Below are positions 1 to 64,000 of a stretch of 64,000 nt of DNA, in pieces. Made by a program: the position numbers and the translations under genes. Each line of letters opens with the position of its first letter. The stretch's first letter is position 1. Source of the stretch: Rhynchonema sp. JSB1_4 (lineage: Eukaryota > Nematoda > Chromadorea > Monhysterida > Xyalidae); the NCBI GenBank assembly GCA_030248065.1, contig JASAMV010006793.1:62001-126000 (forward strand), read 5' to 3'. The notes beneath the pieces were generated by a model that had not been told where the DNA came from, searched no databases, and saw only the letters and a program-made list of their open reading frames with translations.

Positions 1-44
1 GATGAGGACCAAATTTAAGAAACAGAACAAAAAAGAAAACATAC

Positions 45-3040
45 ATCTAATTCCTGGACAGTGAACAAGTTTGAAATGACCACCGTTGCTTCGTGTTTAC
101 CCCGTTCACCTCGCTGTTTCTCTGGGCGCCAATCGAATAATCTGAAAAGGAATATAGTAATCACAAACCGCCCTGGTTGTGATCGCTAAAATCCACAATG
201 TGCTACATATCGTGTCGCTACTATTTTGAACCGGTGTTTCATTTCGTTTTGTTTGCTCGGTGTTTTTGGAATTTATGAATCCAAAAGTAGGTGCCCCACG
301 CACCGCACCCCTTTTGTATGTTCCTTGAATTTCTGTTTCTGCTTCGCCGTTAACTTTTTGCCGCGTTTACTCTTGTCGAAATCGCCCTTCTGTTCGAATT
401 TCGCCACCTGCACGCTGATTGGCTGACCCTTGCAGTCCATTCCGTCCAGGATTTGCAGCGCTAAATCCACTGACTCGCGCTGAGAGCGGGGTGAAACATT
501 TATAGTTGAGATTACAGTCACTGCTATTCGTGAAACATTACTGCATCAGTTCACATGCCACGGTTCACAATGCAAACACGAGACAAGGCGTTCCAATAGT
601 TCGCACAAAGCAAAATATGCCATGTTGAACAGATGACAGTACCTCTATCAATGTGCCGGCAAACAGCGGAGGATGTGGAACACTCGCGTCACTTTTATGG
701 CCATAAAAACCCACTCTGTTGTCTCACAAGGCAGTTACTCAATCGCAATTATGCACAACCAACAGGCGCTTGCCAATTCAGTCCAACTGTCCAGCGCAAC
801 GCACCTTCACATAACAGCACCGTCCGTCACCCTTATTCGTCCCGTCATCGGCCTTGTACAATTTCAACTTTTTCTTGCGCGACACCGGGTCCAGATCGAT
901 AATGCCGCACTTGGATAGTAATTCCTGCGCAGAATTGACGTTTCGGAATGGTGAAACTTGTGCGAACAGGGGATTGAATGAGAAAGTGTTCTGGATTGGT
1001 GTGGAAAGTCCAACATCACGGTTTCGGACATATTGGTGCTTTACAAATGCTATGAATTTGCCAGTCATCTCTCCTTAAATCGGAGACCAAATTAGCCCAC
1101 GTGACCGCACTTAAAAACAAAATTGAAATAAATTTCACCTCAAATTCTTCGTCGGTGATCGAAGTTGGCAAATTCGAGATGTAAATGTTGCGATTGTGCT
1201 CTTCATCAAGTTGGAACCAGCCTGAAATTTAGAAAAAAAAACTTGCATCCGCTACATTGTGACACGAGATTCTAGAAAACATGTTTCGATGGTGGTTGAC
1301 GCAGTAGGCTCATTGAAAAAAAAACAAATACAACTAATGATTTTCAAATAACCCAATCCAACGTAAGCAACCAGCCAACAAATAGTATGACAGACTAGCA
1401 ACCCAACCGACCTTTATTCTTCTCCCTCTCGGCAGCAGCAGCCTTTCGTTCCTTCTTCTTCTGCTTGACGTAGTCCTTTCGTTCCTGAGGTGTCATCGCC
1501 GCCAGCTTCTCTCGCTCTTCCTTGTCTTTGTCTGGCACTTTTGATTCACCACCGGCAATCATCGGACCCTGTAGATTGAGAACAATGTGATTTTTGCAGA
1601 CCGACAATAATCATTACAATAAACAAGATACAAAAAATGATGACGACTACCTCATCTTCATCGCTCGATTTTTCGCCAGATCCAAACTCGACCGGTCGGG
1701 GAAGACTGGAAACAGACGCAGCCACCTGGAATTTGTTGGTGAAAACAACATGGTCAAATTAGAAATAGAGAAAAACAATGCCGCAAATCCGCAGCGCCAA
1801 TCCTGACCGTGGCATCGTCATGCTGTACGCCATACGACATTTGATATCGTGCAATAAAGTCATCGTCCACCACAGCTGTCCAGTCACTGCCCGACCACGT
1901 GTACTCTGTTTGGTCGCGTGGGTCGGTGAAATGTGTGGACAGGCTGGAACCAAGTTTTATTGGGATGATGCGGTTATGATGTTATAAAGTAGGAGAACGT
2001 GCTCGGTTGGCTCCGCGATTTGCATTTGCACGTTTTTACGCACCACCACCGTAAAATCCACGGAAGGTGCCTATTGTGACTGGCGTAAATTACTGTTCTT
2101 TGATTTTCGTTAAAAAATGGTCTTTTTGAAAGACAGTCTGGTCGAAAAAGTAAGGTGCTGGGGCACAAAATATATGCACATGACACAAAAGTAGGGTTAC
2201 ACCAACAATTTTGATCGGAACATCGAGCCCAAAATTGAACTGAACCGAAAACTCATCGTATTTGTTTCACAATCTCTTTGGGAAAATACACATAAAAACA
2301 ATAAAGAATACCCTTGAAAGACATGTGGAAAAGCATTCGGAAAACAAACGTTTTTTTCGTCCGCCAGCATGGCATATTCTACTAAAATATCCGACCATGT
2401 TGTGAGTCCTATCATAGCATCCCCAGGAGTTGATATCGCTCATGTTCAAAAACGCTTTATGATAAAAAACAGCCGTTACAGAAGATGCCCTGGTCCTGCC
2501 TGGTGCACCGGCAAATGCATAAACAAACAGATAGGATGTTCGTAGAAAAACGACCGTGACGAGAACCAAACCAACTGTTTCACGGAGGCAGCGCGTTTCT
2601 TTTCCACCTCCTGCAGCTTGAGTTGATACTCAAAATCGTCTTTCGTTTCGCCGGGGTCAACCGTGTCGCTTGCTGTCTCTTCGTGTTCCTGAATAGAAAT
2701 GAAATACCCTCGCTAACTTGCTATGAGGCTTCGTGCGCGTACCTAAGAGGCTGGACCAACAAATTTGAATCTGAGCGCACCAAATAAAGTGGACAAAAAC
2801 ACACGAGCCTGATTATCATCAACTAGTCGACTGGTCGGAATCCAATCATTTTCGTTCGCATCAAAATACGAAACGATCAAGGTGACTGGATCGCGGTGCA
2901 CCCACAAACCTGCGAAATTACACGTTTCTAATCACAGATTAAGCACAAAGAAATCATTAAAATGAAAAGACAGCTATTTTTAACAACCCCGTACCATTCA
3001 CATTGCGAATATCCTTCGCTCGCTCCCTGTCTCGTGCCAT
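45..3040 (-). CDS. HTATSF1: HTATSF1 / CUS2 (Tat-SF1) homologue, ten exons, 3' end beyond the window
   Basis: U2 snRNP-associated splicing factor with RRM domains, acting in the nucleus. Exons in transcript order: 3040-2995 (from the first ATG), 2909-2803, 2688-2576, 1943-1808, 1725-1651, 1568-1412, 1221-1139, 924-805, 479-304, 141-45; all junctions are GT-AG and keep phase. Seen: an acidic start (DDFEYQLKLQE) like the human N-terminus, a W/Y module (TEYTWSGSDW...DDDFIARYQ), a Lys/Glu linker, RRM1 beginning WFQLDEEHNRNIYISNLP and containing LLSKCGIIDLDP and KGDGRCCYVK, then RESVDLALQILDG, VQVAKFEQKGDFD and FDWRPEKQRGERGKHEATVV, which opens the second (UHM) RRM. This order matches human Tat-SF1. 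The UHM and acidic tail lie left of the window. The true start may be further upstream (exon at 6146-6282). Family assignment is firm; the exact N-terminus is not. Confidence 0.9.
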
Positions 3041-3300
3041 CGGATTGGTTGCTGCTTGATCGATTTCAACCTTAAAGTTGAGAAATCGGAAAGGCTTTCG
3101 GTTCACACGGGAACAGATATAAAACGCTTGTGCTTGTTTTTTTATTCAAAAAAAACAGGAAAAACGGCAAAGAGGTTCTCTAGTTCTCCTCACCACTTCC
3201 ATGCAAAAACAGCAATATTTCCACCAAAATGCACTGGAAAGCGCTTTTGGTTTGGAGGTTCAAAATCGTATGTTACTACGAGTTACCGCACAGCACTCAG

Positions 3301-3725
3301 CAGTGCTGTGGCTACCTTGGCGGGGCGGGTGGGGTACATAGGTGGAAAAAATCGGGGCGGGTAGGGGTAGTGTACCTGGGATTTGGGGGGTAAATCCGGT
3401 TTGGGGGGGAGGGGGGAAGATTTTTCGGGGGCGGGTAGGGTACAACACAAGTTTTTTCGCGTGCCTGTTTTTATGTACTAAAAAGTACATATATCGCGCG
3501 CAGCGCGAATTTTTTTGCACTTTTTAGGGTTTTCGGTCGAAATTTGGGCATTTTTTGACCGAAAAATGGGCATTTTGGGGGTAAAAATCGGGGCGGGTAG
3601 GGTCCCAGGGCGGGGCGGGTAGGGGGTAGGGTACCAGAGCGGGGCGGGTAGGGGGTAGCGTACCAGGCCGGGGCGGGTAGGGTACCATTGGGGGGGGACC
3701 CCCCCCCCCCCCAGCCACAGCACTG
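3301..3725. mobile_element. hAT-like MITE, copy A1
   Basis: Terminal inverted repeat CAGTGCTGTGGCT at the left and AGCCACAGCACTG at the right, flanked by an exact 8-bp target duplication GCACTCAG (3293-3300 and 3726-3733). CAGTG ends with 8-bp duplications are typical of hAT elements. The inside is a string of GGGCGGGTAGGGTACC-like repeats plus a short palindrome of CGCGC. No transposase is present. It lies in the upstream intron or flank of the HTATSF1 homologue. Confidence 0.88.
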
Positions 3726-4206
3726 GCACTCAGCACGCGAACAGTCTTTTTTCAGGTTCACAGATGCTTGATGATTTTCACCCCAAAATGAATTCCCCCC
3801 AAAATCTTGGGTACAGTACATCGGTATCGCGTCGCGGCATCTCCCCATCAGAAGCAGCCACAGGCTGTGCCCACAACCCAACAGCAGACAGCACTGCCCA
3901 CTATACTTGCGGGCCGGAAAAAAATTTCCGAAAAAAAACGAAAAAAAATTATTTTTTCCGAGGCCCGAAAAAATACGTTCTTATTTTTCCGAAAATTTTT
4001 CCAAGTGGCAACTTTTGGAAAAAAATGGTTTCCGAGATATTTTCCAAGGTTGCGAGAGGATGTTGTCAAAACCAATGTAGATCGGTGCGGTACTAAACAG
4101 TTCAAAACGAGCACTTTTTAATCTCCAAGTGCATTTTTTAGCCTGTTTGAGACCATTTACCGACGAAATTTTCTCCAAAGTAGGCGTGTTTGGACCATGG
4201 GTATCC
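3726..4206. other. Gene-free spacer between two mobile elements
   Basis: No exon-like reading frame recognised. It contains A/T-rich runs of GGAAAAATTTCCGAA type (3905-4030) that recur in weaker form near 10,980-11,060, probably remains of another element. Confidence 0.4.
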
Positions 4207-5871
4207 TTAAAGGGCTCGGGACATAACCGAAGGAAGAGTAGCAGGACATATTGTTACATACCGTTGGAAAGCATTCCGACAGCCTATGTCACGCCCAAAT
4301 TTTAAGCTCCTTGGAGATTCGCTATCTCTTGGTAGAGCGACTTTTCGTTCCAGAAAAAAGTGAATTTTTGCACAAATTGGAACGACCGGTGCAGAAACCC
4401 CAAGTGAGTCGAAGGTCAAGTAACACGTGGATTGGATTACAACAGCTTCTGAATAACTTATCATTGCAAGTTCAGTCGCTCAAAGCTCTGCTTCACACGG
4501 TGAGGGTGCGAAACGTTCCAAAAATCAGTCTTGTTTTTCGAGAACACAAGTTTGTCCCTAAATTTTGAGGCCACGCTCAGCACTGCGGAAATAAGAATGC
4601 AATGAGGAAATAGAGCATCGTCGAAAGTACCAGAAAATAAGGTTTTCAAATTTTTTAACTCACGGCTAGCTCCGTGACAGGCCTAAAAATCCGTTAAATT
4701 GCCTCTAAACTAGGTGGTTACATTCATCGCCAGAATTGTGACACATAAAGGCCACAGATTGTATCGGATTTGCAACAAAAAAATGAGAGAAACGTCTGGT
4801 TTAACAACCTGTCAAGGTCCGAAGACCCCAAGGTCTACAGATCTCTCGGGGCTGCCATACTAACTTGAATATGATATTCAGCTATAAGTGCTTATTGTTA
4901 ACAGCTATTGTAAATATGATGGCACCAAACAATGTATCTCGGCAGTAGCTTTCGAACGATATATAACATGCCCCAATAAATTCTTACGCCTAAGGGCAGA
5001 GGCTAAAAAATTGCTTTTTCGACGATTCTGGAATGAACCGTCACGTCACCGTGTGCGATTTCGGAATTTTGACCGTTTCTTGTCCATAGTAAGAGATATT
5101 ATGGGCATGTTATATATCGTTCGATAGCTACTTTGAAGCTACATCGTTTAATGCTATGAAATGTGCAATAATCTTTAACAGTGACGACTTATAGCCATAT
5201 ATCTTATTCAGGCTGGCATGGCTGCAGCAGCCGGATCATGGGGCTTGAAGTCTTGAAACTTGTCTAGATTGTTGGACTGTGCGTTTTTCTGACTTTCTCG
5301 TTTCCAATGCAACGCAATACGTAGCTTATTTACATCACATTTCCGTCAATGAATGCAACTATGCAGTTTAGGGGCAATTTTTAGGTCTTTTTCGGCCTGT
5401 CACGCCGCTATCTAAGTGTTTCCAAATTTAAAAACCTTATTTTCTGGTACTTTCAAAAATGCTCTATTTTTCTATTGCATTTTCATTTCTGCAACACAAA
5501 GCGCGGCCTCAAAATTTAGAGACAAACTTGTGTTTTCGAAAAATGTGGCCGATTTTTGGAACATTTCGCACCCTCACCGATTGAAGCAATGCTTTGAGCG
5601 ACTGAAGTTTTCATGATAAGTTATCCAGAAGCTGTTGTAATCGTATCCACGTGTTACTTGACTTTCAACTCATTTAGGGTTTCTGCATCGGTCGTTTCAA
5701 GTTGTGAAAAAATTCACTTTTTTTCTGGAACGAAAAGTCGCTCTACCAAGAGATAGCGAACCTCTAGGGAGCTTAACATTTGTGCGTGATATAGGCTGTC
5801 GGAATGCTTTCCAACGGTATGTAACAATATGTCCTGCTACCCTTCCTTCGGTTATGTCCCGAGCCCTTTAA
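4207..5871. mobile_element. TTAA-flanked fold-back element, 1.66 kb
   Basis: TTAA at both ends (4207-4210, 5868-5871), followed inward by AGGGCTCGGGACATAACCG and its reverse complement. The two halves are imperfect reverse complements over nearly their whole length: 4211-4720 pairs with about 5360-5867, and inner segments such as GATATATAACATG near 4960 pair with the region near 5110. TTAA duplication with an AGGG start suggests piggyBac-type mobilisation. No transposase gene is seen. Confidence 0.8.
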
Positions 5872-6145
5872 GTGCTGAAAAAATACTTGGAAAAAACGGG
5901 TTTTTTCAAAAAATGTATTTTGCGGAAAATATACTGTCCACAACCTAACCACCTGTCTATCGTCAATAGATGGCAAAAGCTTGACCCCCAAATTCATCAA
6001 TCAATCGTCAACATCCCAGACTTTCCCAAATTTTAACCCCCAAAAGCACGAAAAAACAGCAAAAAATCCTCCCGTCCAAAAAAATGGGGAAAGGGTCTGG
6101 TCCGCCTCTTCCCCTCCAGACAACGAACCACAAGCACATGCAAAC

Positions 6146-6282
6146 CTTCACCCAATCCTTCTTCACGTCATCGTATCGCATTCGATTGTCTGCGTTCGTC
6201 GGATCAACACAATACCACACGCCGTCAATCAGCTCCTGTTTCCATCCGGAATTGGCCGAAGGAACAGCTGCTGATACATTTT
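6146..6282 (-). CDS. HTATSF1: Probable upstream exon of the HTATSF1 homologue
   Basis: Open stretch between a CTTCAG acceptor and a GT donor, ending ELIDGVWYCVDPTNADNRM...KKDWVK. Its G-x-W-x3-DP ... DW pattern repeats in the next two modules of the gene (GLWVHRDPVTLIV...NDWIP at 2909-2803 and TDPRDQTEYTWSGSDW at 1943-1808), which suggests it belongs to the same protein. The exon ends in phase 0, while an acceptor near 3052 would need one leftover base, so another small exon must lie between or the first ATG at 3040 is the real start. About 3 kb of transposons separate the two. Confidence 0.5.
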
Positions 6283-6745
6283 CTGAAGCCGTAGGGAAGT
6301 GAAACACAGCAATGTCAATTTGGGATGGGATTGAAACAGTGTTGGAGGTACCCTGCAAGGGGGGATACCTACTGTACCAGAGCGATGGCCTGGGGGCGGG
6401 TTGGTACCTTTGGGGGTAGGTTTTTGGGTGAAATATTTTTTATCATGTTGTTGTGTGTCTTTCGTCTGTTCGTCTCTCAAAGACACACAACAACATGATT
6501 GCATTACGGCACTGCCATCCCGGCAACATCAAAGGAATATTTTTTATGTTTTTTCTTATGTGTGGAATTGTGTGACAAAAATTGAGGCGGTCAGTGTTCC
6601 GGGGGGGGGGGCTCTATTAATTCACTGACCCCTTTTTGGGGGGCTGTATTACGGGGGGACCAGTGCTGTGGCTGGGGGGGGGGGGGGTGGGGGCCCCCCC
6701 AATGGTACCCTACCCGCCCCGGCCTGGTACGCTACCCCCCCTACC

Positions 6746-7535
6746 CAGTGTAGGTCCTGGTCCGGCGCGGCGGTTAGTGTACCCACCCCAATTTTCCGTG
6801 CGGCGGTTAGTGTACCTCCGGGGGGGGGAAGGGGGGGCAGACCCAAATTCACGAAAAAGTCACTTTTTGAGGTAGAAAATTTGACCGATTCTTGGCCCTT
6901 TTTGAAAAAAATTCTCTATAAAAAGGGTATTCTGGCGACTTTTGACAACATCGACCTAAAAATCATCCATTTTAGGCCTAAAAATGTCCATTTTAGGCCT
7001 AAAAATGCATATTTTGGGCAAAAATTGAGGCGGTTAGTGTACCTGGCGCGGCGGTTAGCAGTGTAGTTCCTGGTCCGGAGGGGGAGATAGCGGACCCTCC
7101 GTTTTTTTCGGAGGGGGAGATAGTGTACCCCCGAGGGGGGAAGGGGGGGGGAAGACCCAAATTCGGGAAAAAGTCACTTTTTGAGGTAGAAAATTTGACC
7201 TATTTTTGCCCCTTTTTGGAAAAAATTCTTCATAAAAAGGGTATTTTGGCGACTTTTGAGAACATTGACCTGAAAATCACACATTTTAGGCCTAAAAATG
7301 CCCATTTTAGGCCTAAAAATGGCCATTTTAGGCAAAAATTGGGGGAGATAGTGTACCCGGAGGGGGAGATAGGGGGATAGTGTACCACCCGAGGGGGAGA
7401 TAGCGTACCCGAGGGGGGGACCCCCCCTCCCCCCCAGGAACTACACTGGCGGTTAGTGTACTAGCGTACCTTGGTCGCGGCGGTTAGTTTAGTGTACCTT
7501 AGGGGGGGCCCCCCTCCCCCCCAGGAACTACACTG
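6746..7535. mobile_element. hAT-like MITE B inserted in A2
   Basis: Ends CAGTGTAGGTCCTGG and CCAGGAACTACACTG with an exact 8-bp target duplication CCCCTACC (6738-6745 and 7536-7543). Copy A1 keeps the uninterrupted CCCCTACC site at the matching place, so the insertion is directly visible. It contains repeated GCGGTTAGTGTACC and TTTTAGGCCTAAAAATG units and a further element B'. Confidence 0.87.
7059..7448. mobile_element. hAT-like MITE B' inserted in B
   Basis: Ends CAGTGTAGTTCCTGG and CCAGGAACTACACTG, flanked by exact 8-bp duplications GCGGTTAG (7051-7058 and 7449-7456). The inside has GAGGGGGAGATAGTGTACC repeats and the TTTTAGGCCTAAAAATG units shared with B. A truncated relative starts at 9258. 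Confidence 0.87.
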
Positions 7536-9257
7536 CCCCTACCCGCCCCGCACTTGTACCCTACCCCCCTACCCGCCCCGCCCGGGTACCCGACCCGCCC
7601 CGATTTTTACCCCCAAAATGCCCATTTTTCGGTCAAAAATGCCCAAATTTCGACCGAAAACACTAAAAAGTGCAAAAAATCTCGCGCTGCGCGCGATATA
7701 TGCACTTTTTAGTACATAAAAACAGGCACCCGAAAAAACTTGTGTTGTACCCTACCCGCCCCGAAAAATCTCCCCCCCCTCCCCCCCAAACCGGATTTCC
7801 CCGCCCCCCCAAAATCCCAGGTACACTACCCCCCTACCCGCCCCGATTTTTTCCACCTTTGTACCCTACCCGCCCCGCAAAAGTAGCCACAGCACTGGGG
7901 GGGGGGCTGGGGTGTCTTTAGGGGGGGGGGGGGGGTTGGGGGGTTACCCACCCTGGTATGGGGTATGGGAAATCGGCCGGGGGTATGGGGTAGGCCTGGG
8001 CACAATACCACTTTTGACACCCAATACCAATACCCAATACCAATACCGGTCCTGTACCAATACCCAATACCAATACCAATTTGGTGACCCAATACCAATA
8101 CCCAATACCAATACCGGGTGAGACCCAATACCAATACCAATACCCAATACCAGATCAACACTACTAAAGTGCCTGGTATTGGGTTTGGTATTGGGTTGGT
8201 ATTGGTATTGAGTATTGGGTATTGGGTTGGTATTGGTATTGGGTATTGGGTATTGGTCTTAGTATTGGTTTGGTATTGGGTTTTTGGTCTGGTATTGGGT
8301 TGGTATTGGGTTTGGTATTGGTTTGGTATTGGGTTTTGAGTCAGGTATTGGGTTTGGTATTGGTTTGGTATTGGGTTTTTCTGGATTAGTATTGGGTATT
8401 GGTTTTGACCCAATACCTGGGCAAACCCAATACCAATACCCAATACCAATACCAGGCTAGCTTCAATACCAATACCCAATACCCAATACCAGAATTACAC
8501 CCAATACCAATACCAAACACTGGTATTGGTATTGGTATTGGGTGGTATTGGTATTGGGTATTGGGTATTGTGCCCACCCATAGTATGGGGTACGGGAAAT
8601 TTTTCACTTTTGGAACAAGCACCCCTAAGAAATGACTTTTTGACCCCGAGAAGTACCAAAATTGGCCATTTTTCGTCTAAAATTGTCAAAAATCGCTTGC
8701 TGCCGCATGAAAACTCTGTTTTAAGCACTTTTTAGCCCAATTTTGGCACATTTAGAAGATTTTTGGGGTCATTTTTTTCAAAAATCCCACCCTCGGGTTT
8801 GGGAAATTTTTGAGTTTTTGGAGAAACCCCCCCTGGTATGGGAAATTTTTGATTTTTGGGCGTATGGGTGGGCACAATACCCAATACCAATACCACCCAA
8901 TACCAATGCCAATACCAGTGTTTGGTATTGGTATTGGGTCTAATTCTGGTATTGGGTATTGGTATTGAAGCTGGCCTGGTATTGGTATTGGGTATTGGTA
9001 TTGGGTTTGCCCAGGTATTGGGTCATAACCAATACCCAATACTGATCCCGAAAAACCCAATACCAAACTAATACCAAACCCAATACCTGACTCAAAACCC
9101 AATACCAAACCAATACCAACCCAATACCAGACCAAAAACCCAATACCAAACCAATACTAAGACCAATACCCAATACCCAATACCAATACCAACCCAATAC
9201 CAAACCCAATACCAGGCACTTCAGTAGTATTGATCTGGTATTGGGTATTGGTATTGG

Positions 9258-9356
9258 CAGTGTAGTTCCTGGTCCGGAGGGGGAGATAGCGGACCCTCCG
9301 TTTTTTTTCGGAGGGGGAGATAGTGTACCCCGAGGGGGGGAAGGGGGGAAGACCCG
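9258..9356. mobile_element. Truncated copy of hAT-like MITE B'
   Basis: Starts with CAGTGTAGTTCCTGG directly after GGTATTGG in the palindrome arm and follows B' as far as GAAGACCC, then returns to GGTATTGG sequence. The right terminal repeat is missing, so this looks like an insertion followed by a deletion. Confidence 0.65.
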
Positions 9357-9379
9357 GTATTGGTATTGGGTACCGGTAC

Positions 9380-9808
9380 CGTAAAACCTAAAATACAAGG
9401 GGGGGCTGTATTTTTTCACTGACCCCTTTTAGGGGGGCTGTATTTTTGGGGGCTCTATTTTTGGGGGGGGGATGTATTTTTTCGCTGCCCAAAATCTCAA
9501 AAAATGTTCCCAAAAATGCCCCTCAAATGGAGTTCTGTCAGGGTGTTACTGGTCATTATTGAGTGTTTTTAGGTGCAGATCTTCCATAAAAGGCTTTACG
9601 TCATCATATACTCAACCACAAACGTTGTACATAATGTGTCGTATACAAGAACTTGACTTTACGACCCCCAAGCGGGGAATTCCAAGTTGGGGGGGGCTGT
9701 ATTTTTGGGGGGGCTCTATTTTTTCACTGACCCCGTTTAGGGGGGGGGCTGTATTTTTGGGGGGGCTCTATTTTTGGGGGGCTCTATTTTAGGGAATACG
9801 GTATTGGT
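9380..9808. repeat. GGGGGCTGTATTTTT / CTCTATTTTTTCACTGACCCC repeat element
   Basis: Imperfect ends TACCGTAAAACCTAAAATA (9388) and the reverse complement of a similar sequence near 9790-9808 enclose repeats of GGGGGGCTGTATTTTT and TCACTGACCCC. Related blocks occur at 6600-6660, 9946-10010 and 10,665-10,802. A central unique part (9490-9660) shows no recognised gene. Confidence 0.5.
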
Positions 9809-10119
9809 ATTGGGTGTCAAAGTGGTATTGTGCCCAGGCCTATTTGGGGGTATGTATGGGAAATTTCCCGAAAATTGGGCTGGGTATGGGAAAATTTTGA
9901 TTTCTCAACGACACCAATAAAATCTTGAATCTTGAAACCACTGCGGGGGGCTCTATTCCGGGGGGCTGTATTTAGGTTTTTACGGTATTTAGGTTTTTAC
10001 GGTACCCAAAACGGGCCCTGCTTCTTTAACCTGGCGCTGAATTTGAATCCACAGCCACGTAATTGCTCGACATTTTTCAGTCCCGCCCGCGCATCAGCAA
10101 ATCAGAAAACAGATGATAA

Positions 10120-10600
10120 CAGGGTAGTACTTGGGGGGGGGGGGGGGGGGGGGGGGGTCCCCCCCCCAAATTCATCTATCTATCGTCAACACTTTTTGAT
10201 TTCATCTATCTATCGTCAACACTTATGGGCAAATCTATCTATCGTCAACAAATTCTGGGAACAATCTATCTATCGTCAACACATTTCGACCCCAAAATGG
10301 GTATTTTTGCCTCAAAATGGCTCAAAATCGGTATTTTTTGTCCCAAATAGGCAAAAAATCGCGCGCTACGCGCGGATTTAGTGCATCTTAGTACATTTTC
10401 ATTAATATTTACACATTATTACCAACTTAGTACACTATACTATACCTTGATTTTTGGCGACCCCCCCCCCACCATCTATCTATCGTCAACAAGTTTGGGT
10501 CGACCCCCCCCAGATTTCGGACTTGGGTCATCTATCTATCGTCAACACATTTCGGGTCCCAATCTATCTATCGTCAACACCCTGACCAAGTACTACACTG
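10120..10600. mobile_element. hAT-like MITE D carrying TCTATCTATCGTCAAC repeats
   Basis: Ends CAGGGTAGTACTTGG and CCAAGTACTACACTG, flanked by exact 8-bp duplications GATGATAA (10112-10119 and 10601-10608). Inside, ATCTATCTATCGTCAACA recurs about seven times (10,175-10,290 and 10,475-10,580), clustered near both ends around a unique centre with a CGCGCGCTACGCGCG palindrome. Confidence 0.87.
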
Positions 10601-10659
10601 GATGATAATGTTGCTGCTCTGAAAGAAAGGACGAGGAAATAGGTATATTGTCGGACATG

Positions 10660-10815
10660 GCATACGGAGGTTCTATTTTTTCACTGGGGTCAATTTAGGG
10701 GGGTTCTATTATTGCGGGGGTCAATTACCGTAAAAACCTAAACAGAAGGGGGCTCTATTAATTCATTGACCCCATTTTGGGGGCTCTATTACGGGGGATT
10801 CTATTGATTCACTGG
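10660..10815. repeat. GGGGGCTCTATTAATTCACTGACCCC-type repeat
   Basis: Contains TTACCGTAAAAACCTAAA and TCTATT...TTCACTGGGG / TTCATTGACCCC blocks shared with 6600-6660 and 9380-9808. Boundaries are not clear. Confidence 0.45.
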
Positions 10816-11331
10816 CCCGAATGCGAAAAATTGTTCCCGCTCCCGGAAATACCCCCCAAAAACCCCGAAAAGGGGTTTGAAAGGATGTTTTTTTCGCTTA
10901 CAATCGCATTTATTCGTGTCTATTCGTCAATAACAGGCGTATTATGTGCTCTGAACGAACAACAAACGTGCACAAGTTTCGTGAAAAAATTTCAAAATCA
11001 CGGAACACGGAAATATTTCCGCGAAAATGAAACAATTTCGGAAACAATTTTGGAAATTATTTCCGTGTTCACCTTAGTGCGCCCTGAGACTGTACGCAGA
11101 CCAGAAAAACACAACAAGAGTAATTATTTGTTTGCTTCCCGAAACAGAAACGACCACGCAGTGCAGAGCACACGCAACCAACAGGCCCTGAAACTGTCAA
11201 CCCAGCTTGTTACATATATTGGTATTGGTCCATCCAAACACCCACTCAACGTGCGATCCAGTTGTTCCTAGCTAAGGTCGAAATTGTGCTATTCACCTTG
11301 AAAATGCAAAGAAAGAGAAATCAGACGTCAC

Positions 11332-13187
11332 GGGACGTCCTATTCAGCCCGCACCGCCCACACAGCCCACAGCCCGCACCGCCCCAGTCCTATTCAGCCC
11401 GCACCCCACTTCAGCCCCAGTCCCATTCAGCCCGCACCCCTTCAGCCCGCATTTTGGGAAAAGCTAGTCCCGTTTCAAAATTGACTTCCCTTTTTCTCAG
11501 GCTTAGGCTTGGGCTTAGGCTTAGGCTTAGGCTTAGGCTTACTATTAGGCTTAGGCTTAGGCTTAGGCCAAACCTTAAGCCAACCCGTGCCTTCTATCGC
11601 GAAATCGAAAATTCGCGTTTTCTCTCTGTCAAGGCAACGGGACTAGCTTTTCCCAACATGCCTTCAGCCCCAGTCCTATTCAGCCCGCACCACCCACACA
11701 GCCCCAGTCCTATTCAGCCCGCACCGCCCACACAGCCCCAGTTCTATTCAGCCCACATACAGCCCGCACCGCCCCAGTCCTATTCAGCCCGCACCCCTTC
11801 AGCCCCAGTCCTATTCAGCCCGCACCCCACTTCAGCGCCAGTCCTATTCAGCCCGCAACCCTTTCAGCTCCAGTCCTGTTAAGGTCTGCGTACACAACTC
11901 CTATGCGAAAATAAAGGATCAAGGGCAGCAGATGTTTCAATCGCGGTGCTCAAGTTGAAGCAAGCTTACTTTTCAGGAAGTTCGTCCGACCGTAACAAAG
12001 TGAATCAAGGAAAGTGATGTTTCATTAGCGACAAAATTGAAGTCATGATTGCCGTGATTTGTGTCATTGTGGTGGATATCAATATCATGACGTATTTTTT
12101 TACCAATCCTCAGTCTTTTAGTTGTCTGTCGTGTTATAGAACCCAAGACGACCTTGCACAGCCTGAATTCTTGGTCATTGTAATGCCGAAACCAACCAAC
12201 AGTGGATGATCCACGTAAGATAAATCACTACATGAATATCATTTGATTCGTTGAAATTAATCACAACCATAATACATAAGAAAATCACTGACAAAGAGCC
12301 AATTATAATACATATTACATGGGTAACTTTCGAAATGTGAAGGCTGTAGGGGATCCTTCGACAAAACACCAGAATCGTCCTTCCGAACCCAGAAAACAAT
12401 CGGATGATGCCCATCTACTCCGTCCCTATAGGATGCACTTCTCTCCTTGCTGTGACAGAGGTGATCGTGACCATCGGGTCACCGAAGCAACCCAGATTTC
12501 GTACGTTCAGGCATGCATTGTGATAATACTTTACTCAAATGTATCGTGACGTGAAGAATATTGAACTATTACTTCTTCACTAGGATTACATAATTCAGCA
12601 AAATTTCGATTCAAGTGAAGTGAAATATGATGTTTCGACCCGCTCCCTCCACCTCCACTTTTCATTCAAGTTGCCGCGCTTGATATTTCAGGAATTTGGT
12701 GCGTCCACCGTGCGTCCTCCATCAACCGCGTCCAATAGTCGGTCAAGTAAAACGAACTAAAACCTGAAGTGGGGCTGTGGCGGGTACGGGCTGAATAGGA
12801 CTGGGGCGGTGCGGGCTGTATGTGGGCTGAATAGGACTGGGGCTGTGTGGGCGGTGCGGGCTGAATAGGACTGGGGCTGAAGGGGTGCGGGCTGAATAGG
12901 ACTGGGGCTGAAGTGGGGTGCGGGCTGAATAGGACTGGGGCTGAAGGGGTGCGGGCTGAATAGGACTGGGGCTGAAGTGGGGTGCGGGCTGAATAGGACT
13001 GGGGCTGAAGGGGTGCGGGCTGAATAGGACTGGGGCTGAAGTGGGGTGCGGGCTGAATAGGACTGGGGCTGAAGTGGAGTGCGGGCTGAATAGGACTGGG
13101 GCTGTGGGGCTGTATGTGGGCTGTGTGGGCTGAATAGGACTGGGGCTGTGGGGCTGTGTGGGCGGTGCGGGCTGAATAGGACGTCCC
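11332..13187. repeat. Fold-back element with minisatellite arms
   Basis: Starts GGGACGTCCTATTCAGCCC and ends with its exact reverse complement. The arms are tandem arrays of a ~27-bp unit containing CAGTCCTATTCAGCCCGCAC (left blocks about 11,334-11,464 and 11,658-11,880; right block 12,776-13,187 on the other strand). All three frames translate to Pro/Ser repeats only because the unit is a multiple of three; I do not call a gene. The middle 11,881-12,775 is unique and shows no recognised gene. Confidence 0.75.
11500..11570 (+). repeat. Interstitial TTAGGC telomere-like run
   Basis: About ten copies of TTAGGC, two of them degenerate, inside the left arm of the fold-back. TTAGGC is the telomere unit of many nematodes. 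The run is short and interrupted, so it is a relic or a repair scar, not a chromosome end. Confidence 0.6.
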
Positions 13188-13479
13188 GCAAGCCACGTAA
13201 AAAGCCGGCGCACGAAACAATGTTTCAGGCTTCTGGTGACATTGCCAGCGTGCATGTCACGTGTGATCTCTTTTTCTTTGCATTTTCACGGGGAGTCGTG
13301 GATTTTCGACCTCGGCTAGGACAACGTTGACACGGCTTCCTTTGACTCGCATGAAAAGGAAATACCATATATGGCACCAGATTATACCACCAGTTAAAGG
13401 GGCGGACTCATTGCTAAAAGTGCTCTTTTTATGAATTCAGCTCGTGGCTGGGATATGTGCGATCAGAATGACGTCAAAA

Positions 13480-13862
13480 TTGAATTAATCGGACGAAAAT
13501 CGACCGAGATTGAAGCGATTGAATCGGTCCAACCAGGAACAAAAATAATTTTGGACCAGCTGCATTTTTATTGCAAATCAGGGGAACCTCGTACTCTGGC
13601 CATGAAACATTCAGAAACATAGTCGTTTTTATATGATCACTGCGTGACGTGGCTGTCAGCTGGCTGACCTCAAGCACACCAAGAAATGTGTCTTTGTTTT
13701 CATATAGAAAGGACTGTTTTTCTGAATGTTTCATGGCCAGAGTACGAGGTTCCCCTGATTTGCAAGAAAAATGAAGCTGGTCCAAAATTATTTTTGTTCC
13801 CAGTCGACCCGATTCAATCGCTTCGATCTCGGCCGATTCCGAACCGATCGGCTTAATCTTGG
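13480..13862. repeat. Fold-back MITE, arms about 135 bp
   Basis: Left arm 13,480-13,620 (GAGATTGAAGCGATTGAATC ... CATGAAACATTCAG) is the reverse complement of right arm 13,713-13,862 with a few differences; the loop is about 90 bp. Target duplication not determined. Confidence 0.7.
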
Positions 13863-13923
13863 TGGCTTTGTGATGGCGCGGGTCTCAGCTGCACGCTGAA
13901 ATCATAAGCAGGGCATCTTCAGC

Positions 13924-14031
13924 GTGTTACATTTCCCAAATCAGCAGCCACGTTAGAATGTTTCACCATTCTGCCAGCTGCGAAATCGGGCTCGTGTTGG
14001 CGTGGTTTGCCTTTTACACAAGGCAGGCCCC
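13924..14031. repeat. Half copy of MITE family I
   Basis: CCCAAATCAGCAGCCACG ... CGAAATCGGGCTCGTGTTGG matches the right half of the elements at 33,447 and, in reverse, 47,006. The left arm is missing. Confidence 0.6.
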
Positions 14032-14897
14032 ACTGCCTGGATGTTGAGCTCCCACGCTATCATTTTGCACCCACCTTCGAACTGGTGTCCTTCAGGTGTT
14101 GGACACGTGATGCTGCACCACATCCTGCGTTGAACACACAATCGCGCGTGTTATATGTATAGTGTTTCCTTTTTATGCAAGTCAAAGGAAACAAGCTACC
14201 CCATGTTATAACTCAACTCCAGTTTGGGGTCGAGAACATACCAACGTGCGCACCAAAGTTGTTTTTCATACAGAAAACATAAAGCAAACATCAGTATCGT
14301 TGCACAGATCTGTATTTGACATAATTTCATGGTTCTTCAATTCATGGCATAACATTCAATAAACAGCACATCATGTGAAACATCATCGCAACAGAAGCAG
14401 AACACAACAAAAAGCAATTATCGGCAATTGCGGTTACAACGTGTCGAAAATAATCACCGTAGACTTACATGAATATGAATGAATAAAAAGGGCACCAAAA
14501 AATCAACGAGCACAACATCGATCCTGATCAGTCCTCAGAAAGTGCGCAGAGCAAATTTCAATGCGTTGCATTTAAAAAAAACTTTATTTAAAAAAGAATT
14601 TTTTAAAATTTTTCGCGGAAATAACGTTCTGAAACGTCCAAAAATGGCCTTTTTGGGGGTTATTTTTTTGTCATTTTTTCTCGGGTCGAAACATTTTTTT
14701 CACAAAATTACTTTTGGGGCATGTATTTGGTTACCAAGATGCCCCAAATGATATTATTATACCTTCCCGTGATAGGTGAGGCACAGTGGGCATGAACCTA
14801 TATACGGTACTTCGATGTCATACCCCATTGGGTTGGTCAGATACGACTGATTCAGCGACTCGACAAGTGTTTCTGCAGCTTATTGTCTGAACTACAT

Positions 14898-15179
14898 ATG
14901 TGTGGTTTATTCTACGAGCACATAGTTCGATGTTTCACAGGTTCACATCATCGTCGTCACCACAACCAAATGAAAAGCTGCGATGTGCACCAGTCGCACA
15001 AAGATTGCGAATACTTCTCGGCCACCGAACGCTGCTGCAGATCGTCTAACATGGGAATGTGGAGAATGTCGATTCATGACGACTGTGCCGTTGAAGAGTT
15101 GTGTTATGATGAGAAGAAGAATGTGCAAGAAATACTACAAGGGAAGAAAACTGGAGAAAAAATATTGCAGAACGAATGA
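14898..15179 (+). CDS. Small cysteine-rich reading frame, unrecognised
   Basis: 93 codons from ATG to TGA. The second half is Cys-rich and hydrophilic: KSCDVHQSHKDCEYF, ATERCC, DDCAVEELCYDEKK, giving C-x8-C-x9-CC-x19-C-x6-C. A CACAG acceptor-like site at about 14,937-14,941 would also open the same frame, so it could be a last exon. No convincing signal peptide. It may be a secreted cysteine-knot-like peptide or a chance frame; no family recognised. Confidence 0.22.
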   Translation: MCGLFYEHIVRCFTGSHHRRHHNQMKSCDVHQSHKDCEYFSATERCCRSSNMGMWRMSIHDDCAVEELCYDEKKNVQEILQGKKTGEKILQNE

Positions 15180-18100
15180 TTTAAAAATACAACTGTGGTG
15201 CATTCCTCTGTTGACAGATTCAGATAGTCCCCCGACCTAGGTTCCGTATAGCCTTTTTCTTCATATAGTAAACTAATGCCTTGCTTTTTCCTCGCATAGT
15301 ATGAATTTTCTCACACCAATCCTTCGTTCGGTAGTCAGTGTATATTTTTAAACCATGACGTTAAAATTCCAGAGCTGGTTCCACAAAAAACCTTGCACGC
15401 TAGTAAAACTTGATGTCTTATATTGCAAAGGAAACTGCATGTCAGGCTCAGTTATCGTCATTGCAAGCCCCAGTCTTTTTTGATCGATTCATAAAAAATC
15501 TAATTATTATGGACGCACATGAGCAGTGTAACTGACAAAGACAGTAACCCGCTATGCTGACTTGCACAGCCGGAGAACACTCCAGGATTTGGCCAGTTTC
15601 GGTTTCAAAGCTGAAAACTAACAGACTGCCATGTACAGTCTAGGGATATTATAGGGACTGTTTTTGTATTGGAATCCTCCACTGTTTATAGGGGATATGT
15701 TTTAACTCTATCTTGATACCCTATCTGCCGTTAACCTTGAAGAGAGTCTGATAAAGAGGGCCGTCTGTTGTGCCGTATAATGCACGTACGTATGTAGTTT
15801 TGTCAACGGCTAACTAAATTTGATTTGCGTCGACATGATAATGAATCACGTTTTTATTTATAACCGTATGGTGCTGTTGCTTGGGCTGCCTCTGATAAAA
15901 AAAACTTGGCATGTTTCGTCGAAACAGCTCCAGGCACAAAGCTTGGCAAATTTGCCTTTTCGATATTGTTCAGCCAAAATTCATTTTTTTGCAAACTGCA
16001 ACTTTTTGACTGCTGCTGTTAGCATGTTACACTAAATAAACCAGATTGGCAGGTCTGATAAAATCCAGTTTAGAGTCAACTCGATTAAAAATGTTATAGT
16101 AAAACATGTGCTGGCTCAGCCACAGCTTGCATGCAGGCGAACATTTCGTGCGTGATTACTCAAACGAGCACGAGTGATTTACGTTCTACGCACAACAGAC
16201 CAGCGTCTGAATTGTTGACTCTCGAGCGAAGCACGACTTTGACAAAATTCAGTGTGCACAACGACCACTGTACTTTGATGAGCAGGTGGTCAAGATGATC
16301 GGGATGAGAGTGGAACTTGAGGCAAGAAACGGTTTCTGGATGAAAAATTGTGCTTTAACAAAAATCGGATTTCGGCGAAAATTACCCGAGCGCTGCTTTT
16401 TTGTGACAAAATCATATATCGGCCACGTACCTGTATTTTTCACCTTTTCTGTCCCATTTACATTTTTGTTCAAGCGCAAACCGATAGACGTGCTGTGCCT
16501 GACATTGACCATGAATAAACGACATGACTCAATTATTTGTCATGTCCCCACCTTGTTATGTTTTCATTGCCAAGTATTAAAAATTATTTGGTACCGTTTT
16601 TAAGTAAACACAGCCGGTATAGTGAGCGAAAGGGTCAAAGACAGCTGTCAGATGAGCTGGTTGATGCTTCACACGTAAAATAAAAGGACAACTGCACCCA
16701 ACATCACCGGACATGTTTTATTCACACTCACCCCCTGAGCTGAGCTGTACACGAAGCGGCGGATACCATTCATTTTTTATTAAGCTGTACGCAACATGCG
16801 TTTAATTCGAGATGTAGTTTAATTATGTCACGTACATTTCAATACTTGCCTGTCAGTCTTCTAACAGGAAAGCTGGACCTAAGGTTATCGTTCTGACGAA
16901 GGTGTAATTCCAGAAAAGCACGGACAAAGTACGGTCAGAAATCATGACGCTTTCCATACTTTGTTGCATTTGTTTTGTCCGCAGTGCCTAGCTCAGCTGC
17001 ACGTTGGTTCGCTTCCAGCATTCCTGTTTTTGTTGTCAATTATGTCATGTTGTTGGATAAAACCGAGCCGTTTTCGGACCAAATGTCATGCAATTTGGTT
17101 TACAACGCTGTTGTGTGTAACCAAAATTTGGTCACATTTTATTCGCCATTGTGCATCCACTCGCAATGGATTGCGGTCCTGCTGCTGCCTGCCACTACGC
17201 ACACAATCAGGCAAACTGGGAACATGCATTTTTTAACCCGGTGTAACATTTGGCGAGTGCTAAAACTGGATTTCGAGCGGAGCACGTGCGCACTGTTGCC
17301 ATCATAAACATGAACTTCAGCTTGAGTGAACCACAACTTGTTACTTTTTTGTTAGTTGGTAGTTGCTCTCTGAGAACATGGCCTGCCAATACTGTGCACA
17401 TGAAATACCTGCTGGATATTGTCCGAAAGACCACCAGTTCATGTCTGGTTTACAAGTGGACATTTATGGCAGAGATTTACAAAGAGCGATATTATTTAAA
17501 TCATCTGTCAACCGATCTCGGTCGCGATTTTGGTAAACGCGCTTGAGCTGATATAGCCGTCATGTCTGGATCAGAAGCCTGGCTCATATCCTGTTTATTG
17601 CTGTTTGTAATTACATTTTGGTAGCGCATCTCCCGCTGTTGCCAGCATGCATGATATTGCGCATCAATCGCGCATGAAGATCCCACGGCAAGTTTTTGTG
17701 GTCGTCGTGGATTGAAAGATTCTTCTTTCCTGATGTAATCAACTTGAGAGCCCATAATGCAATGTCCCAATGACCTATGAGCTCAGGCACCTTGCTTTGC
17801 TCTTGGCACAGCTTCGGTACACTTTGTTCAAATTGAAACGTATCCACACGCAGCGCAGGGCATTAATTTTTGGTCCACGGCCAAAAACCTGTGGATAGAA
17901 CAAATGGGCCACAATATTTTTGTGACACGCGGGTTTACTGGGTCAGACGTGCGCGCCCAGTTTAGGTTCCGTTTGTGTCACGCATTGTGTTGACCTCACA
18001 AACCATAACCTAAACTCAGGCCTTAAACAGAGCCTGGAACTAACCAGGTTCCAGAGCATGCGCGCTTGCCCAGCTGGTGCGTATCCATGGTAACAGCTTA

Positions 18101-19331
18101 TGCCCCAGGCTTTCACGTTTCACGCACGTGTGGCTAATGCGGTGTTTCGACGTTGTTTTCCCCTCCCGGTTGTGCTTGCCTTGGAGATGAAAGGATCTTT
18201 TCAGAAGCGTCAGTAAACCGTGTTATTTATTTTTAGTGTCCATGCGGTTATGTACTGTACTGTATATGTAGAATACCTTCATTTCCCATCAGGGAAGCAC
18301 AGCACGTCTGGGAGTAAAACTTGAGTTCGACTCTTTGTTGCGGACAGAAAATAATCCTTTTCCTGAGTAGCAGCTGTTCTTTTCAACGTTTTTCCTTCCT
18401 TGTTCTGCTTTCCTGGAAGTTAAGCGAAAAGAACGGATCGTTTATTCCACTTCCTGGAGAAAAACTTTGCGCTTTTATCACTGGGTCTCATGAGAGTGCC
18501 AGCGGCCAGCTTATTTGCTCTTTTCTCGTTTTTTTTCAGCCACTTTTTTTCTCAATCCACCCATCATAATTTGGCATAATTTTTTTCATAATTTATCTGC
18601 ATTTTCAAAGGTTTTCACCCGACTCAGCTAAAAAGCAAGCCAACACCGTCATAATGCAAACTGTAGAAGGCACGTGAACCCACGTGTTTTGTTTTTGTGT
18701 CAAAAAGCGAAATGGCAAAAATGGCCTAAGATAGATCATGAGGCATATGGTATATAACCACACACAGCGCACGTTGCGGTGGGGCCGACGCAGATTTCCC
18801 ACAGGAATTCGCATGACGCCTGCGCTTGTCACTTGCTTGGTGCATGAATACTGGTATTGTAACGAGGCATGAAACAACAGAGCATAAAACAGCGGAAAGC
18901 GGCTTTGTAAGTTGCAGAAAACATCTGATTCCAAATCTGCTTGTGGAGATGCCCCTTGATTATTACCTATAGATCTGGTATACTCCCGGGCCTGACGTTT
19001 GCTTTCTCATGTTTATGGCAGGCCGGAGTTGTCGTTTTTCCCAGCGTTTTATCCCACTCCAAGCAATACGTCGACATTGAGCTGTTGACATGTCTGGGAC
19101 AGGAGAAGCAGATGCAGTACTGGTATATAATGTTGGTTGGGAAACAGCAGGTGGTCTCTATTTCAGTATGTTTCAGAGTTGAATTCAGAGACCTCACCTC
19201 GTGAGACCAGAGAGTTATTTAATCTTAGGAGCCAAGGAAACGTGCACGAAATTGATTGTTAAATTTTATGTGATCATACCGTATTTCCTCCAACAGAAGC
19301 CCCCTCTCGGAGCAGGGCTGAAAGATACATA
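15180..19331. other. Gene-free stretch
   Basis: No exon chain, RNA gene or clear repeat array recognised on either strand. Isolated open frames around 16,249-16,603 and 16,961-17,546 lack supported splice partners and have no recognisable domains. Confidence 0.4.
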
Positions 19332-19605
19332 CAGTACCGGGTGCAATTCTAGGCTGAAAGTTGAAGTCGCGTGCACGCGCGTGCACGCGCGTGCGAAACA
19401 GTGCAAAGTATAGGCAAAAGTCGAAGTAACTTCGCGTGCACGCGCGTGCACGCACGTGCACGCGCGTGCACGCGAAGTTTTGCGCGTGCGCTGGCGTGCG
19501 CTTCCTATGTTTTAGCACTAGGAAGTCGCTTGCACGCGCGTGCACGCCGCGTGCACGCGCGTGCACGCGACTTCAACTTTCAGCCTAGAATTGCACCCGG
19601 AACTG
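19332..19605. mobile_element. TA-flanked palindromic MITE with GTGCACGC repeats
   Basis: Bounded by TA dinucleotides; ends CAGTACCGGGTGCAATTC and its near reverse complement. Almost the whole inside is alternating GTGCACGC. A second copy in the opposite orientation lies at 48,746-49,009. CAGT ends and TA duplication suggest a Tc1/mariner-type MITE. Confidence 0.8.
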
Positions 19606-20776
19606 TAGAAGCCCTTTTCCACTATAGAACCGCTCCCCAATAGTTGTTCGGTGTCGTTTTCCACAACACGCTCATCTTTTATTGCCAAACTAAACACTAT
19701 AGTTCATACAGTATTTTCCAGCTTTTATGTAGCCTGCTGGGTACTGCAAACCACCGGGAATTTTTTTCAGCAAACACACCGAAAAAATAAAAGCCCCTCC
19801 TAATAGACGCCCCCCTCCAATAGAAGCCTCCCTAAAAGTGTGGCTGAAAAAATACATATGTAGAAGCCCAGGCTTCTATCAGAGGAAATACGGTAGAACA
19901 AGTCAAATTCGTACAGTGTTTGTATGCATAAGCTTGTTTCGTTCTGCGTGAACTTCTTATACTGATTAGTGCGTGCACAGAATCCCAAACAAGGGGTGGA
20001 TGGCCCGGTCCAGAAGCCAACCAGAACGTCACTTTTTTATTCCGATTGTCTCAACCACTCACCATGAATAAGCAAGTATAATACAGTATATCTGTAAGTC
20101 ATTTAGAAACTTTTGCCAAGAGAGAGAGGGCAGGGTAAAGACTTTAGCTCGCTGAACTCTGAGTTTTGTATTTTTGTATTCCAAACGTGAGTCCAAACCC
20201 GTCGACTTGAAATCGAACGAAACACATAAATTTGCTACCGAAAACGACCGCGCTGTGGTTGGACGATTTATGTGCCTTTTCAATCAGTATCTGAACTTTT
20301 CGTTTTTTCAGGCTCTATCGTAAATTTATTGCTCCACCATGATTTTGGAAATGGCAAGTTCAGTTTTGAGAGTTGACGTCCTTCTGCTTTCTCCCAATGC
20401 CCTACTGAAACTTTGTTTAGAATGCAGTTCTGAGATCAGCAACAAATGGAATGATGTCACAAATCACGTAACCAAAGTTAAGGAAGGTTCAGCTTGGCGA
20501 ATCAAAGTTTCTGTAACAAAATGGGGCTTGCCTGATTTGGCATGGAGGAGACTAAAAATCGGTTTCCTAATTTTGGTCCAGTTCGGTCGAAGTGGCATGA
20601 GGCAAATCGCATAGTGTTCGCTCCCAAACACATCGACTACAAATTCATCCGAATATTTTGCGTGAATCGTATCCCGTGTTTACTTATAATTTGAACAAAT
20701 TTTGTTTCATTTCTCATGATATCGAGCTGGCAGGACCCTTTTCTGCCATGGCATAGAATGCACTGCACCCTGTATT

Positions 20777-21499
20777 TTAAAGGGTCTCCGCCATATATAT
20801 GCGACCGAAACCAATCTCAATGAGACTTGGCACCGTAAGTGGGCTTAGTCCAAAACACTCACGGCCAAGAAAATTTTCCCCCATATCAGCTCCCTGTCTG
20901 AGCCAGGAGGGCTAAAAGGTAAAAAATTTTGACCATATATCACCTCGGTATATTGTTACTAAAATAGGAAAATATGGGATAGAAGTGTGCTTGGGATCCA
21001 CAGAAAATGGCAAAAAAGTTGAGGTTCACCACAGTTGAGCGAGCTTTTGTCGAAACTTATCAGCGGTGGAAAATTAGTCATTGATCGCCTGAATATACGG
21101 GCTTTCTTGCCTACTTTATATAAAAACTCTGTGTGCTTTCTATGTGACCGGAAAATACAACGGAAAATTTTTTTTCGAAAATTTCCGTGGTTTTGGCAAA
21201 ATAGCGCGAGCTGTGGTAGTGCCAAAAAAGTGAATATTGTTCTAAATTAGACCCAAGGCGTTTATGAAAAATTTGTGAACAAACTGTACACAAAGAATAT
21301 GCGAAACAGATTGATATTTTAATTTTAAGGTGCTGAGGTAGGGTCAAAATTTTTCACCTTTTAGCCCTCCTGGCTCAGACAGGGAGCTGATATGGGGAAA
21401 AATTTTCTTGGCCGTGAGTGTTTTGGACCAAGCCCAGTCACCGTGCCAAGTTTCATTGAGATTGGTTTTGGTCGAATATATATGGCGGAGACCCTTTAA
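20777..21499. mobile_element. TTAA-flanked fold-back MITE, 0.72 kb
   Basis: TTAA at 20777-20780 and 21496-21499, then AGGGTCTCCGCCATATATAT and its reverse complement. Arms of about 165 bp are clear: GGCCAAGAAAATTTT and CCCTGTCTGAGCCAGGAGGG on the left have reverse complements at 21,365-21,420. It shares the TTAAAGGG start with the element at 4207. No gene inside. Confidence 0.83.
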
Positions 21500-24400
21500 A
21501 TACTATGTGCAGTAGCCCTGAATAGTCAGACACTTCAGCAGAGGTGGAACAGTGGTGGTCCGATTTGTCCGCAATGCGCATACACTGCTTCATTAATACC
21601 AATATCGTTTCGTAAAACAGAAACAACATAATGCTAACGGTACCCTACACGTACTGTATGTATACATCTACGTACCATATATATGTATACGTTAGCTAGA
21701 CCCACTGTGATTCTGACGGCATCGTGCAGAACTCAGTTTCGCTGGCATTGTCTCGATTTCCAGTCAAATCTGTTGCGTTTATTTATGACAGTTTATGCAG
21801 TCCATCAAAAATCTGCATACTTTATCAATCCAAACCCATCTTGCACTCACTCAAATATTACCAAAACCTGGGCTCCAGTATTCGACCAATCATAACATAA
21901 TAGTGTTCATGTAGACTGGGCTTTTTGGGGTACGCTTTCGATGTAATTTTGTCTTTCAAAACTTTGTTAGGTCCGTCGTGGTATTCCTGTGTCTGCCTGC
22001 GTCACACACATGCGTATGCATCTGTGTTGGTGTCATGTTACCCATGCACGGCGAGTCGGTCGGTGTTGTCTTGAAGGAGCTCTGGTAAAACAACAGTGGA
22101 ACGTCACATTGCGGGCAAAAAAACATGGAACATTAACCAATCAAGTTAAAAATGAGAGTACTTTGGCTTGTTTCGATAAACTATGCAAACCTACTGCTCA
22201 AGTTTCATGCAGAACCTTGAGTTACGCACCTCGTTTCAGTCATTGTTTTAGTTTGAATTCTTTCTCCCCGTTTTTTTTAAACTCCCAACCGTGATCCAAA
22301 CGTGGTACCCAGGCTCTCAAAAGCAGTGATACTGCACTTGATGCACTTTCTAAATATCACTCTATCAACCGGGAGTACTTTTTGGTCTCGCCGTGTGGCA
22401 GTTGCAACTGGTTAATGCCACACAAGCAACTCTCCAAGGTTACCACTCCTCGATATACATAGGCCGCTTTATATATGAACTGCTTTTGTTTATTTTGTGT
22501 TTCAGTCTCGGCGTATACCTACCCCCCCCCACCCCCCCTTTGGTTGAATCACATAGCATACTGGTTAAGAGTGACTGAAAAAAAAAAACAACAGACCAAT
22601 ACCTACTTTGGTTGCATTTCCCCCAAGTTCTTTGTGGCTATATATGAAAATATGGCCTGATTTCCTTGTGATCTTTTTCAGTAATGTGGCCATCGTCCGT
22701 TTGTGACTGCAAGAAGCAACACCTACCTAATGTCCAATGTAAGCAATTTGTGCAAGCAAATCGCGGTACCAAATAATCTCATTCTATGGCTGGATGGTGT
22801 CTCGCCGAACCCTCTGGGGGCCAAATAGCACTCAGTCTTTTTTCGCTTCGCCTTTTTGTTTTTTTTTGGCACATTTTGATATGGTAGTGTTCCAAATCTG
22901 GTCATGGGTGCGCGCATGGTATTGCTCAAACCCAAAATGTCGTGTTGTTGCTTTTGTTTTCTAACTTGTGCTACGACCTAGGTACAGAGCGGTTCGCTCT
23001 ATGTGCCCCTCTAGGTCACTGCCACTAAAAATGAGCTACATAGCATCTTGTCATAAGTAGCATCGCACTGTCTTGCTGTATGTATACATACATATGTATA
23101 GTCCATCCATCAGCTCATGACACGTTTTGTCAGCTGAAAAGCTTGACAGGATCCAGTGCTGTTCCGGTTCCGGTTGGCTTACGAAAAAGAAAAGAAAGAG
23201 AAATCGGCTTTTTATTTCATTTTTGTGCGCCGTTTTCTTTGACATTGCCTTGCGGAGGAACAATTTTTCACAACGGAACATGAACCTCCCAACCAAAAGT
23301 GCCATGAGCTGATGGACGGACTATACATATAGGTGGCATTCTTGTGAATTCGGGCTATTTATTTCACACAGCTTATTACTTTACTTTGCCCGTATCATGC
23401 TACAAAGCTGGCCGCACTGTTTGGTACTTTCTTCAAATTTACTCGCTTCCTGTATCCCAATAGTGACGTACATATATAAATGGCCTTCAATTTTCAAAAC
23501 TTCATTTGTATGATTCTGCTTTGACACTTGCATTGTAGCTGCAGCCAAAACGACATTAAACACATCAAGTTCTATATAGCGTTACTTGGTTGCAGATTTT
23601 GCAGATCAGCTTTCGCGCTCACCCACATCTTGAATGCAAAATTCTAAGCTGAATTGCCGGAAAATGTGCCCAATATTTTACCGACCATTTCTACGATGGG
23701 TCATTCCAGACTTGTAAAGTGCGCACTTGTGAGCACCAGAGTGTTCCAGCGCACATGAAAATGAAGCCAATTTTCGAAAATGCAATTTCTCTAATGCACT
23801 CGGGAACTGGGCCATTTCGATTTTCGACTTTTGTGGCTGCCATGTTCGTACTAACAACTCGTGTTCTAAAGATTCGGCGTCAGACTTCCAAAAATCCATA
23901 TTTGGGGCTCAGCTCAGGTGCCATTTGGCTTCCAAAGCCTCATATACATACCATACCGTGAACGGAATTTTTTTCCTAAACAGTCAAACCACACGAACGT
24001 GGGACTTTCGTTCAACAGAGGGTGGCTAAACTGTTTTGTTAGGCACAACACAACTTTTGAACTTTTCACTCTGGGCTCACTGACAAAGACTATGGTTTCA
24101 CTTTTTTGCATGCCATCCGTTCGTTTGAAAGACTAATTTTCACTAATTTCATTTTACCGGAGAATGCCAAGTAAGTTTTGCTCCTTCCTGAATTGATAGG
24201 TCCCGGGCAAAACATACAGTATTTGGAAGTGAGCCTTTTTCTGTGAATATTCAGTAATGTTTCATAATGCTTGCGGTTGTTGATTTGGGCAATTATTTTT
24301 CTTCCAAAAGGAATTGAATTTTTTCGAAATTGAATTTTTTTCACTTTTCTCAAATCCGAAGCATGTACCAAAAATAAGGCTTCGGGGACTTAGTGACATG

Positions 24401-25503
24401 CTCCGGTATGTAGGGTCTCCGTTTTTTGCGGATATATGCGCAATGGTCCATTGCGTGTTTGTGGAGGCACCGCGGAACTGCCCACACTATACCTATGTAC
24501 ATACCTAAATTTCATTCAGAGCACTACTGCTGCGCTGCTAATACACATTTCGAGTGCTAATTCGATTGAATACTCGGCTCCAAATATGATTCCATTACGT
24601 ATACCCATAGTACTTTATGTGGCGTTTTGTGACGCAGATTCCTGGCATATGAGTGCATAATTTCTGCGCAGTTCCGCTTTGCGGGTGCGCTTCGACGAAC
24701 CCGCGGGACATTTTTTGGTGGGTCTGATTTCTGCGTTCTGAAGTTCTGAGATGCTTCAGGTTCACAAGCGCGCTGTTTAGATAGCAGCGTTAACTTTTCT
24801 ATTTATAAATGGGTCGGCTTTCCTAATTTCCTAATCACGTTTGACCCATACTCTTGCGTCCCCTATACATTATTATGTACAGTGTCAGTCGGAGCACTAA
24901 AGCATCTTAGCTTACAGTATACCACTGTTGTCAACGGAACTGACTGTGTTTCGTGCAAACACAGCAGGACGTCTGTGGTCGTCAACGGCCTCACTATCCA
25001 TAACAACGTTACAGTAACACCGTATTCATTTTTCGCTTGACGAGAATAGCATTAGCCTAGATCTTATTTCCTTTCTGACGCTTGCCTCGCCTCACAAGTT
25101 GTTGTGACTTCTGTCATGAACTACCTTTTACTTTTTGCAGAATACTTTTCACAGAACACCCTGTTACAAAACTGCTTTCACATGAACAACTTTTTAGGGG
25201 CATACAGTAGTTTCCCTCTTGGTACCGCGCAAACAGGTTCGTGTTCAGTCTTCCATAATAACAAACCAATGATTGGTTTCAGGGCACTATAGCGAAGAGT
25301 ATTCGCAGCAGGAAAAAGGACATTATTCTCAAAACGATGAAACCCATAATGTAATCAAACTCGCTAGCGCCATATCTAAAAATGACTTGACAACAACTGA
25401 GTTCTAAACGCCAGCAAGGCACGCCATCGTGCTATCAGCATGCGACTAACCGTCAACAAATACTTTTCTCTCTAATAGTGCTGCGACGAAACGAGAGAAA
25501 AAC
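21500..25503. other. Gene-free stretch upstream of the main gene
   Basis: Only one MITE (23,097-23,324) is recognised. No exon chain seen. The promoter of the main gene should lie in its right part, but I see no TATA box or other diagnostic element that I would defend. Confidence 0.4.
23097..23324. mobile_element. MITE family G, copy 1
   Basis: Ends TATAGTCCATCCATCAGCTC and GAGCTGATGGACGGACTATA. Close copy at 52,320-52,550, including the shared AGCTGAAAAGCTTGACAGGA. The TA-type ends suggest a Tc1/mariner-like element. Confidence 0.8.
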
Positions 25504-26259
25504 ATGTCGCCGTCTCCCCGGCTGATACTGGAATTTCTGTCGGGCCTGGTCCTGGTCTGCGGCGTGTTGGGACGGGCGAGTGATACTGTATTACCGATTG
25601 CGTCGGTGGAAGGCGGAAGGAAACTGTTCGCCACCGTCAAAGGTGAGCAGAAATTTCAGTCTCAAAGTAATGTTTCAGGTATAAATCGTCAAAAAGAAAG
25701 GATATACGTCACAAATCCAAATTCACTCTCACTTTCAGGCGTCCCAAAGGAGTGGTACTACATTCAAATGACCATCCCGCACGCCAAATGTATATCCGAG
25801 ATCACAGTCGACGCCTTGCAACCGCTGAATGCTGCTGACGACGTGTAGGTTTAAATTAATGAAAACTTTACTTTTTTCCTTGGTTGTGTTTTGCCTGATT
25901 GGTCCCTAATCAAACCATCAGGCATGCACATCAATCAACGGGCATGATAACAAAACTGTCATCAGCGTTCCTATCATGCCAACAAGGCACCTATCGCCAA
26001 CCAGGTTAAATGTCACTCATAATATTCAGATCTCAGGGGAAAGTGCCTTTGGCAGAAAAATGACACGGCAAAGAAAATGACTACAGAAGTGATGATTTCG
26101 GCAGCTCATAAATCTATGTACATGTACAATGACCTGATTTGCAGGCAGATTCTATACAAACCCTGCCACGACACGAACGAGCAAGCGAATTGGCACGTCC
26201 GACATTACAGACATGTGGGCAGCAAATTCACACTGCACGAGCCGATCGTGGCATTACAG
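25504..26259 (+). other. Main protein: signal peptide and N-terminal module
   Basis: Residues 1-120. A hydrophobic stretch within the first 24 residues is followed by a module with WYYIQMTIPHAKC and KPCHDTNEQANWHVRHYRHV, continuing into exon 4 (VSPDNLHIVDLTLEPC). I do not recognise the fold; the regularly placed Cys and beta-like segments suggest an extracellular beta-sandwich. Confidence 0.55.
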
Positions 26260-29200
26260 GTGGGAGAAGGGGTGGTTAGATTTGGAAAGACTGTGGAAAG
26301 TTTGTCGTGGAATGCACGTGAGCCATTTCTAATGGGTTCATCCATTGCAGGTAGCAATTGTATCGCCCGACAACCTTCACATTGTGGACCTGACCCTCGA
26401 GCCTTGCACCAAGCAGGAGGATGCCCTGGTAATCAGGCCTGTGTGCAGACAAGCGATTGTAACGAATACTGACTCGGTCAAACTTGCTGATAATGATGGT
26501 CCATCCAATCAGAACCAACATCAGCAGCTGCTGCAGCCAATCAGCGACAAGCAGACGACGACACGGGCGCCAGCTGACGACTGGAGACGCAAACCGCACA
26601 GACATCGCAAGCACAGGCATCGACTCTATCACCACAAACTGATGCATAAGAAAAACCATGAAACATTATCTCGTATGTACAATAGTGATCAGGGGTCAGA
26701 TCAGAAATCGATATCGACAAACAACCTTGTCGATCAAACAGTCAACAAAAACGATCAGATTGTGAACGATGTGTTGAAACGACTGGCGCATTTGATCGAG
26801 TCGGATCAATCGATAAATCCCCTACATCAATCGGTAATCGATCAGCAAGATAAAAGAGGCAAACGTCAGATCATCGGGGGTACGGTAGCGCAGGATACGG
26901 TATTGCGGTCACGTGACTCGCCGCATCAGGTCGCAAATGAAATTGTGGTACCCGAAGGAGTGGAATTGACGATCGAGCCAGGAGCCGAACTGCGATTCAG
27001 GGCTGGCGCTGGAATGACCATAAAGGGTGAGAGGGAGTGATGATTTGTGATGTTTCAATCGAACACCATGTTATTATATTCCTATTTTCGTTGTGTCTGT
27101 CCGGCTGCATGTCAATATTTTTTGTCTTTATATTTTTGCTTACGAAATTACCACGCAGTGCACAGTTTCGTTGCACTTTCTTCTTGTAATCTGACAATAT
27201 TGGTCCAGAAGTTCTTTCGTTACAAATATATTGCTATATACTAACACTTCCACTATCACGTTCAGGAAAATATTTATACATCCACGTGGATGATTGTTCG
27301 TTTCTAGTTCCGTTGTTGTTTTTTTAGGTTTTCACTGGTCATTGCTAATTACTGTATATTCTGTGTTGATAAAACCGCACATTTCACTCACTAACCATAA
27401 TAACAATAATTGTCGTTAATTGTTGTCTACCTTCTGTTTCTTGCACAGCATAAAATTATTTATAATCAAAATTGTTTCTATAACAACAATTATCACCACT
27501 ACCCTGCACAACAAATCGCACAGTAACCGGCAAAATTCACAAGTATTGCATGATTTACAGAAACACAAAATTTAGTTTGCATGCCCAGGTGTCACGTTGT
27601 TCAATGCGGTCAAAACTGATTAGGTTCAATGATTCCAATTATCACTTTCAATCCCCGGCAGAAGTCCGGAACAAAAAAAACTGAGCCAAAAACCTAAACT
27701 GAGCGCTTGCGCCAATTTTCAATTCCTTCAAATCAGGTCGTTTGGTGGCGCAAGGCTCGCTGCAACATCCAATACATTTCACAGCCTGGAACATCGCCCA
27801 ACCTTGGAGGGGTCTGACGTTTGAGCCAAACTACAAGGCTTATGGTTAGTGGGTGTGTGAAACATCGGCTGGTCATAGAGTGCTTGAATTTTATTGACGT
27901 CTGGGATTATCAGAAGAACAGCAGACACATTTACAGTGCTTCATTTAACGCTTCTCTGAGACAGGACACGGTCACTGCAGTTATATGTGCACGTACTCCT
28001 GTGTAGCTCCAAATATCAAAGTATCCTGCAGACATCCGTCTGTCTCAGTCCCGCATGGGTCTCGAGGGCCACCTAATGATTCACAATGGCTCAGCGTGGC
28101 AATACATGTGTGAAACATCATGGACGTTACAAAGTGCGCATGTGGCTTGCAGACAGATGGGATACCAGTTCGGTTGGTAATCGGCTTTTCCTGTTTGTTA
28201 CAATATGCAGAAACTAATTCTTGCAACATCACCCAGGTGCGCTGTCAACCGAACCCAACGACGAGACCGAACTAGACCCATTGATCGAGGGCATCGACAT
28301 TTCCACAGTCCAAGTGACGTGCAGGGGAACAGAGGACTCGATTGAAGATTGCGGGTATTAACTGTTTTTGCATTTTTATTTTTTGTCTGTGCTTTGTTTA
28401 TTCTTTTTTTCCTTGCTCTTCAGTCCCACGACTCGATCTGGTTGCGGATCGGCCCAGGCCGCGTTTGTGTTGTGTCAAGGCAATGGAGAGGGTATGTAAT
28501 CCATGTTATTCAAACCGGTGTCCTTTTTTTTGTTTTTTGTTGTATTTCTTGGATTGTCAGGCCTGAACCGAGCCATACGTCAAACGCAGCGAGCCTCGAT
28601 GCTGGCATTCATTAATGTGACTGATACTGTCAATGGAATTACGATTACTGGTTGGTGATACATTATTTAATTTAATTGATCGGCAAACATATGACTGGTG
28701 TGTAATTGATGGTCAGGTCCCCAACCACCATCGATGCGTCACGTGATCTCGCAACGCAGTCAACACACGGGTCTCAATCTGCGATTGCACTACGACAAAG
28801 GCAGGAGTGAACTGGGACCGATATTGATCGAAGGTTAGCTTGCATAGCTCTGAATTGATCTTATTATTTTGGTATCACATTTCGTTTAGGTCTACGCACA
28901 GCAACGTGCAAAGGACATGGTCTGCATGTGGACCTGGATTGGCCAACGGAATTGCGTGGAAACGGACAGGTTTGAAATCAACCGTGTTTCATGCATGGCA
29001 TTGTTAAGGTCGATTTATACTTCTGACTTCCGGGAAGTAGAAGTCAAAATCCGGAGAAGTCACTACCACGCAGAAATGCACGGCAAGGCAGTGATTGCTT
29101 GTAGTGATTGCCTGTTCCACTCTGTCCATTGACCGCTGCCTGCCGTCTACTGTTCTTGCTCTGTTAATGAGCTGACCGAACGGGCAGTCACAAATTTCTG

Positions 29201-32200
29201 ACTGCTACTGCCAGGCAGTCAGAGTATAAACCGACCTTAATATTTGAAAGTTTTTGTAAAACTGCTAAACTTTTCAGCCAGAACTAATTCTACACGATGC
29301 AATTGCGGCCAGAAACGAGCGCAGTGGAGTCCAATTGACAGGAAGAGGCCGTGTGGTGCTGAGCGTTAGTTAACCTCGATTTTGTCGTGACTTTCATGCG
29401 TCAAATGTTAACCAATCAGCAAGCCGTACACCCTGATGTTTCAGTATCTACGAGTGTTCCACAATGTTGAGGATGGAGTTCACCTTGCCCAGTCAGGCGG
29501 CAGTGTTCGTATTGAGAATGGTCTGCTGGCTGCCAATTCCAGACATGCACTCAGCGTCGGAAAGCACCAAGCTGCGAAGGTTACGTAAATGTTTTTGGAA
29601 TTCTTTCAAATTGCCTTGCTAAAAAAGCTGGCCAAGAAGGCTTGTTGATCTTGTCATCATCCGTGCAGGAACGACTGACCCTGGTGTTTGAATCATCAAA
29701 TGTGACGGGCCACTGGTGGGGACCAGCCATCGCTGTCGAACCGATGGCAAATTTGGATCTGTACCTGAAGAATTTGAATTTGTGGGAGAATTATAATGGT
29801 TAGTAGTTCTGAATGGTTAAAATTATTGTGGTAATTTTATGCAGTGTGATGGACCACTCCTCAGATTACATGTTTCATGGAAAATGTACATGTGTGCAGA
29901 AGTTAAGTGCCTGCTCCACTAGCTACTACAGTGCAGCACCGACGGTTCCTGAATCGATTTGGGTTCATATTACATCTCCAACAAAATCCCCACAACCACG
30001 TGTTTCAGGCGCAATACTTGTTCGAAACATGTCCAAATCGGCTATGCTTCTCGAAAACTCCAACATCACCCTGAATCGGGGTCGAATAATCGACTTGAAA
30101 CAAGTTGCACCCAAAGGCAACACCGTAACCCTGACAGCAAACCATTTCTCACTGAATCTGCTGACCAATCACACCGACGCGCAGGCAGTGTTGGGAGTGG
30201 GTGTGGATGCGGTAGAAGAAAGCATTGGGAATGGCACAATGATTGAAGTTGGTTATTTCACGGTTTTGTGTTTGTTTTAATGCTGTACAACTCAAACCCA
30301 AACAATTGTAGGCAGGATTGTTTCAAAAAAAAGTGGTTAATTAAAAAATTTTAAAAAAAAAATTTTTTTTTGAAACTCAGATTTTGCTTTTTTTTAATAA
30401 AAAAAGTTGCCCAAAATGGGCTGAAATGTCCAAAAATGGCCTTTTTCGAGGCAAAAAATTGGCACTTTTTAGTGTGGACGGGACAATTTTTCCAAAATCG
30501 CGCCTGCGGCGCCCTGTATTGTCCCCAAATCCGTACTGGGATGCGCGGGGATGGTCTTTTATAGTGATGTGGCACCGATAATGTACCACTGCATGCTACT
30601 ACACATGTATATACATAGGTCTGGTGCAAAACCGGGCGCGCAAAGTCGATCTGACACGCAAGATTTGGGCTGTAATCGATATTTTGATGCTCGTATATCA
30701 GATATACGGCATTAGATGCATTAAAATACATTGTACGGCATGCTACCATACATTAGAGTACATCGTTAGTGAACATCAACCTCAGACTGGTAGGATTCCA
30801 TAGAATCTGCACAATGCTACCGGGTGTCACCACACAAGTTGGGTCTCAGGCGAAAATTTTTCAATTTTTGAAAAATATGTTGCATCGATTTCATTTATCC
30901 TGAAACGTCGTTTGCAACACTTTTTCTAATAAAAAAAATTTTCGTCAAAAAAAAATCAAAAAAAAATTTTTTTTTTTAAAAAAAAGCTCGTTAATAAAAA
31001 AATTTTTTTTCAACCCTGATTGTAGGTAGTTGCTTCTTCAAGCTCACGTGCCTCCGTAACCTGTCATACAAACTAAATGTTCCATATCTTTGATGTTGCC
31101 GGGATGGCAGTGCCGTAATGCAATCATGTTGTTGTGTGACCCTATCTCTCTTTTTGTTGATTTTAGCCCTGACGAGGACACTATTGAGTGTCGAAAATTC
31201 GGCAATACATTCTGTGTATTGTGATTTGGTGCTGTTCGTCTCTCAAAGACACACAACAACTAAATGTTCCAGATTGCAACCAACCAGTTCTACAAGAACA
31301 CAATGCATTCAGTGATAGCGGTCACCGGTGGGGTTCGAACCCCCGACATTCGTGTTCACAGCAATGACATTGTTGCCAACCTCGTACCGATTGCGCTACG
31401 GGCGCACAACTTACAAGAAATGGAAGTGCACAACAACACGTTGTACAATCCTGGCGCTATGTGTGAGCTGAAAGTGGAATCCACACAAAATGGGGTCATA
31501 AATGCAACGTATAATTTCTGGCACGTCAAATCGAAAGTTGAGGTGAGGTTTGAGGACAGCTCAGTCTCCGAAGTGCAATTTTACATTATTTTGTATAGCA
31601 AATTTCGCAATAGTTTTTTTTGCCGGAAAAGTTCGACAGCATTGATCGGTGTGACCTCCATACATGTTTGATCCCTGGAACCCTGCCTGAAACCGTACTC
31701 AGTGCTTGAAAAATGCATCAAAATGACAACAGGAAGCACACGCTCATTTAGTGTTGGCATTTATGTTTTGAATGTGCAGCCGAAAACTATGCTCATGTCT
31801 AAGACAGTCCAATTTAATCACAAACAGCAAATTTCCCACAAGCACAGGTATCTGAGCGTGTGTGCACCCAGGACTCTGCAGCCAATGTACTCACCGACCC
31901 ATTTTTGCATGATCCGTACCAATATCCCACATTGGGACTGGGCGGTTCTGCTGATCTTTCACCAGTGAGCACACAGGGTGAGACTAATCAGTTGGAAGCA
32001 TTCGGAGGACTGATCACAGGTGATTTTGTCTTTTAGTTGTTTGTCTGTTCCACGCGCCTTCAATGGGAATGATAACAAAAAATGCCAGAACATGACCAAT
32101 CTTGGTCTCGACACGAGTCTTTAGATAATCTTGCACTGATATTGAACCATGCTCAGCAACAAAGCGCCGCTGAACGATCAACCGAAATGAATAATCAAGT

Positions 32201-35200
32201 ACATTTATATTTCCCTGCTTTGCAGACCAACACATAGTGCTAACCCCAAGCGGTCAACCCTATCGAGTCACCCAAACGTTGCTGATTGATTCTGATGCAT
32301 CGCTCACCATCGAACCAGGCACAACGCTCGAATTCATGTCAGGAAGGGGTCTCAGGGTCAGAGGTGAGAAATACCCGTTATTTGTTTGGACGAAATTAAT
32401 GAGGAAAGCAAAGAAAAAATATTCTGCATAATTGCCTCTGTTCTTGTTTGCTTCTGCCTGGCCGCCAAATTCTCATGTTCTGAGCTTATGCCCTCACAGC
32501 TTTATGGTGCACAAGAACATCCTCAGTACGATTCGACCAACCAAACTTTTTTTAATTTAGGTCGATTAATAATGCGCGGTACCGAATTGAACCCGATAAT
32601 ATTGTCCAGTGAAAATGGTCAAACGTGGAATGGGGTCATATTCGATAATGTCAATGGTTAGCTGAAAGAGACTTACAGTAACCCAAATACCATAATCCCG
32701 ATTGCGTACATTATGATGTTTCACAGGCTACGCGAGTGACTCGCGTCTTGAGCATGTTGTGATCGATAATGCATTGGATGGCATGCTGATCAATTCGGAG
32801 AAAGTGAGGATTTTTTCAAATTTGAAAAAGCAGGAAATTCTATCCTGATTTTTCAGGTTCAAATATCTAACGTACGAATTGCACGACCGGTCAGGTCTGG
32901 TGTGTTTATCGGCGCGGTCAGTGCGACAAATATCGATTTTGGACGCACAAGGATAACAGGTGATGTTTCACAGCAATGCCCACGTTTAAGCCTAAATCCA
33001 GGTCTAAATCCTGTACCTACAATGCGCAATCCCGTTTCACAGACTCGCACGGCAGCGGCATAACAGTGGCTGAGCGACGACGCGCGATCCGACTGGCTGA
33101 TGTTTCAATTGTGAATACAGCCGACAGCGGTATTGATTTCGAGGGACAGACGGGTGACGTGCACATTACCAACGTTCAGGTGGGAAGCTTTAGTTGGCAA
33201 AAATTTATGCTTAGCTTTTTGTTGAATTGTGCACCTTCGAAACCACAAAATGAGCCGAGAGCCGATACAAAAGAATAGCACCGAGTGGTTTCGATCCACC
33301 GACCTCTGGGTTATGGGCCCAGCACGCTTCCGCTGCGCCACGGTGCTGTGGTTACCTGCTCCGCACATCAATGTGATAAATGTCACAAAAGTGGCTGATG
33401 CAATACAAGAGCACACTGTGCTGTCATTTTTCGGAAATCTGGTAAAGGCAAACCACACCAACACGAGCCCGATTTCGAAGGTGTGTGTATTCAAAACAAT
33501 AGAAAGAGAAAATCAACATCCTCTGCTTTGTATTCTTCAACGTGTAACATTTTCCAAATCAGCAGCCACGTCAGAATGTTTCACTATTCTGCCAGCTGCG
33601 AAATCGGGCTCATGTTGGTGTAGTTTGCCTATATACGTATACGTATATAAAAGAGAATTTTTCACAACATGGCCTTGCTCTTTCAGGCACCATGAGCATA
33701 ATCACGATTTGAACAAAAGCATCACATTGTAATGTAACGATATTATTTTGTTACAGATCTTCGAGCCGAGGCACTTTGGCATCATAATCGGTCATCAGTC
33801 TGTGGCCGTACCCAACATCTTGATAGAAAACAGCCGGATAACAAGGCAGACAAAAGGTTTGCTTTGCGTGCTACATTTTCGTTGCTTTGGCATGAATAAT
33901 TTTAAGACTGGGAAAACAAATTTCAGTCAGTCCCATTTCTCACACACAGGTGTCGCTGGTCTGTCAATCAACATCAACCAATACAAAAGTGTGGTCATAC
34001 GCAACAATACGTTCATTGACAACACCAGACCGAGTGTGGAGGTGTTGTTGCAATGCGATGTGAAACAGGCCTGTAGTCATTTTTGTTGTCGTTACTTGGG
34101 AGCCGTATTAAAGTGTGCATATAGTTCCGGTTTCATGTTTGTTATATCCGAGGAACATTTCTTACGCATATTTTTGTGAATTTGAGAAGCACTGGTGAAG
34201 CTTGCTGTTACGCTATTCTGATCAATTATACTTAGTCCCTAAATTAAGAGAGCCTTCAAAAAAAGGCATCCACAACCAGAAAGCATCAACCGTAACCCAT
34301 CCACACTCACCCAAACCCATTTCCAGTCGGACATCCCCAAGTTCACCTTTTCTGCCAACACCCTTGAGCGCAATGACAATGCAGTGGCAGCTGTATCGCT
34401 GGTGCACTGCGTCAGAGCGGACATCAGTGAAAATCGATGGCTAAATAATAATCCGCATTTCAAGTATGGGGCCTTCAGATTGGTTGGTTTGGTTGGGCAA
34501 CGTTTCACGTTCTGGATAAGCCATTGATGTTTTGTTTTGCCACGTCCAGCACAAAATCCATGACAACCGGTAAACATACGCATGTAACCCAGACGCATAA
34601 ACGTCTCTTGGTGATCAAAAGCATACTCGATCCGATCATTAAGTTTGATATCGCAGCATGCGCTAGTGCGCGTGGGCGTAGGGCGACCAGACGGAAATAA
34701 TGTCCGCCTCACTCCATCCCCAGGTGACCGAGACCGCCAGTGGACAAGGCAGTCGATACCTGATAGCAATATTCGACAACGAGTTCTCCGGCAACAATGG
34801 TGATTATTCGATGTACCTGCAACCAATGACAATGTACGAGTTTCAAGGCAAAGTTCAGGGAAATAAATTTCGCACCAACAGAAATCAACGGACGGTCATG
34901 ATCGTGGGTGCGTTTGGGGTTGGGTACATGACATTGTTTGGGCTCATTAGTGTTGGCCGACCAACGTGGGGCTTTTGCGCTGGTGACTGAAGGCCTGGTT
35001 CTGGTGCACACCTACATACAGTACGTCCCCTGCTGTCCAAGCACAAGATATACACAGAGTGCAACAGGTGCCGAATGGATTGTATAGGCATTTCTTGCAC
35101 TTTTTGCTTCTTCATTTTATGAACGGAATGTCATTCTCCCAGGAAACAGCGACATATAATTTACTAGGGCAAAAATTATGCGTTTTGTAATTGCAAGCCA

Positions 35201-38200
35201 TTTCCGTGTGCTTAATCATCGAGGATATCGTTGCATATGTATGTACAAATGCTACGGTATTTTATCTGACAGGCGAAACATTCCCCAACCATTGCAACCT
35301 GTCTTATTCGAGTAAAACCTGAGCCGATAAAATAAAAAAAATGAGCTAACCATCAGCCAACTTATGTAGTACTTCAGAACCACGTACGTAAATATTATAG
35401 CAATTTTAAAACAATGTTAAATCCCATCCCATTCCACCATCAAGGTTCGCCGATCTACGACATCAACTACAACGTGTTGACCAACCCGGATTCACCATAC
35501 GAGATCGAGGTGGAGTTCAACGATCTGACCACTTTGGACGCAACCAACAATTTCTGGGACGCACAAACCAACGAGGCAGTACAGCAGAGGGTGTTGGATG
35601 GACGCACCATCACCACTAGAGGTTCGTTGGTGATAGTTATAGTTCTTTTATAGTTACAGCTTAGTACTTCTGCGGACACCTCTGAGCTGGTCGAAAATTT
35701 AGGTACCTAATACGCCAGTGCATTCCGGAACTTCTTTTGTGCGACGGACTGGTGGATTCCAGCCAATAGGGCGTCAAAGTAGCCGTTGTCTTCATATGAA
35801 CCCAACAAAGTAATGATCAGGCCGCATCCAAACATTCCAGGAAATATTTCCAAAGCGCCCCCTCCATTTGCAGGCATCGTCAACTTCGAGCCTTTCCTAC
35901 CTTCCGAGCGTGATGTAATCGATCCAAATGCACAGGGCGACTGCACTGGCATTGGTGGTTGTGGGCCATTTGGCGTGTGCGCAGGTTGGTGCGATCTTAT
36001 AGGCTCAGGCAATGCTTAGAAATGCTGAATGTTTCAAAGCTTTCAACATTACATCACCTGTTGAGTACCAAGCGATGAACTTTATACGTGCGGGAAAATG
36101 TTTCGAAGGTAGATAATGAGCAAGGCGACCAGAAATGATGCTTTTCTCAAGTCTGTCATTGGGTGGAATTTTCGAAACGGTGTAAAGGTCAGTTGGGCGT
36201 AAAGGTCGGTGTAAAGTTCGGTCGAAAGCCCGGTCGGCGTAGCTCGGTGTAAACGTGAAACATTGCCTGTTATTAACGTGGAATGTTTCAAGTTTACACC
36301 GAGGTCTATCACACTGAGCTGTCGACCGAGCTTTCCACCGACCTTTACACCCAACTGACCCTTACACCGTTTCGAAAATACCACCCGATGCAGAAAAACA
36401 AATGAAGACAATAAAATATCTGGTCATCAATCTCATAAATCGATTAAACCGTGACTTTCAGGCATCAATCGTTGTCGTTGCGACAGTGGTTATCGAGGCA
36501 CCAACTGTGCACAATTCGAGTGCCCACTCAGTCGGGGTTGTTCGCAGAATGGGGACTGTGTTGGACCGAATGAATGCAGATGTTACTCGGTTAGAGGGCT
36601 GGCTGTATGGTGGTTCACGCATCTTTCTTGTGACGCGGACAATGACAACCGCTAATGCACACACACCCAAACATTTCTTCGTTTGAACACTGATTATCGC
36701 TTGATTAGGGTGGCACAGCACTTGCCCATGCCCACGGTGATGAACTCATTATTCTACCTCAGGGCGTAAAAGTAGGTATAGATGATCAAACAATGCATCA
36801 TGAAAAGTAATAGCGATTGCGACTGAAAATATCCTGACAGTGCCACCGTTGCCATTCCAGGGTTGGTCAGGCAGTGACTGTGCGAGTGCCACGTGTCACG
36901 CGTTGAATGACTGCAATGGACAGGGTACGTGCGTGTCACTGAATGAATGCGAATGTTACGAAGGATACAATGGTGGGTGGTTGTGAAACATCACAGTTGA
37001 TTATGTGCTCTTTCATCGGGAGACTCGTTCTCCCGTCCAACCACGTGGGTTCAAAAGTGATATACAAAAGTTTACATGACCACACGGTACATACATATGT
37101 TCCCCCATTGGTTTTTCTAGTCTTATAGTAAATTTCCAAATTCGCTGCCGCACAGTGAAATACGCCCCATAGTTAATGTCAAGTTATAAACCCGAACGCC
37201 AACCATGCGCGGTTCTGAAACATTACGCGCAGCTGCCTGGCTGGCTGGCAAGCTGCGTGTGTGTCAGGTGTCTGAATGTTTCACTAGTCGATTTTCGGGT
37301 TTAGAACCTGACATTAACTATGTGGCGTACTTCACTGTGCGGCAGCGAATTTGGAAATTTACTATACTAAAGTTTTATTGACAAAGTGTTCTGCAGTGTC
37401 AAACGATTCTGCCAGCTGAACTACTGCAGGTAATACTTTCATCATAACAACGGACCCTTGCAGGTCCCGACTGCAACCGTCAAGTCTGCACTCCAACATC
37501 ATGTGGTCTGCACGGCGAGTGCCAAGCGTCCGGGATTTGTAGATGTTTCACTGGATGGACTGGACCAAACTGTGAATATGTGAGCACGTCTTTTTCTAAA
37601 TTTTAACATTTTTTTCGAAAACTAGGCAGCTCGTCAACCGTACTGTATGTATTTCAGGCCGACTGTTCTGCACTACAAAACTGCAGTTCGGCTGGGGTCT
37701 GCGTTTCCCCGAATGTTTGCAGATGTTTCAACGGTCGCATAGGTGCTGACTGCAGTCAGTGTATTGGTGGTGCGTGTGACAGTGGCATAGATGGTGCACA
37801 TCAATGCAAACAACGTTGTGTGTATGGACAATGCGTCCAAGGTTAGTCCCTTTTGTAAATTACAGAAACTCAGACCTTATCGTGAACTTCGGTGTGGTTT
37901 CCATCGAGGGAGCCAATATGCGCTGACATCTGTGTCGTCCGGCGTCTTGCTTTACGTAAACCGAGAGACAGCGCCTTTTGATGTGATAATATCACAAATC
38001 ACGAACATTACTGCTTCCCTGAATTTTCAGGTTCATGCGTTTGCGACTCGCCTTGGACTGGCGCAGCTTGTGACGTGTGTCCCCCCTCGCTGCAATCCGA
38101 ATGTCTCACCCAACCCGTGATGTACTACGTGCTGCCTCAGGCTGTGCAGATACGGACGGACGGTCAGGGGGAGGGCGGTGCCCCTGTGACATTGACAGCT

Positions 38201-41200
38201 GTGGGTAGACGCTTGAAGAGGTATGACGGAAGTTTTGCCCTTATTTTTTTTGTTCCGTTTCTTGCGAAATAATCCCGTCTTCATGTATGTAGCTCTGACG
38301 GCGATCGAAAACCATTAGGATTCAGTCAATTATTATAGGTATTGGTCGCACAACGATCATATAAGAATTCATCAAATCAATCCTGATTTTCACGTTCAGT
38401 CACTCTTAACCACTGTGCTATTTGTGATTCTCATACATTTTCAGCTGAAAATAATCTAGCAGAGCACCCGCGTTGCTGCGTGCCTGAATATTTTGGTGAC
38501 TGCATTCTTTGTGTGTGATCGCGCAATGCAACATCATTGCCCCGTCACTTTCCTGCTTCACGATTCAGGAAAAAAATTTGACCAATTCTTATAAAGTCAT
38601 TGTGCGACCAATATCTGTCAAGACGCACTCGGCGAATTCAGATGTGTTCTCAACTGTAGATAACTGCACAATTGTTATCGCACTGACGATGACCTGGTGC
38701 AACAAGAGTGACACTCAGGAGCATCCAATATCCACAATCCATAATTCCAGTCCCCCAGCCCCGAGCAGTGTTGGTGCCTACTCGTGTCGTGTGTCGGGTC
38801 GTCGTTATGCCGCCGTGTGGAAGTCATCAACGTTGATTGAATGCACTGACATTCGACTTGACAGGGGTCCGAATCCGGTGTCGATTAGTGACCACGACAG
38901 CAACGTACTAAAAGTCGCCAATGGAGCCGCGGTATGGAGCTTTTGAAGTTCGGGTCCGCCTGTCTTATATACGTTTGGGCAAAAACTTGTAAGATTTCTT
39001 CTTTGTAGAAGTTAGTAGCCCTGCAAAAAATACAGTACCGCCAATGCTATGTACGTACATAGACCTGTGTATGCCGGTGACCTGCCGGTCGCCTCATAGT
39101 AAGTTGCCCATAAAGCCATAATTGCCATTCATTTTCAGTTGTCAGTGTACGCGTACGCCTCGTGTGACGCATCAACATGCAATGGCCAGGGCATGTGCGT
39201 GCAGGTTTGTATAGTCAGTTGGTGTGATTTCAAGTTTATAACTTTGAGAAGCAGGGGGTTTGGGCTTTGTGGGCTCCAATTGTGCAGATCTGAGCTCAGT
39301 CCAGCACCAGGCTAGACTGGGTGGGTCCGGCCACCATGCCGGGGGCAACACCACACTCCGATGATCCACAAAGCCCAAACCCACTGTGCATCGATCGCAC
39401 TACGCAAAGCGTTATGCGTGCCACAAGCGCACCCAATGCATTAACTTTGAAAAAGCTTGTGACTAACCAAGCAGATGCCTCACCTCACATCTCAATCCCT
39501 TATAATTCAGGGCAATTGTGTGTGCGAGCCACGTTCCACCGGTGATTACTGTATCGATCGTGTGCTCTACACACCAGCCATTGATCAACGCAATTTGCAG
39601 TCGACTGCTGTTGAGGGCCAACCGTACTCGGTCACAATGCGCACACTTGAAGTTGGTGGCTATTTCATGGGTGTAATATTTTTTGGAATTACGGTTTTTT
39701 GCGAAGCATAGATGCCATAGTCTCGATTTTTGCGCTCAAGTTGGCTCGGGTGCAAATGTGGTTCGCCCTTATAATGACCTGAGCCACCAATGGTGGGCAT
39801 GATAGCAAGCCGAAGTGGTGGCTGAAAAAATGAAAATGATTAATTTTTAACTTAAAAATGTGTTTAAAATTTTTTGCAGGATCAACCAGTGACGTGGCAG
39901 TTGACTCTTGGCCCACCGGGGATGAGAGTTGGCAGCGGTACAGGGTTACTACAATGGCCGTTTCCCGTTGGAACCACTGAACCCGTGGATGTCCATGTCA
40001 GTATACACAGGGTTTGGAAGTGGTTTACATTATCTACCTATGTTCTTGTTAAATATGGCAGTGAAGGGCAAAAGTGCCGACATTTTGTGGTAAAAAGTAA
40101 AGTGTCCACTTTCCTGAGGATAGTCTTCGTGGCGAACGGACGAACATGCCCGTTTTCAGCATTTCCCTTTCCAATTAACACCGTTATAAATACTCACATC
40201 AATGAAACATCACACAATCAGGTGTCAGCGCAATCTGAGCTTGGCGCAACCGAAGTGCAATGGACCATATCCGTCCCGATCACATACGAAGTCATACTGG
40301 ACTCACTCGCCATGGCAGACGCAACAATCACGCCGGGACAATCCGTCAGAGTGAAAGGTATGCACGCAGGCTGGCCGATGTTTCAAGGTTTTTTTTTAAA
40401 TTTCGATTAGTTTCCAACGGCGTGACTACAGCAGACGAGCAGTCATGCGTTTGATACAGACGCGCGAACTAATGAATGAATTACAGATTTTGTTTGGACG
40501 TGCTTTTGCGTCTATCACACTGAGCTGTCGACCGAGCTTTCCACCGACCTTTACACCCAACTGACCTTTACACCGTTTCGAAAATATCACCCATGAACCA
40601 CTGTTGTATAAAACATTACGACTTTTGTTCAGTGGATGGAATTCACAAAACAAATTCAAGTTCACCGTCAACCACACCGTCATCATTCAAAGTCAGATGT
40701 TTCGGCTGACGCTGGCTAATGCAGCAGACACGATTTTGTAAACGAAAGGTCAACTTTGAGGCGTTGTTGTGCATGACTGGATGCGTTTCTCTCCTTATTG
40801 TTATTTTAAGGAGGTAACACAAGCGTTTTGGAAGAGTATTTCCCAGTTTTATAATTTTCTGAAAGAAGGCAAGAAAATAAACAGATGATCACCAACGGCG
40901 GTGCAAAAAATTTTGACTGCGGTCAACGATCGCAACATTACTTCAACGCCACTTGCAGATATTCCTAAAACTCTGAAATACTCCTCCAGAACCATTACAT
41001 CCTTAAAATAACGTTTTGTTGCGAAAACCTGCAACCATACAAAACAACGCGTCAAAGTTGATACTTCGTTTAGAAAACCGCGTCTTGTCCATTGGCCAGT
41101 GTGACGCTGAAACATCTGACTTTTGAACTTTGACGGTGAACTTGATTTTTGTTAATTTGCTTTGTGAATTCCACCCACTACCGTGCACGAAACGGGCCAA

Positions 41201-44200
41201 ACAAAACAAGAAGGAAGCAGCCCCCCCCCCCCCATCACCCTTAACTGCAAGGAACTATTCGAAATTCAGCACTGCAAGGCAACGGTATTCAGCCAATGGT
41301 GTGCCGAGTGGGTAATGTTTCAAAAAGCCAGGGTTTCTGCAGTTACTTGCTAAAAGGCAAACAAATTGTCGAACATAGTGGTCGGCCCCAGAACGTAAAT
41401 GCTGTGTGTGACTTTGCATAGAATTGGCGTCAGGTTCTGTTTGATGTATATGTGTACATTGCAAGGTTTAAAAATATCGGTCTCCAATTGAGAGCTGTGA
41501 AGGTTCAGCAACATGCAAAAAAAAACGTCTGTGGGCTCTAAAGTGGAAATTTAAATCTCGTTGTGGGTGCGCTGTTGACTACAAGTACTTTGTAGCTCGG
41601 TCAACACATCAGTGGGAACACCCCTGGATGTTCTGGCCACTAAGTTTTCTCAAGTTAAATTTCAAACTTCATGTTTTTTTACGTTTTTCTGTCAAATTAG
41701 AGTCTAAAATGAGTAAGTTTTCAAAAAGAACAAGAAACGTGTGTTATAGTCACATTATGACCGTCATGTGTTCAAAGCCGAAATAAATTTCGTCCTTTTC
41801 TCATACTTCAACCGTGAGGAATACAAGCTCGATGTTTCACCTTCGTTATATATAAACTGGACTCAAAGCAGGGTTCGGTTCTCGTGCAAGGAACCCGTGA
41901 ATTTTAAAATTATTTTTTGGCACGTTTGCCCAGTGAGGCAGAACGTTTTTATTCCGACAGTGAGCATAATATGGAAATGCTAAATTTATGAAAAATATTA
42001 TCATTGTTTTTTAACCTTTGACCGTGTAGGGTTTGGAGCACAGCGTGTTTGATCTGTTTTGACCTAAGTAAGATATACCCCAATTATCACTTCGCAACAA
42101 ATGCTCTCTCTGTTCTGCGTGTCATGCGTTCTTTGACGCAAAGTTTTGGCCGATTGTTTCGCTGGAGGTTCACAAAAGCCAGTACCCTCTCGTTGACTGT
42201 GTCTGTCGGCGGCGGAACCCGACCCGGTCCAATCCGATTACCAATTTTGATTTCATTCATTGTTTTTTCATTCAACTCCAAGAAACTAAAAACCTCAACG
42301 AACAGCCTGAATTTTTTGAGGCCGAGTGATGTTTCACACGGACGCACCCGAACTGTCGATGTGTCCAGTGGATGTGCGGTTGTACAACGACGACGAACTG
42401 ATATGGAAACACGTGATGATCGTGAAGAATGGACAGTTTGACAAACACATTGTCGTGCCACAATTGGACACGATTGACTCGAAAAAGCACTTAGTGCTGG
42501 TGCGTGCGCTGTTGGATTTTGAGAAGAATTTTGTGGAGACTTTATTTGGCCAGTTAATTTGAAGCCTTTACACTGACTATGGCCTGGTGCACCGCCTGTC
42601 CCGTGCATTCATATTTAGGCATCGGTTTGTGAACAATGCATTGTTGGCATCGTTCGCCCAGTTGGCTCAAGTCCACTGAGGTGGTTAATGTTTCATATTG
42701 TAGCTAGTCACCCATCCCGGGATTCCGCTGATACCACCTCCAACCAAGCCCACGGCACGCCGTCAAGTGCAACTCGCGGATTTCACAGTCGCACTTGACC
42801 GAACTCAGATAAAGATAGGAGGTAACAGGGAATTCAGTGAAAATTTGGAAGTCTCACTTGGCAATACCGGATCAACGGCGCTCAGCGGATTGGAAATTGA
42901 GGTATTTGTTCTTCTTGTTGTCATAACAGTTTTTGTGTGTACGTACAAGGGTTCGACAAATTAAAATTATGTGCTGTTTCTCGCAACTTACCTTTCGTGT
43001 CGGAAACATTCTTGTCTCTAGAAACTTCGAAACGAAATTCAATGTTTCACACTCTGTTTTTGATGACCACAGCAGATGTGCGAATTTTGTTTCAGTGGGA
43101 GCAAATAACGTTGAAGATGATCTACTAAAACATTTTCACTATGGCAGACTTATACAAGTTGTTTCAGATGCAAAACAATAGTGATGCCGATATCTCTCTC
43201 GGTCCTGGGTCTTCATTACCGGACACGATTGCAGCTGGTTCAGCGATAAAACAGGTTTAGATTCTGCTGTTTTTTACGATTTTTGGCAAAAAATTTTGGA
43301 TTAAATGCAAATGGTTTTTTTCAGACAATACAGCTCGTCGGCTCTTCCCTGCCCGAGAACGAGCCCGATTTCGTAGTCACCCTGATTTTCAAGGTCACCC
43401 AACCGCCTATATCACGTCTGGTGGTTGTTCGAGCGACTCGCAAGGGTGTGCGCTACGGATATTTGATTTCACAACCATCAAAGCTTCAGTTCAATGTGGC
43501 CAGAAATGCGCCGGCCAAACTGCAGACGGTGAGACTTTATGTTGGTCATTCTTTTTTGTGTGGAATTGAAATTGCGCGACAAAAACAGTGGAGTTTGCCA
43601 CAGGCTTCAAAAGTAAGTTGATGTTTTATGTGAGCTATACATAGCTATAAATGATATGACCAACTCGGGCCGCATCGCATCATAAAACTTTATTTGATGC
43701 TTCACTCGTCGTTTATAGCAAACGTATTTGCGTTGATGAACGTTCTCAGTTTCGGTTCCAGAACATGGCTGGCCAACGTCACCGTGGGGAGCAGGAACTT
43801 TTTCAAAATTTTTGTCCAAGGGTCTTGAAAACACCTTTGTTGATTATACTCTCTGATGTTTCATATTAGTAACACAATCACACTATGTCACAAAAAAGTA
43901 CGTATTTTTCGATCCCAATGAATTTGTATACATACATATTTATTTTAATGTGATATGTTCTAGCATTTCAACTGCAGATCACGTTGACCAACATCGGCCA
44001 GGCAGCAGCCGGCCCTCTGACAGCCTCGGTGGAGCCGAGGGACTCGTCAGTGAAAGTGGTATCATTTGTGACTCAGAACATTCGAACGCGACTGGTGACA
44101 GTGCAAAGTGGACAAAGCGCCACCCTGACACTCAATGCCCTGCACGACCAGACACAGGTGATGGTCGTTTCAATTCGAAAAACAGCATAAGTTTCTTTTT

Positions 44201-47200
44201 GAACACATTTGTCTTATTAATGTTGGTTAAAAACGGTAATGTTTCATCGCTCATATATAAGACGTCACAGTGCCCATAAATTCATGACATGAGGAATTGT
44301 CTCACATGAGGAAAAGACATGAAATATTATTTGGCGAATCTTTCTCAAGGAAAGGTTTTTCAAACAGAAAACATGAAACGAAGACAGTTGTCATTAACAA
44401 AATTGGTCTTGACTGGGGGTGTGTCCAAGATAATTCACCTGATGCACTTTTTCAGTGTTGTGGTGTCTGTCTGACGATCTTTTGTTTTTTACTCACATGT
44501 CATTACAAATGTGCACAGATACGCACACATGCACAAACGTTAACCAGTGAGACGTGCACCTTTTAGTTTGTGTCAGGAAAAGGAACGTCAAAAATTTTCA
44601 TTACCTCAATCTCAAATCTTTCGACCTTGAAACTGTTGATGCTTCACGCAGGGTTTATAAGGCGCAGCGGCGTTCACCGGCAGGCTTACGCTTAAACATC
44701 ACACTAGAGTCCAACCTAAACTCTAGATTTATTCTTTGGCGGGGCTCTCCACAGACTTGGAAGCCTCACATTCACATGAAGCGATATTGTCAGGCTGAAT
44801 CGCCATATTTTGGGTTGCAATAATTGGATGTTGTGGCACTCTGTAACGCATTGATGCATTTTGTATGTTCGAAAAGTGAACTAAGAATTTATAACTGCTC
44901 TGTATCACTCGTCGATTCAATGTTTCAGCCTGCCACGGGTCAAGGCACGATTATTGTGCGCAACAGTGCCACACAACGCGAACTGCGCATACCGTACACC
45001 ATACGCACGCAACAGATCGTGTCCAGACCGGTGCCTCTGAAAGTCCATGTCACCGATGAGCTCACGGGTTCAGCTTTTTTTGCTCACAGATTTTTTTGCA
45101 AAAATTAATTAATTCGAAAATTCAGGTTCGAACGGCGTCCCTCTGGTGGTTGGTGCCGAGGTTCGGCTGACCAGCCCCAGAACCGGATCCTCAGACACGC
45201 AGTTCACAAGCACTGATAACTGTGAGGGTTTTTTAATATGGTGTGTTTGAAACATCAACAGATCACGTTATTTCTCATGATGGGCTTTCAGCGCCTCTAC
45301 TTTTCCATACGGTCCCCGTCGGAGACTACAACCTGGACACAAATTCTGTGAAACATCACCCACACAGTCAGATGATAAGCGTACATGGTGAATGTTATTG
45401 ATTTTTGTTTTTGATTGCAAGCGTGTTCAAATTTAAGATAGTTTTCACCAAATGATAATTTTACAATGAATTTCCTATTTTAGTTGCAAATTAAAATTTC
45501 CACAATTTAGGCGCCCACGACAGCGAGAAGATTATCGAATTGCATCTGATTACCGTGGAGGAAACTGTGCTTTTGCAGAAAAATGCCACCGATAACAAAT
45601 ATGGCGTGGTTGTGCGACGAAAACAGACGCAGGATTTGAAGGTCAGTCGATTGGTGTTTCATTTTCATTTCTGAGTTTCGACTTTCGGTTCACTCAAAAT
45701 TTTTTGGCTTGTTGTCCTAATTATCTTTATAAACAGGGGCAATGTTCCACAGTAAAGTCCAATCTATGTTTCACGCATGCACTAAATTACACACCTGCGA
45801 GAATATGCGAAAAAGCGCATTCTCTCTTTTATTGCATTAAGAAGATTTTTTGAGGGCTCCGCTTTGTTTTTATTGCGGGGCAGTGTACTTTCACTGTCTT
45901 CACCAGCAATCCCAGGTCCTATGTCCACAGCACACCGTGTTCATGTTTCAACATCTTGAAATGGTTGTTTATGCATTCCATGAAATTGCCACACATATAC
46001 AGCCCATAGAAACCACCAAGATTCAATTTAGAGGGGATGACAGGACATGATTTCGAAAGTTTTCCTTGTGTCCTGCTGATATCTATGCAAAATGCTACAA
46101 AGAAAGACAATTTGCAATTGCAACTGGCAAGATTGTTTATAGTTTACTGCTGATGTTTTAGCTCGCCCATAAGGGCACACACACATCATCCGCGGACCAA
46201 CTTCAAACGCTTTTTTCTCGAAAAAGTGATTTTTCCATTTTTTGAGGTCGTTCTGTCATTTTTGGCATCGCGATATCAATGAACTTTGTACGCACCGTGA
46301 ATAACGTCACTTCGTAAACAGACGCCAACTGATGTTTCCTTTCACGCACATTTTTGTTAATGAGATGGCCACCAGCCCTTCTTCATATGAGCGTGCTTCT
46401 TTCTGTTGATAAAAAACAGGACTACGTCCTATGTACTTGATGAAGTTCACAAGTCTAAAGAAACGGCCGTTTGCTGCCTTGTCACAGTACTTACATATGT
46501 GCGGAATTGCGAAAAACGACTATTGTAGTGCGTCACTGCTAGTATCGATTACAACAGTCACCACTGCTGATGATTCAGCTGGGCTATAAGAGAACCTGCA
46601 CCGTAGTTAGTCAACTTCAAACCCGTTTTTCTCGAGAAACGTATTTATTCATTTTTTGCCGTCGTTCTGTCGTTTTTGGCATTGCGGCACTGCTGAGCCT
46701 GGAGTTCACTCCATTTTCATAATTTGTGAGTTTGTAATCAGACAGCAACTGATGTTTTATGCCCTTGATAAAAGATAACAGTTGTACTTCCCTTGGCCAT
46801 TAGGAAGGGTCTTCCATTTTTAGGTGCGTTTGACGAAAGAATAACATCGTTATTTACAGTGCGACTAGCCTGCTAAAATCTGAAAAGTACTTCAGGAAGG
46901 AGTGTTTAGTTTTGTGACCAAGAAAAGTTCTAAAACGGGCCCAAACCACACTCAGTGAACATAAATGTGACAGAAATCTAGCTTCAGCAATGAACTATGT
47001 AAAGTAACACTACGCCAACACGAGCCCGATTTCGGAGCTGGCAAAATGGTGAAACATTCAGACGTGGCTGCTGATTTGGGAAACGTTACACGTTGGGGAA
47101 TACAACGTGGCGCATGATGATTTTCTCTTTCTTTGCGTTTTGCAAGTTCACCACCTCCGAAACCGGGCTCGTGTTGGCGTAGTTTGCCTATACACATGAG

Positions 47201-50200
47201 CGTATGGTAGAGAATCATATTGCCATTTTATTAGTCCTAGGGGATGAACTAAATTACCTTTATGTTTTATAACATGCACAAAACAGGCACAGAACTGACT
47301 CAGTTGATCCCGTGGTGGACAAAAAATTAGAATCGATTCAAAGTGATCGGAAATCTTTCCACTTACAGCCCCACCTGCCCATGATCAGCATAACCACCGC
47401 AGGACATTCGCACCCTTTCGTGTCACCCACCAAGCCATCCACCCAGTTTGTGCTCACAATCCGAAATGATGGCCAGGTTGGGGCGATATTGGTTGAGCTC
47501 GCATTTGAATCGCCGCGCTTACCGTTCAGGGTGGAGCAGAAGGTGGGCGAAGAGCTTCTTCGTTTTAGTGGTTATGAGTTGTTTTATTTACTCGTGTTAT
47601 TTTTTGATCAAAAAAATTCAATATTTTGCCAACAGCCATTATCTAGCATTACTATGTTTACTATTCTTAAAGATTTTTTATTTCAAGACAAAACTGCTCA
47701 TTGTGACAAGCATTGAAATTTTCAGTACGCGGCTGTTTGGAAATATAAGAACATTTTTGGTTGAACTTACAAGTTAAACCATTCGAACTTCTTGAAAAAA
47801 TATGACAAAAATTGAGTTCAAGAAAACTTCAAAAGCACCATTTCACAGTCGCGCATCAGCACCATCCTGCCACCAAACTCCATTTCGGCATTGACAATCA
47901 AAGTTGATCAAAACCCGTTGGCCAATCTGGATGTGACCCAATGTCATTTCTACAAGTTGCCTGTTCCGTACTCGTACCTTGCCAGATCAGGCAAACAACA
48001 GATCAGAAATGCCCTATTGATCGTGCGTAGTGCGCTGATGCTAAAAATGGACGAAATGCCGATCATTTGCGATGGTTGATTTTATTTATTTTGAAACTAC
48101 CGCCGAGATAAACATCCGATTCAACTGTTAACAATGCCATTAGCAACCAGACAAAGCTACACACTTGTTGTCATGGCCAGGGGCGCAGGTACTGGAAGGT
48201 ACCTGATAAACAGACAGTTATCGGAAATAAAAGTCAAAGCGGCGAAAAATTTTTAATAACAAGCTTTTAGTTTTATTCGACGACGGTGGTGCGGTGCGCT
48301 CAGTTGATGTTTCAAGCAACACATACAGTCACTCAACTCTTGCTTGTGATTGTGTGCAGGCACAAAAGCAGGCGTGTGCTGTTGGATACAGGTACATAGG
48401 CCGGTGTTGCAGTTCTTTGGTTTGATTACTTTGCAAAGCACTTCATTTCTTTCTGTTAGCTACTAAACGTTTTCAATGGATCATGGCTGTGACCAATAAT
48501 GAATTTTGGAGTTACGAATTTTGCAAACAAACCATAATTGCCCATTCATTTTAGCAAATTATCATCCTGCGAAAACGCCTACACGCAGTTGGTGCGCTCT
48601 ACACCAGGGCTGGGTGTTCTGTACGGCCTAGTGCATTTCGTGGTGTCCTGCAAACACAGTGGGGTGAACCTGATGGATACATTGGGCGCGTTGAGGTTAC
48701 TGTAGTTGGCTTTGGTTTGTTGGTTCTTGAAGTTAGTATTACCTACAGTTCCGGGTGCAATTCTAGGCTGAAAGTTGAAGTTGCGTGCACGCGGCGTGCA
48801 CGCGCGTGCACGCGACTTCCTAGTGCTAAAACATAGGGAGCGCACGCCAGCGCACGCGCAAAACTTCGCGTGCACGCGCGTGCACGTGCGTGCACGCGCG
48901 TGCACGCGAAGTTACTTCGACTTTTGCCTATACTTTGCACTGTTTCGCACGCGCGTGCACGCGCGTGCACGCGACTTCAACTTTCAGCCTAGAATTGCAC
49001 CCGGTACTGTACATTGGGTGATATTTTCGAAACGGTGTAAAGGTCAGTTGGGTGTAAAGGTCGGTGGAAAGCTCGGTCGACAGCTCAGCGTGATAGACCT
49101 CAGTGTAAACTTGAAACATTCCACGTTAATAAGAGGCAAAGTTTCACGTTTACACCGAGCTACGCCGACCGAGCTTTCGACCGAACTTTACGCCGACCTT
49201 AACGTCCAACTGACCTTTACACCCTTTCGAAAATTCCACCCAATATATCAGTGTGTAAGTACATACCTTACTGTGATCCTCCAAGCCACACCACCAAACA
49301 TATGGACACGGCAGGGGTTGAACCTGCGTCTTCCGGCTGTTCTAACCAACTGAACTACGCGTCCTTCTGACAGGCGGGCTTGAAGGATCTCACATACCTA
49401 TGCAGCACCAAATGACTGCACGAACAAGGTATGCTCACTGACTCCATAACGTGTAACGCACACTGCGTATACACACACAGCCACTCTCAGCGTAACACAC
49501 ACTGACTGCACGGGCTGTAGCACAGGTCAACGGACCACTATCACACCGCCTCCCCTTTTACCGAAGGTTTGGCCTCAAACCGACGCTCTCTGTGAACCAG
49601 CGCAACGTGGCCCACAAGGAATATATACGCACAAATGTACGCAAATCAACTTGTGTCCACACGTAGCGCCACCTCCCCCTCTCAGAAGGTCTGACCCCAG
49701 ACCGGCTCCTTGGCCGTAACTGCGGGTTGGTTCACTTGTCGGGCTCACCATTTGTGATCCTCCAAGCCACACCAAACATTATGGACACGGCAGGGGTTGA
49801 ACCTGCGTCTTCCGGCACCGGCTGTTCTAACCAGCTGAACTACGCGTCCGTCTGGCTGGCGTGCTTGAGCGTGCTCTTATACCTATGCAGCACCAAACGA
49901 CTGCACGAACAAGGTATATAACGTGTAACGCACACTAGCGCGTATACACACACAGCCTCAGTCAGTGTAACACACACTACTTCACGGGCTGTAGCACAGG
50001 TCAACGGATGACCACGATCACACCACCTCCCCTTTTACGAAAGGTTCGGCCTCGAACCGACACTCTCTGTGAACCAGCGCAACGTGGCCCACAAGGAACT
50101 ACGCACAAATGTACGCAAATCAACTTGTGTCCCGTCCACACGTAGCGCCACCTCCCCCTCTCAGAAGGTCTGTCACGTCGGGCTCACCAATTGTGATCCT

Positions 50201-53200
50201 CCAAGCCACACCACCAAACATATGGACACGGCAGGGGTTGAACCTGCGTCTTCCGGCTGTTCTAACCAACTGAACTACGCGTCCTTCTGACAGGCGGGCT
50301 TGAAGTGTGAATTACTAAATGTGAAGTGAACTAGTTTTCCGCTCCTGGGATCACCAGCGGCAAGTTTCACTGATTCGTAGTCCTTGATGACAGCCACTGG
50401 AAGCAACATCAGCCAGCATCATTCCAGATGTCACACTTCCACCAACGAGCTATGCGCGCACGCACACATCGACGTGGCGGACAACGTGGAGCATTTCATG
50501 ACATTGCTGGAAGTCACACAGGATTTGATCAGTCCGTTAAGGTGCGTTTTGGTTCTGATGTTTCAAACTTAAGAATGCTTCGTACATAATCATCCAAATT
50601 TCGTCGCTTCATCCGAACCAAAACAGATCGCACATAAACTTTTTTCAAAGACTGGACTCCCCACCGTCTATCGAGTGGCTGTCCACCTTCCGTGACTGTG
50701 TGTCCGACCTGAGTCCCGGTGGTTTGCATTTGCAACCGAACGAAATCAATCGATTGAGTGCCACGATGAATTACACTGAATTCATTCAAAATTGGAATCT
50801 GCTGGTCGGCGCTGCCACCAAAATGGTTTGAAACTTTTGTTTACTTCAATTTGTTACCAATTTGCTAAGCATAACTGATTGTTCGTCACAAAATTGTCGT
50901 CGCCAGTTTGTGGTTGGCAAAATTGGACACTAAGCCAATTCAAGAGAACTAAGATTTGACCATCTTTTCAGTCCAACAACGCTTCTTTCGACAAAAAGTT
51001 CAACCAGCTGATTCAAGTCCGGCTATTGTTGGATGACATACAAGCAAAATTACCGGTATTATTTCGTTATTTTTTGTGTTCATTATGGCATCGTTTATTT
51101 TTGATGAATTTTGCCGTCCACTGCAGGCCGCCTCACGTTCCATATTATCCTTTCTTGACAATCTAATCCTAAACGATCTGACCGATGCCGCACCTACGGC
51201 TGCAAGCCTAGCCCCAGAACAATGCGCCGACGCTACGGTATCTTTGACACCGTCCCTGATCCAAGAAGGCGGCCAGTTCACCCTAACCTTGGCACTGACC
51301 AATGCGAATGCTGATATTGCACTCAGACGATTTTCGGTTTCCGTGGATTTTGTGCCCACTGACCTTGATGCTGCAAGAGGAATCAACTTTACTCCAGGTT
51401 CGTTGAAAACTTACTTGTTTTCAGTTTTTCAAGTTTAGCAGAGCATTCAGCAATGAGCAGTTTACACCCATTCACCGCACATGACCGGACGGAATATCCG
51501 AATGAAACAAAATTTGAGGGATATTCTGTCCGATTGAAGGGCTGGGATAGTCGTGTCCGTTATCGGCATGCCCATTTGTGAAACATCAGCAGGCATCAGA
51601 CACACGTTAAAACAGCCGAAATCATTTTCATTTACATGTATGTATGTTTAGATCAGCCCCGTCTCACGGGTATCGGATCAATAAACGGTATTGACAACCT
51701 GAGCCCAAGCACCCAAATGACCTCAAAATGGCTGATCCGATCACATATGCCAAATCGATTGACGAAATCATTGGTGTTCGAGGTTTGTCCCTTCATTATA
51801 GTACTTTTCTTGTTTCTGATATTTCGCATGTTTCGCAAAAAGTTTGCGCTCAGTGACATGCAATTGATGTTGCACGGGCGGTATAAACGAAACAACCATG
51901 CCACCAAACGCTCAGAGTTGGCAATTAAAGTTTTTAGTCCAAAATGTGATTTTCTGCCGCGCTCTGATTTTCAGAGTGTCATGGCAGCTGATGAATAAGC
52001 CCCATCTATGGCCATTTTGAGCGATGCTTCCCATTATGCTTTACATAATGGGGACTTATTTGGCATTCTCCAGTAGCAACCTTTTGTCCAATTTAGATTT
52101 TTTGTGAGCTAATGTTTCACGCAAGATATATATTTGCAGACACGGATTTCTGTAACGTTTGCGTTGTCGTCGGGCCGTGATTTCATGACGACGCGCATCA
52201 ACGCGCCGCATTTGACTGTGCTGCCACGCAACGCTGCTAAAATTTTCTACTTTTTGAACAGAAAGGTGCGATCCAGTGATTCTTCATGCTTTTCTATTTT
52301 GATCTGGAATTTTTTCAGGTATAGTCCATCCACCAGCTCATGACACTTTTCGTCAGCTGAAAAGCTTGACAGGATCCAGTGCTGTTTCGGTTCCGGTTCC
52401 GGTCGGCTTACGAAACAGAAAAGAAAGAGAAATCGGTTTTTATTTTATCTTTGTGCACCGTTTTCTCTGACATTGCCTTGCGGATGAACAATTTCTCACA
52501 ACGGAACCTGAACCTCCCAAACAGTGCCATGAGCTGATGGACGGACTATACATTTTCTTTCCACATTTGGTCAGTGTGCGCCAGTAAGTTTGTATGTGGT
52601 TAAATTTCCCAAAATCGTCTGTCGCATGTTGATGAAACCAACAGAGCACGTTCATTTGTTCCAGTTGACACCAACAGACGCCATTCCGTATTCGGCGCGC
52701 GTTGTGCTTGCAAATTCAGGGTACACTCCATTGAAGAATGTACAGTTCGGTCACCCGTCCATTTCCATTCTGCGTCGATTGGGCACATCAACCCTAAGTC
52801 TGCCAGGCGCGGGCCAGCGGCAGAATGTCGAGTACCAAATTGCGAAAATTGAGCCCAGCGGTGGTCTAACACGCACGCTTGAAACATTAGCCAGCGGGCA
52901 GAAAACTAATGTTTCACTGTACATATCACGCATTACGGATGGATATTTTGAGTCGCTGCAATTTTCGCCGTTGGAAAACGGAATGATGTTGAATTTGGAC
53001 CAAAGTGACACTTATTCGGTGGTGAAAACTGGACTGCATGATAACGGCACGCTGGTCACAGATGCAAAAGACGATTTATTATTGTTCGATGAAGCATCAG
53101 CCAGCTTCAAACCTGTCAGCAGGTTCCGGATGGACAGGGTTCGTTTTATTCATTCGTAATTTCCGGGTTTTGGTCAATTTGTGAATATGAATTTTTGGTG

Positions 53201-55654
53201 ACTTTTATTGTGCACCGCCCACAACAAAATAAATAAAATAATCATATGAATTTACCACAAAGTCCCTACTCCTATGTATATTTTCCTCAGGTGCTCAGCG
53301 ACCGTTCAATTAGTCACAAAGGGCTGATGTTTCACGAAATCGCAATGAATCTGCGTTCGACGTCCCTGAGCCAGCAAGGCGGAGGACCAACGGCTGTTTA
53401 TGCGTCACTGCCTACCTTGGCCTTTCAGTTGAATGAAACATTCACATTGACACAGGCCTATAGGGAGGACAATTTGGGACAGGTAACGGGTAGGGTAAAA
53501 CCTTGAAGCCTGTGATTATGCTGAGGCTTCAGGATCTCGAATGAACATTATTGAAAAAGTCATTTAGTACCGGGTTGTGTAAATCCAGACTGACATGAAG
53601 ACAATAGAGTGGTTTCAAATGCTGTCTCGATTCATTTGGTCTTCCTGCAACTGATGCCATAGTCGATATGTGACGATGATCTGTGAGGCACAGCCTGGCT
53701 ACGAACCAAAGTCAATGCAACTCGCTTAGTCGCTCACAATTTTCCATCATTTTATTCAGGCGCACCCGGTTGCGCTCGAAAACTTCTGGCTAACCCGACC
53801 GGACCAACTGCATTTTGTGGACGGTGATGTTTCGCTTGATTTTGCGTCGAGACCCGTCAAATATGTGTTTATTTATGGGTAAATTCTTTTTATGTTTGAT
53901 TTAATTTTTTGAGATATCACTTGAACATCTGATGTTTCAGCCCACCCAATAACCACGAGCCCACTTTCGACAAGGAGTCCTACAGCACCACAGTCAATGA
54001 GAATGCGCTATCCGGCACTCAAATAACGACCGTTCAGGCCTCAGACCAGGATCTGGGATCAAAAGTGGATTACAAACTATTTGGAGGAAGCGGATTATTC
54101 TCCATTGATAGCGAAAAAGGCCAGAAACACTTGAAATATTTGCAGTAAAGCGTTGAGCCTAGCCATCACTTTTCAAATCTTGATTTCAGGCAATGTAAAG
54201 TTGACCAGACCACTGCCAATCACACCGCGTTACTATTGTGTCACACTGGGGGCATACGATAGTGGGTACAAGGTGAATCTTTGATCATTTTGTTGCTTAA
54301 TTTTTCTGAGATGTTGATCAAGCTGAGCTTCTGATGTTTCAGTATCCCAAGTCCACCCTGGTGCCCCTGCTAATACGCATTGAGCCGAGACGTATCCATG
54401 ACAGAACAGATGTATCATGCGAAGCTGTGCAACATCCTAATCCGTTGACAGCACACACGCACTCCTCGGATGGGGATGGGGCTGTGACGGAAAGGTTTGT
54501 TTGGGTAAAACAGAATTTGTCATGCACTAACACCCCTGGTCAAAATGACGATCCGATTTTGCGTGGGACCAGATGAGACCGATATCGATACTGTCCTGTT
54601 TATGCATGCATCCAGTGGGCATGATAACAAGACTGATACACCCAAACCACAATAACCCAACCCATTTGCACCCAGTGTTTCAGTCCCTCCACCCCGAGCA
54701 CCGTGACTCCGTCGGTGCCCACCGATGAGAACATTGACCCGACAGCCGAATCGACGGCCAAACCCGACCCGACCTCTTCAGTTGTGACCCCAACGTCCCA
54801 TTTCACCACCCACAGTCACGGGTTCACCGGGTTACCCGGCTCGAAGGTCACAACGCCTACCGTAACCCCGGTCACCAAGACCGCGGTGGACGTTGATGTT
54901 AGTCAGGTTTGTGAAACATTGTACAGGCATGTGTGAGCGTGTGTGTTTGTGAAGTGTTGTACAGTCCAGCCACGTGCTCATGAGACGACTCTTTTTAAAG
55001 CTTGTTTTGTCAGATTCAAAAATGCGCCGGTTACACGGGTTTTCGCAAACAAAAGAAAGAGATTGGGCCGAGAGACATGATGACAAGTTCCAGCTGGCTG
55101 ACCTCAATTTGTTGCGTGCTTACGCGAACAGCAATGTCGTTCAACACATAAATGTTTTGGGAGTCAAAAGGGAATTTACGCACCGAGGTGGAGAGCGTGT
55201 TTTTAAAAAAATACATGCGTTTCTCTTTCTTTCATTTCCGAAACACGTGGAACCGGAACATTATTGGATCCGTTCAAGTCAACTTCAAAAGTCAAGTCGT
55301 CTCATGAGTTCGTGGTTGGACTATACAGTATTCACGATGGCATGATACACGATCCGGCTATACTGGTCAAAAGGGCAAAAGGGCGTTCAGACTTTCGCAC
55401 ATTTTGGTCAAAATCCAGTGGCCTGTTTATAAGGTTTTTTTGTTCGCACTAACAATGTCCTGGCATACAGGCTGTATTTTTCAGTAATACACAGCACCAG
55501 CAGCTAGTCTAGTGGGCAAAAAAGTGTTGGTCATATTTAATCGAAACTTTTCCAGGTCGATGAGAAGACTTTAGTGGAAATGGCATGCAAATTGCGCGAC
55601 ACGAAACCGATTTGGGGCGTCATTTGTGATCTGAAACGAGTGACTGGCGCTTAA
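25504..55654 (+). CDS. Giant secreted or surface protein: beta-helix, SRCR, EGF, Ig-like and cadherin modules (Bark/Anakonda-like N-terminal half)
   Basis: 65 exons, about 3,317 residues; every junction keeps phase. Exons: 25504-25642, 25739-25844, 26145-26259, 26351-27026, 27737-27844, 28032-28172, 28237-28354, 28424-28491, 28561-28650, 28717-28833, 28890-28969, 29278-29364, 29445-29579, 29669-29798, 29937-30247, 31273-31542, 31848-32019, 32226-32363, 32561-32656, 32727-32803, 32857-32959, 33043-33179, 33757-33856, 33950-34041, 34327-34463, 34741-34907, 35445-35621, 35874-35984, 36462-36589, 36861-36972, 37464-37579, 37658-37841, 38031-38220, 38751-38931, 39139-39204, 39511-39651, 39880-39996, 40222-40357, 42321-42532, 42704-42901, 43168-43254, 43325-43528, 43978-44157, 44929-45067, 45126-45221, 45292-45387, 45511-45641, 47369-47542, 47849-48074, 48144-48198, 48555-48695, 50404-50541, 50651-50825, 50972-51055, 51127-51397, 51652-51782, 52140-52265, 52665-53138, 53291-53482, 53760-53878, 53941-54119, 54190-54272, 54343-54494, 54684-54906, 55556-55654. 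Least certain are the 48.1-50.6 kb exons and the last exon. The start ATG opens a signal peptide (LEFLSGLVLVCGVLG). I see no transmembrane helix near the C-terminus, so secretion is possible. Likely role (inference): extracellular matrix or epithelial junction. Confidence 0.85.
26351..27844 (+). other. Main protein: His/Lys-rich linker, furin-like site and start of beta-helix module 1
   Basis: Exon 4 encodes a low-complexity linker (RRKPHRHRKHRHRLYHHK), then KRGKRQ at about residue 288, a good furin-type cleavage site, then IIGGTVAQDTVLRS and LTIEPGAELRFRAGAGMTI. The L-T-I-E-P-G ... G-x-G pattern starts each right-handed beta-helix unit in Bark-type proteins. Cleavage would release the N-terminal module (inference). 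Confidence 0.7.
28032..28491 (+). other. Main protein: SRCR domain
   Basis: Three exons, residues about 382-491. Scavenger-receptor Cys-rich pattern: DIRLSQSRMGLEGHLMI, AWQYMCETSW, AHVACRQMGYQFG, VQVTCRGTEDSIEDCG, QAAFVLCQG. It sits inside beta-helix module 1, as in Bark/Anakonda repeats. Confidence 0.85.
29004..29240. mobile_element. TTAA-flanked MITE in intron 11
   Basis: TTAA at both ends (29004-29007, 29237-29240), then GGTCGATTTATACTTCTGAC and at the other end AGTCAGAGTATAAACCGACC. The interior has alternating GCAGTGATTGC-type motifs and no gene. Confidence 0.75.
30313..31018. mobile_element. hAT-like element in intron 15
   Basis: Ends CAGGATTG and CAACCCTG (one mismatch), flanked by exact 8-bp duplications ATTGTAGG (30305-30312 and 31019-31026). 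A/T runs of AAAATTTTT lie at both ends. Related by ends and composition to the element at 56,411-57,184. No transposase. Confidence 0.8.
31092..31262. repeat. Dispersed repeat shared with 6440-6530
   Basis: GATGTTGCCGGGATGGCAGT and GTCTCTCAAAGACACACAAC occur here and, rearranged and inverted, at 6440-6530. It ends 10 bp before exon 16 of the main gene. Confidence 0.55.
33276..33347 (-). tRNA. Initiator tRNA-Met (CAT)
   Basis: 72-nt cloverleaf on the minus strand inside an intron of the main gene. Acceptor AGCACCG pairs fully with CGGTGCT, discriminator A. The D arm (GCGCAGCGGAAGCGTGC), anticodon region GGGCCCATAACCC and T loop ATCGAAA carry the hallmarks of eukaryotic initiators: A1:U72 pair, A54 and A60 in the T loop. 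The acceptor stem differs from the usual animal one but is compensated on both sides, so it looks functional. The 3' CCA is not encoded, as expected. Confidence 0.93.
33447..33629. mobile_element. MITE family I in an intron of the main gene
   Basis: Left GGCAAACCACACCAACACGA and right TCATGTTGGTGTAGTTTGCC form terminal inverted repeats; CGAAATCGGGCTC is shared with copies at 13,924 and 47,006. It extends an open frame beyond 33,440, but the exon chain skips this region. Confidence 0.7.
36161..36386. mobile_element. MITE family E, copy 1
   Basis: GGGTGGAATTTTCGAAACGG at the left and its near reverse complement at the right; arms full of GTAAAGGTCGGTGTAAAG. Other copies at 49,013, 59,735 and half at 40,511. 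The loop carries TGAAACAT and ATGTTTCA as an inverted pair. Confidence 0.8.
37134..37376. mobile_element. Palindromic MITE between two EGF exons
   Basis: TATAGTAAATTTCCAAATTC at the left pairs with the reverse complement at 37,357-37,376. The arms continue through GCTGCCGCACAGTGAA and TAACTTGACATT-like segments for about 75 bp. TGAAACAT and ATGTTTCA lie on opposite sides of the centre. Confidence 0.75.
38338..38615. repeat. Short inverted-repeat element in an intron
   Basis: GGTATTGGTCGCACAACGAT ... ATAAGAATT at 38,338-38,372 has an imperfect reverse complement AATTCTTATAAAGTCATTGT ... GACCAATA at 38,583-38,615. Confidence 0.5.
39253..39382. repeat. Short inverted-repeat element in an intron
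   Basis: GGGTTTGGGCTTTGTGG at the left and CCACAAAGCCCAAACCC at the right, about 130 bp in all, between the two halves of an EGF-like repeat. Confidence 0.6.
40511..40594. repeat. Half copy of MITE family E
   Basis: TCTATCACACTGAGCTGTCG through TTTCGAAAATATCACCCA matches the right half of the 36,161 element; the left half is absent. Confidence 0.7.
40631..41178. mobile_element. Fold-back MITE in the largest intron of the main gene
   Basis: AGTGGATGGAATTCACAAA at the left and TTTGTGAATTCCACCCACT at the right. The arms continue with TTCAAGTTCACCGTCAA and GATGTTTCGGCTGACGC on the left, mirrored at 41,100-41,150. No gene inside. Confidence 0.7.
46199..46750. repeat. Direct duplication of about 140 bp
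   Basis: ACTTCAAACGCTTTTTTCTC (46,199) through CAACTGATGTTTC (about 46,340) recurs in diverged form at 46,612-46,750, spaced about 413 bp. Confidence 0.55.
47006..47188. mobile_element. MITE family I, third copy
   Basis: ACTACGCCAACACGAGCCCG at the left and CGGGCTCGTGTTGGCGTAGT at the right. The interior is the reverse complement of the 33,447 element. Confidence 0.7.
48746..49009. mobile_element. TA-flanked GTGCACGC palindromic MITE, second copy
   Basis: Opposite orientation to the copy at 19,332-19,605, with nearly identical internal order. Bounded by TA (48,744-48,745 and 49,010-49,011) and directly followed by a family E element. Confidence 0.8.
49013..49241. mobile_element. MITE family E, copy at 49 kb
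   Basis: GGGTGATATTTTCGAAACGG ... TTCGAAAATTCCACCC, the same arms as the 36,161 and 59,735 copies. It abuts the GTGCACGC element with only 3-4 bp between them. Confidence 0.8.
49303..49364 (-). pseudogene. tRNA-like sequence without anticodon arm, copy 1
   Basis: Acceptor GGACGCG pairs with CGTGTCC (one G-T), D arm GTTCAGTTGGTTAGAAC (A box) and T arm GCAGGTTCAACCCCTGC (B box) are intact, but only 11 bases remain between them, too few for an anticodon stem-loop. Probably a Pol III-promoter fragment or SINE head. Confidence 0.65.
49782..49849 (-). pseudogene. tRNA-like sequence without normal anticodon arm, copy 2
   Basis: Same acceptor, D and T arms as copy 1. The middle is six bases longer (GCCGGTGCCGGAAGAC) and could form a tiny CCGG/CCGG hairpin, but not a 5-bp stem with a 7-base loop. 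Confidence 0.65.
50223..50284 (-). pseudogene. tRNA-like sequence without anticodon arm, copy 3
   Basis: Identical in layout to copy 1; the surrounding 110 bp are almost the same. Confidence 0.65.
52320..52550. mobile_element. MITE family G, copy 2
   Basis: TATAGTCCATCCACCAGCTC ... GAGCTGATGGACGGACTATA, close to the 23,097 copy, in the intron before the largest 3' exon of the main gene. Confidence 0.82.
53941..54272 (+). other. Main protein: cadherin-like repeat
   Basis: Exons 62-63. PPNNHEPTFDKESYSTT followed by VNENALSGTQITTVQASDQD, then FSIDSEKGNVKLTRPL and YYCVTLGAYDSG, the order of the cadherin calcium-binding motifs (E, DxD, ID..TG, A-x-D). The usual LDRE is replaced by RPLPITPR, so calcium binding may be weakened. 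The two exons join across an apparent GC-AG intron at 54,120-54,189. Confidence 0.7.
54343..55654 (+). other. Main protein: Ser/Thr/Pro-rich tail and C-terminus
   Basis: A Thr/Ser/Pro-rich mucin-like stretch (STPSTVTPSVPTDEN, TPTVTPVTKTAVDVDVSQ) is followed by a short last exon VDEKTLVEMACKLRDTKP...KRVTGA and a stop at 55,652-55,654. I see no membrane anchor. The last exon is joined on phase and splice site only; it does not read like an extracellular domain. Confidence 0.55.
54959..55326. mobile_element. MITE family G-like element in the last intron
   Basis: GTACAGTCCAGCCACGTGCTCATGA-type left end pairs with CTCATGAGTTCGTGGTTGGACTATA-type right end. The interior has an exon-like frame (ERDWAERHDDKFQLADLNLL) that does not fit the phase of the main gene. 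Confidence 0.6.
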
Positions 55655-55927
55655 TGTGTACTTTTTCAGCATTGTTGAGTACTTTGCCAGCGTTCGTACA
55701 AAATTTTATTGTGTTGGTTCTAGTTCGTTACTTTGTTTTTGCCATAACGCTGTGTTGCTTTCCTTGATCATTATTAATCTTGATTTTGTCCCTGTTGTTT
55801 GAAGTAAAAACTTATACCAGGAATAACAGGCGAACTTTTCTGACCTTTCAACCAAACCGCCTCATTAATCAGGTTTGACACACAAAAAGATATTTTTGAA
55901 AATATTTAGTGCATAATAGGGTGCAAA

Positions 55928-55933
55928 AATAAA
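55928..55933 (+). terminator. Possible polyadenylation signal of the main gene
   Basis: AATAAA about 275 bp after the stop codon. No other AATAAA was noticed between the stop and this site; the cleavage site is unknown. Confidence 0.3.
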
Positions 55934-56410
55934 CACCCGTTTCATGAAACAAGGCCCATGCCGGAATATATTTATCTGGCGCTCAGATCTAAGAGCGTGC
56001 CCCCGATCAGGTGATCTGAGATATGGACATATACAGTATTTGACTGGAGGTGATGATAGGTGTTACATGACTTGTCACACGCACACTTGCACCTGCTCTC
56101 AGAATAGGCGTTACGGTGATAACATGGGACAAAATGTTAGGCACAATCCTTGTACGTAATCAAGACAATGTAAAGTTTAACAATTGTCAGCGATACCTGC
56201 ACGGCATTAGAAAGCCAAACGTTTTGTCCCGAGTCGTTTTGAACGTGTCGCATAAATAATTCATATCCCATCACCTGAACGTCCGGGGTCGCGCCAGTAT
56301 TTCTGATACAGTACTAATCCCCGGGGCGTGAAATTATTGTTGCACTTTACAACACGATTACACGAAGATAGCACTCCTGGTGGATGTTGGCATAGGCGTT
56401 GTACTACACA

Positions 56411-57184
56411 CAGGGTTGGATTAAAAATTTTTTTATTATCGAACTTTTTTTTAAAAAAAAAACTTTTTACAATTTTTTTTAAAAATCACTTTTTTTTATT
56501 CCGGACCCCCAAAAAATTGGTTTCTTGAAGAATGAAATTTCTGAAATCATGTTAGTAAGGTATGTTTTGAGGGACACTAAAGAGAACTTTTCCACCGACT
56601 TGCATGTTTACGTCGATCACCTGCGATCTAATCCCCTTGGTCATAACTTTGAGAAATTCGAAGGTAATGTATGTATACATACTCTATATGACAAAGGGAA
56701 GACCAACCTTCTGTTTGTGAATTTGGGGATAGATTTGAAGAGAGATAAAGACTCACACCATACTCACTTTGTGTCACAAGAGCAACAAATAGCTAATCCG
56801 CACAACTGCAAACAGGCGAGCAACGTGGAGTCTGTCGATAGCTTACGACACGCTCAAAAACTGTACAGTATACGATATGGGGTATCCTATTATACATGCA
56901 GCTGTTGTTGGGATGTCTGGGAACTGTATGAGTCGATCACAACACCAATTCAAACTGAAATATAAGCGCTGCAGGCAATTTTTTGAGGATCATGGGCAAT
57001 AAAACACATGAAAATATGCCTTTTTACCTTAAAAAAGTCACAAAATAACGAAAAAAAGTGAAAAAATAATAAAAAAAGTGGACTTACTTTTTAAAATTTT
57101 AAAATAAAAAAAGTGACCTTTTTTTTTTAAAAAAAAATTTTTTTTTTACAAAAAAATTTTTACTTTTTTTTTAAGCCAACCCTG
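56411..57184. mobile_element. hAT-like element with a reading frame
   Basis: Ends CAGGGTTGGATTAAAAA and TTTTTTAAGCCAACCCTG, flanked by exact 8-bp duplications ACTACACA (56403-56410 and 57185-57192). Both ends are long A/T runs that can pair with each other. The central 450 bp hold an open frame of 138 codons. Confidence 0.87.
56549..56965 (+). CDS. Unrecognised 138-codon frame inside a hAT-like element
   Basis: From ATG to TAA: starts MLVRYVLRDTKENFS, contains HVYVDHLRSNPLGHNFEKFE and YTCSCCWDVWELYESI. No transposase motif (no hAT dimerisation region, no zinc-finger BED pattern) is visible. It could be a remnant of a captured gene or chance. The frame sits between the A/T-rich arms and ends about 220 bp before the right end. 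Confidence 0.2.
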   Translation: MLVRYVLRDTKENFSTDLHVYVDHLRSNPLGHNFEKFEGNVCIHTLYDKGKTNLLFVNLGIDLKRDKDSHHTHFVSQEQQIANPHNCKQASNVESVDSLRHAQKLYSIRYGVSYYTCSCCWDVWELYESITTPIQTEI

Positions 57185-58036
57185 ACTACACAGCAGTGTC
57201 AAATACGGTGCAGAAACTTTGCATTTCGCATGTGTGGCTTTGGGTTTAGTTGGGTTTACCTAGCATTCTTCATTAGCATTAACATTTTGAAACTCAGTTT
57301 CATCGCGCATTGCTGTTGCTTTTCTTCAGCATTGTAAAATGAAGCTGGTACCATGTGTAGATTGTATGGTTGCAGTACTTAGCTATCCATACTGTATACA
57401 TAACCTCATGCACTTGCACGGTTGCACACATACGGGGGTATACCTCATGCACCAACGCAAAATTTTTAAATTTGCTCTCCCAGTGACACGGCAAACACCA
57501 TTTTGAGCATTTTTGCGATCCGAAATGAAACATCAGACAATCGTTCTATAGTCGCGCATTGTGTATGCTCAGATCTTATAACCGCATAGTGGTCTAGTCT
57601 GATCACTCCAAACCCGGATTTGGACGAGACTTGTGGACAAAAGTACTCGGTACTAAACCGCGCACAAAATGTTCAGTCCAAAAGACCATGTTCAGATCAC
57701 ACCATTGTAACAGTTCGAGAACTGTGAAATTGACTTTACAAGTTTTCGCCTCTACGCGCTCTCGCTGCGTGTGTGCGTGCATATCCCTTGTTATTGTTGG
57801 GTAACTTACAAGAAGTGATATGTAATGTTACACTAATGGTACCCTGTAACCACAAGGTGTTACAAATGCCTGACCTTAAAACCGCATACTGACTGACCAG
57901 CCTAACACAAAGTTACATGAAAACTTTCTTACCGAAAATCTGATGGACATTCAATTCTTTGAAGAAGTCCAATTGTTGCAAATATTTTCTCTTGTGAGAC
58001 ATTTTGAGTTTTTATGGTTTATCGAAATTCCACGTA
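57185..58036. other. Gene-free stretch
   Basis: No exon chain, repeat or RNA gene recognised. Confidence 0.35.
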
Positions 58037-58524
58037 CAGATCCCACAACAAGTAGCGTCCCAGTGCGCAGGATTTTTTCGGCCTACCGCGGTTGACTGCA
58101 GTCAACCGCAAGCCCACCGGATTGCTATCTTTAACACGCAAGGTATAGGCGACAGCGACCCACCGGGGGCTACCGCCTGCTACCGCAGTCGACTGCGGTG
58201 GACTGCGGTAGGGCGCGGTGACTGCGCACTACCGCGCTCCCTTGGCTTGCTCGCTTTTTGTTTTTTTATCGTACTTGCTGCTATTTACTTGCTTTTGAGC
58301 ACCATTCAGCTCGGTCTGGTTTGTGTTTCAAAAGTCGCAGATGCGGGTATTGCAATTCATCGAACGTGGAACGATAACCGCAGCATTTTTTGTTCTCAAA
58401 CTTTACTTATTAAGAACGAAAATCCAAATATGCATATTGGTTCGCTGTAAAAGACACGTGCAAATGTTGATAAAACGGCAGTCCAAGATACATACAATAT
58501 ACTGAACCATTTCGGAAATATAAA

Positions 58525-58644
58525 GCGGCAAAACCATTCTGGGCCAAGAAGATGACCCTTCAGCTGTGTCGTCGCTTTGTCGGTCATGTGAACAAGATGC
58601 TGCCCAAGGTCATTGCCAGCGGCGGTGGTCCAACCGATAAATAA
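58525..58644 (+). pseudogene. Exon-like frame inside the long-TIR element
   Basis: Open frame ending in TAA: AAKPFWAKKMTLQLCRRFVG then HVNKMLPKVIASGGGPTDK. It reads like the C-terminal exon of a real protein, preceded by an AAAG acceptor-like site but without a pyrimidine tract. No family recognised and no upstream exon seen. Perhaps a captured host exon. Confidence 0.3.
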
Positions 58645-58649
58645 TTGGG

Positions 58650-58795
58650 TTGTTGTGTTGTGATAGCGGACGTGAAACTTGCATGTAATAATAGTCTGGT
58701 GTGATAGCGAAATTGAAACTTGTATGTAATAATCTTGAGTCATATCGCGAGCGTGAAACTTGTATGTGATAATAATCTTATGTGATAACGGATAG
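58650..58795 (+). repeat. Threefold tandem repeat of about 40 bp
   Basis: Units around GTGAAACTTGTATGTAATAAT, each preceded by TGATAGCG or a variant, just after the exon-like frame. Confidence 0.6.
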
Positions 58796-59195
58796 CTTGT
58801 TCTTTCTAATCAAAAGTCGTTTAATTATGAGTAGTAAGCCTCAATTTCGTACTATTGCATAAACAAAATTTAGTGTAGCATATTTTTACTCCGTGACTTT
58901 TAAAACACAAGCCAGACCGAGCTGAATGGAGCTCAAAAGCAAGTAAATAGCAGCAAGTACGATCAAAAAAACAAAAAGCGAGCGAGCCAAGGGAGCGCGG
59001 TAGTGCGCAGTCACCGCGCCCCACCGCAGTCCACCGCAGTCGACTGCGGTAGCAGGCGGTAGCCCCCGGTGGGTCGCTGTCGCCTATACCTTGCGTGTTA
59101 AAGATAGCAATCCGGTGGGCTTGCGGTTGACTGCAGTCAACCGCGGTAGGCCGAAAAAATCCTGCGCACTGGGACGCTACTTGTTGGGGGATCTG

Positions 59196-59734
59196 TAGGT
59201 ATAAATGCAGTCATAAACATTTTCTCAATAAACTTTATTGTTTATCAAACTCCGTTACCGCCAAAGACTTTATTTATCAGATTTAATATCCAATGACAAT
59301 AAAGTGATGTTCGTTTGAGCTATAAAACCCGTTGCATAAGTTCAACTGAAAACTTTTTATGACATAAGGGACGTAACGGTCACAAATAAATTGGCTGCGC
59401 AATTAAAAATTTTTATGTTGTTTCGCCGGCCTCGGTTTACACAACACAGTTCACACTTGCGCTGACCCAAGGTCAATCTAATATAACTTGACTCATTGTA
59501 TGGATTACTGCAACATGTTTAGGACAAAAAGTTTCGGTTACTATCGAAACGCCACAACAAAAACTGCTCTCCTCTATATATGTACATCTTATTTCTGTGT
59601 CTTCGAACCACTTTGAGCTCGCCCCTTTGAGAGAGGCCAAACGTCATAGCATCTTGACTCTGATTTCATATTTTTCGTGCTCTCTTTCTGATTTGAGATT
59701 TGCTGCTGGAGAAAAACTGCCTGGAATCATAGGG
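59196..59734. other. Gene-free stretch
   Basis: A/T-rich; no exon chain or repeat recognised. Confidence 0.35.
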
Positions 59735-59965
59735 AGATATTTTCGAAACGGTGTAAAGGTCAGTTGGGTGTAAAGGTCGGCGGAAAGCACGGTCGACAGC
59801 TCAGTGTGATAGACCTCGGTGTAAACTTGAAACATTCCACGTTAATAACAGGCAATGTTTCACGTTTACACCGAGCTACTGTACGCCGACCGAGCTTTCG
59901 ACCGAACTTTACGCCGACCTTTACGCCCAACTGACCTTTACACAGTTTCGAAAATTCCACCCATA
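59735..59965. mobile_element. MITE family E, copy at 59.7 kb
   Basis: GAGATATTTTCGAAACGGTG ... TTCGAAAATTCCACCCATAG, the same layout as the 36,161 copy, including the TGAAACAT/ATGTTTCA pair in the loop. Confidence 0.8.
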
Positions 59966-62900
59966 GACGGTATTTTCTGTTTTTCTCCACTACTTTTGCT
60001 TGCTCCCATGCTGACGGCTAGACTACACATACTGTAACTTTAGAACAAGCAAGCTTTATGCAGAAATATTTTTGGCACACTAAACACACGCGACATTGCG
60101 TTGCAGTTCAACTTGACCGGTAATTAATTTCACATTTGAATAAAATGAACCCGATCAATTTTTATTGCACGCATGATCTTCAATCATAATTATGGGTTTC
60201 TTACGTCTGTTCACAATATTTTTGACAGCCATTGCAAATTCTTCTTGAATGTCTCGAAATGTTCCACCATAATGTAATCGAAATTTCCGTGACGGGTGAA
60301 AAAACGTCATACTTTCCGCATGCCAATATATCAGCCACGTTATGCGTGTGCCATAACGCATTGTTATACCGCCAAGGTCGAAGTTTTATTGCGATGTTTT
60401 TATTGTGTTTTCGTAAGTTTTTCCTGTTTATTTTCTTTTGATTTTACCTACCGCACAGTTCATACTCTAAACTGGTCCAACCAAATATAAGAGCTCACTA
60501 GATACTACGGCGAAAGAGGTCACAATGCTCCCTGAGGCTTATGTCATCCGGTGAATTACATATGCCAAAAATAAATAAACATAATTTATACTCATCCCTC
60601 GATGTCGAAACCTTCTGTTTAAAGATGGAACAAGCTCGTTAGAGCACAGTGCTGGTAAATCCTTGATGATACTCAGCGTAAACATTTTCACGTTGTTGCA
60701 CAATTGTGTATCAAGACTGTGAGCCTGTTGCTCGCAGACAAAGCTGTCATTGAGTCTTTCTTTCACTTTCCTTGCATTTCGAGCGATCAGGGCATTCGTT
60801 ACAGAGTCATAATCTTTCCAAACTTATGTTAGTAAGAGATATCCTCAACCAGGGTTGTCTCAGTCCGTGCCCCGGCCACTTCCATGTGTGTCGATACTGA
60901 GGATGGGTGCCGACCATACATTATACCGACCCTATGGGGTCCGCCAAATATTTTTGTTTTCACACACAACGAATCCTAAATAATGAGACGTCAACAAAAA
61001 CATAGCTCGCATCTTATCCACACGTCTCGGGTTCTCCGAAAACCAGACACCGCTAATTAATCGTTTGATGCTTCATTAGGCTTAGGTACATGACATTCGG
61101 TGCATCCACGGGGGGTGGGTCAGCTCCCTCAACACCCTAAAGTGTGCTATTCGGAATAAAACAGCTTTGAGAAAAATTGACTGTGTCCACAAAATATCTG
61201 TCGGTCGACATCACAAACTATTGATTGTATCGAGTTAACGAGGCCCATATTCTCAGAATAATGCACAGCTGTTCTTGCAACGTCGCGGTTTTTTCTTCGC
61301 TATTTTTGCCGAGGCGCCAGGCGGTCGAGTGCGGTATGCGACTCGCTTTTCATAGAACGCAGGCAGGGTTCCATTAATTTCGCATGCTTGATTAGCCAGT
61401 GACTTTTGTGCGCTGCTTGATACCACGAACATCATGACTTTTATTTATAACGATCCACCGTAAATCAACGCATTTTGGTTTTATCCCATGCGGTGTCTTT
61501 TATTTTGGTTTGTTGTTTGCTTGCCACGCGCCTGCTGGTGTGTTTTCTCTTGGGTGTGCTAAAATGTGATTTTATTTAATGGTGGTGGGTGTATTTTGGG
61601 TTTATGGGCTACTTCGCGTCCTTTCATACCAACCTTTTGTCGTTTTACCCAAGACGCTTGTGTGCATAATGTTCCAGCGTTCCCATGTTTGATTTCTTGC
61701 GCATTTTACTTTGGTGTGCCTTGGTTATTTACACTATTTTTCACTGGTTTTCTTTGCTTATTTCCTGCCGAAAAGTCCATTCGTGGCAAACTGCTTGTTT
61801 TTGATCTTTCCGGATTATTTGCACGTTGGGAATTAGGTCAGGCTTCAGCAGAAACAAAACGATATTCGCCCAAATGTGTAAAAGCGTGGAAATCTCCTAA
61901 TTATGATTCTGCATCACGCGTCGTTCTTGTTTGGGCCTTGGCCTTTGATTTGACCGAAATTTTGCTCATTCAATTGCTACTGGAGATTATTGGCAGTTTA
62001 GTATAATGCTGTTGTTTTCAATAAAGGCGAAGCGTTGGGTTTGACGCTGGACTCATTTTTGTTTTGTACAGTACCTACATACTGTATGTACATACACATT
62101 CCCACGTTGTAGAAACATGTGCTGTGTACGCGTGTGTACCATACGTCAGCGGATCTCAATATCTGACTGGCCCAACGCAATGTCTCAGCATCACCCTCAT
62201 TATCAATCCAATGCACTGTTTTTTTCACAAATGTCGTGGGCTCATGATTCTACCCCCGCCTGCCACCCGCGCCCAGAGTGGTTTTGTAGGTTAAGAGGGA
62301 GGATAATTTTGCTCACTTTTTTGGGACTCAAAATTGTTTCTTTGATTGAAAGGGAGACAGTAGTATTCCGGTATCCAAAAAAACTAAAAATGGTCGCAAA
62401 CTCTGCCGCGCGCATTGGCGAAAGCACACCTACATACATGACGGTGATTTTATGCCTCAATAAATTTAATTCAATTCTCACCCCATGAGCCTCAATGTAA
62501 TTCATGTGCACCAACAGGTTCCGTAGTTTCAAGTTTTCGGTTCCAGAAATTTCTAGGCTGTTTCTGTGTGAGTGGGAAAATTTGTGGAATTTATTTGTTG
62601 TTGTGGTCAAAGCCGAAGTTTTGGTCTGCGGGTAAGGTGATTATCTACAAGCATAGTCGAATGCGCTAAATTGAAAGTGCTAAAACGCTCACGTTGTGCA
62701 TTGGCTCACAAAAATAAAAATAAAACTATTTTCGTTGCTGTTGTTTACAGTTTCCGAAGTCAGCCCAGTTGCTGTTGTTGGTAACTATCGTCCGATTTTG
62801 CGAAATCGCAAGTTTTTTACAGCCATTGTTTGAGATAATCCTGCTATCACGAAAAAATTGCCTTCCAGTGTCGTCCACGACACATTGTGTACTATAGCTA

Positions 62901-64000
62901 AGGCTACGGTAGGTATTTCGTGACGCTTTGTGCATCACTGCAATGTGCGCATTGACAAAATTAGCACCTGTTTTTTTGGAACAACCAATGCTTTTTATCC
63001 TACCGTCATCGCAAATTTTGTCACGTTTTTTGCTGATAGTAATTTTATCGTGATATTCGTCTTTTATTCATGGTGCATTACAGTATGTGCTCAGTGATGT
63101 ACCTACATATTGTATGTATACACGCCCGTGGACGCAGCCAGGACTCACCGTTTGCCATGCGGATATTAATCAGAAATACAAGAGGGTACATACTGTAAGT
63201 TACAGATTCAATTCTGATTTCCAGTGGTTCTGTTAATGCGATTCTGGTGCCTTGTTGTTCAGTGGAGTTTTAATCATATTCGTTCATTCCTGCTATTCTC
63301 GTTTGGCACGACAACCTCTTGAGATGATACCTAAGGAACACATGTATCGTGTGCACTATACATTACGCAGAGCATCATGTAAAAGCTTGTTACAAGCTTT
63401 ACCGCACGACTAGTATTGGCATGTTTGATCCATAACTATGGTGATAAGCAAACGCTTTGGCGGTGTATATCCAACTTTGCGAAGTTCTGGCGTAACTTTT
63501 GCTTATCATTCGGTTTCAGTGCAATGTGGAATGTCAATGCAACAATTTTATCACAATGACCTAGAGGCGGCCGGTGTGGGTGACTCAGTACCACTCCACA
63601 AAGTACAAACGAGCGGTCACTTTTGTTGCAATGTGAAATACAGCTTGACCGCATAATAATGCTACATTAGCTTTTAGTTATGGCATACCACTTGGGTTTG
63701 TCTTGCGATAAAATACCGTTTGCAGTGGCAGTGCTATGATGTCAGGTCATTACTGCGAATGTTCAACAATGTTAGGTTCTCTTTAAAACACGTTGCCCCG
63801 GAAACGATGGGGCATGGCGGCTTCCGCAAAAATACTGAATTTGTCACAGCAACAAACGTTTAAACTTGCGCAAGTAAAATCGCTGAAACACGTGTAGATA
63901 AAATAATGTGCGTGCTTTCATTTTCGCTGCTGGTAAGCCAGCTGCATGACTGATTTGTTGTTGTTTTTATAATATGTCAAATTCGTTATTCTTTAAGACT
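59966..64000. other. Gene-free right end
   Basis: Isolated open frames (for example 61,566-62,006 plus, 62,242-62,610 minus) have no ATG or no splice partner, and no recognisable domain. Several GTATGTATACATAC-type microrepeats. I see no gene I can support. Confidence 0.35.

Follow-up and report, generated by a model that had tools for sequence, protein, structure and literature searches.

The closest described counterparts of the word analysed here are promoter elements of nematode snRNA and piRNA genes. In C. elegans, the proximal sequence element (PSE) of snRNA genes is described as comprising two sub-motifs, PSEA and PSEB, with 5 bp between them (PMC2527325). According to another paper, the SNAPc motif has a half with GTTTC, and it is from this half that the nematode piRNA motif, located 42 nt upstream of the 21U, is derived (PMC6436959). 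The same paper reports Piwi outside clade V only from plectids, in which the promoters of piRNAs hardly differ from those of snRNAs, and gives 3,082 bipartite sites by motif scan for Plectus murrayi; it places the dispersed piRNAs of Pristionchus-type species in introns of active genes (97% of intragenic piRNA loci are intronic in P. pacificus), and describes SNPC-4 across C. elegans piRNA regions, with no enrichment detected at the starts (PMC6436959). In the Ruby motif, which belongs to the type I piRNA genes of C. elegans, the core CTGTTTCA differs from the word considered here, ATGTTTCA, in the first base alone (PMC4015492, PMC9683057).

The likeness to the Ruby motif thus covers all but 1 of 8 bases, and it extends to a host nematode with PIWI, to many thousand short copies, and to a motif held to derive from the GTTTC-bearing SNAPc half. 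However, ATGTTTCA is not confined to clusters, occurs also in exons, is present in far more copies, and lacks the AT-rich spacer, and no YRNT start signal was found for it. With the bipartite SNAPc-like motif of Plectus sambesii and P. murrayi, likened here by its published description and not by its letters, the word shares the near identity of piRNA-type and snRNA motifs, the dispersed arrangement, and GTTTC; Plectus has an extra 5' half and, in P. murrayi, 3,082 sites, whereas here only a half is found, in about 94,000 copies. Over-represented words are also known from bacteria, namely HIP1, DNA-uptake sequences, and Chi. These are likewise sharp short words spread over coding and non-coding DNA, but the present one belongs to a eukaryote and is tied to a promoter element. 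The letters of the decamer were searched in the literature and the matches listed were unrelated by title; no report of such a genome-wide word was found among the matches listed in this and further searches of open-licence PubMed Central papers. While a SNAPc-derived piRNA motif is already known, the copy number, the half-element form, the exonic copies, and the missing start signal would, if confirmed, be new.

Copy number and form of the word

The window, i.e., the whole 64-kb stretch of DNA that was analysed, contains 62 exact copies of ATGTTTCA/TGAAACAT on its two strands, compared with a mean of 5.7 and a maximum of 11 in dinucleotide shuffles of the window (n = 100). Markov models fitted to the window give expectations of 5.7 (order 2), 7.2 (order 3), and 10.4 (order 4) copies; the values of 22.9 at order 5 and 46.3 at order 6 are high because those models absorb the word itself. 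The fourth-order model of the window fails to predict 62 (the earlier note had named a model of this order for the genome), and together with the shuffles it rules out chance or composition as the source of the word. Within the gene at 25,504-55,000, 47 copies were counted (31 on the plus and 16 on the minus strand), with 12 upstream of 25,504 and 3 past 55,000, which agrees with the roughly 48, 12, and 3 copies claimed before; each of the 17 coordinates listed at that time is correct within 3 bases. The random expectation of 0.9 per 29.5 kb was too low, as 5.7 per window corresponds to about 2.6. The gene limits below are those of the earlier note, and an ORF has its start Met at about that position, 25,504; the copies come from the exact-word scan.

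Gene and copies within it (position, strand, feature):
25504..55000, plus, gene body with SRCR/EGF/right-handed beta-helix/cadherin exons (profile matches), 47 of the 62 copies
25670..25677, plus, ATGTTTCA
26659..26666, minus, ATGTTTCA
27050..27057, plus, TGATGTTTCA
27858..27865, minus, CGATGTTTCA
28111..28118, minus, TGATGTTTCA in SRCR exon (Pfam SRCR E 2.2e-8)
29436..29443, plus, TGATGTTTCA, probable exon (MFQ), by eye
29870..29877, plus, ATGTTTCA
32716..32723, plus, TGATGTTTCA
32963..32970, plus, TGATGTTTCA, probable exon (GDVS), by eye
33100..33107, plus, TGATGTTTCA, probable exon (ADVS), by eye; no Pfam match; similar stretch in L012
33576..33583, plus, GAATGTTTCA in dispersed repeat
36029..36036, plus, GAATGTTTCA
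36256..36263, minus, left copy of outward-facing pair in palindromic repeat
36283..36290, plus, right copy, paired with 36256..36263 in palindromic repeat
36984..36991, minus, TGATGTTTCA
37216..37223, minus, left copy of second outward-facing pair (repeat common to L016)
37276..37283, plus, right copy, paired with 37216..37223
37543..37550, plus, AGATGTTTCA in EGF exon (CRCF), EGF E 7e-8
37723..37730, plus, AGATGTTTCA in EGF exon (CRCF), EGF_2 E 3.3e-4, 21.4 bits, just below the cut-off of 22.1
40203..40210, minus, TGATGTTTCA
40378..40385, plus, CGATGTTTCA
41108..41115, minus, AGATGTTTCA
41315..41322, plus, TAATGTTTCA
41832..41839, plus, CGATGTTTCA
42329..42336, plus, TGATGTTTCA, probable exon (VMFH), by eye; no Pfam match
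42688..42695, plus, TAATGTTTCA
43042..43049, plus, CAATGTTTCA
43856..43863, plus, TGATGTTTCA
44239..44246, plus, TAATGTTTCA
44920..44927, plus, CAATGTTTCA
45248..45255, minus, TGATGTTTCA
45349..45356, minus, TGATGTTTCA
45766..45773, plus, ATGTTTCA
45943..45950, plus, ATGTTTCA
47050..47057, minus, GAATGTTTCA in dispersed repeat
48307..48314, plus, TGATGTTTCA
49112..49119, minus, single copy in palindromic repeat, partner word differs
50558..50565, plus, TGATGTTTCA
51579..51586, minus, TGATGTTTCA
52112..52119, plus, TAATGTTTCA
52880..52887, minus, TAATGTTTCA, probable exon (ETL), by eye; no Pfam match
52909..52916, plus, TAATGTTTCA, probable exon (NVS), by eye; no Pfam match
53327..53334, plus, TGATGTTTCA, probable exon (MFH), by eye; no Pfam match
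53434..53441, minus, GAATGTTTCA
53932..53939, plus, TGATGTTTCA
54334..54341, plus, TGATGTTTCA, probable exon (MFQ), by eye; no Pfam match
54912..54919, minus, CAATGTTTCA

Copies in the window outside the gene:
492..499, minus, ATGTTTCA
531..538, minus, ATGTTTCA
11932..11939, plus, ATGTTTCA
12017..12024, plus, TGATGTTTCA
13220..13227, plus, ATGTTTCA
13603..13610, minus, copy in local inverted repeat
13726..13733, plus, copy in local inverted repeat
13958..13965, plus, copy in dispersed repeat
14376..14383, minus, TGATGTTTCA
14930..14937, plus, CGATGTTTCA
19168..19175, plus, ATGTTTCA
24257..24264, plus, TAATGTTTCA
57526..57533, minus, TGATGTTTCA
59828..59835, minus, left copy of palindromic repeat pair
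59855..59862, plus, right copy, paired with 59828..59835

The abundance of the word is a feature of the whole genome and not peculiar to this gene. Across the assembly (203.9 Mb, 5,747 contigs), ATGTTTCA occurs 46,953 + 46,872 = 93,825 times on the two strands, compared with 4,310 + 4,401 = 8,711 for the reversed word, and the form TGATGTTTCA 18,829 + 18,727 = 37,556 times, compared with 172 + 173 = 345. A 264-kb sample, composed of the window and twenty further stretches of 10 kb each from its assembly (picked by hand on contigs from previous hit lists and non-random, which leaves the whole-assembly counts unaffected, as these are independent of them), holds 152 copies of ATGTTTCA where 22.5 are expected and 70 of TGATGTTTCA where 1.7 are expected. 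The word was found in 19 of the 20 stretches, at 0-12 copies per 10 kb (mean 4.5, variance 10.4). The two loci of mitochondrial DNA (7.5 kb, with overlaps counted in) contain no ATGTTTCA. The whole-assembly counts and the densities of the stretches therefore show a genome property, of which the gene at 25,504-55,000, with 1.6 copies per kb (47 in 29.5 kb) against 0.46 per kb genome-wide, is a dense spot.

The word is sharply defined. In the 264-kb sample, the 24 one-base variants of ATGTTTCA occur at about 0.6-1.6 times expectation, and the canonical CTGTTTCA, at 26 copies versus 22.1 expected, was rejected as the word of this genome. The earlier statement that one-base variants recur is unsupported because all 24 are near expectation, and such variants were rejected; the two 9-letter examples given for it, tested only as the octamers ATGCTTCA and ATGTTTCG, occur 15 times versus 10.4 expected and 23 times versus 16.7 expected in the same sample. 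The preceding base is G or A at 58 of the 62 window copies, as had been noticed, but the following base, described as C, A, or G, is C at 26, A at 15, T at 12, and G at 9. Base by base, 156 TGATGTTTCA sites have weak preferences for G at -14 and -6, T at -8, C at -5, and T/C at -4, then for G at -2 and C/G at -1 next to the word, and for C then A after it; past +11, no downstream position of these sites exceeds a |z| of about 3. A search for a second motif, upstream or downstream, by k-mer enrichment gave only scattered small excesses. The dispersed element is T(G/A)ATGTTTCA; its flanks, G C Y. G S on the left and C A on the right, are weak. In self-alignments, the motif was kept in 182 of 206 cases, with 74 expected from flank identity, and control words in 1,374 of 2,783, with 1,149 expected; this retention is not used as a proof of selection because a few repeat families dominate it.

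Exonic copies and repeats

The gene at 25,504-55,000 is large and multi-domain, with SRCR, right-handed beta-helix, EGF/teneurin-like, and cadherin regions, a make-up that we take to recall the insect protein bark beetle. Its composite protein (first 1,832 of 3,249 residues, region 180-1800) matched 0 of 4,906 candidates at E 0.001. Four tRNA matches lie antisense within it on the minus strand (33,276-33,347; 49,303-49,364; 49,782-49,849; 50,223-50,284), three of them within 1 kb of each other. Three copies of the word are located in exons with Pfam matches and 8 more in exons that are probable by eye, and the exonic copies are read in several frames. The position of copies within the Pfam-supported exons at 28,111 (SRCR) and at 37,543 and 37,723 (EGF) bears out the proposal that the constraint acts on the level of DNA and not of protein. 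From these 3 and 8 copies, our impression is that exon and intron densities are alike. It is extremely improbable that the word is a compositional or splicing word, or that it results from codon bias or nucleosome phasing. A few copies overlap the acceptor-like TTTCAG, as the earlier note had it, and sense copies in the gene outnumber antisense ones, 31 to 16; however, the order-4 Markov model fails, the one-base variants are unenriched, one copy in three within the gene runs antisense, and the exonic ones fall in several frames. The splicing word was rejected.

Some repeat families carry the word. Grouping by flank similarity placed 31 of the 152 sites of the 264-kb sample in 11 groups. The largest of them is a palindromic repeat in which two copies, at a distance of 27 bp, face outward, TGAAACAT-N19-ATGTTTCA; it is present in the window at 36,256-36,290 and 59,828-59,862 and also in L011, L014, L033, L034, and L007. 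Another repeat, apparently unrelated, has an outward-facing pair at 37,216-37,283 of the window and at 8,910-8,977 of L016. Minisatellites with a ACCCAATACCAAT-like unit, together with clusters of the decamer CGCGTGCACG, are located at 8,003-9,215, 19,368-19,569, and 48,783-48,973 of the window. The existence of word-bearing families is what speaks for the view that the copies are carried by mobile elements, namely the palindromic repeats that have outward-facing pairs, and by what is left of such elements after decay, a view that we nonetheless consider very improbable. No recognised repeat group was found for 121 of the 152 sampled copies, although a 264-kb sample misses low-copy families, and almost no flanking sequence is common to the copies: most of those in the sample and in additional short stretches were not found to have anything in common outside the word. 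Moreover, decay should leave one-base variants, none of which is in excess, and the exonic copies sit in conserved domains. A single dispersed transposon family, which the earlier note had named as a refuting result, was rejected for the sample on the grouping of its sites. Mobile elements may be using the promoter word.

Relation to the snRNA promoters

The genome's own snRNA genes are preceded by a SNAPc-type PSE, and the word is its core. Upstream stretches of 115 bp were taken for 10 of 10 U1 matches, 8 of 8 U5 matches, 5 of 9 U6 matches (the other four being below the gathering score), and 7 scored U2 loci (9 matches, 8 loci fetched, 1 left out as its start was not located); positions tell where the ten-letter form begins, counted from the base at which the Rfam match starts. 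T(T/G)ATGTTTCA starts at -44/-45 in 7 of the 10 U1 upstreams; two of the three without the word are near-identical, as are two of the seven with it. An element is located at -45/-46 in all 8 U5 upstreams (ATGTTTCA in 1, ATGTTACA in 7) and at -47/-48 in all 7 scored U2 upstreams (ATGTTTCA in 1, ATGTTTTA in 1, AYGTGACA in 5), while 4 of the 5 U6 upstreams have ATGCTACA at -56 and, closer to the start, a GATAAAAG stretch. A matrix built from 159 dispersed TGATGTTTCA sites alone picked the snRNA positions in 26 of 30 upstreams at a shuffle p <=0.03 (300 shuffles per upstream); these are not 30 independent cases, because several upstreams are near-identical, and a significant matrix match is absent in 3 of 10 U1 and 1 of 5 U6 upstreams. 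By eye, the dispersed flanks (-6 G, -5 C, -4 T/C, -2 G, -1 S) resemble the leads GGCT, GGC, and GCAGC of the snRNA words.

The two elements are not identical. Many snRNA elements run on into a second half, GANNGACTACCC, which the base profile does not show next to the dispersed copies, so that the complete bipartite element is not carried by them; GAATGACTACCC/GATAGACTACCC has 0 occurrences in the 264-kb sample. In addition, the exact word occurs 9 times upstream of snRNA genes, and 7 of these have TTATGTTTCA, a form that is not enriched among the dispersed copies of that sample (0 versus 1.2 expected). The U1 upstream L136 contains TGATGTTTCA and has a TATAAAGG stretch where most others carry the second PSE half. 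Compared with the snRNA PSE, known in C. elegans as PSEA/PSEB, the same or a near word is thus found at -44 to -48 of the genome's own U1, U2, and U5 and at -56 of U6, but many snRNA elements reach GANNGACTACCC and their exact words are mostly TTATG.., and the dispersed copies show neither; a fixed position before snRNA starts is found for the PSE, in the snRNA copies only. The missing GANNGACTACCC and the TTATGTTTCA preference therefore indicate that the dispersed word is a half, in slightly different form, of the genome's own PSE.

That the dispersed copies are putative SNAPc-family sites is well supported by this comparison of sequences. Another DNA-binding protein could in principle use the word genome-wide and also activate the snRNA genes, with SNAPc not at the dispersed sites. 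The difference between the dispersed form TGATGTTTCA and the snRNA forms TTATGTTTCA, TGATGTTACA, and TGATGTGACA, and the missing second PSE half, would fit such a protein; the PSE-like fixed position in U1, U5, and U2, as well as the move to -56 in U6, where GATAAAAG is closer to the start, make it improbable. The earlier note was right in proposing a genome-wide DNA motif that is neither protein-driven nor one repeat. Its functional guesses (chromosome pairing, dosage compensation, replication, anchoring, nucleosome, or splicing) omit the core of the snRNA PSE, to which the evidence points.

PIWI in the host and the role of the dispersed copies

The nematode cuticle-collagen N-terminal domain has 57 matches in the assembly and none in 14 prokaryote control genomes, and COX1, presumably nematode-like as judged by eye, reads through with TGA as tryptophan. 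A search of the assembly for SL1 RNA gave no match, by a method that cannot show absence. The DNA was read for part of the 54 Piwi-domain exon matches, and most of these belong, by eye, to Argonaute or worm-specific clades. An exon of locus C4595 (L070, L071) has a best Protein Data Bank match of 56.9 bits to Piwi versus 26.4 to the best Argonaute, and a second exon 38.0 versus 23.4 bits; on the comparison of these two exons, the genome encodes a predicted PIWI-clade protein. Loci C1663 and C3368 match the same Piwi profile ranges as C4595; they may have arisen by recent duplication, as paralogues, or represent uncollapsed alleles. The exon stretch L070 contains one copy of the word. The Argonaute loci are not rich in it (6 in 18.3 kb).

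The published account of SNAPc-derived piRNA promoters (PMC6436959) makes a Ruby-type promoter the most likely reading here. ATGTTTCA is an over-represented 8-nt core ending in TGTTTCA, it is akin to the SNAPc/snRNA element, and the predicted PIWI-clade protein accompanies it, as in Ruby-type genomes. The word is probably this species' version of the nematode piRNA-making signal; more specifically, and tentatively, it can be read as a dispersed half-element of the Ruby-type ("Pristionchus-type") piRNA promoter motif. It is proposed that half of the snRNA PSE would have spread tens of thousands of times through the genome and that the dispersed copies would be bound by SNAPc or a derivative. 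By analogy with the known systems, we infer that piRNAs may be produced from these copies. The start sites would be used opportunistically and not be selected singly, which would explain the missing start signal.

The downstream sequence was analysed for such a signal. At 156-157 TGATGTTTCA sites (184 with the TA/CG forms), YRNT was not found to be enriched where a start would be expected, with its T roughly 40-50 nt after the word. Mixture fits for YRNT at 157 TGATGTTTCA sites, with centres of 41-49, gave a fraction of 0-0.01 with upper 95% limits of 0.04-0.16, which vary with centre and spread, the start being placed by the snRNA genes. The best YRNT fit (centre 31, fraction 0.11) has a log-likelihood gain of 2.6 among 70 centres and was not taken as a signal. 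The looser T-only test at the 157 sites gave fits of 0-0.11 and upper limits of 0.16-0.34, so a minority of sites with starts is possible; the T frequency at +47 is 0.24. There is no AT-rich spacer, with a GC of 0.43-0.51 in every downstream 5-nt bin to +120. Further observations stand against the piRNA reading: at least 3 copies are located in Pfam-matched exons, unlike the mostly intronic loci of P. pacificus, and the copies are about 30 times the 3,082 P. murrayi sites, the two not being counted alike. The same holds for the TTATGTTTCA preference and the second half of the snRNA elements, the lack of enrichment of CTGTTTCA, the ordinary density in the Argonaute loci, and the 3 U1 and 1 U6 upstreams that have no significant match.

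It is conceivable, though unlikely, that the SNAPc family occupies the sites without productive small-RNA starts, and that the word marks or organises gene chromatin and is selected for binding alone, for example in germline licensing or in the coating of domains as by SNPC-4 in C. elegans. SNPC-4 covers C. elegans piRNA regions without enrichment detected at the starts (PMC6436959). Occupancy without starts would also suit the lack of a detected initiator or downstream motif, the presence of copies in exons and introns alike, the very sharp core with weak flanks, and the tie to the snRNA PSE. Against it, the density of the word is not raised in the Argonaute loci mentioned above, and 157 sites leave room for starts at a minority. 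We also know of no precedent for a genome-wide SNAPc mark, which counts against it as well. That half an snRNA promoter element serves as a genome-wide occupancy code, selected for binding and not for transcription start, as a germline self-mark that licenses or organises genes, appears doubtful to us; such a code would comprise, with equal doubt, some 80,000 SNAPc-family sites (93,825 less roughly 9,000-17,000 expected) in introns and exons. Returning to the Ruby-type promoter, either its starts are not selected singly, which we tentatively favour, or, less probably, the sites act by being bound.

On the current view, nematodes recruited their piRNA promoters from those of snRNA genes, and this genome, with tens of thousands of almost perfect half copies that reach into exons, would, if the reading is true, be the extreme case. 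It would then be possible to test in it whether piRNAs can be made from SNAPc-type sites and nothing else, how a constraint on the DNA level coexists with coding sequence, and whether SNAPc-type sites may act as a self-mark.
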